DNA of 45,206 nt, from assembly GCA_013287475.1 (NCBI GenBank), contig JABDDT010000018.1, positions 1 through 45,206 on the forward strand, given 5' to 3'. Below, one piece after another: positions 1 through 45,206 of the stretch. Position 1 is the first letter of the stretch; every line of letters starts with the position of its first letter. The notes under the pieces were generated by a model. That model did not search any database and was not told the DNA's origin. It worked only from the letters and a program-made list of their open reading frames with translations. The stretch is from Bacteroidota bacterium (GTDB lineage: Bacteria; Bacteroidota; Bacteroidia; Chitinophagales; Chitinophagaceae). The position numbers and the translations under genes are program-made.

Positions 1-187
1 GACGCTCCATAATTATTTTGCCTTCTTCAGTAATCGCGACCGCCGAAACCCAGGTAGGAAATTCATACACATAGTAAGGACTGATGATTTTTCCTTCGGC
101 AGTCTCACAAACATCCTTCCTTACAGTACCCCAGGTATCTTTTGAAATATATTCAGAAGAAATTCTTTTCCAGCGAAGATCTTTCAT
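1..187 (-). CDS. NUDIX hydrolase, N-terminal part (runs off window)
   Basis: Only the first 62 codons are present; the gene continues past position 1. The translation begins MKDLRWKRISSEYIS and contains DTWGTVRKDVCE, ISPYYVYEFPTWV and SAVAITEEGKIIMER. This is the usual N-terminal strand region that precedes the NUDIX box in ADP-ribose pyrophosphatase-like hydrolases, where the peptide before the cut normally leads into a (V)RQYR segment. The NUDIX box itself lies outside the window, so the substrate cannot be judged. Its ATG overlaps the TAA stop of the upstream YfiT/DinB gene by one base (TAATG), which strongly suggests translational coupling in one operon. Family assignment rests on remembered sequence similarity of this N-terminal segment. 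Confidence 0.75.
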   Translation of the reverse strand, partial: MKDLRWKRISSEYISKDTWGTVRKDVCETAEGKIISPYYVYEFPTWVSAVAITEEGKIIMER

Positions 188-714
188 TATGAAATATTAT
201 TGGCTTCCCTGTAAGAAAGGATATGGGCTACATGGTGCTTACCATGCCAGCTGTACATACCCAGTAAAAACCAGATGCTCACAGGTTCAGATTTACCGGG
301 ATAATTAAATTTCCGGTTCCATTGTTCCATACTAATATCCTTGATGGATGCATACAGTCTCGTATGTAAAGCGTGTAAAAGCGTGATAGAAATATTTACC
401 GGTACTTTTTGAACGTCGTTTAGTTCAGCCCAAAGTTTTTCTTCATAGGACTTCACAGTAACATTTTCCTCCGTAAGAGCCAGTTTAAAACGGATATAGG
501 CGTTCATATGACTGTCGGCAATATGATGAACTAATTGTTGGATGGTCCACCCACCATTACGGTAGGGGCTATTTAACTGATCAGCATCCAGATTTAGTAT
601 TGCATACTCAAGTTCTGTTGGCAACTGACGGATATTATTGAGCCATTCCTGTTTCAATGTATCGGAATAAACCTGCGGCTCATATTTACCTATTGGATAG
701 CGGGGATCAGACAT
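187..714 (-). CDS. YfiT/DinB-family metal-dependent hydrolase or bacillithiol S-transferase
   Basis: A 175-residue four-helix-bundle protein of the DinB/YfiT superfamily. The N-terminus DPRYPIGKYEP is typical of the YfiT branch (B. subtilis YfiT, later called BstA), which binds a divalent metal through three histidines. Candidate ligands are visible: His63/His64 in QLVHHIADSH and the cluster HGKHHVAH at 157-164, which gives the H-x3-H spacing. I chose the ATG at 714; the longer frame would need a TTG start and gives three extra residues. The family is known or proposed to conjugate bacillithiol to electrophiles, and a bacillithiol synthesis gene (bshC) lies 6 kb away, which makes that role plausible here. 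It is coupled to the following NUDIX gene. Some YfiT-like proteins have no proven activity, so the exact reaction is inferred. Confidence 0.85.
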   Translation of the reverse strand: MSDPRYPIGKYEPQVYSDTLKQEWLNNIRQLPTELEYAILNLDADQLNSPYRNGGWTIQQLVHHIADSHMNAYIRFKLALTEENVTVKSYEEKLWAELNDVQKVPVNISITLLHALHTRLYASIKDISMEQWNRKFNYPGKSEPVSIWFLLGMYSWHGKHHVAHILSYREANNIS

Positions 715-772
715 AATTGTCAATGGTTAATTGTAAATGAATATTAAATAAACTCCTGTAAATCTCCACACT

Positions 773-796
773 CCCATACTCCCATACTCCCATACT
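773..796. repeat. octamer tandem array CCCATACT x3
   Basis: Three perfect copies of CCCATACT (773-780, 781-788, 789-796), preceded by a degenerate copy at 765-772. The array ends 5 nt from the stop codon of the ABC ATPase gene on the minus strand. The same octamer recurs at 19981-20020. Confidence 0.9.
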
Positions 797-801
797 TCTC
801 T

Positions 802-1566
802 TTATTCCTCCCTCCACTCTTTTCCCGTCATTTGGATGAAAACATCCTCCAGGTTAGCTTTCTTTACTTCTTTTGGTCTTTCAAAACCAGTAGCAACAAG
901 TTTGTCAATCAGCTGATCGGGCGAATCTAATGCAATAATTTTGCCTGAATCCATAATCGCTACACGATCACAAAGTACTTCAGCTTCATCCATATAATGT
1001 GTTGTTATAATGACTGTTGTTCCGGAAGAACATATGTCACGAACCAAATCCCACAGATTCCTCCGGGCCTGGGGATCAAGACCTGTAGTAGGTTCATCCA
1101 GGAAAATAATCTTTGGCTGATTAATAAGTGTTGTCGCTATTGAAAAACGTTGCTTCTGCCCACCACTGAGTTCTTTATATTTTGATTTGGCCTTATCAAG
1201 CAGATTTACTTTTCCAAGAAATTCCGATGGTTTGACATCCCGATTATACAAACCCCCGAACAACATCAGTAATTCGGTTAAATTCAGGTTAGGATAATAA
1301 CCTGAAGTTTGGAGCTGAACGCCGATTCTTTTTTTTATTTCATTGGGGCTTTTATCCAGGTCAATTCCATCAACAAATATTTTTCCAGAGGTTTTTTCAC
1401 GAAGGGTTTCTATAATTTCAAGGGTAGTCGATTTACCAGCCCCGTTGGGGCCGAGTAATCCAAAAATTTCCCCCTGGAATACTTCGAAACTAATATGTTT
1501 TACGGCTTCAAAATCTCCGTATTTTTTCGAAAGTTCGCGGACTGAAATAATGGCTTGTTTTTCCAT
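802..1566 (-). CDS. ABC transporter ATP-binding protein (ABC-2/drug-export type)
   Basis: A 254-residue cytoplasmic ATPase subunit of an ABC exporter. All ATPase motifs are present in order: Walker A GPNGAGKST (about residues 40-48), Q-loop region, signature LSGGQKQR, Walker B KIIFLDEPTTGLDP, and the H-loop in TTHYMDEAE. The DEPTTGLDP and HYMDEAE forms are typical of the DrrA/NatA-like (ABC-2) group, which pairs with a separate membrane permease. No permease lies next to it in this window: the gene upstream is a CAP protein and the one downstream a YfiT-like protein. Its partner is therefore elsewhere, or lost. The start is taken at the ATG at 1566 (MEKQAIISVRELSKKYG); an upstream TTG would add three residues. 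Confidence 0.92.
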   Translation of the reverse strand: MEKQAIISVRELSKKYGDFEAVKHISFEVFQGEIFGLLGPNGAGKSTTLEIIETLREKTSGKIFVDGIDLDKSPNEIKKRIGVQLQTSGYYPNLNLTELLMLFGGLYNRDVKPSEFLGKVNLLDKAKSKYKELSGGQKQRFSIATTLINQPKIIFLDEPTTGLDPQARRNLWDLVRDICSSGTTVIITTHYMDEAEVLCDRVAIMDSGKIIALDSPDQLIDKLVATGFERPKEVKKANLEDVFIQMTGKEWREE

Positions 1567-1613
1567 GATGGGCAAGTTACGCCATGGCCATTAAAAGAAA
1601 CAACTCCCCATCA

Positions 1614-2084
1614 TTACCTGGAAAAAATCTGTGTAAAATAAATATTACCTTTCTTATCTCTGGCGTATCCAATTCCTGTGAGGATAAAATTACCTTCAAT
1701 ATTTTTTCTATGACCCGGGCTATTTAACCAGCCATCCACCACTTCTCTTGCATTCATTGGGCCGGAAGCCACATTTTCACCTACTTCTACGGCGCCCACA
1801 GATTTTTGTATGGATTTAGCCCTGGAATTAAAGCCATCATGTCCAAATTTAACTTTACCGGTTGCCATGTCCTGACTGTGTTTAAAAGCCAGAGAGGATT
1901 CCATAACGTTTAACTGCAGGGGTGTGAGATCGTGTTGTTTCCTGTCGTCGTTTACGAATTGTAAAATTTCTGTTTCCATTGTATCCATCCGCACATCAGC
2001 ATTAATGGGATATATGCCTGAAAACAGGATCATCGAAATATAAAGTTTATATATTAATATCATCATAGGTCCACAAATTCCCAT
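1614..2084 (-). CDS. CAP/SCP (YkwD-like) domain secreted protein
   Basis: A 156-residue protein with a hydrophobic N-terminal export signal (about residues 8-28, ending near INADV) followed by one CAP domain. The fold's conserved points are seen: FGHDGFNSR, GENVASG and WLNSPGHRKNI with the expected His/Glu pair, then GIGYARDKKGNIYFTQIF at the C-terminus. Length matches the compact bacterial YkwD type. The biochemical role of bacterial CAP proteins is not settled; a periplasmic or extracellular location is the safest statement. Three in-frame ATGs (2084, 2066, 2063) are possible, and the second or third would give a more usual signal peptide. The gene lies 48 nt upstream of the ABC ATPase on the same strand, so they may be co-transcribed. 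Confidence 0.88.
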   Translation of the reverse strand: MGICGPMMILIYKLYISMILFSGIYPINADVRMDTMETEILQFVNDDRKQHDLTPLQLNVMESSLAFKHSQDMATGKVKFGHDGFNSRAKSIQKSVGAVEVGENVASGPMNAREVVDGWLNSPGHRKNIEGNFILTGIGYARDKKGNIYFTQIFSR

Positions 2085-2140
2085 TAATATACAATCGATT
2101 TTTGAACTGATTGAAGCAGAAAGTTTTTTTTAACATAGTT

Positions 2141-2168
2141 ATTGCGATCTTCAACCATATTATCTTTG
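2141..2168 (+). promoter_or_regulatory. Bacteroidota-type promoter for aspartate kinase
   Basis: A perfect -7 element TATCTTTG (consensus TAnnTTTG) sits at 2161-2168, with ATTG at 2141-2144 as the -33 element, 16 bp apart. This spacing is slightly short of the usual 17-20. The ATG at 2190 follows after a short leader, and the position supports that downstream start. Confidence 0.6.
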
Positions 2169-2189
2169 CGCCTCTGTAAATATGCAATC

Positions 2190-3464
2190 ATGAAAGTTTT
2201 TAAATTCGGGGGCGCCAGTGTGGATTCAGTATCAAGAATCAGAAGCCTGCCGTCTATTCTCAATAACTATAATTCAGAAAAAATCCTGATCGTAGTTTCT
2301 GCCATGGGGAAAACAACCAATGCATTGGAAAAGGTTGCTGAAGCTTTTTATAACCGGGATCTTTCAAAAGCATTGGAGCTTTTCGGGAAAATTAAACAAC
2401 AACATATTGAGATTGCTGAATCTCTCGGAGCTGCGGATAACAACCTGATGCAACTAAGAATGATTGATTTTTTTACAGAAGTAGAATGGTTATTGCATGA
2501 TAAGCCTGCAAAAACCTTCAATTATTACTACGATCAGATTGTATGCATTGGTGAACTTTTATCTTCGGCAATTATCAGTTATTTTCTGCAAACAACAGGT
2601 ATTTCAAATCTATGGGTGGATGTTAGGGATGTTTTTGCAACGGATGATCAGTTCCGAGCTGCGAATATCAATTGGGAAATAACCACTTCACGTATAAAGG
2701 AACAAATTATTCCTTTGTTTGAGAATACAAAGATTGTGCTTACCCAGGGTTTTATTGGTGCTACAGAGGCCAATGAAAGCACCACCCTTGGCAGAGAAGG
2801 AAGTGACTATTCTGCAGCCATATTTGCTAACCTGCTGGATGCAGAAAGCCTGACAATATGGAAGGATGTAAAGGGAGTTATGAATGCTGACCCGAAATCC
2901 TTTCCCGATGTCATATACATCCGTGAACTTGGCTATGATGAAGTAATTGAAATGGCATTTTATGGTGCCCAGGTTATTCACCCCAAAACAATCAAACCCC
3001 TTCAGAATAAGAATATCCCTTTACAGGTGAAATGTTTTCTGGAACCGGATCTGCCGGGCACACTCATTCATGCTAAACACATCTCCAGCCTCCCACCAAT
3101 CATTGTTCTAAAACAAAACCAGGTTCTGATTCATCTAAGCTCAAAAGATTTTTCATTTGTTGGAGAAGAAGGTACTGCCAGATTGTATAATATACTTTCC
3201 CAATTGCATATTCAGCCAAATCTTCTGCAAACGGGTGCTGTTATTTTACAATTATGTATAGATAATATTCCCGATAAAATTGAAAAACTTGCTCACGCTG
3301 CATCGCAGCTTTTTAATGTCCATATTGAAAATGGATTAACCCTGCTTACGGTGCGGCACTATCAAAAGGATTTGTTTGAAAAACTTATTCAGGGAAGAAG
3401 CATTGTATTACAGCAGTGGTCTTCGGAGACTGTTCAGACACTTCTCACGGCGCTTCAACCATGA
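2190..3464 (+). CDS. lysC: aspartate kinase (monofunctional)
   Basis: Catalyses ATP-dependent phosphorylation of L-aspartate, the first step to lysine, threonine, methionine and diaminopimelate. The 424-residue product begins MKVFKFGGASVDSVSRI, with the KFGG signature (Ala in place of the more usual Thr), followed by IVVSAMGKTTNAL. The amino-acid kinase domain continues with TTLGREGSDYSAA and WKDVKGVMNADPK and ends with GAQVIHPKTIKPL at about residue 275. The remaining part forms two compact ACT domains, the usual site of feedback control. No homoserine dehydrogenase domain is attached. The longer frame (from 2142) would overlap the promoter element at 2161-2168, so the ATG at 2190 is preferred. 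The 3' end overlaps the convergent L,D-transpeptidase gene by 20 nt. Confidence 0.93.
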   Translation: MKVFKFGGASVDSVSRIRSLPSILNNYNSEKILIVVSAMGKTTNALEKVAEAFYNRDLSKALELFGKIKQQHIEIAESLGAADNNLMQLRMIDFFTEVEWLLHDKPAKTFNYYYDQIVCIGELLSSAIISYFLQTTGISNLWVDVRDVFATDDQFRAANINWEITTSRIKEQIIPLFENTKIVLTQGFIGATEANESTTLGREGSDYSAAIFANLLDAESLTIWKDVKGVMNADPKSFPDVIYIRELGYDEVIEMAFYGAQVIHPKTIKPLQNKNIPLQVKCFLEPDLPGTLIHAKHISSLPPIIVLKQNQVLIHLSSKDFSFVGEEGTARLYNILSQLHIQPNLLQTGAVILQLCIDNIPDKIEKLAHAASQLFNVHIENGLTLLTVRHYQKDLFEKLIQGRSIVLQQWSSETVQTLLTALQP

Positions 3465-4656
3465 TGTTCTGCTTGAGTTTGATAGGAACATTTTTACCTT
3501 GCCGTACCGCCGGCGTCCACAATGCCATATTAGTAAATGCTTTCTCAATTTTAAGATTCATTTTATCGTTGCCCCCGCTGATTGCATTTGCAAAAATAGT
3601 CTTACCATTTTCATCAATAATATATTCCATCAATATAAATGCCTTGGTTTGTCCGGGTTCGAGTTCCTTGATCATATCTGTACTCAGTTTATCTATAAAC
3701 ACTTTGAATGCCTGGTTTCCACCGGGAAATAATGGAAGTTTATCCACGCTCACAGCAAGTTCTTCCTCCGGGATTGGTTGTACAGGATGAGAAAGTTTTT
3801 TAGTTGTCCATGAATCAGTTTTGGGAGATAAAACTACAGGCACTCCGACCTCTTCAATTACATATTCACCTTTTGAATTTACAATGACAGGGGGTACCTG
3901 GTGATTTTTTTCAAAATAATAAAAAGCATTCTGCATACTTTTCTCAAAAGGAACGTACTCGTTAAAATTTGTCAAAAAATGATTCAGATAAGCTACACTT
4001 TTCGGATTGTCAAAATTGACGGGAAAAATATGAACAGGTATGAAATCCTGTCCCATATCCTTCGCATGAGCTGCCAATACGTAGAGTTCTTCGATTTGGC
4101 CGTCAGTAATGGGAATACAACCCGTAGTAACGCAGCTTCCGTGAATATAAATATCTCCGCCAGGCTGAGAAAGATCGCACAGCATCCTGTCAGAAGCATT
4201 CGGATAATTCAATCCCAACGATAGATGATACAGACTGCGGGGATTGAATTCATTGATATAATAAAATCCTTCAGGTACCTGATAATCTCCCGCCATTCTC
4301 TTTGGACCGAGTGAACCGGCCAGGGCACAAATCTTGTATGTCTTGAAATACTTGTATTTTTCACTTTGTTTGTTTTTAACCCACACTTCCATTTCACTGT
4401 CGTATTTAAAAGAGCGTATATAAACAAAGCGGGCCGGCCAAACTAATTGTTTTGCCTGGAATTGCTTCTGCAGGGTATCTTCTTCCCGGCTCATCATTTC
4501 ACTTATTTTTGGAAATGACTTCTGGTTATCCAGAAAACGAACATTATATACAGAACTTTGAGAAAATGAGGTTGTACAAGTCAAATGAAAGCAAAGCAGG
4601 AGCAGTGCCTGGGGTAGAAACCGGATTTTCTTTATGCAATAAATAATAATATGCAT
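3445..4656 (-). CDS. L,D-transpeptidase (YafK/YkuD-like) with C-terminal TonB-C-like domain
   Basis: A 403-residue exported protein. A hydrophobic segment near residues 12-32 (FLPQALLLLCFHLTC) forms the signal. The YkuD catalytic motif is HGSCVTTGCIPITD, with His172 and the probable nucleophile Cys180; the region before it (ICALAGSLGPKRMAGDYQVPEG) is typical of the YafK subgroup, which includes enzymes that cleave or form peptidoglycan-protein links. After about residue 300 a second domain begins (LPLFPGGNQAF, YIIDENGKTIFANAISGG, ALWTPAVRQGKNVPI) that resembles the TonB C-terminal fold found in many Bacteroidota proteins. The fusion suggests a periplasmic enzyme that also binds an envelope partner; that is inference. 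The 3' end overlaps the aspartate kinase gene by 20 nt in convergent orientation, so neither gene has room for its own terminator. Confidence 0.87.
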   Translation of the reverse strand: MHIIIYCIKKIRFLPQALLLLCFHLTCTTSFSQSSVYNVRFLDNQKSFPKISEMMSREEDTLQKQFQAKQLVWPARFVYIRSFKYDSEMEVWVKNKQSEKYKYFKTYKICALAGSLGPKRMAGDYQVPEGFYYINEFNPRSLYHLSLGLNYPNASDRMLCDLSQPGGDIYIHGSCVTTGCIPITDGQIEELYVLAAHAKDMGQDFIPVHIFPVNFDNPKSVAYLNHFLTNFNEYVPFEKSMQNAFYYFEKNHQVPPVIVNSKGEYVIEEVGVPVVLSPKTDSWTTKKLSHPVQPIPEEELAVSVDKLPLFPGGNQAFKVFIDKLSTDMIKELEPGQTKAFILMEYIIDENGKTIFANAISGGNDKMNLKIEKAFTNMALWTPAVRQGKNVPIKLKQNIMVEAP

Positions 4657-4768
4657 CGGTACGGATAAAGTTACTTATTAAAACAAAAATCCGGCCATAT
4701 TATTATGTCAGAGCATTGAATAAGGCTTGAAAACCAGATTGTTTTATCTTCACGCCATAATTGGAAAA

Positions 4769-5911
4769 ATGCTCAAAATCGGAATTTTAGGCGGAGGCCA
4801 GCTGGGAAGAATGCTTTTACAGGCTGCTGCCAATTATCCTGTGGAGACACTGGTTCTTGAAAACGACACGGAATGTCCGGCTGCTCATCTTTGCCATCAT
4901 TTTGTAAAAGGTGATATCAGGAATTTTAATGACGTATATAATTTTGGAAAAACACTGGATGGCATAACCATTGAAATAGAATCTGTAAATGTAGAAGCAC
5001 TGGAAAAGCTGGAAAATGAAGGTGTAAAAATTTATCCTAGACCTTCTGCACTTCGTATTATCAGGGACAAGATTCTGCAAAAACAATTCTATAAGGAAAA
5101 TGAAATACCAAGCCCAGTTTTCAGGATTACAGAGAAAAAGGATGACCTGAAAAAATTTTATGATTTTCTTCCCGCGGTACATAAAAAGGCTTCAGGTGGT
5201 TATGATGGAAGAGGTGTACAGGTTTTATCGGAAGAAAAGGACCTGCATCTTGGTTTTGACCAGCCATCCGTTCTGGAAAAAAAGGTGGATATACATAAAG
5301 AAATTTCCCAGATTATTGCGATAAATGCATCCGGACAGACGGCATTATATCCAGCAGTTGAAATGATATTTAACCAGACTTTGAATCAGCTGGATTACCA
5401 GTTGAGTCCTGCAGAAATTCCTCAACACACGTCCTGGCGTGTCGAAGCGATTGCATTGAAAGTGGTGAAGGAATTAAAATCACCTGGCATATTTGCTGTT
5501 GAAATTTTTATTGATAAAAACGGAGATGTTCTTGTAAATGAAACTGCTCCGCGCGTACATAACAGCGGACATCATACTATCGAAGCGAATTTCAGTTCAC
5601 AATTCGATATGCTGTGGCGGGTCATGCTGGATTATCCACTGGGTAATCCAAAGCATATTGTACACGCCGCTATGGTAAATCTAACTGGAAGTGAAGGGAA
5701 TTCCGGCAATGCTGTTTATGAAGGAATCGATGAGATTCTTAAAATGGAAAATATTTTTCTTCATCTTTATGGCAAAAAAGAAACCAGGCCGGGAAGGAAA
5801 ATGGGACATATTACCATCCTGAGCCCGGAAAAAAGCGACCTGGTTTACAAAGCAAAAATCATAAAACAAAAGTTCCGGATCATATCACATCAATCCCAAA
5901 TAACAGTATGA
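4769..5911 (+). CDS. purK: 5-(carboxyamino)imidazole ribonucleotide synthase
   Basis: ATP-grasp enzyme of purine synthesis: it carboxylates AIR with bicarbonate and ATP to N5-CAIR, the substrate of PurE. The 380-residue product starts [16 protein letters not shown], the PurK hallmark, and carries [16 protein letters not shown] (ATP-grasp lysine loop), then [20 protein letters not shown] with the metal-binding Asn/Glu residues. The ATG at 4769 places the Rossmann-like glycine motif directly at the N-terminus, as in the family; a longer frame from 4727 adds 14 unrelated residues. The stop overlaps the purE start by 4 nt (ATGA), which indicates a tightly coupled two-gene operon. A weak promoter-like pair (TTG 4727, TATCTT 4745) lies upstream. 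Confidence 0.96.
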
Positions 5912-6417
5912 ATCATGTGGCCATCATCATGGGCAGCGACAGCGACCTGGCGATTATGCAACCAGCTGCAGATTTACTTAAGTCGTTCGGAATTCCTTTT
6001 GAACTAACCATTGTTTCTGCCCACCGCACTCCTCAACGTCTTGTCAGCTATGCCACAAAAGCCAAGGAAAGAGGATTTAAAGTTATCATTGCTGGGGCTG
6101 GTGGTGCTGCACACCTGCCCGGGATGGTAGCCTCCCTTACATCACTGCCGGTGATTGGCGTACCTATCAAATCTTCCAATTCGCTGGACGGTTGGGATTC
6201 TATACTCTCTATCCTTCAAATGCCTACAGGAATACCCGTTGCAACCGTCGCCCTGAATGCTTCCAAAAATGCAGGTATACTGGCAGCATCCATCCTCGGA
6301 GCTTTTGACGAAAAAATCTCCGCGAGTGTTGAAGCTTTCAAAAAAACCCTTGAGTCTGATGTAAAAGAGAAAATAGCGAAATTGAAAAAAGACGGATGGG
6401 AAAACAATTTTGATTAA
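5908..6417 (+). CDS. purE: N5-CAIR mutase, class I PurE
   Basis: Converts N5-CAIR to CAIR in purine synthesis. The 169-residue length and motifs fit class I PurE, the octameric bacterial type that works with Pur[10 protein letters not shown] at the N-terminus (CO2/phosphate-binding loop), SAHRTPQRL with the catalytic histidine, and [16 protein letters not shown]. The pairing with purK immediately upstream confirms the class I function rather than direct AIR carboxylation by class II. The start ATG lies inside the purK stop (ATGA overlap). Downstream there is no strong terminator; instead an 11-bp tandem repeat begins 9 nt after the stop. Confidence 0.97.
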
Positions 6418-6425
6418 AGGTGCTT

Positions 6426-6467
6426 ACAGAGACCTTATAGAGACTTTACAGAAACCTTACAGAGACC
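6426..6467. repeat. 11-bp tandem array after purE
   Basis: Four successive units: ACAGAGACCTT (6426-6436), ATAGAGACTTT (6437-6447), ACAGAAACCTT (6448-6458) and a partial ACAGAGACC (6459-6467). It starts 9 nt after the purE stop codon. The period is exactly 11 bp with single-base differences between units. Confidence 0.85.
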
Positions 6468-6544
6468 ATTTATGGTTTGTATACCTGTATGCTCTTAATG
6501 AGCTAATACCTGGCTGCAATTCCCAGATTATCGAACTGCAGGTT

Positions 6545-8143
6545 TTATCCAATTTCTTCTAAAATAACAAATTCCTGATCCAATGCAAGACAATGATAAT
6601 AAATAAGCTCTAAAAAAGCTTTTCCATATTCCGAATACCAGGGTATAAAATTATCGATTCGCTCCTGAAGGTTTTCCATCGGAAATAAGGCTTCACGGAT
6701 TTCATGAATCTTTCGACGCACATCCTCATGATTTTTCTTTTCAGCACGCAATATTTTCTTTTCCAGTTCTTCAAGTTTTTGTAAAGCCTGTGATTCCAGT
6801 TTATCCACGTGTTGTTCAAGGGTCTTATCGACCGCGCCGGAAATATTTTTTAATGTATTATAAAATGTACTCAGATCAGCTATTTGGGGTGCCAGGTTTA
6901 ACTGGCGGTTTGAATGACGCCGGATGAAATCTTCCATAAGTTTATCTTCCGGTTTGAAAATATCTGTTGCCGAAATCCCGGCTTTATCCATTTTTGTCTT
7001 CCAGCTTTTTTTGATCAGCAAAAAGGAGTCTCTTAAAATTAAAACGGGAAATGGTACACAATAATGATTGAAAAGGGGTTTCAGTTCAAGCCAGTAGCCA
7101 ATTTCACCTCCTCCTCCCACAAATACTATATTTGGGAGAATGCTGTCCTGATAAAGTCCCCGCAATATTACATTCGGACTAAACCGATCAGGAAAACCAG
7201 CCAGTTCCTTTTCCATTTCTTCAGCTGAAAAATGTATGCTGGTATTATTCACATAATAACTTTCATTTTTCATTTCCACTCTTTCCCGTATATCATCCTT
7301 GAGATAAAAAAGGTTTATTTCTCTTGGATTCGCCTGAATCGGATATTGTGTGCTTAACTGCTGAATATTTTTCCGGGTGATTTCAAATGGTATATGAGTT
7401 GTTAAATCGTCTTTAAAAATAGCACCCATAACGGACTTCAGTATACGATTATCGGGTATCAAAACTATCAGACCGTAGGATCCAAAGAGATGGTTCAACA
7501 ATTTTAATGTTGCCTGCTGAATATTTTCAGATTTCAGATAACAATCTTTTAGCAGATTTATCAATTCCGGTCCAAAGGGATCACCAGCAAATTCGCCTTC
7601 TATCCGCTCAATGATTGTTTCAAGTCCTGCCATATGCATCCTTCCAACCGCACCGATTTGTTTTGTGTCCCAGGTCAGCTTTTCATTATCGAGATAAATA
7701 TTTCCAAGTTCATCAATATCCGCATCTTCACTTCCCATAAAAAATACGGGCACGAAATGTCGTTTTGGATAGCGGTCAGAAAGTGTTTCTGCAATTTTTA
7801 TTGTGTGCAGTATTTTATAAATGAAATACAGGTTACCCGTAAATATGGCCGGTTGATGAGCAGTAGTAACCGTAAAAGTATTTTTATCTGAAAGGCTTTC
7901 CAGATTTTTCTTTACAGCATCATGAATGGGCAAATCGGCATATTGTGTTTCCAGTGATTTGACGAGTAAACGGCGGTCTGTAGGAAATTTCTCCCGCTGA
8001 ATTATGGCATCTTCAATTCCGGAAAAAGTAACCGGATGTTCATAATAATTTTTCAGGAATTCATTTCCACTCAGATAATCTGTTATAATCCTGGAAAAAT
8101 ATCCTGTATGTTGGTAGGGAACTCTTTGGGCAGTGAAATTCAT
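6545..8143 (-). CDS. bshC: bacillithiol biosynthesis cysteine-adding enzyme BshC
   Basis: Adds cysteine to glucosaminyl-malate in the last step of bacillithiol synthesis, the low-molecular-weight thiol of many Firmicutes and Bacteroidota. The 532-residue length fits the family (about 530-540). Recognised segments: VPYQHTGYFSRIITDYL near the start, TVTTAHQPAIFTGNLYFIYK (a Rossmann-like nucleotide site), VPVFFMGSEDADIDELGN, and FVGGGGEIGYWLELKPLF, followed by a long charged coiled-coil region (about residues 440-490, with ELEKKILRAEKK). The ATG at 8143 is preferred; the longer frame adds residues unlike the family. It lies 66 nt downstream of rimO on the same strand, so read-through from rimO is likely. 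bshA and bshB are not in the window. Confidence 0.93.
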   Translation of the reverse strand: MNFTAQRVPYQHTGYFSRIITDYLSGNEFLKNYYEHPVTFSGIEDAIIQREKFPTDRRLLVKSLETQYADLPIHDAVKKNLESLSDKNTFTVTTAHQPAIFTGNLYFIYKILHTIKIAETLSDRYPKRHFVPVFFMGSEDADIDELGNIYLDNEKLTWDTKQIGAVGRMHMAGLETIIERIEGEFAGDPFGPELINLLKDCYLKSENIQQATLKLLNHLFGSYGLIVLIPDNRILKSVMGAIFKDDLTTHIPFEITRKNIQQLSTQYPIQANPREINLFYLKDDIRERVEMKNESYYVNNTSIHFSAEEMEKELAGFPDRFSPNVILRGLYQDSILPNIVFVGGGGEIGYWLELKPLFNHYCVPFPVLILRDSFLLIKKSWKTKMDKAGISATDIFKPEDKLMEDFIRRHSNRQLNLAPQIADLSTFYNTLKNISGAVDKTLEQHVDKLESQALQKLEELEKKILRAEKKNHEDVRRKIHEIREALFPMENLQERIDNFIPWYSEYGKAFLELIYYHCLALDQEFVILEEIG

Positions 8144-8209
8144 AAGTGATAAACTGAAATAAGCTACTGGTCTTCCGGTGTTCACCTAACAGCAAAATAT
8201 TTATTTTGT

Positions 8210-9535
8210 TCAGTTAAACGATTCAGATGTCAATACATGGCCCTCCAGGTCAAAATCATATGCCTTCGTCATCTTCACTGAAACAAAGCTGCCGATCATT
8301 AAAGGGGAGGGTGATTCTATAATTACCTCATTATCCACTTCAACAGAATCAAACTCCGTTCTTCCGATATACCGGCCCGATTCTTTTTTATCAACAATGG
8401 TCTTGAATACTTTTCCTATTTTTTCCTGGTTTTTTTCATAAGAAATTTCCTGTTGCAGATCCATCACATCCCTGGCGCGTTCTTCTTTTACTTCTGTTGG
8501 AACATCATCTGTAAGATCATAGGCAGAAGTGCCTTCTTCATGAGAATAGGTAAAGATTCCGACCCTGTCAAAACGATGTTCTGTCAGAAAATCCTTCAAT
8601 TCAGATATGTCTGATTCCTTTTCACCGGGAAATCCGGCAATCAGGGTGGTTCGCAAGCAAATACCCGTTACTTTTTCACGAACTGCATAAATCAGTTCAG
8701 ACATTTCGGAGCGCGTGATCTGACGTTTCATAGCTTTTAACATGGAATCGCTGGCATGCTGCAAGGGCATATCCAGATAATTGCAGATATTATCCCGGTC
8801 GCGCATTACATCCAGAATTTCAAGTGGAAACTTACTGGGGTAGGCATAATGAAGTCTGATCCATTCAAGTCCTTCTATGTCGGCCAGCCGGTTCATCAGG
8901 TCGGGCAGAACCCTTTTCTTATAAATATCCAATCCATAATAAGTGAGTTCCTGCGCAATCAGCATGATTTCCTTTACGCCCATACGAACAAGATTCTGCG
9001 CTTCCTGAATAATGGCTTCCATGGGTTTACTTAAATGAACTCCGCGCATCAGGGGAATTGCACAGAATGCGCAGGTACGGTTGCATCCTTCGGATATTTT
9101 AAGGTAGGCATAATGCTGCGGCGTTGAAAGCAATCTTTCACCCAGCAATTCGGCTTTATAATCAGCATTTAATTTTTTAAGAAGCAATGGCATTTCCATT
9201 GTACCATACCATGCATCCACTTCCGGAATTTCCTTTTCAAGGTCATCCCGGTATCGTTGGCTGAGACATCCAGTTACATATACCTTATCCAGGCTTCCTT
9301 TTTTTTTCAAAGCAACCTGTTCAAGAATTGTATTTACAGATTCTTCCCTGGCCTTGTCGATGAATCCGCAGGTATTCACGACCACGATATTGGACCCGCG
9401 TTTTGTGCTTTCATGCAAAACATCGATTCCATTAGCGCGCAGTTGTCCGCTGAGCACCTCGCTATCCACCATATTCTTACTGCATCCAAGTGTGATGATA
9501 TTTACCTTGTCACGCTGGATTGATTTCGTTTTCAT
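8210..9535 (-). CDS. rimO: ribosomal protein S12 methylthiotransferase RimO
   Basis: Radical-SAM enzyme that methylthiolates a conserved aspartate of ribosomal protein S12. The 441-residue product shows the three N-terminal cysteines of the MTTase domain (Cys18 in TLGCSKN, Cys56 in NTCGFID, Cys90 in VTGCLSQ) and the radical-SAM cluster CNRTCAFC (Cys151, 155, 158). A C-terminal TRAM domain follows (VDKKESGRYIGRTEFDSVEVD). TLGCSKNMVDSEVL and the IPLMRG context distinguish RimO from the tRNA enzyme MiaB. The start is the ATG at 9535. A TAATTTTG element on the minus strand at 9549-9542 would place transcription only a few bases before the ATG, so a near-leaderless mRNA is possible, but no -33 partner is clear. 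Confidence 0.95.
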   Translation of the reverse strand: MKTKSIQRDKVNIITLGCSKNMVDSEVLSGQLRANGIDVLHESTKRGSNIVVVNTCGFIDKAREESVNTILEQVALKKKGSLDKVYVTGCLSQRYRDDLEKEIPEVDAWYGTMEMPLLLKKLNADYKAELLGERLLSTPQHYAYLKISEGCNRTCAFCAIPLMRGVHLSKPMEAIIQEAQNLVRMGVKEIMLIAQELTYYGLDIYKKRVLPDLMNRLADIEGLEWIRLHYAYPSKFPLEILDVMRDRDNICNYLDMPLQHASDSMLKAMKRQITRSEMSELIYAVREKVTGICLRTTLIAGFPGEKESDISELKDFLTEHRFDRVGIFTYSHEEGTSAYDLTDDVPTEVKEERARDVMDLQQEISYEKNQEKIGKVFKTIVDKKESGRYIGRTEFDSVEVDNEVIIESPSPLMIGSFVSVKMTKAYDFDLEGHVLTSESFN

Positions 9536-9552
9536 GCGGGGCAAAATTAAGA

Positions 9553-9691
9553 CATTAAGCTTAAAGCGTAAGGCTTAAGGCTTAAGGCAAAATTCAATCT
9601 TAAATAAGGTCCATAGTCCAAATTTATTTAACAAAAAAATTATCAATTGAAAGCCTTTCGCCTTAAGCTTTTCGCTTTAAGCCTTAAAACC
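9553..9691. repeat. inverted heptamer arrays between rimO and nhaA
   Basis: The divergent gap holds two arrays of 7-bp units. The left one (9553-9587) reads CATTAAG, CTTAAAG, CGTAAGG, CTTAAGG, CTTAAGG. The right one (about 9650-9691) carries the reverse-complement type of unit (TTCGCCT, TAAGCTT, TTCGCTT, TAAGCCT). About 60 bp of AT-rich sequence separates them. They could pair as a long imperfect hairpin. Confidence 0.8.
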
Positions 9692-9706
9692 TTATCTTCG
9701 AAATCT

Positions 9707-10894
9707 ATGAAAAAGGTTGTACCGAGCGTTTTGTTCCAGCAGTTTTTTAATAGTGAGAAAGCAGGCGGACTGATCTTAATTTTCTGCACAACTATTTCGC
9801 TCCTGATTGCCAATTCTTCCATCGGACCTGATTTTATCCATTTATGGCATACTCAAGCGACCCTGCATATTGGTCAGCTAATCATACCTTTTCGGATTGA
9901 GGAATGGATCAATGATGGTTTGATGACCATTTTCTTTTTATTGGTAGGACTTGAAATTGAACGTGAGCTTTATATAGGAGAATTATCATCTTTTAAAAAT
10001 GCAACCCTTCCAATACTTGCAGCCGTTGGCGGCATGCTGGTTCCGGCGCTGATTCATTTTTTATTCAACCATGGCAAGCCGGAACAGGCAGGTATTGGCA
10101 TCCCGATGGCTACGGATATTGCATTTTCGCTGGGAGTTTTGTCCCTCATTGGAAAACGGATACCCCTATCGCTAAAAATATTCCTGACCGCCCTTGCAAT
10201 TATAGACGATTTGGGAGCTGTTATCATCATTGCAATATTCTATACGCAGTCTTTTTCCTTTTTTTATCTTTCATTGGCACTGGGTCTTTTTCTGATATTA
10301 CTTTTACTTAACCGGATGAAAGTTTTCTCGCTTTGGGCTTACCTGATTCCTGGAATTCTGCTTTGGTATTTCTTATACAGATCAGGCGTCCATCCTACCC
10401 TGAGTGGCGTAATGCTTGCGTTCACCATACCCTTTCGTAAAAACATGGTCCAACAACCCTCTTCATTCCTGCAACACGTTTTACATAAACCCGTGAATTT
10501 TATTATCATTCCACTGTTTGCTTTGGCTAATACTGCCATCCACCTGCCATCTTCCTGGAAAGCAGAAATATTCAGTTCAAACAGTCTTGGTATATCATTA
10601 GGGCTGTTTATTGGTAAACCATTGGGAATTGCCGGTTTTAGTTTGCTGGGCATTGGTCTGGGCATAGCCAAACTTCCGGAAGGCATGAATACTACCAAAT
10701 TGGTTGGAATGGGACTTTTGGCAGGTATTGGATTTACCATGTCCATCTTTATCAGCAACCTTGCTTTTAATTCGAATGATGAACTGATTCAGAGTTCCAA
10801 AGTGGCGGTATTGATTGCATCCATATTGTCCGCATTAATCGGATGGATCATCCTAAAAGCGGGAATGAAGGAATCGGATAATCTTAATGCTTAA
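9707..10894 (+). CDS. nhaA: Na+/H+ antiporter NhaA
   Basis: Inner-membrane antiporter that expels sodium in exchange for protons. The 395-residue length matches NhaA. The N-terminal FFNSEKAGGLILIFCTTISLLIANS, the MTIFFLLVGLEIERELYIGEL block and GIGIPMATDIAFSLGVL are family signatures; the essential aspartate pair is in LAIIDDLGAVIIIAIF. About eleven to twelve hydrophobic segments are visible. A 20-residue N-terminal extension encoded by the upstream repeat (9647-9706) is open but is unlikely to be translated, so the ATG at 9707 (MKKVVPSVLFQQFF) is chosen. Stop codons of nhaA and the convergent ftsY overlap by 2 nt (TTAA). Confidence 0.95.
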   Translation: MKKVVPSVLFQQFFNSEKAGGLILIFCTTISLLIANSSIGPDFIHLWHTQATLHIGQLIIPFRIEEWINDGLMTIFFLLVGLEIERELYIGELSSFKNATLPILAAVGGMLVPALIHFLFNHGKPEQAGIGIPMATDIAFSLGVLSLIGKRIPLSLKIFLTALAIIDDLGAVIIIAIFYTQSFSFFYLSLALGLFLILLLLNRMKVFSLWAYLIPGILLWYFLYRSGVHPTLSGVMLAFTIPFRKNMVQQPSSFLQHVLHKPVNFIIIPLFALANTAIHLPSSWKAEIFSSNSLGISLGLFIGKPLGIAGFSLLGIGLGIAKLPEGMNTTKLVGMGLLAGIGFTMSIFISNLAFNSNDELIQSSKVAVLIASILSALIGWIILKAGMKESDNLNA

Positions 10895-11853
10895 GAAATT
10901 TGTTCTTTAAACAGGCTGTCAACAAATTCATGACTGTCGAATAAAAGAAGATCATCAATTTTCTCGCCGACTCCTATATATTTTACCGGAATTTTAAACT
11001 GGCTGGCAATTGCCAGGACCACCCCTCCTTTTGCAGTTCCGTCAAGTTTAGTAATAGCCATGGATGTTACATCAGTTGCCGCAGTAAAATGCCTGGCCTG
11101 CTCCAGGGCATTCTGCCCGGTACTTCCGTCTAATACCAGCAATATCTCGTGCGGAGCTTCCGGTATAAGTTTTTTCATAACCCTTTTAATTTTGCTCAGT
11201 TCCTCCATTAAATGAGTTTTGTTATGCAGACGGCCGGCAGTATCTATAATGATCACATCAGTCCCTTTCGACAACCCGCTTTGAACAGTATCAAATGCTA
11301 CAGAAGCTGAGTCTGCTCCCATTCCCTGCCTGATGATGGGGACTCCAGCTCTTTCACTCCATATATTCAGTTGATCTGTAGCAGCTGCCCTGAAAGTATC
11401 GGCGGCGCCAAGTAAAACACTATACCCGGCTTTTTTGAAATTATATGCAAGCTTACCGATCGTCGTTGTTTTCCCGGCCCCATTAACTCCAACAACTAAA
11501 ACAACATAGGGTCTTTTATCAGGGACTTCGAAATTTCGCACATTATCCGCTCCGCTTTCCTTAAGTAACAATTCAATTTCATCCCGAAGTATTCCATTCA
11601 GCTCATCCGTATTGAGATATTTATCACGGGCAACTCTTTTTTCTATCCGTTCGATTATCTGAATGGTCGTGTCAACGCCCACATCCGCACTAACGAGTGC
11701 TTCTTCCAGATTATCCAGCACTTCTTCATCTACCGTTGTTTTTCCGGCAATGGCTTTTCCGACCCGTGTAAAAAAACTTTCCTTTGTTTTTTGGAGTCCT
11801 TCATCCAGGGTCTGCTTTTCCTTTTTTCCGAAAAGTTTATCAAAGAATCCCAT
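10891..11853 (-). CDS. ftsY: signal recognition particle receptor FtsY
   Basis: GTPase that docks the SRP-ribosome complex at the inner membrane. The 320-residue product is the NG core with a short N-terminal stretch (MGFFDKLFGKKEKQTLDEGL) and without the long acidic A domain of the E. coli protein. G-domain motifs are clear: GVNGAGKTTTIGKLA (G1), DTFRAAA, DTAGRLHNK (G3), TKLDGTAKGG (G4), and the closing KYIGVGEKIDDLLLFD. It follows the rpmB-rpmG-DUF4295 operon on the same strand, but a strong terminator lies in between (11885-11909), so it should have its own promoter or depend on read-through. Confidence 0.96.
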   Translation of the reverse strand: MGFFDKLFGKKEKQTLDEGLQKTKESFFTRVGKAIAGKTTVDEEVLDNLEEALVSADVGVDTTIQIIERIEKRVARDKYLNTDELNGILRDEIELLLKESGADNVRNFEVPDKRPYVVLVVGVNGAGKTTTIGKLAYNFKKAGYSVLLGAADTFRAAATDQLNIWSERAGVPIIRQGMGADSASVAFDTVQSGLSKGTDVIIIDTAGRLHNKTHLMEELSKIKRVMKKLIPEAPHEILLVLDGSTGQNALEQARHFTAATDVTSMAITKLDGTAKGGVVLAIASQFKIPVKYIGVGEKIDDLLLFDSHEFVDSLFKEQIS

Positions 11854-11880
11854 CTCCGGTTTTTTTAATGATTCCTAAAG

Positions 11881-11909
11881 AAAAAAGCCGCTCCGGTAGG
11901 GAACAGCTT
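11881..11909 (-). terminator. Rho-independent terminator after DUF4295
   Basis: On the minus strand AAGCTGTTCC pairs with GGAGCGGCTT (10 bp, two G-U pairs) around a 5-nt loop, and the stem runs straight into a T tract. It ends the ribosomal protein operon, 24 nt after the DUF4295 stop and just before ftsY. Confidence 0.85.
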
Positions 11910-11932
11910 GGATAAAAATATTCGGGCATTTA

Positions 11933-12106
11933 TTATTTCTGCGAAAGAAATGATTTGATACTATCCTTATGGATTATAGCCTCCTTGAAAGTGTAAGCAC
12001 CAGTCTTTGGACTACGTACTGCCTTAATTACTTTTGTCCAGTTTTTCGCTTCAGCCGCTGCACGTGCATCTTTAGTCTTAATCGCGGTCTTTGCTGCTTT
12101 TGCCAT
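11933..12106 (-). CDS. DUF4295 small basic protein
   Basis: A 57-residue lysine-rich protein that begins MAKAAKTAIKTKDARAAAEA and contains the family core KVIKAVRSPKTGAYTFKEAI. This matches DUF4295, a Bacteroidota family of about 50-60 residues encoded right after rpmG. Its ATG lies 2 nt beyond the rpmG stop, so the two are surely co-transcribed and probably translated together. Basic composition, size and constant position in a ribosomal protein operon suggest a ribosome-associated protein; no function is visible from sequence alone. Confidence 0.88.
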   Translation of the reverse strand: MAKAAKTAIKTKDARAAAEAKNWTKVIKAVRSPKTGAYTFKEAIIHKDSIKSFLSQK

Positions 12107-12108
12107 GA

Positions 12109-12291
12109 TTATTTAATTTCTTTATGAACGGTTACTTTCTTTAAAATCGGATTGAATTTCTTTAGCTCCAGTCTTTCCGGAGTGTTCTTTTTATTTTTAA
12201 CGGTAATATACCTGCTTGTTCCTGGTTTTCCGCTGGTCTTGTGTTCGGTACATTCGAGGATCACCTGAACCCTGCTTCCTTTCTTTGCCAT
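12109..12291 (-). CDS. rpmG: 50S ribosomal protein L33
   Basis: A 60-residue large-subunit protein near the tRNA exit site. The sequence [39 protein letters not shown] and a C-terminal VTVHKEIK are typical. Only one cysteine remains (ILECTEH); the two CxxC pairs of the zinc-binding form are absent, so this is the zinc-independent (C-minus) type. It lies 36 nt after rpmB and 2 nt before the DUF4295 gene. Confidence 0.96.
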
Positions 12292-12327
12292 TTTACTGAA
12301 TTTATAAATTTATTGAGCTGGGACTAT

Positions 12328-12564
12328 TTAGATCTTTTCTCCGGACTTACGTAATTCCTTTACAACAGCATAAAGACCTTTTTTGTTGATTGTCCGGATA
12401 CCCTCAGTAGAAAGCTTCAGGCTAACCCATTTGTCTTCTTCAGCCAGGAAAAAACGCTTCTGTTGTAAATTTGGTAAAAAGCGGCGTTTCGTTTTAATAT
12501 TTGAGTGCGAAACACTGTTTCCTGTAATTGGCCTCTTGCCTGTTAACTGACATACTCTAGACAT
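12328..12564 (-). CDS. rpmB: 50S ribosomal protein L28
   Basis: A 78-residue large-subunit protein. It begins [21 protein letters not shown], the L28 signature, followed by [18 protein letters not shown] and [20 protein letters not shown]. It is the first gene of the rpmB-rpmG-DUF4295 operon, an order common in Bacteroidota. No TAnnTTTG promoter is obvious in the 277-nt gap upstream, which it shares with the divergent ppk1 gene; that gap also holds a single DnaA-box-like 9-mer at 12674-12682. Confidence 0.97.
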
Positions 12565-12841
12565 ACCATCGGAATTTTGGACGGCGAAGGTCGGGATAAT
12601 TCTCAGATTTTCAAAGAAAACAAAGGAGAATTTGGAAATTGAACCTGCCTGCCGGTGGATGGATATTCGAAAATGTGGATAACCACGACAAAAACGGTCA
12701 TCTTAATAATAAACATCGCTCAAAATGATGGTAATAGTGAACTGCAACCCTTTCAGTGTTAATAAATTATGACAATTCGAAAATTTACAAATTTTAAAAT
12801 GTGCAAATTTGATTTCCTCTTACTTTGCAATAAATGGAAAC

Positions 12842-14977
12842 ATGGGTATCATGAAAAGAAAAACCATTCCAAGAGATATCAGCTGGCTGGCTTTTAATGG
12901 TCGGGTATTGCAGGAGGCAGCCGATCTTTCCGTTCCACTTAGGGAAAGGGTAAAATTCCTGGGTATATTCTCAAACAATCTGGATGAGTTTTTCCGAGTT
13001 CGGGTAGCTGCCCTGAACCGCATGAAAGAATTCAGTGGCAAGGGTAAACTGAATATGCATATGGAAACAGCTCCGGACAAGATTCTCCTGCAGATTCAAT
13101 CCATCGTACTGCAACAACAGGAAAGATTTGATGAGATATGGCGGAATATTTATGCTGAAATGAAAAATGAAAAAATTTTTCTGATAACTGAAAAAGATCT
13201 TAATAAAGACCAGCAAAAATTTGTTCAGAATTATTTTGAGGAAGAAGCACGTGCCAATATCATCCCTTTAATGATCCAGAGTATTCCTCAATTTCCTTAT
13301 TTAAGGGAAAAATCTCTCTATCTCGGAGTCGTACTTTCAAGGAAATCTTCAGATAAAGAAGAAAAAAAATATGCACTTATAGAAATTCCCAGCCGCACGC
13401 TTGGCAGGTTTGTAATCCTGCCTTCTCCTTCAGCTGATGAACACCATATCATTTTACTGGAGGATATAATTCGTTATAATCTGAAAAGCATATTTAGTTA
13501 TTTTGGTTATGAGCGATATCGTTCCTGGGTTTTCAAGGTTACAAAAGATGCAGAAATAGATATCGATAATGACTTGTCAACATCCCTCATAGAAAAAATT
13601 GAAAAAGGGTTGAAAAATCGCCGTAAAGGAAAATTCGTACGTTTTATCTATGATAAGGAAATGGATGTGGACCTGCTGGATTTTCTGATCAAGGGTCTTT
13701 CATTGGCAAAAAAGGGAACCATAATACCAGGCGGGCGAATTCATAATTTCAGGCATTTCATGGATTTCCCGGACGTATTTACGAAAAAGGGGCAACGTAA
13801 AAAGCCATTTTCGCATCCTCTTGTCAGCAGAGCAAACCGCATTACAGATATTGTGATGGAGCAGGATGTGATGCTGCATTTTCCCTATCATTCATTTAAT
13901 ACAGTGATCGATATGTTAAGGGAAGCGGCCATTGATCCGGAGGTCACAACAATTAAAGTTACCTGTTACCGGCTGGCTTCAAACTCAAAAGTGATCAATG
14001 CACTTATCAATGCCGTCAGGAATGGTAAACAGGTAACTGCCATGATGGAATACAGGGCACGCTTTGACGAAGAAGCAAACCTGGAATGGAAAGTTATTCT
14101 GGAAGAAGAGGGTGTGAAAGTAATTGATGTGATACCGAACATGAAAGTCCATTCCAAACTTTGTCTTATAAAGAAAATGAAAGGAAGCCGCTCCATTTAT
14201 TATGGATTTGTAAGTACAGGAAACCTGAATGAGAAAACAGCAATGCTTTATAGCGACCATTGTCTGCTTACTTCTAATCGAAATATCATGGCAGATGTGA
14301 ACCGTATGTTCACCTATATGGAAAAATGGAAGGAAGGTCCGGCGCCTCTGAAGGCCTGCAAAACATTAATTCCGTGTCCTATTTATTTGCGCAAGGAATT
14401 AAATCACATGATTAATGCGGAAATCAAAGCAGCTAAAAATAAAAAAAGGGCATCCATCACATTAAAAGTAAATTCACTTTCTGATGAGGAACTCATTTAT
14501 AAATTATATGAGGCTGCACGTGCCGGTGTTGAGATTAAACTGGTTGTTCGCGGAATCTTCTGTATGATGCCCGAAAATAAAAAATTCAAAAAACCAGTCA
14601 AGGCCATCAGTATTCTGGATGAATACCTTGAACATGCGAGAATTTATATTTTTCACAATCAGGGTAAAGAAAAAGTTTATATATCTTCGGCCGATTGGAT
14701 GGTACGCAACCTGGATCACCGTGTTGAAGCAACATGTCCCGTACTGGATTCAAAAATCAGGCAGGAATTGAAGGAAATTCTTGAAATACAGCTTTCTGAT
14801 AATGTAAAAGCAAGATGGCTTGACAATAATTTACAGAATCAATATAAAAAAGATCAATCAAAAAAAGTGCGCTCGCAGATCGAAATTTATCAATACCTAA
14901 GTCAGAAAATAAATAAAGGGCCTGTTTTGATAGATTCCTTACCCATAGCTAAATCTGAACTAACCGTTCCAGCATAA
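12842..14977 (+). CDS. ppk1: polyphosphate kinase 1
   Basis: Synthesises inorganic polyphosphate from ATP through a phosphohistidine intermediate. The product is about 711 residues. The N-terminal domain starts IPRDISWLAFNGRVLQEA and continues FLGIFSNNLDEFFRVR. The two phospholipase-D-like catalytic domains follow: VHSKLCLIKK carries the histidine that is phosphorylated (about residue 434-437), and NLDHRVEATCPV holds the second conserved histidine. Starts at 12842 or 12851 are both possible; the latter (MKRKTIPRD) is closer to the conserved core. The stop is 10 nt before the ppx gene, so the synthesis and degradation enzymes form one operon. Confidence 0.96.
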   Translation: MGIMKRKTIPRDISWLAFNGRVLQEAADLSVPLRERVKFLGIFSNNLDEFFRVRVAALNRMKEFSGKGKLNMHMETAPDKILLQIQSIVLQQQERFDEIWRNIYAEMKNEKIFLITEKDLNKDQQKFVQNYFEEEARANIIPLMIQSIPQFPYLREKSLYLGVVLSRKSSDKEEKKYALIEIPSRTLGRFVILPSPSADEHHIILLEDIIRYNLKSIFSYFGYERYRSWVFKVTKDAEIDIDNDLSTSLIEKIEKGLKNRRKGKFVRFIYDKEMDVDLLDFLIKGLSLAKKGTIIPGGRIHNFRHFMDFPDVFTKKGQRKKPFSHPLVSRANRITDIVMEQDVMLHFPYHSFNTVIDMLREAAIDPEVTTIKVTCYRLASNSKVINALINAVRNGKQVTAMMEYRARFDEEANLEWKVILEEEGVKVIDVIPNMKVHSKLCLIKKMKGSRSIYYGFVSTGNLNEKTAMLYSDHCLLTSNRNIMADVNRMFTYMEKWKEGPAPLKACKTLIPCPIYLRKELNHMINAEIKAAKNKKRASITLKVNSLSDEELIYKLYEAARAGVEIKLVVRGIFCMMPENKKFKKPVKAISILDEYLEHARIYIFHNQGKEKVYISSADWMVRNLDHRVEATCPVLDSKIRQELKEILEIQLSDNVKARWLDNNLQNQYKKDQSKKVRSQIEIYQYLSQKINKGPVLIDSLPIAKSELTVPA

Positions 14978-14987
14978 AATCCAGCCC

Positions 14988-15878
14988 ATGATATTGGCAG
15001 CAATTGATATTGGTAGTAATGCAGCCAGGTTATTGATTACAGAGGTAATTGAATCAGAGAAAAAACCATTTTTCGAAAAACTTAATCTTGTTCGTGTTCC
15101 GCTCAGGCTGGGAATGGATGTATTCGAAAAGAAGGAAATTTCAGAAATGAAAACTTCCATGTTACTCAATACGATTCGTTCCTATAAATTCCTCATGGAT
15201 GCCTACCAGGTTAAAAATTTTAAAGCTGCGGCTACATCGGCCATGCGGGATGCGAAAAATGGTCCCGAGATTATTGAAGCCGTTGCAGGAGCTACCGGAA
15301 TTCGGATAGAGATCATCAGTGGTGATGATGAAGCTGCATATATTTATGAGAACCATATTGCAGAAAACTTAAACAGCGAGAATTCATATTTATATATTGA
15401 CGTTGGAGGCGGAAGTACCGAGTTGACCTGTTTTGCAGATAACCGGCTTCTTTTTAAGAAATCATTTAATATAGGTACAATACGCCTTATTAAAAACCAG
15501 GTAACAGAAGCACACTGGGATCAGATGAAGGATTTTCTCAAGAAAGAAATGAGGACCATGGTAAAACATATTACTGCTATTGGTTCCGGTGGAAATATCA
15601 ATAAAGTATTTTCTCTCTCTAAAAGAAAAGATGGAAAGCCACTGCCACTCGAATTATTAAAAGACTATTATAAAGAACTGAATAGTTTTTCCGTTCCTGA
15701 CCGTATGCGGTTGTACAATCTCAAAGAAGACCGCGCAGATGTAATTGTTCCGGCACTCCTGATTTATATAAATGTAATGCGTTGGATTGATGCGGAAGAA
15801 ATTTTCGTTCCTAAAATTGGGCTTGCCGATGGTATGATACAAGCACTTTACAGAGAAATGCAAACGGTACCAAGTTAG
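14988..15878 (+). CDS. ppx: exopolyphosphatase / Ppx-GppA phosphatase family
   Basis: A 296-residue actin-fold phosphatase that removes terminal phosphate from polyphosphate or pppGpp. It begins MILAAIDIGSNAARLLI (phosphate-1 motif), and YLYIDVGGGSTELTCF is the phosphate-2 motif; TAIGSGGNINKVFSL follows. The length corresponds to the short form: only the two actin-like domains, without the C-terminal HD-like region of E. coli Ppx. The position 10 nt after ppk1 favours polyphosphate as substrate. Substrate choice between polyphosphate and pppGpp cannot be made from sequence alone. A GCGTTNA heptamer array starts 6 nt after the stop. Confidence 0.92.
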   Translation: MILAAIDIGSNAARLLITEVIESEKKPFFEKLNLVRVPLRLGMDVFEKKEISEMKTSMLLNTIRSYKFLMDAYQVKNFKAAATSAMRDAKNGPEIIEAVAGATGIRIEIISGDDEAAYIYENHIAENLNSENSYLYIDVGGGSTELTCFADNRLLFKKSFNIGTIRLIKNQVTEAHWDQMKDFLKKEMRTMVKHITAIGSGGNINKVFSLSKRKDGKPLPLELLKDYYKELNSFSVPDRMRLYNLKEDRADVIVPALLIYINVMRWIDAEEIFVPKIGLADGMIQALYREMQTVPS

Positions 15879-15884
15879 CGTGTC

Positions 15885-15919
15885 GCGTTCAGCGTTCAGC
15901 GTTGAGCGTTAAGCATTAA
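15885..15919. repeat. heptamer array GCGTTCA/GCGTTAA x5
   Basis: Five units in register: GCGTTCA, GCGTTCA, GCGTTGA, GCGTTAA, GCATTAA. It lies between the ppx stop (15878) and the panB start (15957). Confidence 0.9.
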
Positions 15920-15956
15920 GTTGAAACGGATTATCTTTAACATTCAACATAAATAA

Positions 15957-16760
15957 ATGGTTCCAAAAAAAATTACGACCCATATACTTCAGAATATGAA
16001 AGTGAATGGGGAACGGATTTCCATGATCACAGCATATGATTTTTCCTTTGCACGTTTATTTGACCAGGCGGGCATAGATGTGATCCTGGTTGGGGATTCG
16101 GCTTCGAATGTAATGGCAGGTCATGAAACTACGCTGCCTATTACGCTTGATCAAATGATTTATCATGCTTCATCTGTGATTCGGGGCGTCGCACGATCAC
16201 TTGTAATAGTAGACCTTCCATTCGGATCATATCAATCCAATTCAAAAGAAGCCCTGATATCAGCCATCCGGATTATGAAAGAGACAGGAGCTCATGGAGT
16301 AAAACTGGAAGGTGGAGAAGAAGTACTTGAGTCTGTTAAAAGAATTCTGGCTGCCGGAGTACCCGTTATGGGACATCTTGGACTCACACCACAATCCATT
16401 TATAAATTCGGAACTTACACAGTTCGTGCAAAAGAAGAAATGGAAGCCAGTAAATTAAAAACCGATGCGCGATTATTGGAACAAGCGGGTTGTTTTGCAA
16501 TTGTGCTGGAGAAAATTCCCGCTGCGCTTGCTAAAGAAGTTGCAGAAACAGTCAGCATACCTGTTATCGGAATTGGCGCAGGAAAATATTGCGACGGACA
16601 GGTACTGGTCATGCACGATCTCCTGGGTATTAATACTGAATTCAAGCCCCGCTTCCTTCGTCAATACCTCAATCTGCATGATCCGATTACAAAAGCCGTA
16701 CAACAATATATTAAAGATGTTAAGTCGAATGATTTCCCCAGTGAACAGGAACAGTATTAA
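15957..16760 (+). CDS. panB: 3-methyl-2-oxobutanoate hydroxymethyltransferase
   Basis: Transfers a hydroxymethyl group from methylene-tetrahydrofolate to 2-oxoisovalerate, the first committed step to pantothenate and coenzyme A. The 267-residue TIM-barrel protein shows [39 protein letters not shown] (metal-binding Asp), [30 protein letters not shown], and [21 protein letters not shown]. All active-site blocks are intact. It does not sit with panC or panD here. A perfect 11-bp stem-loop includes its stop codon (16753-16777). Confidence 0.96.
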
Positions 16761-16777
16761 ACCTTCGGTTTAATACT
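16753..16777 (+). other. perfect stem-loop over the panB stop codon
   Basis: AGTATTAAACC and GGTTTAATACT form an 11-bp perfect stem around a 3-nt loop (TTC). The panB stop TAA (16758-16760) lies in the 5' arm. No T tract follows, so it is not a classical terminator; it may protect the mRNA 3' end. The 230 nt from here to the TonB receptor hold no gene and are AT-rich. Confidence 0.75.
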
Positions 16778-17010
16778 TAAAGCTAAAAGCTTAACGCCTG
16801 AAACTTTCACCCATTTGCATCTCTCTAAAAGTAAATGGCAAACTGAAAGTCATTTCATGAAAAACACATAAATTAGAATTCGTGAAAGAATATTATTTTC
16901 TATAATATTAAATATTCAAGGGTATTTTGAATTTATTTGAATAAATCAGTACCGATTTTATCATATATTTTAATTTTAAGCCTACCTTCCCTTAACCAAA
17001 ATTGTGTACT

Positions 17011-19908
17011 ATGAGAAAACTGCTTCTACTGTCGGGCATATTTTTATTAAGTTCCTCATTAATTTTTGCACAGTCAACTATTACAGGCAAAATAACCGAC
17101 ATTAAAACCGGAGCCGCTATATCAGGGGTTTCCATAAAAATCAAATCTTCCAATAAGGGAACAACTACCGATAACCAGGGTTTATTTAAGATACAGGCCA
17201 ACGCAAATGATGTAATCGAAATAAGTGCAGTTGGTTATAAAACCCAAACAGTTAAGGTAGGCGCACAATCAGACATAACCATAGCACTGGAAGAAAGTTT
17301 AACTGACCTGGGTGAAGTTGTTGTAACAGGCAACCGGGGTCTTCCCAGGGTAAGAACTGAAAGTCCGGTCCCGGTTGACATTGTGAAGTTAAATTCACTG
17401 CAGCAAACGACCTCTGCCCCAAATCTTGAATCGCAGTTAAACATGGCTGTTCCTTCCTTTAATTACAATAAGCAAAGCGGTGCGGATGGATCTGATGCTA
17501 TTGATTTTGCAAGTCTCAGGGGTCTCGGATATGACCAAACTTTAGTTTTGGTTAATGGCAAGCGTCGTCATTTATCTGCATTTGTAAATGAATTTGGAAC
17601 AAGGGGTCGTGGGAATTCCGGCACTGACCTGAATGCAATACCTGAAGCCGCTATCGACCGGGTAGAAATTTTACGTGACGGTGCATCCGCTCAATACGGT
17701 TCAGACGCCATAGCCGGGGTTATTAATATTATTCTTAAAAAAGATGTAAATAAACTCTACGCACAAATTGGGGTAAGTGGTTATAGCGACCCTACTTATA
17801 ATACTTTGAACAATGTGGATCCAAGCCAGTATTATACTGGAACAAATATAGACGGCAGAACCCTGAAGATCGATCTGAATTACGGTCTGCCGATTGGAAA
17901 GAACGGAGGGTTTATCAATATTGGTGCTAATTTCCTTACGATAGGCAAAACGTTCAGAGCGCTTCCGGATACGAACTGGTCGACCAATCCAGGTTCTAAA
18001 AAAGTAGCTCCTTATATTGCCGAATACAGAAGAGCTTTTGGAGATGGATCCATTACTTCCGGAGGTGCTATGTATAATTTAGAAATTCCGATAGTAGGAA
18101 CAAAGACAACATTTTATTCTTTTGGCGGATATAATTATAAGCATTCCAATGTTTATGCATGGACCAGAAATTTCTATGACCATCCGGAAAAATACCCGAC
18201 AGATGCTAACGGAAATCTTCTCTTTGTTCCAAGCATAATGCGTGTATTCGACCCTACTCCTGGTTCACTGGATACAGCTAATGTCTATTATAACCCACAG
18301 GAAGATGTTTATATTAAAGACGTCTCATTTGCTGCCGGAATCAGAGGTACTGTAGGAAACAACTGGGACTGGGATCTTAGTAATGTGATAGGTTATAATA
18401 ATTTTCATTATTATGGCAACAAAACTTTCAATGCAACACTGCCAGAGAATGTAGTTGCCACCCAAAATCGATTTGACGACGGAGGATTTGATTTTTTGCA
18501 GAACACGAGCAATTTAGATGTCAGTCGAAGATTCAATTCCATTGCCCACGGACTAACTTTTTCATTCGGACTTGAATTCCGATACGAAAATTATCAAATA
18601 TTCCAAGGCGAAGAGGCTTCTTATGCAAGTTATCCTCCAACACAAAAATATTATCCGATCACAGGCGATACCAGAGATGTAGCGTCAGGCTCACAGGGTT
18701 TTCCGGGATTCAGACCTACGGATGTTGTAAATGCAAGCCGTACAAATGTGGGCGGCTACCTGGAAGGATCTCTTGACGTAACAGAAAAATGGTTGGTCGA
18801 TGGTGCATTAAGGCTTGAAAACTATTCCGATTTTGGTTTTGTAAATACTTACAAATTTGCTACCCGTTATAAGCTGACGGATAATTTTAATCTGAGAGGT
18901 TCCGTAAGCACTGGCTTTCGTGCGCCTTCTCTCCAGCAGATCAACTTCAGTAATATCAATACGAATATAGTAGCCGGCAGCCTGCAATATATTTGGCTGG
19001 CTCCGAATACCAGCGCAGTTGCAAAAGCGGCGGGTATACCACCTTTGAAACAAGAAACCTCTGTGAATTACAGCCTTGGTTTTGCATGGAAACCTGTAAA
19101 TAATTTTACGGTTACTGTTGATGGTTACCTTATCAAGTTGAAGAATCGAATCATATTCTCAGGACAATTCTCGGCATCAGATTCAGTGTTGGCTCCCTAT
19201 ATCCCTGCAACTCCGCCGCTTAATTCAGTGCAGTTCTTTGCAAATGCAGTGAACACAACAAACGAAGGAGTTGATATCGTATTGGAATATAGCAAACGAT
19301 GGGGTAATAAAGGAATTAAACTATTATTTGCAGGAAATATTCAGACGATTACTATAGACAAAATAAATATCCCGGCTCCGCTGAATGATAATTATTTTGA
19401 CCGGCAGACTTTTTTTAGCACACGTGAACAGGCTTTCTTAATTGCCTCTGCACCGCACACAAAATTTTCAATGAACCTTGAATATGATATAAACCAATTT
19501 TCAATAGGTACTCATCTTACATATTATGGTAAACTGACAACACAGGGTTATGGGTATGCTACAGCGGCAGGCGCACAGCCCGGGCAGCCTGGAGGAGCTG
19601 GTATTTCCGACGCGGGTCTTGGATATGACCCCTACGTTGAACTGGACAATGGAACCGGAACAGTTCCTGAAAATTTTGTGTTCAATCCCAAAATGACGAC
19701 CGACCTATACCTGTCTTATAAAATTACCAAAAACGTATCTTGGATCATAGGTGTTGATAATATATTCAACGTTCATCCTGATATTTCAGCTACCGCTGGT
19801 GCTAAAAGCGCTTCATGGGGTGACAGTGAATCCGGCGGTCCCTTTGATGCTGTACAGATGGGTTATAATGGAACCCGTTTATGGACCAACCTGGTTCTTC
19901 ACTTTTAA
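17011..19908 (+). CDS. TonB-dependent outer-membrane receptor
   Basis: A 965-residue outer-membrane importer. It begins with a signal peptide (MRKLLLLSGIFLLSSSLIFAQ), then a carboxypeptidase-regulatory-like beta-sandwich (about residues 22-105, TITGKITDIKTGAAISGV to IALEESLTDLGEVVVTGNRG). The plug domain is recognised by ASLRGLGYDQTLVLVNGKRR and DRVEILRDGASAQYGSDAIAGVINI. A 22-strand barrel fills the rest and ends with NGTRLWTNLVLHF, a C-terminal Phe typical of outer-membrane assembly. No SusD-like partner follows, so it is not a SusCD pair; the substrate is unknown. The plug and VRTESPVPVDIV resemble vitamin/siderophore-type receptors more than glycan SusC. The ATG at 17011 is preferred over a TTG at 17002. 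Confidence 0.93.
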   Translation: MRKLLLLSGIFLLSSSLIFAQSTITGKITDIKTGAAISGVSIKIKSSNKGTTTDNQGLFKIQANANDVIEISAVGYKTQTVKVGAQSDITIALEESLTDLGEVVVTGNRGLPRVRTESPVPVDIVKLNSLQQTTSAPNLESQLNMAVPSFNYNKQSGADGSDAIDFASLRGLGYDQTLVLVNGKRRHLSAFVNEFGTRGRGNSGTDLNAIPEAAIDRVEILRDGASAQYGSDAIAGVINIILKKDVNKLYAQIGVSGYSDPTYNTLNNVDPSQYYTGTNIDGRTLKIDLNYGLPIGKNGGFINIGANFLTIGKTFRALPDTNWSTNPGSKKVAPYIAEYRRAFGDGSITSGGAMYNLEIPIVGTKTTFYSFGGYNYKHSNVYAWTRNFYDHPEKYPTDANGNLLFVPSIMRVFDPTPGSLDTANVYYNPQEDVYIKDVSFAAGIRGTVGNNWDWDLSNVIGYNNFHYYGNKTFNATLPENVVATQNRFDDGGFDFLQNTSNLDVSRRFNSIAHGLTFSFGLEFRYENYQIFQGEEASYASYPPTQKYYPITGDTRDVASGSQGFPGFRPTDVVNASRTNVGGYLEGSLDVTEKWLVDGALRLENYSDFGFVNTYKFATRYKLTDNFNLRGSVSTGFRAPSLQQINFSNINTNIVAGSLQYIWLAPNTSAVAKAAGIPPLKQETSVNYSLGFAWKPVNNFTVTVDGYLIKLKNRIIFSGQFSASDSVLAPYIPATPPLNSVQFFANAVNTTNEGVDIVLEYSKRWGNKGIKLLFAGNIQTITIDKINIPAPLNDNYFDRQTFFSTREQAFLIASAPHTKFSMNLEYDINQFSIGTHLTYYGKLTTQGYGYATAAGAQPGQPGGAGISDAGLGYDPYVELDNGTGTVPENFVFNPKMTTDLYLSYKITKNVSWIIGVDNIFNVHPDISATAGAKSASWGDSESGGPFDAVQMGYNGTRLWTNLVLHF

Positions 19909-19931
19909 TAATAATTTACAAAGTATTGGCA

Positions 19932-19967
19932 AAGACTATCCCCTTCCAGGGGATGGTCTTTTATTTT
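19932..19967 (+). terminator. Rho-independent terminator after TonB receptor
   Basis: AAGACTATCCCC pairs with GGGGATGGTCTT (12 bp, one G-U) around a TTCCA loop, followed by TTATTTT. It lies 23 nt after the receptor stop. Confidence 0.9.
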
Positions 19968-19980
19968 AAGTAAGTTCATT

Positions 19981-20020
19981 CTCATACTCCCATACCTCCA
20001 TACTTCCATACTCCCATACT
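19981..20020. repeat. octamer tandem array CNCATACT/TCCATACT x5
   Basis: Five 8-bp units in register: CTCATACT, CCCATACC, TCCATACT, TCCATACT, CCCATACT. It sits between the receptor terminator and the ALDH start, and belongs to the same sequence family as 773-796. Confidence 0.9.
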
Positions 20021-20052
20021 TTCTTAATAACTTGCGTTTTCAATCGAATGAT

Positions 20053-21576
20053 ATGGATTTCTTAAAAGAACTTGGTGTTCATGCGCGTAATCCCGGAAGC
20101 TCTACCGGATTGAAATGGTATGATAATCCGAAACAAACCATTGAATCCTTTTCTCCCGTCGACGGAAAAAAGATTGCAGCAGTTTCAGAAACTACTGCAG
20201 AGAATTATAATCAAATAATTCTTCAGGCCCAGGAGGCGTTTTTAATTTGGAGAACCTGGCCTGCTCCGAAGCGTGGTGAAATGGTTCGCCAGGTGGGTGA
20301 AGCACTTCGCGAAAAAAAACATGCACTTGGAAGTCTCGTAAGTTATGAAATGGGCAAGAGCCTACAGGAAGGGCTCGGAGAAGTACAGGAAATGATTGAT
20401 ATATGTGATTTTGCCGTTGGTCTTTCACGTCAGCTTCATGGAATTACCATGCATAGTGAAAGACCACTGCACCGCATGTATGAACAATGGCATCCTCTGG
20501 GGATTGTAGGAATAATTTCTGCATTTAATTTTCCAGTCGCTGTATGGAGCTGGAATAGTATGCTGGCCTGGGTTTGTGGAAATGTTGTTATCTGGAAAGG
20601 TTCGGAAAAAACACCGTTATGTTCAGTCGCTTGCCAGTTGATTATTTCAGAAATTTTCAAAAAAAATGAAGTGCCGGAAGGCGTTAGTAATATCATAACG
20701 GGAGGGCGGGAAGCTGGGGAATGGATGAGTGCGGATCACCGTATTCCGCTGGTTTCTGCAACCGGATCCACCCGCATGGGCAGGGCCCTGGCTGGAGTGG
20801 TTGCCTCCAGACTGGGGAAATCTATTTTAGAACTCGGCGGTAATAATGCAATCGTAATTAGTGAACATGCAGACCTTGATATTGCAGTCACGGGAGCTTT
20901 GTTTGGAGCTGTAGGAACCGCAGGTCAACGGTGTACAAGTACAAGAAGGCTCATCATTCAGGAAAAGATTTATGAAAAAATAAAAAATAAACTGGTCAGT
21001 GCATATACACAGTTAAAAATTGGAGATCCGCTGAATGAAAAAAATCATGTAGGTCCGCTTATTGACAAGCAGGCAGTTAATATGTATGAGAAGGCTATTG
21101 AAGCCTGCAAAAAACAGGGCGGCCATTTTGTGGTTGAAGGCGGAGTTTTATCAGGCGCCGGGTATGAAAGTGGATGTTATGTGAAACCATGTATCGCAGA
21201 AGTGAAACCCGAATTCGAAATCGTTACACAGGAAACATTTGCCCCGATTCTTTATTTACTGAAATATAAAACGCTGGACGAGGCAATTCAAATTCAGAAT
21301 AATGTACCTCAGGGACTTTCTTCAGCTATCATGACACTGAATCTGCGCGAAGCTGAACAATTCCTTTCCCAAAACGGCAGTGATTGTGGGATCGCTAATG
21401 TGAATATTGGTACATCCGGTGCCGAAATCGGAGGGGCTTTTGGCGGAGAAAAAGAGACCGGAGGCGGAAGGGAAAGTGGAAGTGATGCCTGGAAATCTTA
21501 CATGAGGCGGCAGACGAATACAATTAATTATTCGACCAAGTTACCTCTTGCACAGGGGATCCAGTTTGACCTTTAA
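20053..21576 (+). CDS. aldehyde dehydrogenase, ALDH7 type (aminoadipate-semialdehyde / piperideine-6-carboxylate)
   Basis: A 507-residue NAD(P)-dependent aldehyde dehydrogenase. The N-terminus (LGVHARNPGSSTG, ESFSPVDGKKIA) and the segment WHPLGIVGIISAFNFPVAVWSWN are typical of the ALDH7/antiquitin group, which oxidises 2-aminoadipate 6-semialdehyde in lysine breakdown. Catalytic residues are visible: Glu in LELGGNNAIV and Cys in GTAGQRCTSTRRL. The NAD-binding TGSTRMGR and the C-terminal GGAFGGEKETGGGRESGSDAWK also fit. The start is the ATG at 20053; a longer frame needs a TTG. The specific substrate is inferred from subgroup resemblance. A large heptamer array begins at the first base after the stop. 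Confidence 0.9.
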   Translation: MDFLKELGVHARNPGSSTGLKWYDNPKQTIESFSPVDGKKIAAVSETTAENYNQIILQAQEAFLIWRTWPAPKRGEMVRQVGEALREKKHALGSLVSYEMGKSLQEGLGEVQEMIDICDFAVGLSRQLHGITMHSERPLHRMYEQWHPLGIVGIISAFNFPVAVWSWNSMLAWVCGNVVIWKGSEKTPLCSVACQLIISEIFKKNEVPEGVSNIITGGREAGEWMSADHRIPLVSATGSTRMGRALAGVVASRLGKSILELGGNNAIVISEHADLDIAVTGALFGAVGTAGQRCTSTRRLIIQEKIYEKIKNKLVSAYTQLKIGDPLNEKNHVGPLIDKQAVNMYEKAIEACKKQGGHFVVEGGVLSGAGYESGCYVKPCIAEVKPEFEIVTQETFAPILYLLKYKTLDEAIQIQNNVPQGLSSAIMTLNLREAEQFLSQNGSDCGIANVNIGTSGAEIGGAFGGEKETGGGRESGSDAWKSYMRRQTNTINYSTKLPLAQGIQFDL

Positions 21577-21704
21577 CGCTGAACGCTTAACGCCTAAAGC
21601 CTAACGCGGAACGTTTAACGCTTTTATGTTAGCGTTACGCGTTAGGCTTTAAGCGTTCAGCGTTAGGCGTTAAGCGTTAAGCATTCAGCCTTAAGCGTTA
21701 AGCC
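21577..21704. repeat. inverted heptamer array (GCGTTAA family)
   Basis: The whole gap after the ALDH stop is made of GCGTTAA/GCGTTCA/GGCTTTA units. The left arm (21577-21624) is in the reverse-complement sense, the right arm (21631-21704) in the direct sense. The arms match over more than 20 nt and differ by the loss of whole 7-bp units. Confidence 0.88.
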
Positions 21705-21748
21705 TCAAACCATATAATATAAAATTTACACCGGCGTTTATATATCCA

Positions 21749-23215
21749 ATGAACCCGATCAGAATTTATCGTAACTTATTAGTCCTCATCTTCTCCCTTC
21801 TGGTATTCACCTTTCTTCCTGCCCAGATAAGATTGTCTGCCCTGGGCGGAATTCAATCTTCTAACTTCATAGAAAAAAATTCGATACCTGGTTATGATAC
21901 TGCCAGAGGGAATTATTTTTCACCGAATACCGGATTTGAACTGGGCGTTCTGGCCGAAATCCCTTTTGGTAAATATAACCTGTATCTGCAGCCGGGTATT
22001 CTTTATAGTTCCAAGGGAAATCAATTTCAGAGGTACTATGATTCGAGCGTATATCAAACAGATACGCTATATAATCAGAACACATTAAACCTGAATTACG
22101 TTGAAATTCCACTCTATTTAACCTGGAAACTTTCTCTTTCCAAAGATCAGAAAAATCATTTTTTTATTAGTGCCGGCCCTTATTTTGCGTTTATTTACAG
22201 CGCTAACCAATCGTATCAGAACCGGGTTTTACAATATAATTCTTCCAATTATATTTATCAGTCAGGCACGGAAGACCTGCCTGTTGGCTTAGGCCCCCAA
22301 AAATATAAAACCTATGATATAGGCTTAGTTGCAAAAGCAGGTTTTGAATTTGGAAATGTTTTTATCAGCGCCTATTTCAACCGGGGTCTTACAAATGCTT
22401 ATACTGCCTTGTACCCATCAAGCTTTCATAATCAGGTGTTTGGAGGATCATTTGGTATATGGTTAAATAATCCTAAGCCGGTTTCCGAACCTCCAAAAGA
22501 TTCGGATAATGATGGAACTCCGGATCAGGATGATTCATGCAGGACGATTCCCGGACCCCCCAGATGGCATGGGTGCCCGATACCGGATTCTGATCATGAT
22601 GGTATAAATGATGAGGAAGATTCCTGTAAAACGGTCCCTGGTCTGATCCGTTACCATGGATGCCCAATTCCGGATACAGATAAGGATGGAGTGAATGATG
22701 AAGAAGATTCCTGTAAAACAGTTCCTGGACCTGCAAGATATCACGGATGCCCGATACCGGATAGGGATAATGATGGAGTTAATGATGAATTGGATAAGTG
22801 TCCTGATCAGCCGGGTCCTGCGGAAAACCAGGGTTGTCCTGTTGTTAAAGCATCCATTAATAAACGGGCGCAACTTGTGGCTGCAAATATTATGTTTGAT
22901 ATCAACAGTACCCGTCTTACCGAGGGATCATATCCGCCCATAAAGGAGCTGGCAGACAGCCTGAAAGCAAATCCGGACCTTGATTTAGTTATTGAAGGCC
23001 ATACTGATGACGTGGGCAATCCGGCTTATAACCAGAAGCTTTCCATAAACAGGGCAGAAACAGTCAAAAAAGTACTTATAAAATTAGGAATTTCTGCGAG
23101 CCGTATCCAGACTAAGGGTTATGGTGATTTCCGGCCTGTTGCAACAAATGACAATGCAGAAGGAAGAGCAAAAAACAGGCGAGTGGTTTTTGTGTTCCAA
23201 TTAAAGAACCGTTAA
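21749..23215 (+). CDS. OmpA-family protein with beta-barrel and thrombospondin type-3 repeats
   Basis: A 488-residue outer-membrane protein in three parts. After a signal peptide (ending near FTFLPAQ) residues 26-245 form an outer-membrane beta-barrel of the PorT type (ALGGIQSSNF, FELGVLAEIPFGKYNLYLQPGI). Residues about 250-368 hold four thrombospondin type-3 units of 29 residues with the calcium-binding pattern DxDxDGxxDxxD and paired cysteines (CKTVPG...RYHGCPIP). The C-terminal OmpA domain (about 370-488; IMFDINSTRL, IEGHTDDVGNPAYN, LSINRAETVKKVL, RAKNRRVVF) binds peptidoglycan. Together this suggests a calcium-stiffened link between outer membrane and cell wall. The middle units are nearly identical, a sign of recent expansion. 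Confidence 0.93.
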   Translation: MNPIRIYRNLLVLIFSLLVFTFLPAQIRLSALGGIQSSNFIEKNSIPGYDTARGNYFSPNTGFELGVLAEIPFGKYNLYLQPGILYSSKGNQFQRYYDSSVYQTDTLYNQNTLNLNYVEIPLYLTWKLSLSKDQKNHFFISAGPYFAFIYSANQSYQNRVLQYNSSNYIYQSGTEDLPVGLGPQKYKTYDIGLVAKAGFEFGNVFISAYFNRGLTNAYTALYPSSFHNQVFGGSFGIWLNNPKPVSEPPKDSDNDGTPDQDDSCRTIPGPPRWHGCPIPDSDHDGINDEEDSCKTVPGLIRYHGCPIPDTDKDGVNDEEDSCKTVPGPARYHGCPIPDRDNDGVNDELDKCPDQPGPAENQGCPVVKASINKRAQLVAANIMFDINSTRLTEGSYPPIKELADSLKANPDLDLVIEGHTDDVGNPAYNQKLSINRAETVKKVLIKLGISASRIQTKGYGDFRPVATNDNAEGRAKNRRVVFVFQLKNR

Positions 23216-23336
23216 AACCCTATATTCGATTAACATATATATTAAACATAAGTCGATCTTTGCGGGTCCAAATAATTTAAAATAATCATATAACGGGAAA
23301 TATTCCTTGAACGATTTCTTGTTCCATAAATACTCC

Positions 23337-25046
23337 ATGATGAATATTCGTATCAGACAGATTTTATTCTTTCTATTCCTTGCATTATTTTCTTCAGCAT
23401 CTTTTGCACAGGGTACTTATAATAAATCAGAACTTGTTAAGGGATGGCATCTCCTCGATAAGGAAAAAGACGGTGTGTATGGAATCAGCCTGGATAAGGC
23501 ATATGATTTCCTGCGTTTAAAAAATCTTAAAAGCAAACAGGTATTGGTTGCTGTGATAGATTCAGGAGTGGATACTTTACAGGAGGATCTGGTTCATATT
23601 TTATGGACAAACCCGGGAGAAATCCCTGGCAACGGCATTGATGATGACCATAACGGTTATGTAGATGATATTCATGGATGGAATTTTATAGGAGGAAAAG
23701 ATGGTACAAATGTGAAAGATGATTCACAGGAAGAAGGGAGAGTGTATTATAAATACAAAGAAATATTCGACAACAAAAATATTGCCGAAGACAGCTTGAA
23801 CTCCGAAAGCCGTGAACATTATGAAATGTGGGTGAAAGCAAAAAAGAAGATCATGGGTGATGGAAGCAATGACGGAGTAGATCTGCTTATGTTGAAACGT
23901 GTGGTTAGTGCCTGCATTAAAAGCGATAGTCTTCTCCAGGTTGCCATGGGCAGGAAAGAATATACAGGAAATGATCTGGACAGTTTTTTAGCAAAAGATA
24001 TGGATACTCGTACAGCAAGATCTGTCCTGCTCTACCTTTTCAAGGAAAATCATATCATGGATATGACAAATACTACTTTCATCTCCGACTTTACTGAACA
24101 GGCAGACAGGGAAGAAAAGAAAATGGAAATAAAGGAAACGGCTCCTAAAAATTATCGTGGCGATATCGTAAAGGATAATGAAAATGATATTACGGATAGT
24201 GTCTATGGCAATAATGATATTATGGCATCTGATCCCATGCATGGAACTCATGTAAGCGGAATTATCGGTGCTGAGAGAAATAATGCAATAGGAATAAACG
24301 GCATTGCAGATAATGTCAGGATTATGATGGTACGCGCAGTACCGAACGGAGATGAGCACGATAAAGACATTGCTTTAGCCATCAGATATGCAGTGAACAA
24401 TGGTGCGAAGGTTATCAATATGAGCTTTGGAAAAAATCTCTCTCCTCAAAAATCATGGGTTGATGATGCTGTTAAATATGCAGAATCCAAAGGTGTATTA
24501 CTCATTCACGCTGCTGGAAATGATGCAGAAAATGTTGATTCAGTGGATAATTTTCCCAATCCAAATTATAAAAATTCGCGATCTCATGCGAAAAACTGGA
24601 TTACAGTTGGAGCTAGCAGTGATCCCAGGGCCGAAGAGAATTTTAAAAGTTATACGGCATCCTTTTCTAATTATGGTAAAAAGGAAGTAGATGTATTTGC
24701 TCCTGGTACACGAATCTATTCTACACTTCCGGGAGGTAATAAATATGGAAATCTCGACGGGACCAGTATGGCTGCTCCGGTTGTGACAGGCGTTGCTGCT
24801 CTGATCCTGGAGTATTTCCCAAATCTCAGTCCTGAAGAAGTAAAGTATTGTATTGAGAAATCTGCCGTGATGCCCGTGGTAAAAGCAAAGAAACCAGGAA
24901 CAGAAAATGAGATGGTTCCTCTTTCTGATCTGAGTGTTTCCGGTGGAATACTAAATGCATATGGAGCGGTAAAGCTGGCCTCTGCGATTGCTGATCCTAA
25001 GAAAAAGGATGTTCAGAAATCTTCTTTGCAGAAAGAAAGAAATTAA
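23337..25046 (+). CDS. S8 family serine protease (subtilase) with large D-H insertion
   Basis: A secreted subtilisin-like protease of about 569 residues. A signal peptide (ILFFLFLALFSSASFAQ) is followed by the catalytic triad: Asp75 in VAVIDSGVD, His302 in DPMHGTHVSG, and Ser477 in DGTSMAAPVVTG. The Asp and His are about 227 residues apart, while in subtilisin they are about 32 apart, so a domain of roughly 190 residues is inserted; it is rich in Lys, Asp and Glu and includes DGSNDGVDLLMLKR. No propeptide or C-terminal sorting domain is visible; the tail is short and basic. The ATG pair at 23337/23340 is used because a longer frame starts with TTG and has no signal-like residues. Confidence 0.93.
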   Translation: MMNIRIRQILFFLFLALFSSASFAQGTYNKSELVKGWHLLDKEKDGVYGISLDKAYDFLRLKNLKSKQVLVAVIDSGVDTLQEDLVHILWTNPGEIPGNGIDDDHNGYVDDIHGWNFIGGKDGTNVKDDSQEEGRVYYKYKEIFDNKNIAEDSLNSESREHYEMWVKAKKKIMGDGSNDGVDLLMLKRVVSACIKSDSLLQVAMGRKEYTGNDLDSFLAKDMDTRTARSVLLYLFKENHIMDMTNTTFISDFTEQADREEKKMEIKETAPKNYRGDIVKDNENDITDSVYGNNDIMASDPMHGTHVSGIIGAERNNAIGINGIADNVRIMMVRAVPNGDEHDKDIALAIRYAVNNGAKVINMSFGKNLSPQKSWVDDAVKYAESKGVLLIHAAGNDAENVDSVDNFPNPNYKNSRSHAKNWITVGASSDPRAEENFKSYTASFSNYGKKEVDVFAPGTRIYSTLPGGNKYGNLDGTSMAAPVVTGVAALILEYFPNLSPEEVKYCIEKSAVMPVVKAKKPGTENEMVPLSDLSVSGGILNAYGAVKLASAIADPKKKDVQKSSLQKERN

Positions 25047-25072
25047 TCTGTCTTTTCCGGAATAAATTCCTA

Positions 25073-25106
25073 ATAGCAAATTGCTTAAAGTAATTTGCTA
25101 TTTTTT
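25073..25106 (+). terminator. terminator hairpin abutting the MFS start codon
   Basis: ATAGCAAATTGC pairs with GTAATTTGCTAT (12 bp, one G-U) around a TTAAA loop, followed by six T residues (25101-25106). It is a good Rho-independent terminator for the S8 protease gene. The MFS ATG starts at the next base, 25107. Confidence 0.85.
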
Positions 25107-26249
25107 ATGCCCCTGATACAACGACGTCTCCACAGAATTGCCGTAAGTAGTTTTTTCTTTCTTGCAGGAATCTGCTTCGCGTCCTGGGCATCCCGTATTC
25201 CTGATATACAAGCCAAATTACAACTCAATAGTGCTGCGCTTGGCGGGATTCTGCTTTGTCTGCCGGTTGGATTACTTTGCTCATTACCAATAGCTGGTTT
25301 TCTTGTAGCAAAATATGGTAGTCGCATCATTGTGATGCTTGCTTCTGCTTTATATGCTACTACCCTGCCGTTGCTGGGATTTGCCAATTCTTCCACACAA
25401 CTAATGATCACATTATTCTTTTTTGGATTTGGTGGAAATATGCTGAACATTTCTATGAATACACAGGCCGTGGGAACTGAAACTCTGTACCAAAAACCTA
25501 TTATGGCTTCCTTCCATGGCATCTGGAGTACAGCTGGTTTTACCGGAGCTGCGGTGGGAACTTTAATGGTTCGTTTTCATGTAATACCACCCTATCATTA
25601 TTTATGCATAACAGGCCTTGCCGCCCTTATCCTCTTTATTTTTTCCGGTAAATTAATTCGTAAGGATAGTAACCTTGATGAAAAACAACCCATTTTTGCG
25701 CGGTTGGATAAATCAATAATAAATTTCGGACTGATAGCATTTTGTTCAATGATTTGTGAAGGAGCCATGTTCGACTGGAGCGGAGTATATTTTCTGAATG
25801 TTGTTAAACCCGGTGCAGCCTGGGTCACAATCGGATATACAGCATTCATGTGTACCATGGCTTCTGGAAGATTTGTAGGAGACTGGGTCGCCTACAGGCT
25901 AGGGATGAAAAGAATGCTTCAGCTGAGTGGATTAATGACAGCATCAGGTTTATTACTAGCGGTCTTTTTCCCACAATTCATAACTGCCACCATCGGATTC
26001 TTAATAGTAGGGGCAGGTGTTTCCTCCGTTATACCAATGGTCTATAGCACAGTTGGAAAATCGAAAGTTATGTCGCCCGGTGTAGCCATTGCAGCAGTTT
26101 CAACAATTGGTTATCTGGGGTTTTTATTTGGTCCCCCTTTTATAGGTTTTATCGCTCAGGCTACCAGTCTGCGTGTTTCATTTAGTTTCATCGCTGTTAT
26201 GGGGACAATGATTGCTGTGATTGCAACGAGGATCAGGATGGACACTTGA
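25107..26249 (+). CDS. MFS transporter, YbjJ-like
   Basis: A 380-residue major facilitator with about twelve hydrophobic segments. The N-terminal half contains GICFASWASRIPDIQAKLQLNSAALGG and GFLVAKYGSRIIVMLAS (the cytoplasmic loop 2-3 pattern), followed by MASFHGIWSTAGFTGAAVG, which resemble the E. coli YbjJ and fucose-permease-like group. The C-terminal half has GRFVGDWVAYRLGMKRML. The substrate is unknown. The ATG at 25107 lies directly after the T tract of a terminator, so there is no room for a promoter or leader; either transcription reads through or the leader contains the hairpin. The stop is followed at once by the 26250-26330 hairpin. Confidence 0.88.
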   Translation: MPLIQRRLHRIAVSSFFFLAGICFASWASRIPDIQAKLQLNSAALGGILLCLPVGLLCSLPIAGFLVAKYGSRIIVMLASALYATTLPLLGFANSSTQLMITLFFFGFGGNMLNISMNTQAVGTETLYQKPIMASFHGIWSTAGFTGAAVGTLMVRFHVIPPYHYLCITGLAALILFIFSGKLIRKDSNLDEKQPIFARLDKSIINFGLIAFCSMICEGAMFDWSGVYFLNVVKPGAAWVTIGYTAFMCTMASGRFVGDWVAYRLGMKRMLQLSGLMTASGLLLAVFFPQFITATIGFLIVGAGVSSVIPMVYSTVGKSKVMSPGVAIAAVSTIGYLGFLFGPPFIGFIAQATSLRVSFSFIAVMGTMIAVIATRIRMDT

Positions 26250-26330
26250 TAGTGTGGTAGTGTGGTAGTGTGGTAGTGTGAGAATCGGATTTCCACTACC
26301 ACACTACCACACTACCACACTACCACACTA
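26250..26330. repeat. perfect inverted octamer array (31-bp hairpin) between convergent genes
   Basis: The left arm is TAGTGTGG repeated (26250-26280); the right arm is CCACACTA repeated (26299-26330). Positions 26250-26280 and 26300-26330 are perfect reverse complements over 31 nt, with a 19-nt loop. The array fills the whole gap between the MFS stop (26249) and the S41 protease stop (26332). It probably stops transcription from both sides. Confidence 0.93.
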
Positions 26331-26331
26331 T

Positions 26332-28479
26332 TTACTTGTTATACACAACTGCTTTCAATGAAATCATATCATCCATCACATTAACGGTTTCTTTCAGATA
26401 AATATCTGTTTTGCGGCTGTCGACCCATTGTTTATACCTATCCGCCTTATCCTTGTCCTCGCTGTATTTAAGTGTATCCTGAGGTATTGAATAAATATTC
26501 ATTGGTACGGTTAACTTACTGACAGAATCTATTTGTTTTACAGTTGCGCGAATCATTTTTTGTTCATCCTGGTAAACTTTCAGATTCAGCGGATACATTT
26601 TATCATTCTGTTTATCCAGCCACGCAGCATCGCTGGAAATGGTCGTGAAAGCCGTATTAGTGCTGGTTCTTTCTGTACTGGAAGTTCTGATATTGTTTAT
26701 ATCATACGCGTATTTCCATGTAGTATAATCTGCTTTGGGCATTTCGTCCCAGGCCAGCGCATCCGGCTGATCTTTCTCACGTATCTTATAATGCTCATAA
26801 AGATCAGGAAGTACTATATCGGAAAATACTCCCCGCAATTGGGTGGAACCTCCGTTTATACGATAAAATTTCTGCAGAGTAAGTTTTACTGTACCCAGTG
26901 GCCCTCCCATATCATTATACCCAATATTTTTATCCAGTGGAATATTTCTCTGAACCGTTCCCTTTCCATAGGTACTGGTACTGCCAATTATTATACCTCT
27001 ATGGTAATCCTGAATGGCTGCTGCAAAAATTTCTGAAGCCGAAGCGCTGAATTCATTTACCATAACAGCGAGCGGGCCATCATACAAAACACTTTTATCA
27101 CGGTCATTCAATACCTGTGGTTTTCCATCACGGTCGCGTACCTGAACTACAGGACCCTGTTCAATAAAGAGTCCAACCATTTGAACGACATCAATCAGTG
27201 AACCCCCTCCGTTATTACGCAGATCGAGAACAATTCCATCCACCTTTGCCTCCTTAAGTTTGATAATTTCCCTTGCCACATCTACGGAACAGCGATTACC
27301 TTTGGGATTATCGAAATCAGCATAAAATTCCGGAAGGAAAATATATCCGATTTTTCCTTTCTCACTCTGAATGATTACGCTCTTGGCAAACTTTTCATCC
27401 TGAACAATTTCATCCCTGATCAGACTAACTACTTTAACAGATCCATCTGCCTTTTTCAATGTAAGTTTTACTTCTGTCCCCTTATTACCCCGGATGATTT
27501 TTACCGCATCTTCTACCATATAACTTGAAAGGTCGACCGGTTCCTGGTTGCCCTGAGCTACTTTCAGAATGACATCTCCCACATTAACCTGACCTGATTT
27601 CCAAGCCGGACTGCCAGTTACCAGTGTGACAATTTTAATAGTTCCTTCTTCATCGCGAAGTGCAGCTCCGATGCCGTAAAAGCGACCACTCATATCTTCA
27701 TCGAAAGATCTCTTTTCAACAGGAGGGAAATAATCCGTATGAGGATCCATACATTGCACAATAGTTTCTACAAAAACATTGAAGAAATTATCTTCATCCG
27801 CTTTTATTTTAAGGTGATCATAAAATCTGTCTGTTACTTTAAGTGTTTTGTCTCTGGCCTCCTTCTCAAGCTGATCATTGGTTTTTGCAACATAACCAGG
27901 TTTACCTTTTGCAGCAGTCTGCTGATCCAGAAGTTCAGCATATTTTTCAAGCGTGAGATATTTCAATTTTTTCCTGATATCTTCCTTCTGCGCTGCAGTA
28001 TTAACCGGATAATCCAGTTTGTCATAATCCAGGTTAACTGTTTCCTGTTTGTTAAAATCAAACGGTTGTGTGAGAATCTCGTGGGAGATATTCTGCGTTT
28101 CCTGCAATCTTTTTTTGTAAATAAGAAGTACAGCCGGTACAAACTGAACAGGTTCCTTGCCTAAAATTTCATCATCAAGCTGGTTCTGAAATTTGGATAA
28201 TTCCAGAATATCTGATTTGAGGAAGATTTTTTTCTCCACGTCTTCTTCTCCCAAAAACTTCTTAAATACTTCTCTCGAAAATTGATCGTCAATATTTTTG
28301 GGACTGTAATGAATCTCTTCAAGCAACTCGCTTACATTTTTCAGTATTCTTTCATATTTAGTAGGCGGATCACCGGCAAACGCAAAAGCCTTGAGCGCTA
28401 TAACAACTCCAATTACGGAAACGAACAAAACAATAGGTAAATTCCTTTTATTGAACATAAATGAAAACAGTTTTGACAT
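26332..28479 (-). CDS. carboxy-terminal processing (tail-specific) protease, S41 family
   Basis: A 715-residue periplasmic protease of the Prc/Tsp type. The N-terminus has one membrane or signal segment (LPIVLFVSVIGVVIALKAFAF). A helical region precedes a PDZ domain (FYGIGAALRDEEGTIKIVTLVTGSPAWKSGQVNVGD). The catalytic core follows with IGYIFLPEFYADF, GIVLDLRNNGGGSL, the Ser in NEFSASASEIFAAA and the Lys in STYGKGTVQRN, which form the Ser-Lys dyad. A C-terminal DUF3340-like region completes the Prc layout. It probably trims or degrades periplasmic proteins with exposed C-termini and tunes cell-wall enzymes. A TATTTTTG element just before the ATG (28491-28484, minus) may be the -7 box of a near-leaderless promoter; no -33 partner is clear. 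Confidence 0.95.
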   Translation of the reverse strand: MSKLFSFMFNKRNLPIVLFVSVIGVVIALKAFAFAGDPPTKYERILKNVSELLEEIHYSPKNIDDQFSREVFKKFLGEEDVEKKIFLKSDILELSKFQNQLDDEILGKEPVQFVPAVLLIYKKRLQETQNISHEILTQPFDFNKQETVNLDYDKLDYPVNTAAQKEDIRKKLKYLTLEKYAELLDQQTAAKGKPGYVAKTNDQLEKEARDKTLKVTDRFYDHLKIKADEDNFFNVFVETIVQCMDPHTDYFPPVEKRSFDEDMSGRFYGIGAALRDEEGTIKIVTLVTGSPAWKSGQVNVGDVILKVAQGNQEPVDLSSYMVEDAVKIIRGNKGTEVKLTLKKADGSVKVVSLIRDEIVQDEKFAKSVIIQSEKGKIGYIFLPEFYADFDNPKGNRCSVDVAREIIKLKEAKVDGIVLDLRNNGGGSLIDVVQMVGLFIEQGPVVQVRDRDGKPQVLNDRDKSVLYDGPLAVMVNEFSASASEIFAAAIQDYHRGIIIGSTSTYGKGTVQRNIPLDKNIGYNDMGGPLGTVKLTLQKFYRINGGSTQLRGVFSDIVLPDLYEHYKIREKDQPDALAWDEMPKADYTTWKYAYDINNIRTSSTERTSTNTAFTTISSDAAWLDKQNDKMYPLNLKVYQDEQKMIRATVKQIDSVSKLTVPMNIYSIPQDTLKYSEDKDKADRYKQWVDSRKTDIYLKETVNVMDDMISLKAVVYNK

Positions 28480-28584
28480 TGTCCAAAAATAACGATTAAT
28501 GCTTCTGTATTGTTGTTGTTTAGCTGAATATTAACCACCTGTATACGTTAACGGCAAATAGGGTTGACGGATGACCAATTCCCG

Positions 28585-28615
28585 ATTGCCGGATTACAAA
28601 TTTTACTTAGATTTG
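28585..28615 (+). promoter_or_regulatory. Bacteroidota-type promoter for tRNA-His
   Basis: ATTG at 28585-28588 (-33) and TAGATTTG at 28608-28615 (-7, perfect TAnnTTTG) with a 19-bp spacer. The tRNA begins 11 nt later. Confidence 0.8.
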
Positions 28616-28625
28616 CAGCCCAAAT

Positions 28626-28700
28626 GGTGGTTGTAGCTCAGCTGGTTAGAGCACTAGATTGTGGTTCTAGGGGTCGCGGGTTCGAACCCCGTCATCCACC
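28626..28700 (+). tRNA. tRNA-His (GTG)
   Basis: A cloverleaf can be drawn: extra G(-1) at 28626 opposite C73 at 28700, D-arm GCTC...GAGC, anticodon stem CTAGA/TCTAG with loop TTGTGGT (anticodon GTG), a 5-nt variable loop, and T-arm GCGGG TTCGAAC CCCGT. The G(-1):C73 pair is diagnostic of histidine tRNA. The acceptor stem has a T5-T68 mismatch. CCA is not encoded (CAT follows C73). A T-rich run at 28703-28708 probably ends transcription. Confidence 0.96.
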
Positions 28701-28830
28701 CATTTTTTCTTCGATACTTCTCCGGAGTCCAATCATTTTAACAGCAGCACATTAACGCCGGTTCAGTTAACATTCTCTTTACAAAACGATAAGGCACACT
28801 CCTTGAACTCCTAATTTATTTTCACTTAGT

Positions 28831-29250
28831 ATGAAAATTTCCCTGTCAGGTATTTTGACGGTTTATTTCTTTTTCTTGTATTCATTTAATACTTTTTCAC
28901 AGGATTCAACAAAACCTGCCATTCCATCTTTACCTCCTGATTCAACTTCGCCTGTATCTCCGGTAAAAGTAATTCCAAAGGATTCCATACCAAAACCGGC
29001 AGATTCTTTTCCTTCCCGCACAAAGACACCCTTGTTAATACCAGTTCAGCAGGATGCTACCCGCAGATCCGACATTTATATTAACTCTCAATATTCTACT
29101 CAACATTCCCTCCGTTACAGGGACCCGCAGTTTTTCAGACTTCAGTTTAATTACCGATTTGGAAAAGTGGATGTATCACTTTTCAAACGTAAAAACAACA
29201 TAGAAGAGCAGGATAATCTCCAAAATAACATAGAAAGCCCTGTAAATTAA
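28831..29250 (+). CDS. secreted mini-protein with a TonB-receptor-like C-terminal strand
   Basis: A 139-residue protein of unknown function. It has a clear signal peptide (ILTVYFFFLYSFNTFSQ), a Pro/Ser/Asp-rich linker (about residues 25-80) and a short C-terminal part. That part, RDPQFFRLQFNYRFGKVDVS followed by LFKRKN, looks like the last barrel strands and tail of the large outer-membrane beta-barrel/TonB-receptor proteins of Bacteroidota (NYRFGK...KRKN), but the plug and the rest of the barrel are absent. It could be an internal-deletion remnant of such a receptor or a small surface protein that kept the targeting strand. It lies between tRNA-His and topA and is followed by a hairpin. No family name can be given with certainty. 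Confidence 0.65.
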   Translation: MKISLSGILTVYFFFLYSFNTFSQDSTKPAIPSLPPDSTSPVSPVKVIPKDSIPKPADSFPSRTKTPLLIPVQQDATRRSDIYINSQYSTQHSLRYRDPQFFRLQFNYRFGKVDVSLFKRKNNIEEQDNLQNNIESPVN

Positions 29251-29267
29251 TGAGTTATTTGCTCCTT

Positions 29268-29300
29268 AGAACCCCGGTCGGGGTCTTGTTCATTTTTTAC
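29268..29300 (+). terminator. probable terminator after mini-protein
   Basis: ACCCC (29271-29275) pairs with GGGGT (29280-29284) around GGTC, extended weakly outward, and a T-rich run follows (TTGTTCATTTTTT). The stem is short but GC-rich. Confidence 0.5.
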
Positions 29301-29361
29301 TTTCAATGTTATACTGTAAAATTGCACGCCTTCAGGCATGTTTAACATCATTTGAAAAAGT

Positions 29362-31707
29362 ATGGCGAAGAATTTATTGATCGTGGAGTCACCGGCAAAA
29401 GCGAAGACTATTGAAAGAATTCTGGGCGAAGATTTTGAGGTTAAAAGTTGTTATGGCCATATCCGTGACCTTGAAAGGGCTGATATGGGAATTGATCTGA
29501 ATAATAAATATAAACCCCGTTATATCGTTCCCGAGGATAAGCAAAAGGTTGTTAAGGAATTAAAAAGTCTGGCTAAAAAGTCAGGAGAAGTATGGCTTGC
29601 AACGGATGAGGACCGGGAAGGGGAAGCCATCAGCTGGCATCTTTGTGAAGTGCTGGGTCTGGATCCCAAAATAACAAAACGCATTGTTTTTCATGAAATT
29701 ACAAAACCCGCTATAGAATCAGCTGTAAAAAAACCAAGAACAGTCGATATGAATCTCGTAAACGCCCAGCAGGCCAGACGTATCCTGGATCGGATCGTTG
29801 GATTTGAACTTAGCCCTGTATTATGGCGGAAAATGAGCATGAAGAATAACCTGAGTGCAGGAAGGGTTCAAAGTGTTGCTGTGCGGATCATTGCAGAGAG
29901 GGAAAGAGAGATTAATGCATTTCTTCCACAAAGTACATTCCGGATAGAAGCATCTTTTTCTTCAAAGGATATTTCAGGAAAAAGTGTTGTCTTTTCAGCT
30001 GAAGGCAAAAAATATGCAGAAGAATCAGGCGCTGAAAAATTTTTGCAAACCTGCCTGAACGCAAAATATACAGTTACCGATATTCAGGTAAAGCCCGGTA
30101 AAAAATCTCCTGCTGCACCTTTTACTACTTCTACGCTTCAGCAGGAAGCAAGTCGCAAACTAGGATACGGTGTAAGCCGTACGATGCTGCTTGCCCAGAA
30201 ATTATATGAAAGCGGTAAGATTACCTATATGCGAACAGATAGTGTGAGTCTGAGTGAAACAGCGATGGAAAATCTGCAGTCTGAGATCAATAGTAAATTC
30301 GGAAATAAATATTATCAGAAGCGGGCTTTCAAAAACAAAAATGAAAATGCACAGGAAGCACATGAAGCTATCCGTCCTACTTATATGGAAAATATGAGTG
30401 TGGAAGATGCTGATTGTCGCAGGTTGTATGAATTGATTTGGAAAAGGACTATGGCTTCCCAGATGTCGGATGCAGAATTGGAAAAAACCACAGCACTGAT
30501 TCAGATTTCTACAAATAAGGAAGAATTAAAAGCCAGTGGTGAAGTTTTAAAATTCGATGGATTCCTTAAAGTATATCGTGAAGACCGGGATGATGATGAT
30601 ATTTCAGAAGAAGAAAACCTGGAAGGCATGTTACCTCCTTTATCCGTTCATCAACAATTAACTCTCCTGGAAATGCGCGCTACAGAGAGGTTCAGCAGGC
30701 CCCTGCCCCGGTATACCGAAGCTTCGCTGGTAAAAAAACTCGAAGAGCTTGGCATTGGAAGACCTTCAACATATGCACCAACTATTTCCACTATTCTGAA
30801 AAGAGGTTATGTTGAAAAACGCGATAAAGAAGGTGTGATTCGGAATTTCAGGATCCTGAAACTTAAAGAAAATAAAATCAGCAAAATATCTGAACAGGAA
30901 ACAACAGGAGCTGAAAAATCAAAATTATTTCCAACAGATCTCGGGCTGGTTGTTACGGATTTTTTGAAACAGTATTTTGATGATATCATGGATTATAATT
31001 TCACAGCACGCATAGAAGCGGAGTTCGATGAAGTAGCCAGTGGTAAAATCGAATGGAATAATATGATTGATGATTTTTATATTCCATTTAAAAAAGATGT
31101 AGATAACACTATTGAAAAGGCAGAGCGTATCAGTGGTGAAAGAGAATTGGGTATAGATCCGGTTTCAGGTAAAAAACTTATTGTTCGTATGGGCCGGTAT
31201 GGTCCGATGGCCCAGATCGGTGAACAAAACGATGAAGAAAAACCCCGATTTGCAAAATTAAAAAATACACAAAGCATCGAGACCATCAATCTTGAGGATG
31301 CTTTGGAATTATTTAAACTACCCCGCAACCTGGGTCCTTTTGAAGGCTCCGATCTGACTGTAAGTATCGGAAGATTTGGTCCCTATATTGCTCACGACAA
31401 GAAATTTTATTCTCTCGGAAAAGAATTTGATCCTTATACTATTGGCCTGGATGAAGCCACTCCCATTGTAGTAGAAAAAAGGGCAGCCAAGGAACAAAGA
31501 ACAATTAAGGTATTCGAAAAGGAAAAAATTCAATTGCTTCGCGGACCTTACGGACCCTATATCAAACAGGGCCTGCGCAACTATAAAATCCCAAAAGAAA
31601 AGCAGGAAAACGTGGAAACACTGGAACTGCCTGAAATTAAAGCCATCATTGAAGAGGTGAAAGCAAATCCTCCCAAAAGAGTCCCAAAGAAAAAGAAATC
31701 CTCATAA
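29362..31707 (+). CDS. topA: DNA topoisomerase I
   Basis: Type IA topoisomerase of 781 residues that relaxes negative supercoils. The TOPRIM domain begins MAKNLLIVESPAKAKTIERIL and contains ATDEDREGEAISWHL. The cleavage domain shows NAQQARRILDRIVGFELSP, LSAGRVQSVAVRII and KITYMRTDSVSLS with the active Tyr289. HEAIRPT and GIGRPSTYAPTISTIL close the core. The C-terminal part lacks the CxxC zinc fingers of E. coli TopA; instead it has three glycine-rich repeats of the form GRYGPMAQIG, GRFGPYIAHDKKFYSL and GPYGPYIKQGLRNYKIP, then a basic tail (PPKRVPKKKKSS). This C-terminal layout is common in Bacteroidota. Confidence 0.97.
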   Translation: MAKNLLIVESPAKAKTIERILGEDFEVKSCYGHIRDLERADMGIDLNNKYKPRYIVPEDKQKVVKELKSLAKKSGEVWLATDEDREGEAISWHLCEVLGLDPKITKRIVFHEITKPAIESAVKKPRTVDMNLVNAQQARRILDRIVGFELSPVLWRKMSMKNNLSAGRVQSVAVRIIAEREREINAFLPQSTFRIEASFSSKDISGKSVVFSAEGKKYAEESGAEKFLQTCLNAKYTVTDIQVKPGKKSPAAPFTTSTLQQEASRKLGYGVSRTMLLAQKLYESGKITYMRTDSVSLSETAMENLQSEINSKFGNKYYQKRAFKNKNENAQEAHEAIRPTYMENMSVEDADCRRLYELIWKRTMASQMSDAELEKTTALIQISTNKEELKASGEVLKFDGFLKVYREDRDDDDISEEENLEGMLPPLSVHQQLTLLEMRATERFSRPLPRYTEASLVKKLEELGIGRPSTYAPTISTILKRGYVEKRDKEGVIRNFRILKLKENKISKISEQETTGAEKSKLFPTDLGLVVTDFLKQYFDDIMDYNFTARIEAEFDEVASGKIEWNNMIDDFYIPFKKDVDNTIEKAERISGERELGIDPVSGKKLIVRMGRYGPMAQIGEQNDEEKPRFAKLKNTQSIETINLEDALELFKLPRNLGPFEGSDLTVSIGRFGPYIAHDKKFYSLGKEFDPYTIGLDEATPIVVEKRAAKEQRTIKVFEKEKIQLLRGPYGPYIKQGLRNYKIPKEKQENVETLELPEIKAIIEEVKANPPKRVPKKKKSS

Positions 31708-31875
31708 GATTTTTAAAAATCCTTCGTTATCTAATCATAGCTGACAAGTCCGGACCGGAAATAAACATCCGGAAAGGATTTGTGGATAAGATTGTCATTG
31801 CGTTTTTTTTAACTTCTGCGATATTCATCCCGTTAACCCTGACTGTATATCGCCTGAAGAAAAAATTTCTACCCC

Positions 31876-32748
31876 ATGCAGGAATCCAAAGAGATCAAAG
31901 CTTTGCTTCATCTGATAGATGATCCCGATGAAGAAGTATTTACAACCGTAAGTGACCGGATTATTAGTTACGGCCGGGGGATAATACCTAACCTTGAATA
32001 TCTATGGGAAAATACACTACAGGATTCTATACAGGAAAGAATAGAAATGCTTATTCACAGGCTGCATTACCGGGATCTTACAGAAGATTTTCAAAGATGG
32101 AAATCAAGCAGCTATCATGATCTGTTAACCGCCAGCCTGCTGGTATCTAAATTTCAGTACCCTGACCTGGCCACCAGTCCTGTTCTTGAAGAAATCGAGA
32201 AATTGCGCCGGAATATATGGCTTGAACTAAACAGTTATCTTACTCCACTCGAACAGGTGAATGTTCTTACAAGTATTATTTATGGTTACTATAATCTCAA
32301 GGGAACCGAGGTAGGATACCAGCATCCGGAGGAATTCCTGATTCACAAAGTGATTGAAACTAAAAGAGGAAATACCATAATAAATGGAATTGTTTATTTA
32401 CTGTTGAGTGAATTGCTGGATATTCCGGTGAAAGTAATTAATATACCGCGCCAGTTTGTTCTTGCCTATATTAAACCGGAACTGGCAGATGAAGGAAGTG
32501 AGAAAGCAGCTATCGACCGTATTGAATTTTTTATAGATCCGATGAGCGGCCAGGTATTTACGCATAAAGATGTCATGAATTATTTTAACAGGATCGCCAT
32601 CACACCTTCTGATATTCATTTTAAGCCATCAACCCATATAAGGATCATGCAGTCACTGCTGGAAGAATTCAGCAAATGTTTCGATAATGAGTCGAATCTT
32701 TATAAAAAAACCGAGTTGCTCATGCTCTGCCGCATGTTGAGCGAATAA
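31876..32748 (+). CDS. SirB1-like transglutaminase-superfamily protein
   Basis: A 290-residue cytoplasmic protein with no signal or membrane segment. The first ~75 residues are helical and HEAT-like (ALLHLIDDPDEEVFTTVSDRII). The centre contains PLEQVNVLTSIIYGYYNLKG, followed by FLIHKVIETKRGNTIINGIVYLLLSELLDIPVKVINIPRQFVLAYI. This matches the SirB1/Transglut_core2 group, where the usual G-x-C/P-x-S of the active site is replaced; here GNTIING stands in the position of the catalytic cysteine, so enzyme activity is doubtful. The function of this group in Bacteroidota is not known. A short stem-loop with a T run (32758-32775) follows the stop and may end transcription. Confidence 0.82.
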   Translation: MQESKEIKALLHLIDDPDEEVFTTVSDRIISYGRGIIPNLEYLWENTLQDSIQERIEMLIHRLHYRDLTEDFQRWKSSSYHDLLTASLLVSKFQYPDLATSPVLEEIEKLRRNIWLELNSYLTPLEQVNVLTSIIYGYYNLKGTEVGYQHPEEFLIHKVIETKRGNTIINGIVYLLLSELLDIPVKVINIPRQFVLAYIKPELADEGSEKAAIDRIEFFIDPMSGQVFTHKDVMNYFNRIAITPSDIHFKPSTHIRIMQSLLEEFSKCFDNESNLYKKTELLMLCRMLSE

Positions 32749-32907
32749 TAATATTGTTGCAGAACCTGCATTTTTCTCTTCGGTAAAACAACGGCAATTA
32801 CTAATCCTGCTACGCTGTTTTTACAGTTATGCAAATGCCCAGGCTAAAAAAAACGCATAATACATCATCGCCAGAAACATTCATGAAGAATGAAATACCG
32901 ATACTAT

Positions 32908-33018
32908 AATTGTTAATTGTTAATTGTTAGTTGTAAACAAATTCTAAATAAATCTTTTTTTACTGCCTTATTTTTCTTCTGAAACATTTACAATTAACAA
33001 CTAACAATTAACAATTAA
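32908..33018. repeat. inverted heptamer array (ATTGTTA / TAACAAT)
   Basis: The left arm (32908-32937) repeats AATTGTT in tandem; the right arm (32988-33018) carries the complement (AACAATT). A 20-nt block matches perfectly, and the arms are offset by whole units. About 50 nt of T-rich sequence forms the loop. The right arm ends 1 nt before the stop codon of the Gfo/Idh gene on the minus strand. The rest of the 32749-33019 gap shows nothing else convincing. Confidence 0.85.
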
Positions 33019-33019
33019 T

Positions 33020-34420
33020 CTACCACCCCGCTCTGTATTCTCTTTTTACAAATTGATTGGCTTCATCAAAATTGGTGATCTTCATATTCACCGCGTCCCA
33101 TAATAATTTTTTTCTTCCTGGAAATCCTGTCCCTTTTTTTATATTCGAGGCTCTTAAAGCCAGGTTGCCCATCAGAATGGTTTCTGTTAACGGACCAGCA
33201 TATTCGAAGGGTGAACTGACTTCTTTACGACCATATCCTGCGAGACAGGCATTCACCCATTGTACATAATGTCCTTCAGGAACACGGGCAATTGTTTGCG
33301 GAATATTCACCTCTTTTGTTTTGGAAATTGGAAGAAGTTGGGGATTGCTTCCGTAAGTCCCACACATCATTTTCCCCTTTGTTCCGATTATCAGTACCCC
33401 ACCGTCGTTCCCTCCAAACTGCTCATCAGCACCCAATTCTTCCGGTCTTTCAGGAACAATTCCACCGTCCATCCAATGCAATTTCACATTTGGCTTACCA
33501 TCCGTACCAGGAAAATTCAGGATGACGGACGAGGCAGCTGGACAGCTTTCAGGAAAATAATCTGGTGTCCACATTTTTTCAAATATCGAAACCTGGCTGC
33601 ACTCCACTTCTGAAGGATAAAGCAGGCCGGTCGTTTTAAAAGCAGGATCGATCAGATGACAACCCATATCTCCCAGTGCACCGGTGCCAAAAGCCCAGAA
33701 GCCACGCCAGCTAAATGGAACGTATTCTTTATGATATGGTTCTTCTTTCGCCGGGCCAAGCCAGAGATCCCATTTTAGTTCTGGTGGAACTGGATCCGAA
33801 CTCTTAGGAGTACCTGTGCCCTGGGGCCAAACCGGACGATTGGTCCAGACTTTTATTTCTGTAGCATCTCCAATGATTCCGGAACGATACCATTCCTGCA
33901 TGGTTCTTACACCGTCTCCGGATGAGCCCTGATTTCCCATCTGGGTAACAACCTTATATCTTTTGGCATATTCTGTAAGTAACCGGGCCTCATATATATC
34001 GTGCGTCAGAGGCTTTTGTACATACACATGCTTGCCCAGCTGCATAGCAGCCACTGCAGCAACGGCATGACAGTTATCAGGAGTGGAAACAGATACAGCA
34101 TCTATGGATTTGTGTTCTTTTTCCAGCATCTCCCTGAAATCATAATATCTTATTGCTTTTGGAAAACGGCTAAGTGATTTTTTTATCTGACGGTCATCCA
34201 CATCGCACAGATATGAAATATTGGCATTGGGGCTTTTAGAAAATTCAAACAGGTCGCTCTCTCCTTTCCCGCCTGCGCCAATGCCTGCAATATTTAATTT
34301 ATCACTCGGTGCCACATAACCACGTCCCAGCACATGTCTTGGTACAATAAAAAAACCAGCCGCGGCAAGTGATGAAGTTTTAAGGAAATCTCTTCTTGAA
34401 TTATTGTTTTTTATTTTCAT
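33020..34420 (-). CDS. Gfo/Idh/MocA-family oxidoreductase, Tat-exported (copy 1)
   Basis: A 466-residue NAD(P)-dependent oxidoreductase of the glucose-fructose oxidoreductase/inositol dehydrogenase family. It has a twin-arginine signal (NNSRRDFLKTSSLAAAGFFIV), then the Rossmann fold (LNIAGIGAGGKGESDL, ISYLCDVDD, AVSVSTPDN). The family's EKP motif appears as YVQKPLTHDIYEAR, i.e. Glu is replaced by Gln while the functional Lys is kept. The C-terminal alpha/beta domain contains GTGALGDMGCHLIDPAF. The likely location is the periplasm, with a tightly bound cofactor; the sugar substrate is unknown. Its paralog lies 104 nt upstream on the same strand; the two share nearly the same signal region (RRDFLKTSSLAAAGF, IVPRHVLGRG, APSDKLNIAG). 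Confidence 0.93.
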   Translation of the reverse strand: MKIKNNNSRRDFLKTSSLAAAGFFIVPRHVLGRGYVAPSDKLNIAGIGAGGKGESDLFEFSKSPNANISYLCDVDDRQIKKSLSRFPKAIRYYDFREMLEKEHKSIDAVSVSTPDNCHAVAAVAAMQLGKHVYVQKPLTHDIYEARLLTEYAKRYKVVTQMGNQGSSGDGVRTMQEWYRSGIIGDATEIKVWTNRPVWPQGTGTPKSSDPVPPELKWDLWLGPAKEEPYHKEYVPFSWRGFWAFGTGALGDMGCHLIDPAFKTTGLLYPSEVECSQVSIFEKMWTPDYFPESCPAASSVILNFPGTDGKPNVKLHWMDGGIVPERPEELGADEQFGGNDGGVLIIGTKGKMMCGTYGSNPQLLPISKTKEVNIPQTIARVPEGHYVQWVNACLAGYGRKEVSSPFEYAGPLTETILMGNLALRASNIKKGTGFPGRKKLLWDAVNMKITNFDEANQFVKREYRAGW

Positions 34421-34473
34421 ATAACAAGTAATATTTGAATGTTTCGAAAAACAGAACAGCCGAAATAAATGAA

Positions 34474-34522
34474 GCGTTACGCGTTGCGCGTTACGCGTTA
34501 AGCGTTAAGCGTTAAGCGTTAC
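34474..34522. repeat. heptamer array GCGTTAM x7
   Basis: Seven 7-bp units in perfect register: GCGTTAC, GCGTTGC, GCGTTAC, GCGTTAA, GCGTTAA, GCGTTAA, GCGTTAC. The array lies between the two Gfo/Idh paralogs, 2 nt from the stop of copy 2. Confidence 0.95.
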
Positions 34523-34524
34523 GC

Positions 34525-35946
34525 TTAATAAGTCCTGTATGTTCTTTTTACAAACTGATTGGCAGGAGCAAAATTAGTGATCTCCATTTTTTCTCCGTCC
34601 CAGATTAATTTTTTGCGCCCCGGGAATATTTTTTCTCCCATGCTGTTATTTTCACTGTATTGGTAACTTCGTACTGCGAGGTTTCCCATCAAAACTGTTT
34701 CAGTGAGCGGTCCTGCAATTGCGAAATCTGAACTGGTATATGTACCATATCCTGTCTTGCAGGCTTTCACCCATTGTTGCTGATGACCTTCAGTTCCGCC
34801 TTCGACTAAAGGAAATTTTGATTTAGCCATTACCCGGTCTTTCATCAGGCTGGTTGGAAGTAGTGTTGCATTCGCCCCAAACTTTCCGGCCAGTAGTTTA
34901 CCTTTCGTTCCCTCGAATATCATTCCACCATCGACTTTGCTCATTTCCTCATCAGGCAATAGTTCCGCTGGTCTTTCCGGTAATATTCCACCATCGTACC
35001 AAATCATTTTAACCGGAGCAATAGCACCCCTTTGTGGAAATTGAATATAAGTTTTTGCTGAGGGAGGAAATCCATCGGTATTAATAACTTCTTTAAAATA
35101 ACCTGTGTAAACAGAGCCGATACTGGTTTCTGCGGAAATCGGATAACCCAGTTTCAATGCTAAATAAGGGGAATCTATAAAATGACAGCCCATATCTCCG
35201 AGTGATCCTGATCCATAATCTACCCATCCCCGCCAAATCGCGGGAAGAAATGCAGGATTATAATCACGTTGTGGTGCAGTGCCAAGCCAAAGGTTCCAAT
35301 CCAATTCTTTGGGAACATCAAACTGACCAGTAGGTGTGGCTATACCCTGCGGCCATGTTGGCCGATTCGTCCATACATGAACAGTGTGAACATCTCCAAG
35401 TAATCCATCCTGCAACCATGTTTCAATAAGACGTATATCATCTCCTGATGCCCCCTGATTGCCCATCTGAGTTACAACCTTATATTTTTTTGCAGCTTCC
35501 GTGAGCATCCGAGCTTCATAAATATCATGCGTCAGAGGTTTTTCAACATATACATGTTTCCCCAATTGCATGGCTGCCATGGCGATGGGCGCATGCATAT
35601 GATCAGGCGTGGTTATCATTACCGCATCAATATTTTTCCCTTCTTTTTCCAACATCACCCGATAATCTTTATAATATGGCGACTTAGGCCATTTTGTTCT
35701 TGCGTTTATTGATCTGCGGTCATCCACATCGCAGAGTGCCGCAATATTATCTGAACCGTTATTAAATGCTTTTGGAAGATTTGTTTCAGCCCGGCCTCCC
35801 ACACCAACACCGGCAATATTCAATTTATCACTGGGAGCAATAAAACCACGACCCAGTACATGCCTGGGAACAATAATAAATCCTGCTGCAGCCAATGAAG
35901 AAGTTTTGAGAAAATCTCTTCTTGATTTATAGCTTTTAGTTTTCAT
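34525..35946 (-). CDS. Gfo/Idh/MocA-family oxidoreductase, Tat-exported (copy 2)
   Basis: A 473-residue paralog of the gene downstream. The twin-arginine signal (SRRDFLKTSSLAAAGFIIV) and first Rossmann segment are almost the same as in copy 1. The canonical EKP motif is intact (YVEKPLTHDIYEARML), and YGSGSLGDMGCHFIDSPY marks the C-terminal domain. The two copies then diverge in substrate-lining regions, which suggests duplication followed by specialisation. Both stop and start are separated from copy 1 by a heptamer array, but both genes probably belong to one transcript. The ATG at 35946 (MKTKSYKSRRDF) is preferred over a start two codons upstream. The substrate is unknown; members of this exported subgroup often act on glycans or glycosides. 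Confidence 0.93.
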   Translation of the reverse strand: MKTKSYKSRRDFLKTSSLAAAGFIIVPRHVLGRGFIAPSDKLNIAGVGVGGRAETNLPKAFNNGSDNIAALCDVDDRRSINARTKWPKSPYYKDYRVMLEKEGKNIDAVMITTPDHMHAPIAMAAMQLGKHVYVEKPLTHDIYEARMLTEAAKKYKVVTQMGNQGASGDDIRLIETWLQDGLLGDVHTVHVWTNRPTWPQGIATPTGQFDVPKELDWNLWLGTAPQRDYNPAFLPAIWRGWVDYGSGSLGDMGCHFIDSPYLALKLGYPISAETSIGSVYTGYFKEVINTDGFPPSAKTYIQFPQRGAIAPVKMIWYDGGILPERPAELLPDEEMSKVDGGMIFEGTKGKLLAGKFGANATLLPTSLMKDRVMAKSKFPLVEGGTEGHQQQWVKACKTGYGTYTSSDFAIAGPLTETVLMGNLAVRSYQYSENNSMGEKIFPGRKKLIWDGEKMEITNFAPANQFVKRTYRTY

Positions 35947-35981
35947 ATACAATTAGTAATGACGATTATTCAATCAACACT

Positions 35982-36023
35982 GGCTTTGGGCTTTAGGCTT
36001 TGGGCTTTAGGCTTTGGGCTTTA
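35982..36023. repeat. heptamer array GGCTTTG/GGCTTTA x6
   Basis: Six 7-bp units that strictly alternate GGCTTTG and GGCTTTA (equally three 14-bp units). It ends 3 nt before the OsmC stop codon, in the gap between OsmC and Gfo/Idh copy 2. Confidence 0.95.
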
Positions 36024-36026
36024 AGC

Positions 36027-36437
36027 TTAAATAAGAGATGCTTCAAGTGTAATATTTGTATTCAGCAATTTACTGACAGGACAGTTTTGCTTTGCATCCT
36101 CCGTAGCTTCTTTAAATTGTGCTGCTGAAATACCAGGTATTTTTGCTTTTAATGTAAGAGCAGATTGAGTGATTGCTCCGTTATCCAATGTAACTTCTCC
36201 CTGAACATCCAGGCTGTCTGGTGTAATCCCCAATGCCTGTAATACAAAACTCAGCTTCATTGCAAAACAACCTGCATGAGCTGCAGCAATCAGTTCTTCG
36301 GGATTGGTTCCAACACCGTCCTCAAAACGGGATTTATAAGAGTACTGGGTTTTATTTAAAGTACTGCTTTGAGTAGTTAATGTTCCCTTACCATCCTTAC
36401 CGGATCCATTCCAAATTGCAGTGGCTGTACGTTTCAT
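36027..36437 (-). CDS. OsmC-family peroxiredoxin
   Basis: A 136-residue thiol peroxidase that reduces organic hydroperoxides. The two catalytic cysteines are in place: Cys57 in AAAHAGCFAMKLS and Cys119 in KQNCPVSKLL. The N-terminus MKRTATAIWNGSGKDGKGT and the GTNPEELIAAAHAGC motif mark the OsmC rather than the Ohr subgroup. Length is standard for the family. It is a stand-alone gene, 36 nt downstream of the FKBP lipoprotein gene on the same strand, so they may be read together. The nearby bacillithiol gene suggests a thiol that could recycle such enzymes, but that link is only inferred. Confidence 0.94.
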   Translation of the reverse strand: MKRTATAIWNGSGKDGKGTLTTQSSTLNKTQYSYKSRFEDGVGTNPEELIAAAHAGCFAMKLSFVLQALGITPDSLDVQGEVTLDNGAITQSALTLKAKIPGISAAQFKEATEDAKQNCPVSKLLNTNITLEASLI

Positions 36438-36473
36438 AAATGTAAAAATTTTAGAAACGTAAGTTAGGAAAAA

Positions 36474-36956
36474 CTACTGCATAGCAATCAGCTGAACATC
36501 AAAAAACACTGGTGTATTTGCGGGCACTGGACCATAACCGGTACATCCCCAGGCATACGCCGAAGGTATAAATAATTGTATGTGACCGCCCACCCCGATT
36601 TTCGGTAATCCTATCTGCCATCCTTCAATCAGGTCTCCAAGAACTGCATTATTCAGTGTTGAATTTACCGCAGAATCAAAAGTGATATTTGTAGGAATGA
36701 CCCTTGCAACATAAGTAACCTCAAGCCTGTTAATAGATTTTGGTTTAGGTCCGGAACCTGAATCAATAATATGATAGTATAATCCGCTCGTATCCCTGGT
36801 TAAAGGAATAGAATCTCCGGCAAACTTCACAAGCGCTGAAGAATCATCTGCCACAGGAGTTGCAGTACAGGGTGGAGTCTGCGGCGCAGATTTGGAACAG
36901 GCAAAATAGGCTGATATGGCTATAACTGACAAAATGAATAAAAACAGTTTTTTCAT
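36474..36956 (-). CDS. FKBP-type peptidyl-prolyl isomerase, probable lipoprotein
   Basis: A 160-residue exported protein. The signal (KKLFLFILSVIAISAYFAC) ends at Cys20, a plausible though imperfect lipobox (YFAC). The rest is one FKBP domain: RLEVTYVARV, FDSAVNSTLNNAVLGDLIEGWQIGLP, and GGHIQLFIPSAYAWG, ending FFDVQLIAMQ. Several residues that line the active pocket are kept (Asp in FDS, the GW pair, the Tyr in SAYAWG). An extra cysteine in WGCTGYG, along with one in PPCTATP, could form a disulfide. It likely assists folding of periplasmic or surface proteins. Confidence 0.9.
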   Translation of the reverse strand: MKKLFLFILSVIAISAYFACSKSAPQTPPCTATPVADDSSALVKFAGDSIPLTRDTSGLYYHIIDSGSGPKPKSINRLEVTYVARVIPTNITFDSAVNSTLNNAVLGDLIEGWQIGLPKIGVGGHIQLFIPSAYAWGCTGYGPVPANTPVFFDVQLIAMQ

Positions 36957-36982
36957 AAAGTATCAAATAATAGTGCTAAAAT

Positions 36983-37474
36983 TTAATAGGTATTTAATTC
37001 CTGATTACTAAACGCAAAAGGTAGCAGATCCGTTGCCCTGTTTACAATAAATATTTCCCCGGAAATTCCGCCAAGTATCATACGAATAGGATGATTAAAC
37101 CGTTGTTCATACTCAGCAAGAGTCTGTCTGCAGATTCCACAGGGACTGATAGGCCGGTTGCTGGTAGACGATTTGTTGACGTATGTCAATGCCAGACTGA
37201 TGATGGCTGTTCCGGGAAAAGTTGCTGATGCTGCTGAAAGAACCACCCGTTCAGCACATATACCAGCCGGGAAACTAGCATTTTCCTGGTTCGAACCTGA
37301 GAGGGTTTGTCCGTCAATGAGCATTACAGCCGCTCCCACCCTGAAATTAGAATAAGGCGCATACGCATGACCGGTAGCTTTACGGGCAGCTTCCAGGAGC
37401 AAGGCGTCTGATGGATTCAATTCAGTAAAATCCTGAAAAATTTGTACCGGTATATGCAGACTGGTATGTTTCAA
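36983..37474 (-). CDS. cdd: cytidine deaminase
   Basis: Deaminates cytidine and deoxycytidine to uridine forms in pyrimidine salvage. The 163-residue homotetrameric-type enzyme shows AYAPYSNFRVGAAV, the catalytic CAE (Cys73, Glu75 in GICAERVVLS) and the zinc ligands PCGICRQ (Cys112, Cys115). The start codon is TTG at 37474: no ATG is available upstream before an in-frame stop at 37495-37493, and the first internal Met is within the active-site region (residue 51). The alternative starts would be ATT or ATA. It lies 14 nt after the lepB stop, so it is read from the lepB transcript. Confidence 0.95.
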   Translation of the reverse strand: MKHTSLHIPVQIFQDFTELNPSDALLLEAARKATGHAYAPYSNFRVGAAVMLIDGQTLSGSNQENASFPAGICAERVVLSAASATFPGTAIISLALTYVNKSSTSNRPISPCGICRQTLAEYEQRFNHPIRMILGGISGEIFIVNRATDLLPFAFSNQELNTY

Positions 37475-37488
37475 TCTGAGAATGAAGT

Positions 37489-39021
37489 TTATTTAATTTT
37501 CTTAAAAAGACGATTCCAGCGAACTCCGTTTTTCCAACTCATCCAGATCATCCAGGCTTCACCGACCACATGATCTTCAGGTACAAAACCCCAGTAACGG
37601 CTGTCAAGGCTTTGATGCCGGTTATCGCCCATCATCCAATAATAATCCATATTGAAAGTATATGTTGAGGTTTCTTTGTCATTGATATATATTTTCCCAT
37701 TCCGCATCTCCAGTTTATTTTTTTCGTAATCGCGGATTACTCTTTCATAAAATGGATAATTAAATGAATTCAGTGTGAGTGTGGCACCTTTTTTAGGAAT
37801 CCAGAAAGGACCATAATTGTCCTTGGTCCAGTTGTACTGAGGATCGTAAGGGAAAACACTTTTATTGCTGTCAAGATAGGGCGCTATATTCTTAGCTAAC
37901 CCGTTTTTAATCATTTTATCCCTGGCAACTGCTGTCAGTAACATGGCGTACCTGTTTGGGACCCCTGTCTGCTGAAATTCGTCACCATTATTAATATCTA
38001 TATCATACTCATCTTTCATCACAGTTTCATCGAGTTGCTGACCACCGGTAACAACAATGTAATTCGTTTCAGAATAATCCGGAAGCTTGTTTTCCTGGCC
38101 ATTTATATATATAACCTGATTTTTGATTTGAAATGTATCACCTGCAATACCAACACATCTTTTAATGAAGTTTTCCTGTTTATCAACGGGTCTTACGATG
38201 AGCGGATAAGAATCAGGGTCACTTAGAATAATTTTTCTGCCTGCATCCATATCCCCGTTCCCGAGCAGACGCGCTACGTCGTAATAAGGTTGTTCAGACT
38301 GGTATCCTTCTTTATTAATAACAGTATCCCCGGCAGGAAAATTAAAAACCACCACATCATTCCGTTTTACAGGTGCTGCAAACCATCGTGTATACGGTAT
38401 ATGTATCCATTCCACATATGACTTAATATCGAAGATGGGCATCGTATGATGAACAAATGGCATCGCAATAGGTGTGTTGGGAATGCGCGGCCCATAACTG
38501 AATTTACTTACAAACAGAAAATCATTTACAAGCAGGGTTTTTTCCATTGAAGGAGTAGGAATCACATAAGCTTCGAAAACAAAAGTTCGGATCAGGGTAG
38601 CAGCGATCACCGCAAAAATGCCTGCATCAACCCATTCACGGGCTGCAGATTTTTTAAATTTCTTTGCGGCATCGGCTCCAATATATTTATCTGTTTTATT
38701 TAATCCGACATAAAGAAAATATAACCCCGCAGTGCAAACTGTAAGTGCATGCTGGTAAAACCTGAACTTGCCGAATGTTTTTACAAATTCAACACAAATT
38801 GCCAGAGTAAAGAACCAACCAACTACAGGTATAAATTGCAATACAAATAAGTAAACCGGCCGTTTACTTAACCTGAGCATTTCATAACTATTGAGGACAG
38901 GTACCAAACCCTTCCAGGCAGGGGCACCTGCTTTTTTAAACATGAAATACAAACCAAATGCGGGTAGAATAAATAGGAAGAGGGCAATTAAAATTAAAAT
39001 CAGGATCTGGTGGGTCGTCAT
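37489..39021 (-). CDS. lepB: signal peptidase I, long Bacteroidota form
   Basis: Removes signal peptides from exported proteins. The 510-residue product is much longer than E. coli LepB (324). The N-terminus has three to four membrane segments (about residues 5-28, 56-76, 90-106 and 133-150). The catalytic Ser158 is in VIPTPSMEKTLLVNDFLF and the general-base Lys288 in KQENFIKRCVGIAGD. Two insertions in the periplasmic domain lengthen it (about residues 175-215 and 310-430). The closing box MMGDNRHQSLDSRYWGFVPEDHVVG is standard. A good promoter lies 22 nt upstream (39043-39070). Confidence 0.94.
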   Translation of the reverse strand: MTTHQILILILIALFLFILPAFGLYFMFKKAGAPAWKGLVPVLNSYEMLRLSKRPVYLFVLQFIPVVGWFFTLAICVEFVKTFGKFRFYQHALTVCTAGLYFLYVGLNKTDKYIGADAAKKFKKSAAREWVDAGIFAVIAATLIRTFVFEAYVIPTPSMEKTLLVNDFLFVSKFSYGPRIPNTPIAMPFVHHTMPIFDIKSYVEWIHIPYTRWFAAPVKRNDVVVFNFPAGDTVINKEGYQSEQPYYDVARLLGNGDMDAGRKIILSDPDSYPLIVRPVDKQENFIKRCVGIAGDTFQIKNQVIYINGQENKLPDYSETNYIVVTGGQQLDETVMKDEYDIDINNGDEFQQTGVPNRYAMLLTAVARDKMIKNGLAKNIAPYLDSNKSVFPYDPQYNWTKDNYGPFWIPKKGATLTLNSFNYPFYERVIRDYEKNKLEMRNGKIYINDKETSTYTFNMDYYWMMGDNRHQSLDSRYWGFVPEDHVVGEAWMIWMSWKNGVRWNRLFKKIK

Positions 39022-39042
39022 TTAGGCGATTTTAGATTTGGT

Positions 39043-39070
39043 CAAAAGTACCATTATAATCAGCTGTCAA
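39043..39070 (-). promoter_or_regulatory. Bacteroidota-type promoter for lepB
   Basis: On the minus strand, TTG (39070-39068; within TTTTGACA) and TACTTTTG (39050-39043, perfect TAnnTTTG) are 17 bp apart. The lepB ATG lies 22 nt downstream of the -7 box. Confidence 0.75.
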
Positions 39071-39131
39071 AATACAGTAGTCGTATTCATTGTCAGAACC
39101 GTTCGGCACATTTATGTAATTTTTAATAGGA

Positions 39132-40295
39132 TTATTTTTTAGGCAAAACATAACTCGCCACGTCTTCACGGTTAATGGATTTGGAAGAAAGTATAATCAG
39201 ACGCTCCACAACATTCCGCAATTCCCTGATATTTCCAGTCCAGTTATATTCCTGTAATGCCCTGATGGCTTCTTCATCAATTCCTTTTCTTGCAATTCCA
39301 TATTCGTTACAGATATCCACGAGGAATTTATCGACCAGCAATGGTATATCGTCCCTTCTTTCATTTAAGGAAGGAACATGAATGATGATCACACTTAGTC
39401 TGTGATAAAGATCAAGTCTGAAATTTTTTTCATCCACTTCTTTCAGCAGGTCTTTGTTCGTGGCAGCAATAACACGCACATCAACGTTGATATCCTTATC
39501 ACCTCCTACCCTGGTTATTTTTCCTTCCTGTAATGCCCGTAGAACTTTGGCTTGAGCGTTTGGACTCATATCACCAATCTCATCCAGAAAAAGAGTTCCC
39601 GTATTTGCCTGTTCGAATTTCCCTATTCTTTGTTTTACAGCAGAAGTAAATGAACCTTTCTCATGTCCGAACAACTCGCTTTCAATTAATTCTCCTGGTA
39701 TTGCAGCACAATTAACTTCAATCAGAGGACCTGCAGCACGGTTACTTTTTTCATGCACCCAGCGTGCTACCAGTTCTTTTCCAACACCATTTTCGCCCGT
39801 GATTAATATGCGGGCATCCGTAGGAGCAACTTTTTCAATCGTCTCCCTGATTTTATGAATCGGCATGGATTCTCCGATCATGTCCTGCACTTTACTCACT
39901 TTCCTTTTCAGGACTTTTGTTTCCGCAACCAGGGAAGTTTTATCCATGGCATTGCGTATGGTAATGAGTAACCGGTTCAGATCAGGCGGTTTGGAAATAT
40001 AATCGTATGCACCTTTTTTAACAGCTTCAACAGCCGTTTCAATCGTGCCATGACCTGAGATCATAATAATCGGAATATCGGGATTTAGCTCTTTTGCTTT
40101 ATCCAGAAATTCTATTCCGTCCATCTTGGGCATTTTAATATCACAAAGAATAACATCATACTCTTTGTCCCTGAATTTCCGGAAACCTTCCTCGCCATCG
40201 CCTGCCTCATCAATCCTGTACCCTTCAAATGAAAGGATTTCACTCAGGGTTTTCCGGATTGCTTTTTCATCGTCAACGATCAGAATATTCGACAT
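39132..40295 (-). CDS. NtrC-like sigma-54 response regulator without a DNA-binding domain
   Basis: A 387-residue two-domain regulator. The receiver domain (1-120) has the acidic pair VDDE, the phospho-acceptor Asp52 in LCDIKMPKMDG and Lys102. The AAA+ domain (about 140-370) has Walker A GENGVGKE (167-174) and Walker B GTLFLDEIGDMS, plus WTGNIRELRNVVERL. The loop that touches sigma-54 reads GSFTSA (214-219) instead of the common GAFTGA. The protein stops right after YVLPKK; no Fis-type helix-turn-helix follows, so it cannot bind an enhancer through the usual domain. The partner kinase is not adjacent. It may act from solution or via another protein; that is inference. Confidence 0.92.
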   Translation of the reverse strand: MSNILIVDDEKAIRKTLSEILSFEGYRIDEAGDGEEGFRKFRDKEYDVILCDIKMPKMDGIEFLDKAKELNPDIPIIMISGHGTIETAVEAVKKGAYDYISKPPDLNRLLITIRNAMDKTSLVAETKVLKRKVSKVQDMIGESMPIHKIRETIEKVAPTDARILITGENGVGKELVARWVHEKSNRAAGPLIEVNCAAIPGELIESELFGHEKGSFTSAVKQRIGKFEQANTGTLFLDEIGDMSPNAQAKVLRALQEGKITRVGGDKDINVDVRVIAATNKDLLKEVDEKNFRLDLYHRLSVIIIHVPSLNERRDDIPLLVDKFLVDICNEYGIARKGIDEEAIRALQEYNWTGNIRELRNVVERLIILSSKSINREDVASYVLPKK

Positions 40296-40388
40296 AATTT
40301 CTCTGTTTCAATAAAAATAAAGGCCGGATTTTCAGCCAATTAGAACGCAATTTAGGTGAATACCGGTAAATTTGAAATATAGCCTTAC

Positions 40389-40450
40389 GCAGGCCTGCTG
40401 GTGGGAATTATACCAGCGTAAAAATACGTTGCAGGATCCAGTTCGCCTGC
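40389..40450 (+). other. possible structured RNA leader (alternative pairings)
   Basis: Four alternating complementary blocks occur: GCAGG (40389-40393), CCTGC (40394-40398), GCAGG (40431-40435), CCTGC (40446-40450). Blocks two and three can close a three-way junction with inner stems TGGT/ACCA (40399-40402, 40412-40415) and CGTA/TACG (40417-40420, 40425-40428, AAAA loop). Blocks three and four can instead form a hairpin followed by TTATTTT. The region precedes the 45-residue peptide at 40505. No known riboswitch class is recognised. Confidence 0.35.
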
Positions 40451-40504
40451 TTATTTTGTGATTGTCAATATTTATAGAAAAAACCAGTATTAAAATTTAA
40501 CCCT

Positions 40505-40642
40505 ATGAAACAGGAATTAGACCATTCCATTAAAGCGCCTGCCAAGGTATTTTTTAAACTCACCGTTTTTGGATTTGTTTTAATTGGCTTCGCTTATTTT
40601 TCCCTGATTGTAATGGGAACAGCTCTAAAGGCCATTCATTAA
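40505..40642 (+). CDS. small membrane peptide, 45 residues
   Basis: An open frame from ATG to TAA encodes MKQELDHSIKAPAKVFFKLT, then one transmembrane helix (about residues 16-41, VFGFVLIGFAYFSLIVMGTA) and a short LKAIH tail. The hydrophobic stretch and clean N-terminal charged segment make translation plausible, although no Shine-Dalgarno or clear TAnnTTTG promoter is seen. It is the only gene on the plus strand in a 380-nt gap between two minus-strand genes, and a possible structured leader lies upstream. I do not recognise a family. It could also be chance; a short frame alone is weak proof. Confidence 0.5.
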   Translation: MKQELDHSIKAPAKVFFKLTVFGFVLIGFAYFSLIVMGTALKAIH

Positions 40643-40674
40643 ATTAAATTTTTTACGCCCAGGCGTGAAGAGTT

Positions 40675-41997
40675 TCATTTAATTACCTCCAGCTTGATGA
40701 TCGCATCTACGGGATCCATCGGGATTCCTTTTAAATCGATCATTATATAATTTTCTCCCAACGTCTGAACTCTCAGCGGGCTGCCACCCATTTCAGCAGT
40801 CTTAACTTTATAAGGGATCTTTACAAAAAACTTATCTCCATCCGATTTTAAAATATGCAGATAAACAATATCTCCTTTTTCAGTAATAGCACCCCAGTCC
40901 TGAGGTTTCAAAAAACCGGCACGGGTGCCGTAAATTGAATATCCGTTTTTCTTCATCCAGCTTCCCACACTATCCAGTCTTTCAGTGAAAGCCGTTTGAA
41001 TTTCCCCATTTGGCAGGGGTCCTATATTCAATAAAAGGTTGGCACCATAACCAGCATCTTTCACCAAGAGGTGTATGAGTTCTTTGGAAGATTTATAATG
41101 TGTATCAGTTATATTAAATCCCCATGAATCATTAATTGTTTCGCAGGTTTCCAATGGAAGACTGGATACAGATTGTCCCCCAAAACCAGTACTATTCCCG
41201 CCTGGCAGGTCTTTTTCAAACATTTGAAAATCCTCTCCTGGAATCGGACTCAGGTGATGATTATTACCGATGAGGCATTGTGGCTGTAAGTGGTGAATCA
41301 GGGCATAAATCTCAGGTAAGTGCCAGTCAACCCTTGGCTGATTGATTTTATCCCTGTCATTTGGAAGCTGATCCCAATAACCATCAAACCATACACCCGC
41401 AATAGGGCCGTACTGAGTGAGCAGTTCAGTTAATTGCGCCTTCATGAAAGCGATATAATGATTCCAGTCGCTTTTAGCTGTTCTTCCTGTTCCTTGTCCT
41501 GTACGACCCGTTTCATATTGGTAATCGCTCCGGTACCAGTCGAGAAGAGAGTAATAAACAAATAAACGGATTCCTTGTCGCTGACATTCTTCAGCAATGA
41601 GTTTGACTGCGTCCTGTTTCCAATCTGTATTCGTGATTTTCCATTCCGATTGTTTGGTATCCCAGTCACTAAAACCGTCGTGATGACGGGTGATCAGTGT
41701 TATATATTGCATTCCGGCACGCTTAGCGGCCGACACCCATTTTTTCGCGTCAAAACGAACCGGGTTAAAGATCGTCTGAAGGCGGCCATATTCGGTAAAC
41801 GTGATATTACGATTGTTCATCACCCATTCGCCACTTCCCGGAACACTAAAAGCTCCCCAGTGAATGAACATACCGAAACGGGCACTGTCAAACCATTTTC
41901 TGGCAGCCAGATTTTCTGTTGAAGGTTGATATGGTGACTGAGATTTGCATAAAGACAAAAGACAAGTAGTGAACAGGATCGAAAAAAACAGTTTCAT
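40675..41997 (-). CDS. alpha-L-fucosidase, GH29
   Basis: A 440-residue secreted glycoside hydrolase that removes terminal alpha-L-fucose from glycans. A signal peptide (FFSILFTTCLLSLCKS) is followed by KWFDSARFGMFIHWGAFSVPGSGEWV, which is the GH29 N-terminal signature, then LITRHHDGFSDWDTK (substrate His pair). The catalytic nucleophile is Asp205 in GPIAGVWFDGYWDQ. LLLNIGPLPNGEI closes the barrel, and a short beta-sandwich ends the protein. No other glycan-use genes are adjacent, although two exported Gfo/Idh oxidoreductases lie about 5 kb away on the same strand. The acid/base residue cannot be assigned by eye, as in most GH29 proteins. Confidence 0.95.
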   Translation of the reverse strand: MKLFFSILFTTCLLSLCKSQSPYQPSTENLAARKWFDSARFGMFIHWGAFSVPGSGEWVMNNRNITFTEYGRLQTIFNPVRFDAKKWVSAAKRAGMQYITLITRHHDGFSDWDTKQSEWKITNTDWKQDAVKLIAEECQRQGIRLFVYYSLLDWYRSDYQYETGRTGQGTGRTAKSDWNHYIAFMKAQLTELLTQYGPIAGVWFDGYWDQLPNDRDKINQPRVDWHLPEIYALIHHLQPQCLIGNNHHLSPIPGEDFQMFEKDLPGGNSTGFGGQSVSSLPLETCETINDSWGFNITDTHYKSSKELIHLLVKDAGYGANLLLNIGPLPNGEIQTAFTERLDSVGSWMKKNGYSIYGTRAGFLKPQDWGAITEKGDIVYLHILKSDGDKFFVKIPYKVKTAEMGGSPLRVQTLGENYIMIDLKGIPMDPVDAIIKLEVIK

Positions 41998-42031
41998 ATG
42001 ATCGTTATTATTTATCCTGTCTTAAAAAAAT

Positions 42032-43018
42032 CTACTTATTCAGGTACATGACTTCTTTTACCATCCTTACCACTTTTTCTACTGAAGGCATGGCAGCAGC
42101 AACCAGATTCGCAGCATAATGAAGTGGCGCATCTGCATAGGTAAGACGGCGGATAGGTGCATCCAGAAAGTCGAATCCCTCTTTCTGTATAGTGTAAGCG
42201 ATTTCGGAAGAAATGGAGGAAAAGGGCCACTGTTCTTCAACAATCACTAAACGATTTGTTTTCTTTACGCTTTCCAATATGGTCATCCAATCCAATGGGC
42301 GAATCGTTCTCAGATCAACTACTTCAGTGCTGATATTTTCTTTCTCCAGTTCAGCTGCTGCTGCCAGCGATATTTTCATCATTTTATTATATGAAACGAT
42401 GGTAACATCAGTTCCAGTTCTGGCAATTGATGCCTTTCCCAGTTCAATATAATATTCTTCATCGGGGACTTCCGATTTATCACCGTACATCACTTCACTC
42501 TCCATAAAAATTACGGGATCCTCTTCATAGCGGATAGCTTGTTTAAGCAATCCTTTGGCATCGTAGCCATTACTGGGAGAAACCACCTTGATACCGGGAA
42601 TATTTGCATAATAACTTTCATAAGCAGTTGAATGCTGGGCACCGAGTTGTCCGGCCGATCCATTAGGACCACGGAAAACAATGGGACAATTTATCTGGCC
42701 GCCACTCATTGCGAGCATTTTTGAAGCGGTATTTAAAATCTGGTCGAATGCCAGATTTGCAAAGTTAAAAGTCATAAACTCCAGTATAGGACGCAGGCCA
42801 TTCTGGGCTGCACCCACCCCAAGTGCTGTGAAGCCCAGTTCAGAAATGGGAGTATCTATTACCCGTTTCGGACCAAATTCATCCAGCATTCCCTGGCTTA
42901 CCTTATAAGCTCCATTGTATTCTGCCACTTCTTCACCCATCAGAAAAACACGGTCGTCCCGGCGCATTTCTTCATTCATGGCTTCACGTAAAGCTTCCCG
43001 GAAAGCAATTTGTCTCAT
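42032..43018 (-). CDS. pdhB: pyruvate dehydrogenase E1 component, beta subunit
   Basis: Beta half of the thiamine-diphosphate-dependent E1 of the pyruvate dehydrogenase complex. The 328-residue product starts MRQIAFREALREAMNEEM and contains VFLMGEEVAEYNGAYKVSQGM (with the Glu that activates thiamine), DTPISELGFTALGVGAA, RGPNGSAGQLGAQHS and VVDLRTIRPLDW. This matches PdhB rather than the branched-chain E1 beta. The alpha subunit gene is not adjacent, which is common in Bacteroidota. A clear promoter is found 22 nt before the ATG (43040-43069). The fucosidase gene lies 34 nt downstream and could share the transcript. Confidence 0.95.
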   Translation of the reverse strand: MRQIAFREALREAMNEEMRRDDRVFLMGEEVAEYNGAYKVSQGMLDEFGPKRVIDTPISELGFTALGVGAAQNGLRPILEFMTFNFANLAFDQILNTASKMLAMSGGQINCPIVFRGPNGSAGQLGAQHSTAYESYYANIPGIKVVSPSNGYDAKGLLKQAIRYEEDPVIFMESEVMYGDKSEVPDEEYYIELGKASIARTGTDVTIVSYNKMMKISLAAAAELEKENISTEVVDLRTIRPLDWMTILESVKKTNRLVIVEEQWPFSSISSEIAYTIQKEGFDFLDAPIRRLTYADAPLHYAANLVAAAMPSVEKVVRMVKEVMYLNK

Positions 43019-43039
43019 TTATATGAATTTAAGGAGGTG

Positions 43040-43069
43040 CAAAAGTATTGAGGAATGAGGAATCGGCAA
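43040..43069 (-). promoter_or_regulatory. Bacteroidota-type promoter for pdhB
   Basis: On the minus strand, TTG (43069-43067) and TACTTTTG (43047-43040, perfect TAnnTTTG) with a 19-bp spacer. The pdhB ATG follows 21 nt later. Confidence 0.8.
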
Positions 43070-43189
43070 TGGAGATTTTTACTTAATCGTCTGTTTTTAG
43101 CTGAAAATCGAAGGATTGATATGCTTTATCGAATAAGTTATGAAAAGGCTTCAATCCGGACCATCTTTGTATTGTCAACGCGTCGAAAA

Positions 43190-43500
43190 ATCCTCTGAAA
43201 TACCAAGAATTACCAAGTCCTGAAAAACCAAACGAATTTGAACTCTTAAATCCTAACCGGCATAAAAACCAAATCCGAAAAACCAGTTGAATTAAACCTA
43301 AACCCTATTCAGTAGAAAAAACTTATTCTGAAAAAAAGAGAATTAGAATCCAATCCGAAAGCAAAATCCAAATCCGAGAAAACCAGTAAGAAAGCGAATC
43401 CAATCCCGAAACCATCCGGTCATCCATTGAAAATCCGAAACCAATTAAATCCATCCTATTGAAAACAATCGACCAGTATCGTTGAAAACCGGACCCTTAG
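43190..43500. repeat. degenerate AATCCGAAAACCA repeat region
   Basis: The gap 43070-43558 has no gene. From about 43190 it is A/C-rich on the plus strand, with many near-copies of a 13-16 bp motif: AAATCCGAAAAACCAG (43271), CAATCCGAAAG (43351), AAATCCGAGAAAACCAG (43370), CAATCCCGAAACCA (43401), AAATCCGAAACCA (43431), and looser variants elsewhere. Spacing is irregular. No open frame of note spans it. Confidence 0.7.
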
Positions 43501-43558
43501 AAACACTTTATCCTTCATGATCATGTTTACATGTTAATTTACCCGGTTTAACGAATTG

Positions 43559-43594
43559 AAAAAAGCCGTCCCACAAAATGCAGGGCGGCTTTTT
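43559..43594 (-). terminator. terminator after the DUF4907 gene (bidirectional shape)
   Basis: The plus-strand arms AAAAAAGCCGTCCC (43559-43572) and GGGCGGCTTTTT (43583-43594) pair with one bulged base around a 10-nt loop. The T tract is present on both strands. It lies 16 nt after the DUF4907 stop. Confidence 0.88.
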
Positions 43595-43610
43595 CATTAA
43601 AATCTACATA

Positions 43611-43946
43611 TCACTTTTTAGCGATTCCCAGACTGTCGAGATCTCTGCTGGTAATAGTGGGTGGCAGATTGTTGCTTATTTTTTTTATTACAAGGTTGCC
43701 AACTAACAAGGCATCATCCGCAGATTTAAAACCCTGTTTTCCCGGGACAGCCGGCATGAATTCCTGCTTTATATAAATCCTGTTATCAGCCAGCACATTG
43801 TATCCCCATCCATATACAGTTTGTACTGCTTCAGCATGAAGAAATATTTTTCCTTCCTGCATTTTTTGTCTGCTGAAAAAAATTACCGCGAAGCAAATCA
43901 GCAACGCGGTAATTCCGATAAGTGAATATTTATTTCTAATTGTCAT
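43611..43946 (-). CDS. DUF4907 membrane-anchored protein
   Basis: A 111-residue protein of unknown function. One N-terminal hydrophobic helix (about residues 8-26, LIGITALLICFAVIFFS) is a signal anchor. The body contains VYGWGYNVLADNRIYIKQEF, PAVPGKQGFKS and PPTITSRDLDSLGI, which match the DUF4907 family of Bacteroidota. Its ATG at 43946 lies inside the last codons of the kelch gene (11-nt overlap), so it is translationally coupled to it; a longer frame starting further upstream is less likely. The fixed neighbourhood with a kelch lipoprotein suggests a shared envelope role, which remains unknown. Confidence 0.82.
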   Translation of the reverse strand: MTIRNKYSLIGITALLICFAVIFFSRQKMQEGKIFLHAEAVQTVYGWGYNVLADNRIYIKQEFMPAVPGKQGFKSADDALLVGNLVIKKISNNLPPTITSRDLDSLGIAKK

Positions 43947-44964
43947 TAGGATTCTCGGTAACGTTGGGTTGGAACTGACGAAGATAATCAGATGCACCCG
44001 CCTGGCCTGCAGAACTTCTACCGGTTGCTATATACCCAAGGCCGGCAACATTGAATCCAACTCCACCTGAAGTTGCAGGTCCTTCAAAAGGTGTTTTGGG
44101 TGTCCAGAGATCCGATGCAAAATCATATTCCCAGGTGTAAGTATAATAAACACCATTTTCACCGGTACTGATATAACCTTTGTCACCGATTACAAAAGCT
44201 GATGCATTCCAGCGAACAATATTGGTATAACCATCATCGTAAGAATCACTGCTGTAATTGGTAATATGACGAAGCTCTGTCCATTTTAATGAATCAGAAG
44301 CAGGATTGAATACCCAGAAATCAGACTGCACAGTACCACTGTTTACTCCTGTCACTACATACGCCTGATTATTATAAGTGAAAGCAACTGCACCATATCT
44401 TTTATTTCCACTGAAACCTATATCACTCCAGGTATCTGTAGAAGGATCATATTGATAAAAATCTTTCAGTGCATTACTTCCATCAAAACCGGTACCTACA
44501 TATCCTAAACTTCCCAAACCGAAAGCAACTGCTTCATAACGCGGACTTCCCGCAAAATTTGATTTTTGGGTCCATGCATTTAATACGGGATCAAATTCAT
44601 AAAAATCGTTCAGATAATTAAACCCATCATACCCTGTTCCACAATAACCCTTAGTTGTTGTAGCAAAACCAACTGCTGAACTTCTTGCTGTATTTGGCGG
44701 CATGCTGGATACCTGTGACCAGATATTATTCGATGGATCATATTTCCAGAAATCAGTGTATCGGGTGTTCAAACCATCCCAGCCTGTTCCAACATATGCA
44801 AAATTGCCAATAACGAATGAAACTGCTTCACTACGCGCAGGCCCGTTCAACTGTGACTCTGTTACCCAGTTACCGCTTTGAGTGTATGGAACATTATTTT
44901 TCGAGCAGGAAAACAGGCTTAATAAAATGGAAAAAGTAAATAAATGGAAGTAGATCCGCTTCAT
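43936..44964 (-). CDS. kelch-repeat lipoprotein (six-bladed propeller)
   Basis: A 342-residue exported protein. The signal peptide ends in a lipobox (FSILLSLFSCSK; Cys20), so it is probably lipidated. Six repeats of about 47-52 residues follow, each with a pattern like ARSEAVSFVIGNFAYVGTG, then DFWKYDPSNNIWSQ. This is the bacterial kelch motif, and six copies should form a closed beta-propeller. No catalytic cysteine-tyrosine pair of galactose oxidase is seen, so a binding role is more likely than an enzymatic one. The gene overlaps the DUF4907 gene by 11 nt, which marks them as a two-gene unit ended by the terminator at 43559-43594. Confidence 0.9.
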   Translation of the reverse strand: MKRIYFHLFTFSILLSLFSCSKNNVPYTQSGNWVTESQLNGPARSEAVSFVIGNFAYVGTGWDGLNTRYTDFWKYDPSNNIWSQVSSMPPNTARSSAVGFATTTKGYCGTGYDGFNYLNDFYEFDPVLNAWTQKSNFAGSPRYEAVAFGLGSLGYVGTGFDGSNALKDFYQYDPSTDTWSDIGFSGNKRYGAVAFTYNNQAYVVTGVNSGTVQSDFWVFNPASDSLKWTELRHITNYSSDSYDDGYTNIVRWNASAFVIGDKGYISTGENGVYYTYTWEYDFASDLWTPKTPFEGPATSGGVGFNVAGLGYIATGRSSAGQAGASDYLRQFQPNVTENPNDN

Positions 44965-45081
44965 ATTGTTGTATTAATAATACGGTGTTTTGTAGCGATA
45001 AAAGTATTTTATTTGCAGCGCGAAATACGGACAATTCGGGGGATTTCACAAAAATTTATCAAATAACGCTATGCGTTTCAA

Positions 45082-45112
45082 TTGTTAATCGATTTCAAAA
45101 AACATACTTTTG
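45082..45112 (+). promoter_or_regulatory. Bacteroidota-type promoter for the gene at the window end
   Basis: TTG at 45082-45084 and TACTTTTG at 45105-45112 (perfect TAnnTTTG) with a 20-bp spacer. An ATG follows 30 nt later at 45143. Confidence 0.75.
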
Positions 45113-45142
45113 CCCTTTTAGAAAGTGCGGAAAGACGAATAA

Positions 45143-45206
45143 ATGAAATTGTACAACCCGATACCTGACATTCTAGTTTGCCGCATAAGACCTGTCAGAT
45201 TTTTTC
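45143..45206 (+). CDS. start of an unidentified gene (runs off window)
   Basis: An ATG at 45143, preceded directly by an in-frame TAA, opens a frame that stays open to the window end: MKLYNPIPDILVCRIRPVRF and one more residue. A strong promoter lies 30 nt upstream, which makes this a likely real start. Twenty-one codons are too few to name a family. Confidence 0.5.
   Translation, partial: MKLYNPIPDILVCRIRPVRFF

Follow-up and report, generated by a model that had tools for sequence, protein, structure and literature searches.

The short tandem arrays between the genes of this genome are real, occur far above chance and are concentrated at stop codons. On balance, they are probably the arms of dispersed palindromic intergenic elements that were copied, altered by slippage and persisted outside coding and promoter DNA. 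The window, i.e., the whole analysed stretch of 45,206 nucleotides, showed 13 arrays in the main scan, none of them within a called gene and two of them sharing 2 nt with a stop codon.

Arrays in the window and across the genome

Table 1. Tandem arrays and associated features in the window.
Position	Strand	Period	Unit	Family	Description
766..796	-	8 bp	CCATACTC		Single arm; forward unit AGTATGGG runs out of gene 802-1575(-), 5 nt past stop
6423..6467	.	11 bp	CTTACAGAGAC	None	5 nt past stop of 5908-6417(+); period is an outlier
9557..9588	+	7 bp	AAGCTTA-like	A	Left arm; divergent gap
9651..9687	-	7 bp	AAGCCTT		Right inverted arm, paired with 9557..9588; detected by TRF, below the threshold of the main scan
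15885..15920	-	7 bp	GCGTTCA	A-like	6 nt past stop of 14988-15878(+)
19983..20020	-	8 bp	CATACTCC		Ahead of next gene; 74 nt from stop
21575..21623	+	7 bp	TTAACGC	A	Left arm; starts within stop codon of 20032-21576(+)
21631..21703	-	7 bp	AGCGTTA		Right inverted arm, partner of 21575..21623
26250..26280	+	8 bp	TAGTGTGG x3.9		Left arm; immediately 3' of stop of MFS gene 25095-26249(+)
26281..26293	.				Loop separating arms 26250..26280 and 26294..26330
26294..26330	-	8 bp	CACTACCA x4.6		Right arm; 1 nt off stop of tail-specific protease (Tsp) gene 26332-28479(-)
32907..32934	+	7 bp	TAATTGT	C	Left arm
32986..33018	-	7 bp	ATTAACA		Right arm, paired with 32907..32934; 1 nt off stop of 33020-34420(-)
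34474..34524	-	7 bp	GCGTTAC	A	Abuts stop of 34525-35952(-)
35982..36028	-	7/14 bp	GGCTTTG/GGCTTTA	A	Enters stop codon of 36027-36437(-)

All ten arrays of the preliminary description were present where it had placed them. Eight of the ten touched a stop codon or lay some 10 nt or less from one, as it had claimed, the exceptions being those at 9557 and 19983, and the four arrays it had seen as inverted upon themselves correspond to four inverted pairs. The arm at 9651-9687 was upstream of the called start, yet within the longest TTG-started ORF (9647-10894).

Before all array counts, stretches accounted for by a period of 1-4 were removed. Gene calls came from a basic ORF caller with hexamer scoring, which places stops more reliably than starts; the latter are rough. 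In 840 kb of the source genome (G000) we observed 173 arrays, about one per 5 kb, and the period was 7, 8, 14 or 16 in 167 of them; among the rest, it was 11 bp in three and 9 bp in one. The class is genome-wide, and the strict period within arrays and the location at gene ends, both reported earlier for the window, were borne out at this scale. The earlier statement that no array interrupts a gene held for the called genes of the window but failed elsewhere, where 6/173 arrays were inside called genes. Five dinucleotide shuffles of 445 kb gave no array, compared with 66 observed. Two genomes that are 99% complete, G008 and G015, also carried arrays.

Stops were favoured in both samples. In the first, 34/54 arrays were at most 10 nt from a stop, against a mean of 15.0 and a maximum of 25 in 1000 random placements within the same gaps; in held-out DNA, 54/97 arrays were near a stop, against a random mean of 25.8 and a maximum of 38 (same-gap placement). 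Unlike at stops, no clustering was seen at start codons. Among gaps of at least 40 nt, arrays were present in 26/64 convergent, 71/271 tandem and 10/125 divergent ones. The stop codon was in array phase in 42 of the 88 adjoining genes, where 9.9 were expected.

Unit families, polarity and conserved centres

A handful of unit families recurred across many loci, and most units were variants of these. The unit does differ from gap to gap, as first described, but the units are not independent. One unit strand, usually the purine-rich one, was directed from the gene towards the gap. Of the classified arrays in held-out DNA that lay no more than 12 nt from a gene edge, 51/52 obeyed this rule (42/43 at stops and 9/9 at starts); classified arrays were 82/104 of the held-out set, and 22/104 held-out and 14/60 first-sample arrays were unassignable to any family. 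A family-free purine test gave 122 versus 25 at stops and 38 versus 10 at starts. By the nearer gap side at any distance, 7/46 (first sample) and 7/82 (held-out) classified arrays were against the rule, and the order reverse-then-forward was observed in one of 53 multi-array gaps. The window array 15885-15920 was, by eye, oriented opposite to the rule; the script left it unclassified, and it is therefore absent from the polarity count.

As a result of the polarity rule, gaps mostly read forward-then-reverse, which is a long hairpin. Some gaps carried arms of two different families with the polarity still correct, and an A-to-B junction, GCA-AGTGTG, was observed at three loci. Families A, C and F (AANGCNT, YAATTGT and TAATYAT) kept the polarity without G tracts; family B was G-rich, with G tracts in part. 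Composition was rejected as the cause of the polarity, as the purine excess is true overall but fails for families C and F. The D unit matched 13/395 genomes of the phylum and its reversed control 18/395 (counted from the table), which leaves this pattern unremarkable at phylum scale. In other phyla, 12/27 AGTATGGG arrays fell inside ORFs by a crude ORF caller.

The core GGACTTTAGNTGCGAATTCGCACC, with up to three mismatches, was present at 57 places in G006, G008 and G019 and at none in 30 other genomes of the genus; its reversed control had no match in any of them. By eye, all 40 of the 57 loci inspected had tandem units flanking the core on one or both sides. Copies of one core differed in their unit, and none of these cores was in a called gene. 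Stems exchanged around a conserved centre point to copying. The inner-edge motif CCTAAAACTTCTTTTTGGATCTCC was present 11 times in G000 and once in G005, and was absent from 31 other genomes; its control had no match in any genome of the set. The two arms of one locus in G000 were more alike than same-family arms of other loci (0/5000 permutations; 40 of the 50 listed pairs passed the filters). At 38 core loci the arms shared a named unit class in 25, with six more "other" in both, and unit-by-unit mirroring exceeded random locus pairing (0/2000 permutations). Beyond unit class, arm identity was not higher within (0.758) than between loci (0.769). By comparing G000 centres with shuffled ones, we obtained 6 pairs versus 4.0 at a score of at least 12, and 2 versus 0 at a score of at least 14. 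As most of these centres were no more alike than shuffled ones, copying is established for subfamilies only. Slippage had been among the origins first proposed, and copy-number change is probably due to it, but families common to many loci and motifs at 57 and 11 places indicate copying as well.

Orthologous gaps were compared by eye, for both units and terminators, among the gaps listed. G000 and G005 had the same family at at least four of them, and same-family arrays stood in G005 at the places of 34474..34524 and 35982..36028. The 19983..20020 array was found in G005 too, and was missing in G016 and G003. Other relatives showed a different unit or none, and in some gaps an ordinary terminator instead of an array. 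In the Tsp gap, the ortholog of the 26250 site, G016, G003 and G008 had a hairpin with a T tract.

Proposed element and competing explanations

The proposed element would have the layout (7- or 8-bp unit)n, centre, (reverse complement)n. Spread of copies through the genome is evident for two subfamilies from their conserved centre or inner-edge sequences and is presumed for the rest; such spread would leave one genome with a small dialect of units. Arms may win and drop units by replication slippage, and the likeness of two arms at one locus probably comes from fold-back template switching in the hairpin. Insertions and expansions would persist mainly outside coding and promoter DNA, so that arms reach stop codons. 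The near-constant forward-then-reverse order would be expected if the copies descend from palindromes of equal arm order, and that initial order might, speculatively, have been set by fold-back of a purine-rich strand. Termination and 3'-end protection are plausible by-products of a very stable hairpin. The narrow set of periods, the polarity at held-out gene edges, the two motifs with empty controls, the repeated junction and the alike arms of one locus all favour this reading, as do the orthologous-gap pattern, the stop phase, the convergent preference and the energy of the 26250 hairpin (−63.3 kcal/mol, z −11). Against it, mixed-family gaps need later replacement, as a simple palindrome is insufficient, and most centres and the core-locus arms beyond unit class show no excess of likeness. 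The arrays against the rule, 15885-15920 among them, the single reverse-then-forward gap and the AGTATGGG arrays within ORFs of other phyla also count against it. Nor did a mobilising enzyme come to light: a Y1 transposase (Y1_Tnp, PF01797) had no match in G000, G005, G016, G003, G006, G008 and G019, several of which are incomplete drafts (G008 is 99% complete); it was present in G015. Its absence from these seven array-bearing or neighbouring genomes rules against a RAYT/IS200 source.

A role of the arrays as terminators or 3'-end protectors is plausible, but it is unlikely that the arms are simply RNA hairpins that selection maintains as terminators, intrinsic or bidirectional, or as protectors of 3' ends. 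Arrays lie near stops, convergent gaps have the highest occupancy, the 26250 hairpin is strong, and, by eye, the Tsp gap of relatives contains terminator-like hairpins. Strict terminator-like sites were in 0/26 array-bearing versus 6/38 array-free convergent gaps, but this difference had p 0.07, and tandem gaps showed none (6/71 versus 19/200, p 1.0). A looser detector gave 9/26 with versus 15/38 without an array in convergent gaps (p 0.8), and 11/71 versus 56/200 in tandem gaps (p 0.04). Both detectors were home-made, and the looser one is noisy, as it fired in 37/115 array-free divergent gaps. Moreover, arms in mixed-family gaps are unable to pair, the 26250 hairpin has no T tract downstream (at 26331), and the gap 19909-20052 holds a terminator-like hairpin with a T tract upstream of its array. 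Neutral simple-sequence DNA, slipping in place preferably by 7-8 nt at a time and intergenic because selection purges it elsewhere, is also improbable. It would account for the strict period and the mostly locus-specific centres, and published work already reports an excess of heptanucleotides and suggests slippage (Mrazek 2007, as cited in PMC4679880; PMC4692102). Several conserved proteins retain their last residues despite an array at the stop (five or six do; 14988-15878 and 25107-26249 differ), which also suits neutrality. However, a few unit families recurring at many loci in a single orientation do not fit it, and the conserved motifs at 57 and 11 places strain it. Rewriting of protein C-termini was itself rejected: where an array adjoins the stop, 40% of 43 comparisons had unaligned ends (one of the 43 involved a protein truncated at the end of a contig), against 27% of 115 where none does.

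Templated addition, in which a telomerase-like enzyme extends 3' ends at both sides of a gap break and the ends are then joined, is very unlikely. It would explain why, at either edge of a gap, the forward unit lies on the 3' strand that points outward, even with differing units, and DRT10 is a case of bacterial synthesis of short tandem-repeat DNA (PMC12632851). As described there, DRT10 uses an ncRNA template and a reverse transcriptase and makes a 9-nt unit, a period seen in only 1/173 arrays here. No RVT_1 match was found in four GCGTTA-array genomes (G000, G005, G016 and G015; all but the 99%-complete G015 are incomplete drafts), and a telomerase-like or DRT source was rejected on this ground; many unit types per genome and conserved cores between arms also speak against it. 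G-quadruplex elements, as suggested for the GGGAATC/GGGGAYT arrays, share the polarity and the stop/start placement, and family B is G-rich, but polarity in units without G tracts speaks against quadruplexes as a general cause, and we regard this explanation as highly improbable. An assembly artefact deserves hardly any credence: the source genome is a draft of 137 contigs with 74% completeness, but G005, a separate draft, carries, by eye, same-family arrays in four orthologous gaps, and G008 and G015 contain arrays too.

Relation to known repeats and biological meaning

The preliminary description had called this neither a REP, CRISPR nor IS pattern known to it. That was too strong, as position and polarity of this kind have been published for the GGGAATC (Xanthomonas) and GGGGAYT (Nostoc) heptamer arrays (Rehm et al. 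2015, PMC4692102), whose function is given there as unknown. As described in that paper, those are likewise 7-bp head-to-tail arrays at many, mostly intergenic loci; on the coding strand they lie close to or across stops, and on the non-coding strand close to starts, the polarity also observed here. They are scarce between divergent genes, vary in length and sequence by species, and in Xanthomonas frequently form inverted pairs. Here, 8-nt units are common too. Unlike the arrays of that description, ours comprise several families per genome, some without G tracts, with conserved centres in subfamilies, mixed-family gaps and differing orthologous units; quadruplex-capable G tracts of the published kind were found only in family B, in part. 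The TAACTGA direct repeats (MacGregor 2015, PMC4679880) are also patchy intergenic heptamers, a few Bacteroidetes included, and some orthologous gaps of relatives are array-free. Unlike here, those of Guaymas Maribeggiatoa are reported there as mostly just upstream of starts, with 1 indirect versus 169 direct sets. Long simple sequence repeats with a heptanucleotide excess (Mrazek 2007, as cited in PMC4679880) and the Calothrix tandem heptamers have, according to the citing papers, 5-11-bp units with heptamers commonest, and in those citations no polarity, core or palindrome is described.

REPs are described as dispersed extragenic palindromes that form hairpins and favour unidirectional and convergent gaps (PMC3733652), and two subfamilies here are dispersed extragenic palindromes in many copies, like REP, BIME and REPIN elements. 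REPs are 20-40-bp palindromes with an unpaired tag. According to the same source, that tag is GTAG or CGTC, the stem measures 5-13 bp and tandem arms are absent. Stems here are tandem units of tens of nt, and GTAG/CGTC was seen by eye within units, not as end tags; unlike for GTAG REPs, no RAYT (the Y1 tyrosine transposase) was found in the seven genomes. The exclusion of REPs thus stands for known tags and the RAYT gene and falls for the dispersed palindromes favouring convergent gaps, which are REP-like. CRISPR was rightly excluded, as the units are contiguous and of 7-8 bp, not long repeats with unique spacers. The elements here have inverted arms; MITEs are marked by terminal inverted repeats together with a target-site duplication and a parent transposon. 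The best reading is that these are dispersed palindromic elements whose stems are tandem repeats, REP-like in behaviour, lacking REP tags and any detected RAYT gene; with their polarity already published for the heptamers, they are a variant within a kind already known.

It is possible, though doubtful, that the 7-8-bp arrays lying between genes in many bacteria, GGGAATC, GGGGAYT and the present dialect among them, form one ancient non-autonomous palindromic class with swappable stems. In such a class the centre would be kept and the stem unit exchanged, the outward, usually purine-rich strand would always leave the gene, the same octamer would occur across phyla, and stop codons would serve as landing or junction sites, without a REP transposase or reverse transcriptase. 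The heptamer excess between bacterial genes is in print with no settled explanation, and the polarity rule and conserved centres make the origin of the arrays a testable question. With about one array per 5 kb and 26 of the 64 convergent gaps occupied, the elements may influence where many transcripts of this genome end.

Array census and placement at stop codons

The draft genome of the window's organism (G000; 3.16 Mb, 137 contigs, 74% complete, the window being contig C18) was sampled twice. The first sample, on which the rules were formed, comprised the window and the first 40 kb of contigs C1–C10 (445 kb), and the held-out sample comprised 395 kb. All ten arrays named in the preliminary description were recovered in the window by Tandem Repeats Finder, and a self-match scan gave 13 arrays at all ten places, without the right arm at 9651. 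Scanning both samples at a single threshold (periods 5–16, stretches explained by periods 1–4 removed) gave 66 and 107 arrays, respectively. Their periods were strict: 7 (90 arrays), 8 (47), 14 (27), 16 (3) and 11 (3), with 9, 12 and 15 once each. Periods 5, 6, 10 and 13 gave no array in either sample, and none at all appeared when the first sample was dinucleotide-shuffled five times. Three arrays in each sample lay within called genes.

Arrays clustered at stop codons, as the preliminary description had noted. Of the 54 first-sample arrays with a stop end to their gap, 34 lay within 10 nt of the stop. Placing arrays at random within the same gaps 1000 times gave 15.0 on average and at most 25; at starts the count was 4/36 (6.4 by random placement). 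The held-out sample gave 54/97 near stops (25.8 by random placement, maximum 38) and 12/82 near starts (14.4). When the gaps of 40 nt or more from the two samples were pooled, arrays occurred in 26/64 convergent, 71/271 tandem and 10/125 divergent gaps.

An array came within 12 nt of the stop in 88 genes, and in 42 of these the stop codon was in phase with it, against 9.9 expected under random phase. Family A paired with TAA (20/24) and family D with TGA (7/9), while family B stops were rich in TAG (10/24); the background was 412 TAA, 195 TGA and 103 TAG. The C-terminal residues of several conserved window proteins were the same in array-free relatives, and those of two other proteins differed. 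Since several proteins keep their last residues, arrays seem to extend as far as the stop and not to alter the protein sequence.

Coordinates of the features (window positions unless stated; gap contents assigned by eye)
Feature	Position	Window's genome	Relatives
Gap	9536	family A	GATGACGG/GTTGACGG in G008; GTTGATGG in G006; clear array absent in G003 and G015
Gap	19909	CATACTYC	CATACTYC in G005; array absent in G016 and G003
Gap	21577	family A	family A in G005; GTTGATGG units in G008, G006 and G019; neither array in G003
Gap	26250	octamer hairpin	terminator-like hairpins with T tracts in G016, G003 and G008; equivalent gap 15 nt long in G006 and G019
Hairpin	26247-26334	RNA fold −63.3 kcal/mol vs −23.9 for shuffles (z −11)	
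Array left out by classifier	15885-15920	direction opposite to the polarity rule (by eye)	
87-bp repeat, 2.6 copies	22568-22789	within ORF 21749-23215; probably a protein repeat	
CGCAAAG-type palindromes (L047-L050)	G015:C1 21373-21458, 56905-56990, 62876-62935		partly similar centres (AGAAAATTTAATATCCCGAAC...)

Unit families and polarity

Many G000 arrays belonged to a few unit families: A (AANGCNT), B (AGTRTRRG), C (YAATTGT), D (TTGRCNG), E (GRGWTAT) and F (TAATYAT). Classification assigned 46/60 intergenic arrays of the first sample and 82/104 of the held-out sample; several of those set aside were visibly A- or B-like. The units form a dialect of the genome: one family A pattern had 111 matches in G000, 69 in G005, 44 in G016 and 12 in G015; the remaining 29 genomes of the genus and 25 from outside it had no match.

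For each family, the direction called forward was set mainly from first-sample arrays, and the held-out sample served as the test. Classified arrays lying no more than 12 nt from a gene edge had their forward unit running from the gene into the gap in 25/25 cases at stops and 4/4 at starts in the first sample, and in 42/43 and 9/9 in the held-out sample. At any distance, judged by the nearer gap side, 39/46 and 75/82 classified arrays obeyed this rule, as did 39/45 held-out arrays lacking an inverted partner of the same family. Mixed-family gaps retained the forward-reverse order (e.g., D+ A−, B+ D−, F+ A−), and the reverse-then-forward order was seen in 1/53 multi-array gaps, some with unclassified members. 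A family-free test covered the arrays of G000 and relatives that lay up to 50 nt from a gene edge (151 at stops, 49 at starts). Purines predominated on the outward strand in 122 vs 25 cases at stops and in 38 vs 10 at starts; purine richness is not a feature of families C and F.

Inverted arms and conserved centres

The two arms of one gap were often reverse complements (pairs listed: 50 in G000, 30 in relatives). Arm likeness within a locus was 0.936, above that of arms from different loci of the same family (0/5000 permutations); 40 of the 50 G000 pairs were used, the others failing length or class filters.

As the centres between arms looked alike in G008 and G006, their core GGACTTTAGNTGCGAATTCGCACC was searched for with up to 3 mismatches. 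Matches numbered 21 in G008 and 18 each in G006 and G019; the remaining 30 genomes of the genus had none, nor did the reversed control give any. All 40 loci read individually, out of 57, carried tandem units of type GTTGACG, GTTGATG or GTGGATG/GTATATG on at least one side (by eye), a few (e.g., L121, L135, L145, L154) having the other arm degenerate or cut by a contig end, and at none did a called gene contain the core. Of 38 loci measured, the two arms agreed in named unit class at 25, and at a further 6 both were classed as "other". In-register arm identity (0.758) exceeded random locus pairing (0.655; 0/2000 permutations) and was not above loci of the same classes (0.769).

A second subfamily carried the inner-edge motif CCTAAAACTTCTTTTTGGATCTCC (up to 3 mismatches), with 11 matches in G000, one in G005 and none in 31 other genomes or the control. 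All 12 loci were read; in 7/8 of those whose left gene pointed into the element, the first unit's GC came immediately after the TAA stop. Other centres in G000 were not alike, and an A-to-B junction was common to three loci. The CGCAAAG-type palindromes of G015 are possibly another core-bearing subfamily. At L169, in the public Bacteroidetes MAG BWOrgHeat, family A-like units led into a AGTATGAG/AGTATGGG array through a "GCA-AGT" junction like that of G000, perhaps a shared composite element.

Relatives, known repeats and origin

Contigs with the window's genes from seven relatives were compared at the gaps in the table. This gap-by-gap comparison, called for in the preliminary description, shows that arrays persist in some relatives and differ in unit or are absent elsewhere. 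At L067 in G015, after the tail-specific protease gene and in place of the window's octamer hairpin, an N run lay between inverted A/T-rich copies.

For convergent gaps, a strict terminator-like detector fired in 0/26 with an array vs 6/38 without one (p 0.07); for tandem gaps it fired in 6/71 vs 19/200 (p 1.0). A looser, noisier detector, which also fired in 37/115 array-free divergent gaps, gave 9/26 vs 15/38 (p 0.8) and 11/71 vs 56/200 (p 0.04), respectively. RVT_1 had no match in G000, G005, G016 or G015, and Y1_Tnp none in G000, G005, G016, G003, G006, G008 or G019, most of these drafts being incomplete and G008 and G015 99% complete. REP families (PMC3733652) differ from these arrays in stem, tag and transposase.

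Rehm et al. (2015, PMC4692102) describe GGGAATC and GGGGAYT arrays whose placement and polarity are the same as here; two species of Xanthomonas contain 70 and 75 inverted pairs. Those arrays form quadruplexes in vitro, their function being left open by those authors. TAACTGA arrays, mostly before starts, are described for one Maribeggiatoa genome by MacGregor (2015, PMC4679880). In the open-access titles and abstract beginnings searched, neither conserved centres between tandem-repeat arms nor this Bacteroidetes dialect was found described.

Three exact copies of AGTATGGG occurred as 27 stretches in 15 genomes (counted by title) of several phyla. A reverse-complement arm (13/16 or better) lay within 200 nt downstream in 8 of the 15 genomes and upstream in none; the reversed probe gave 3 and 0. 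By a crude longest-ORF caller 12/27 stretches lay within ORFs, which counts against an intergenic rule there. Within the phylum, the D-type pattern matched 13/395 sampled genomes and its reversed control 18/395, so all that can be taken from this search is that the phylum has heptamer arrays of several kinds. The control's matches (G430, with 47 and 75, G277, G175, G150 and others) belong to different heptamer arrays, a separate dialect in other parts of the phylum.

We propose that the palindromes spread through the genome by copying, that slippage acts within the arms, and that selection confines the elements to non-coding DNA.
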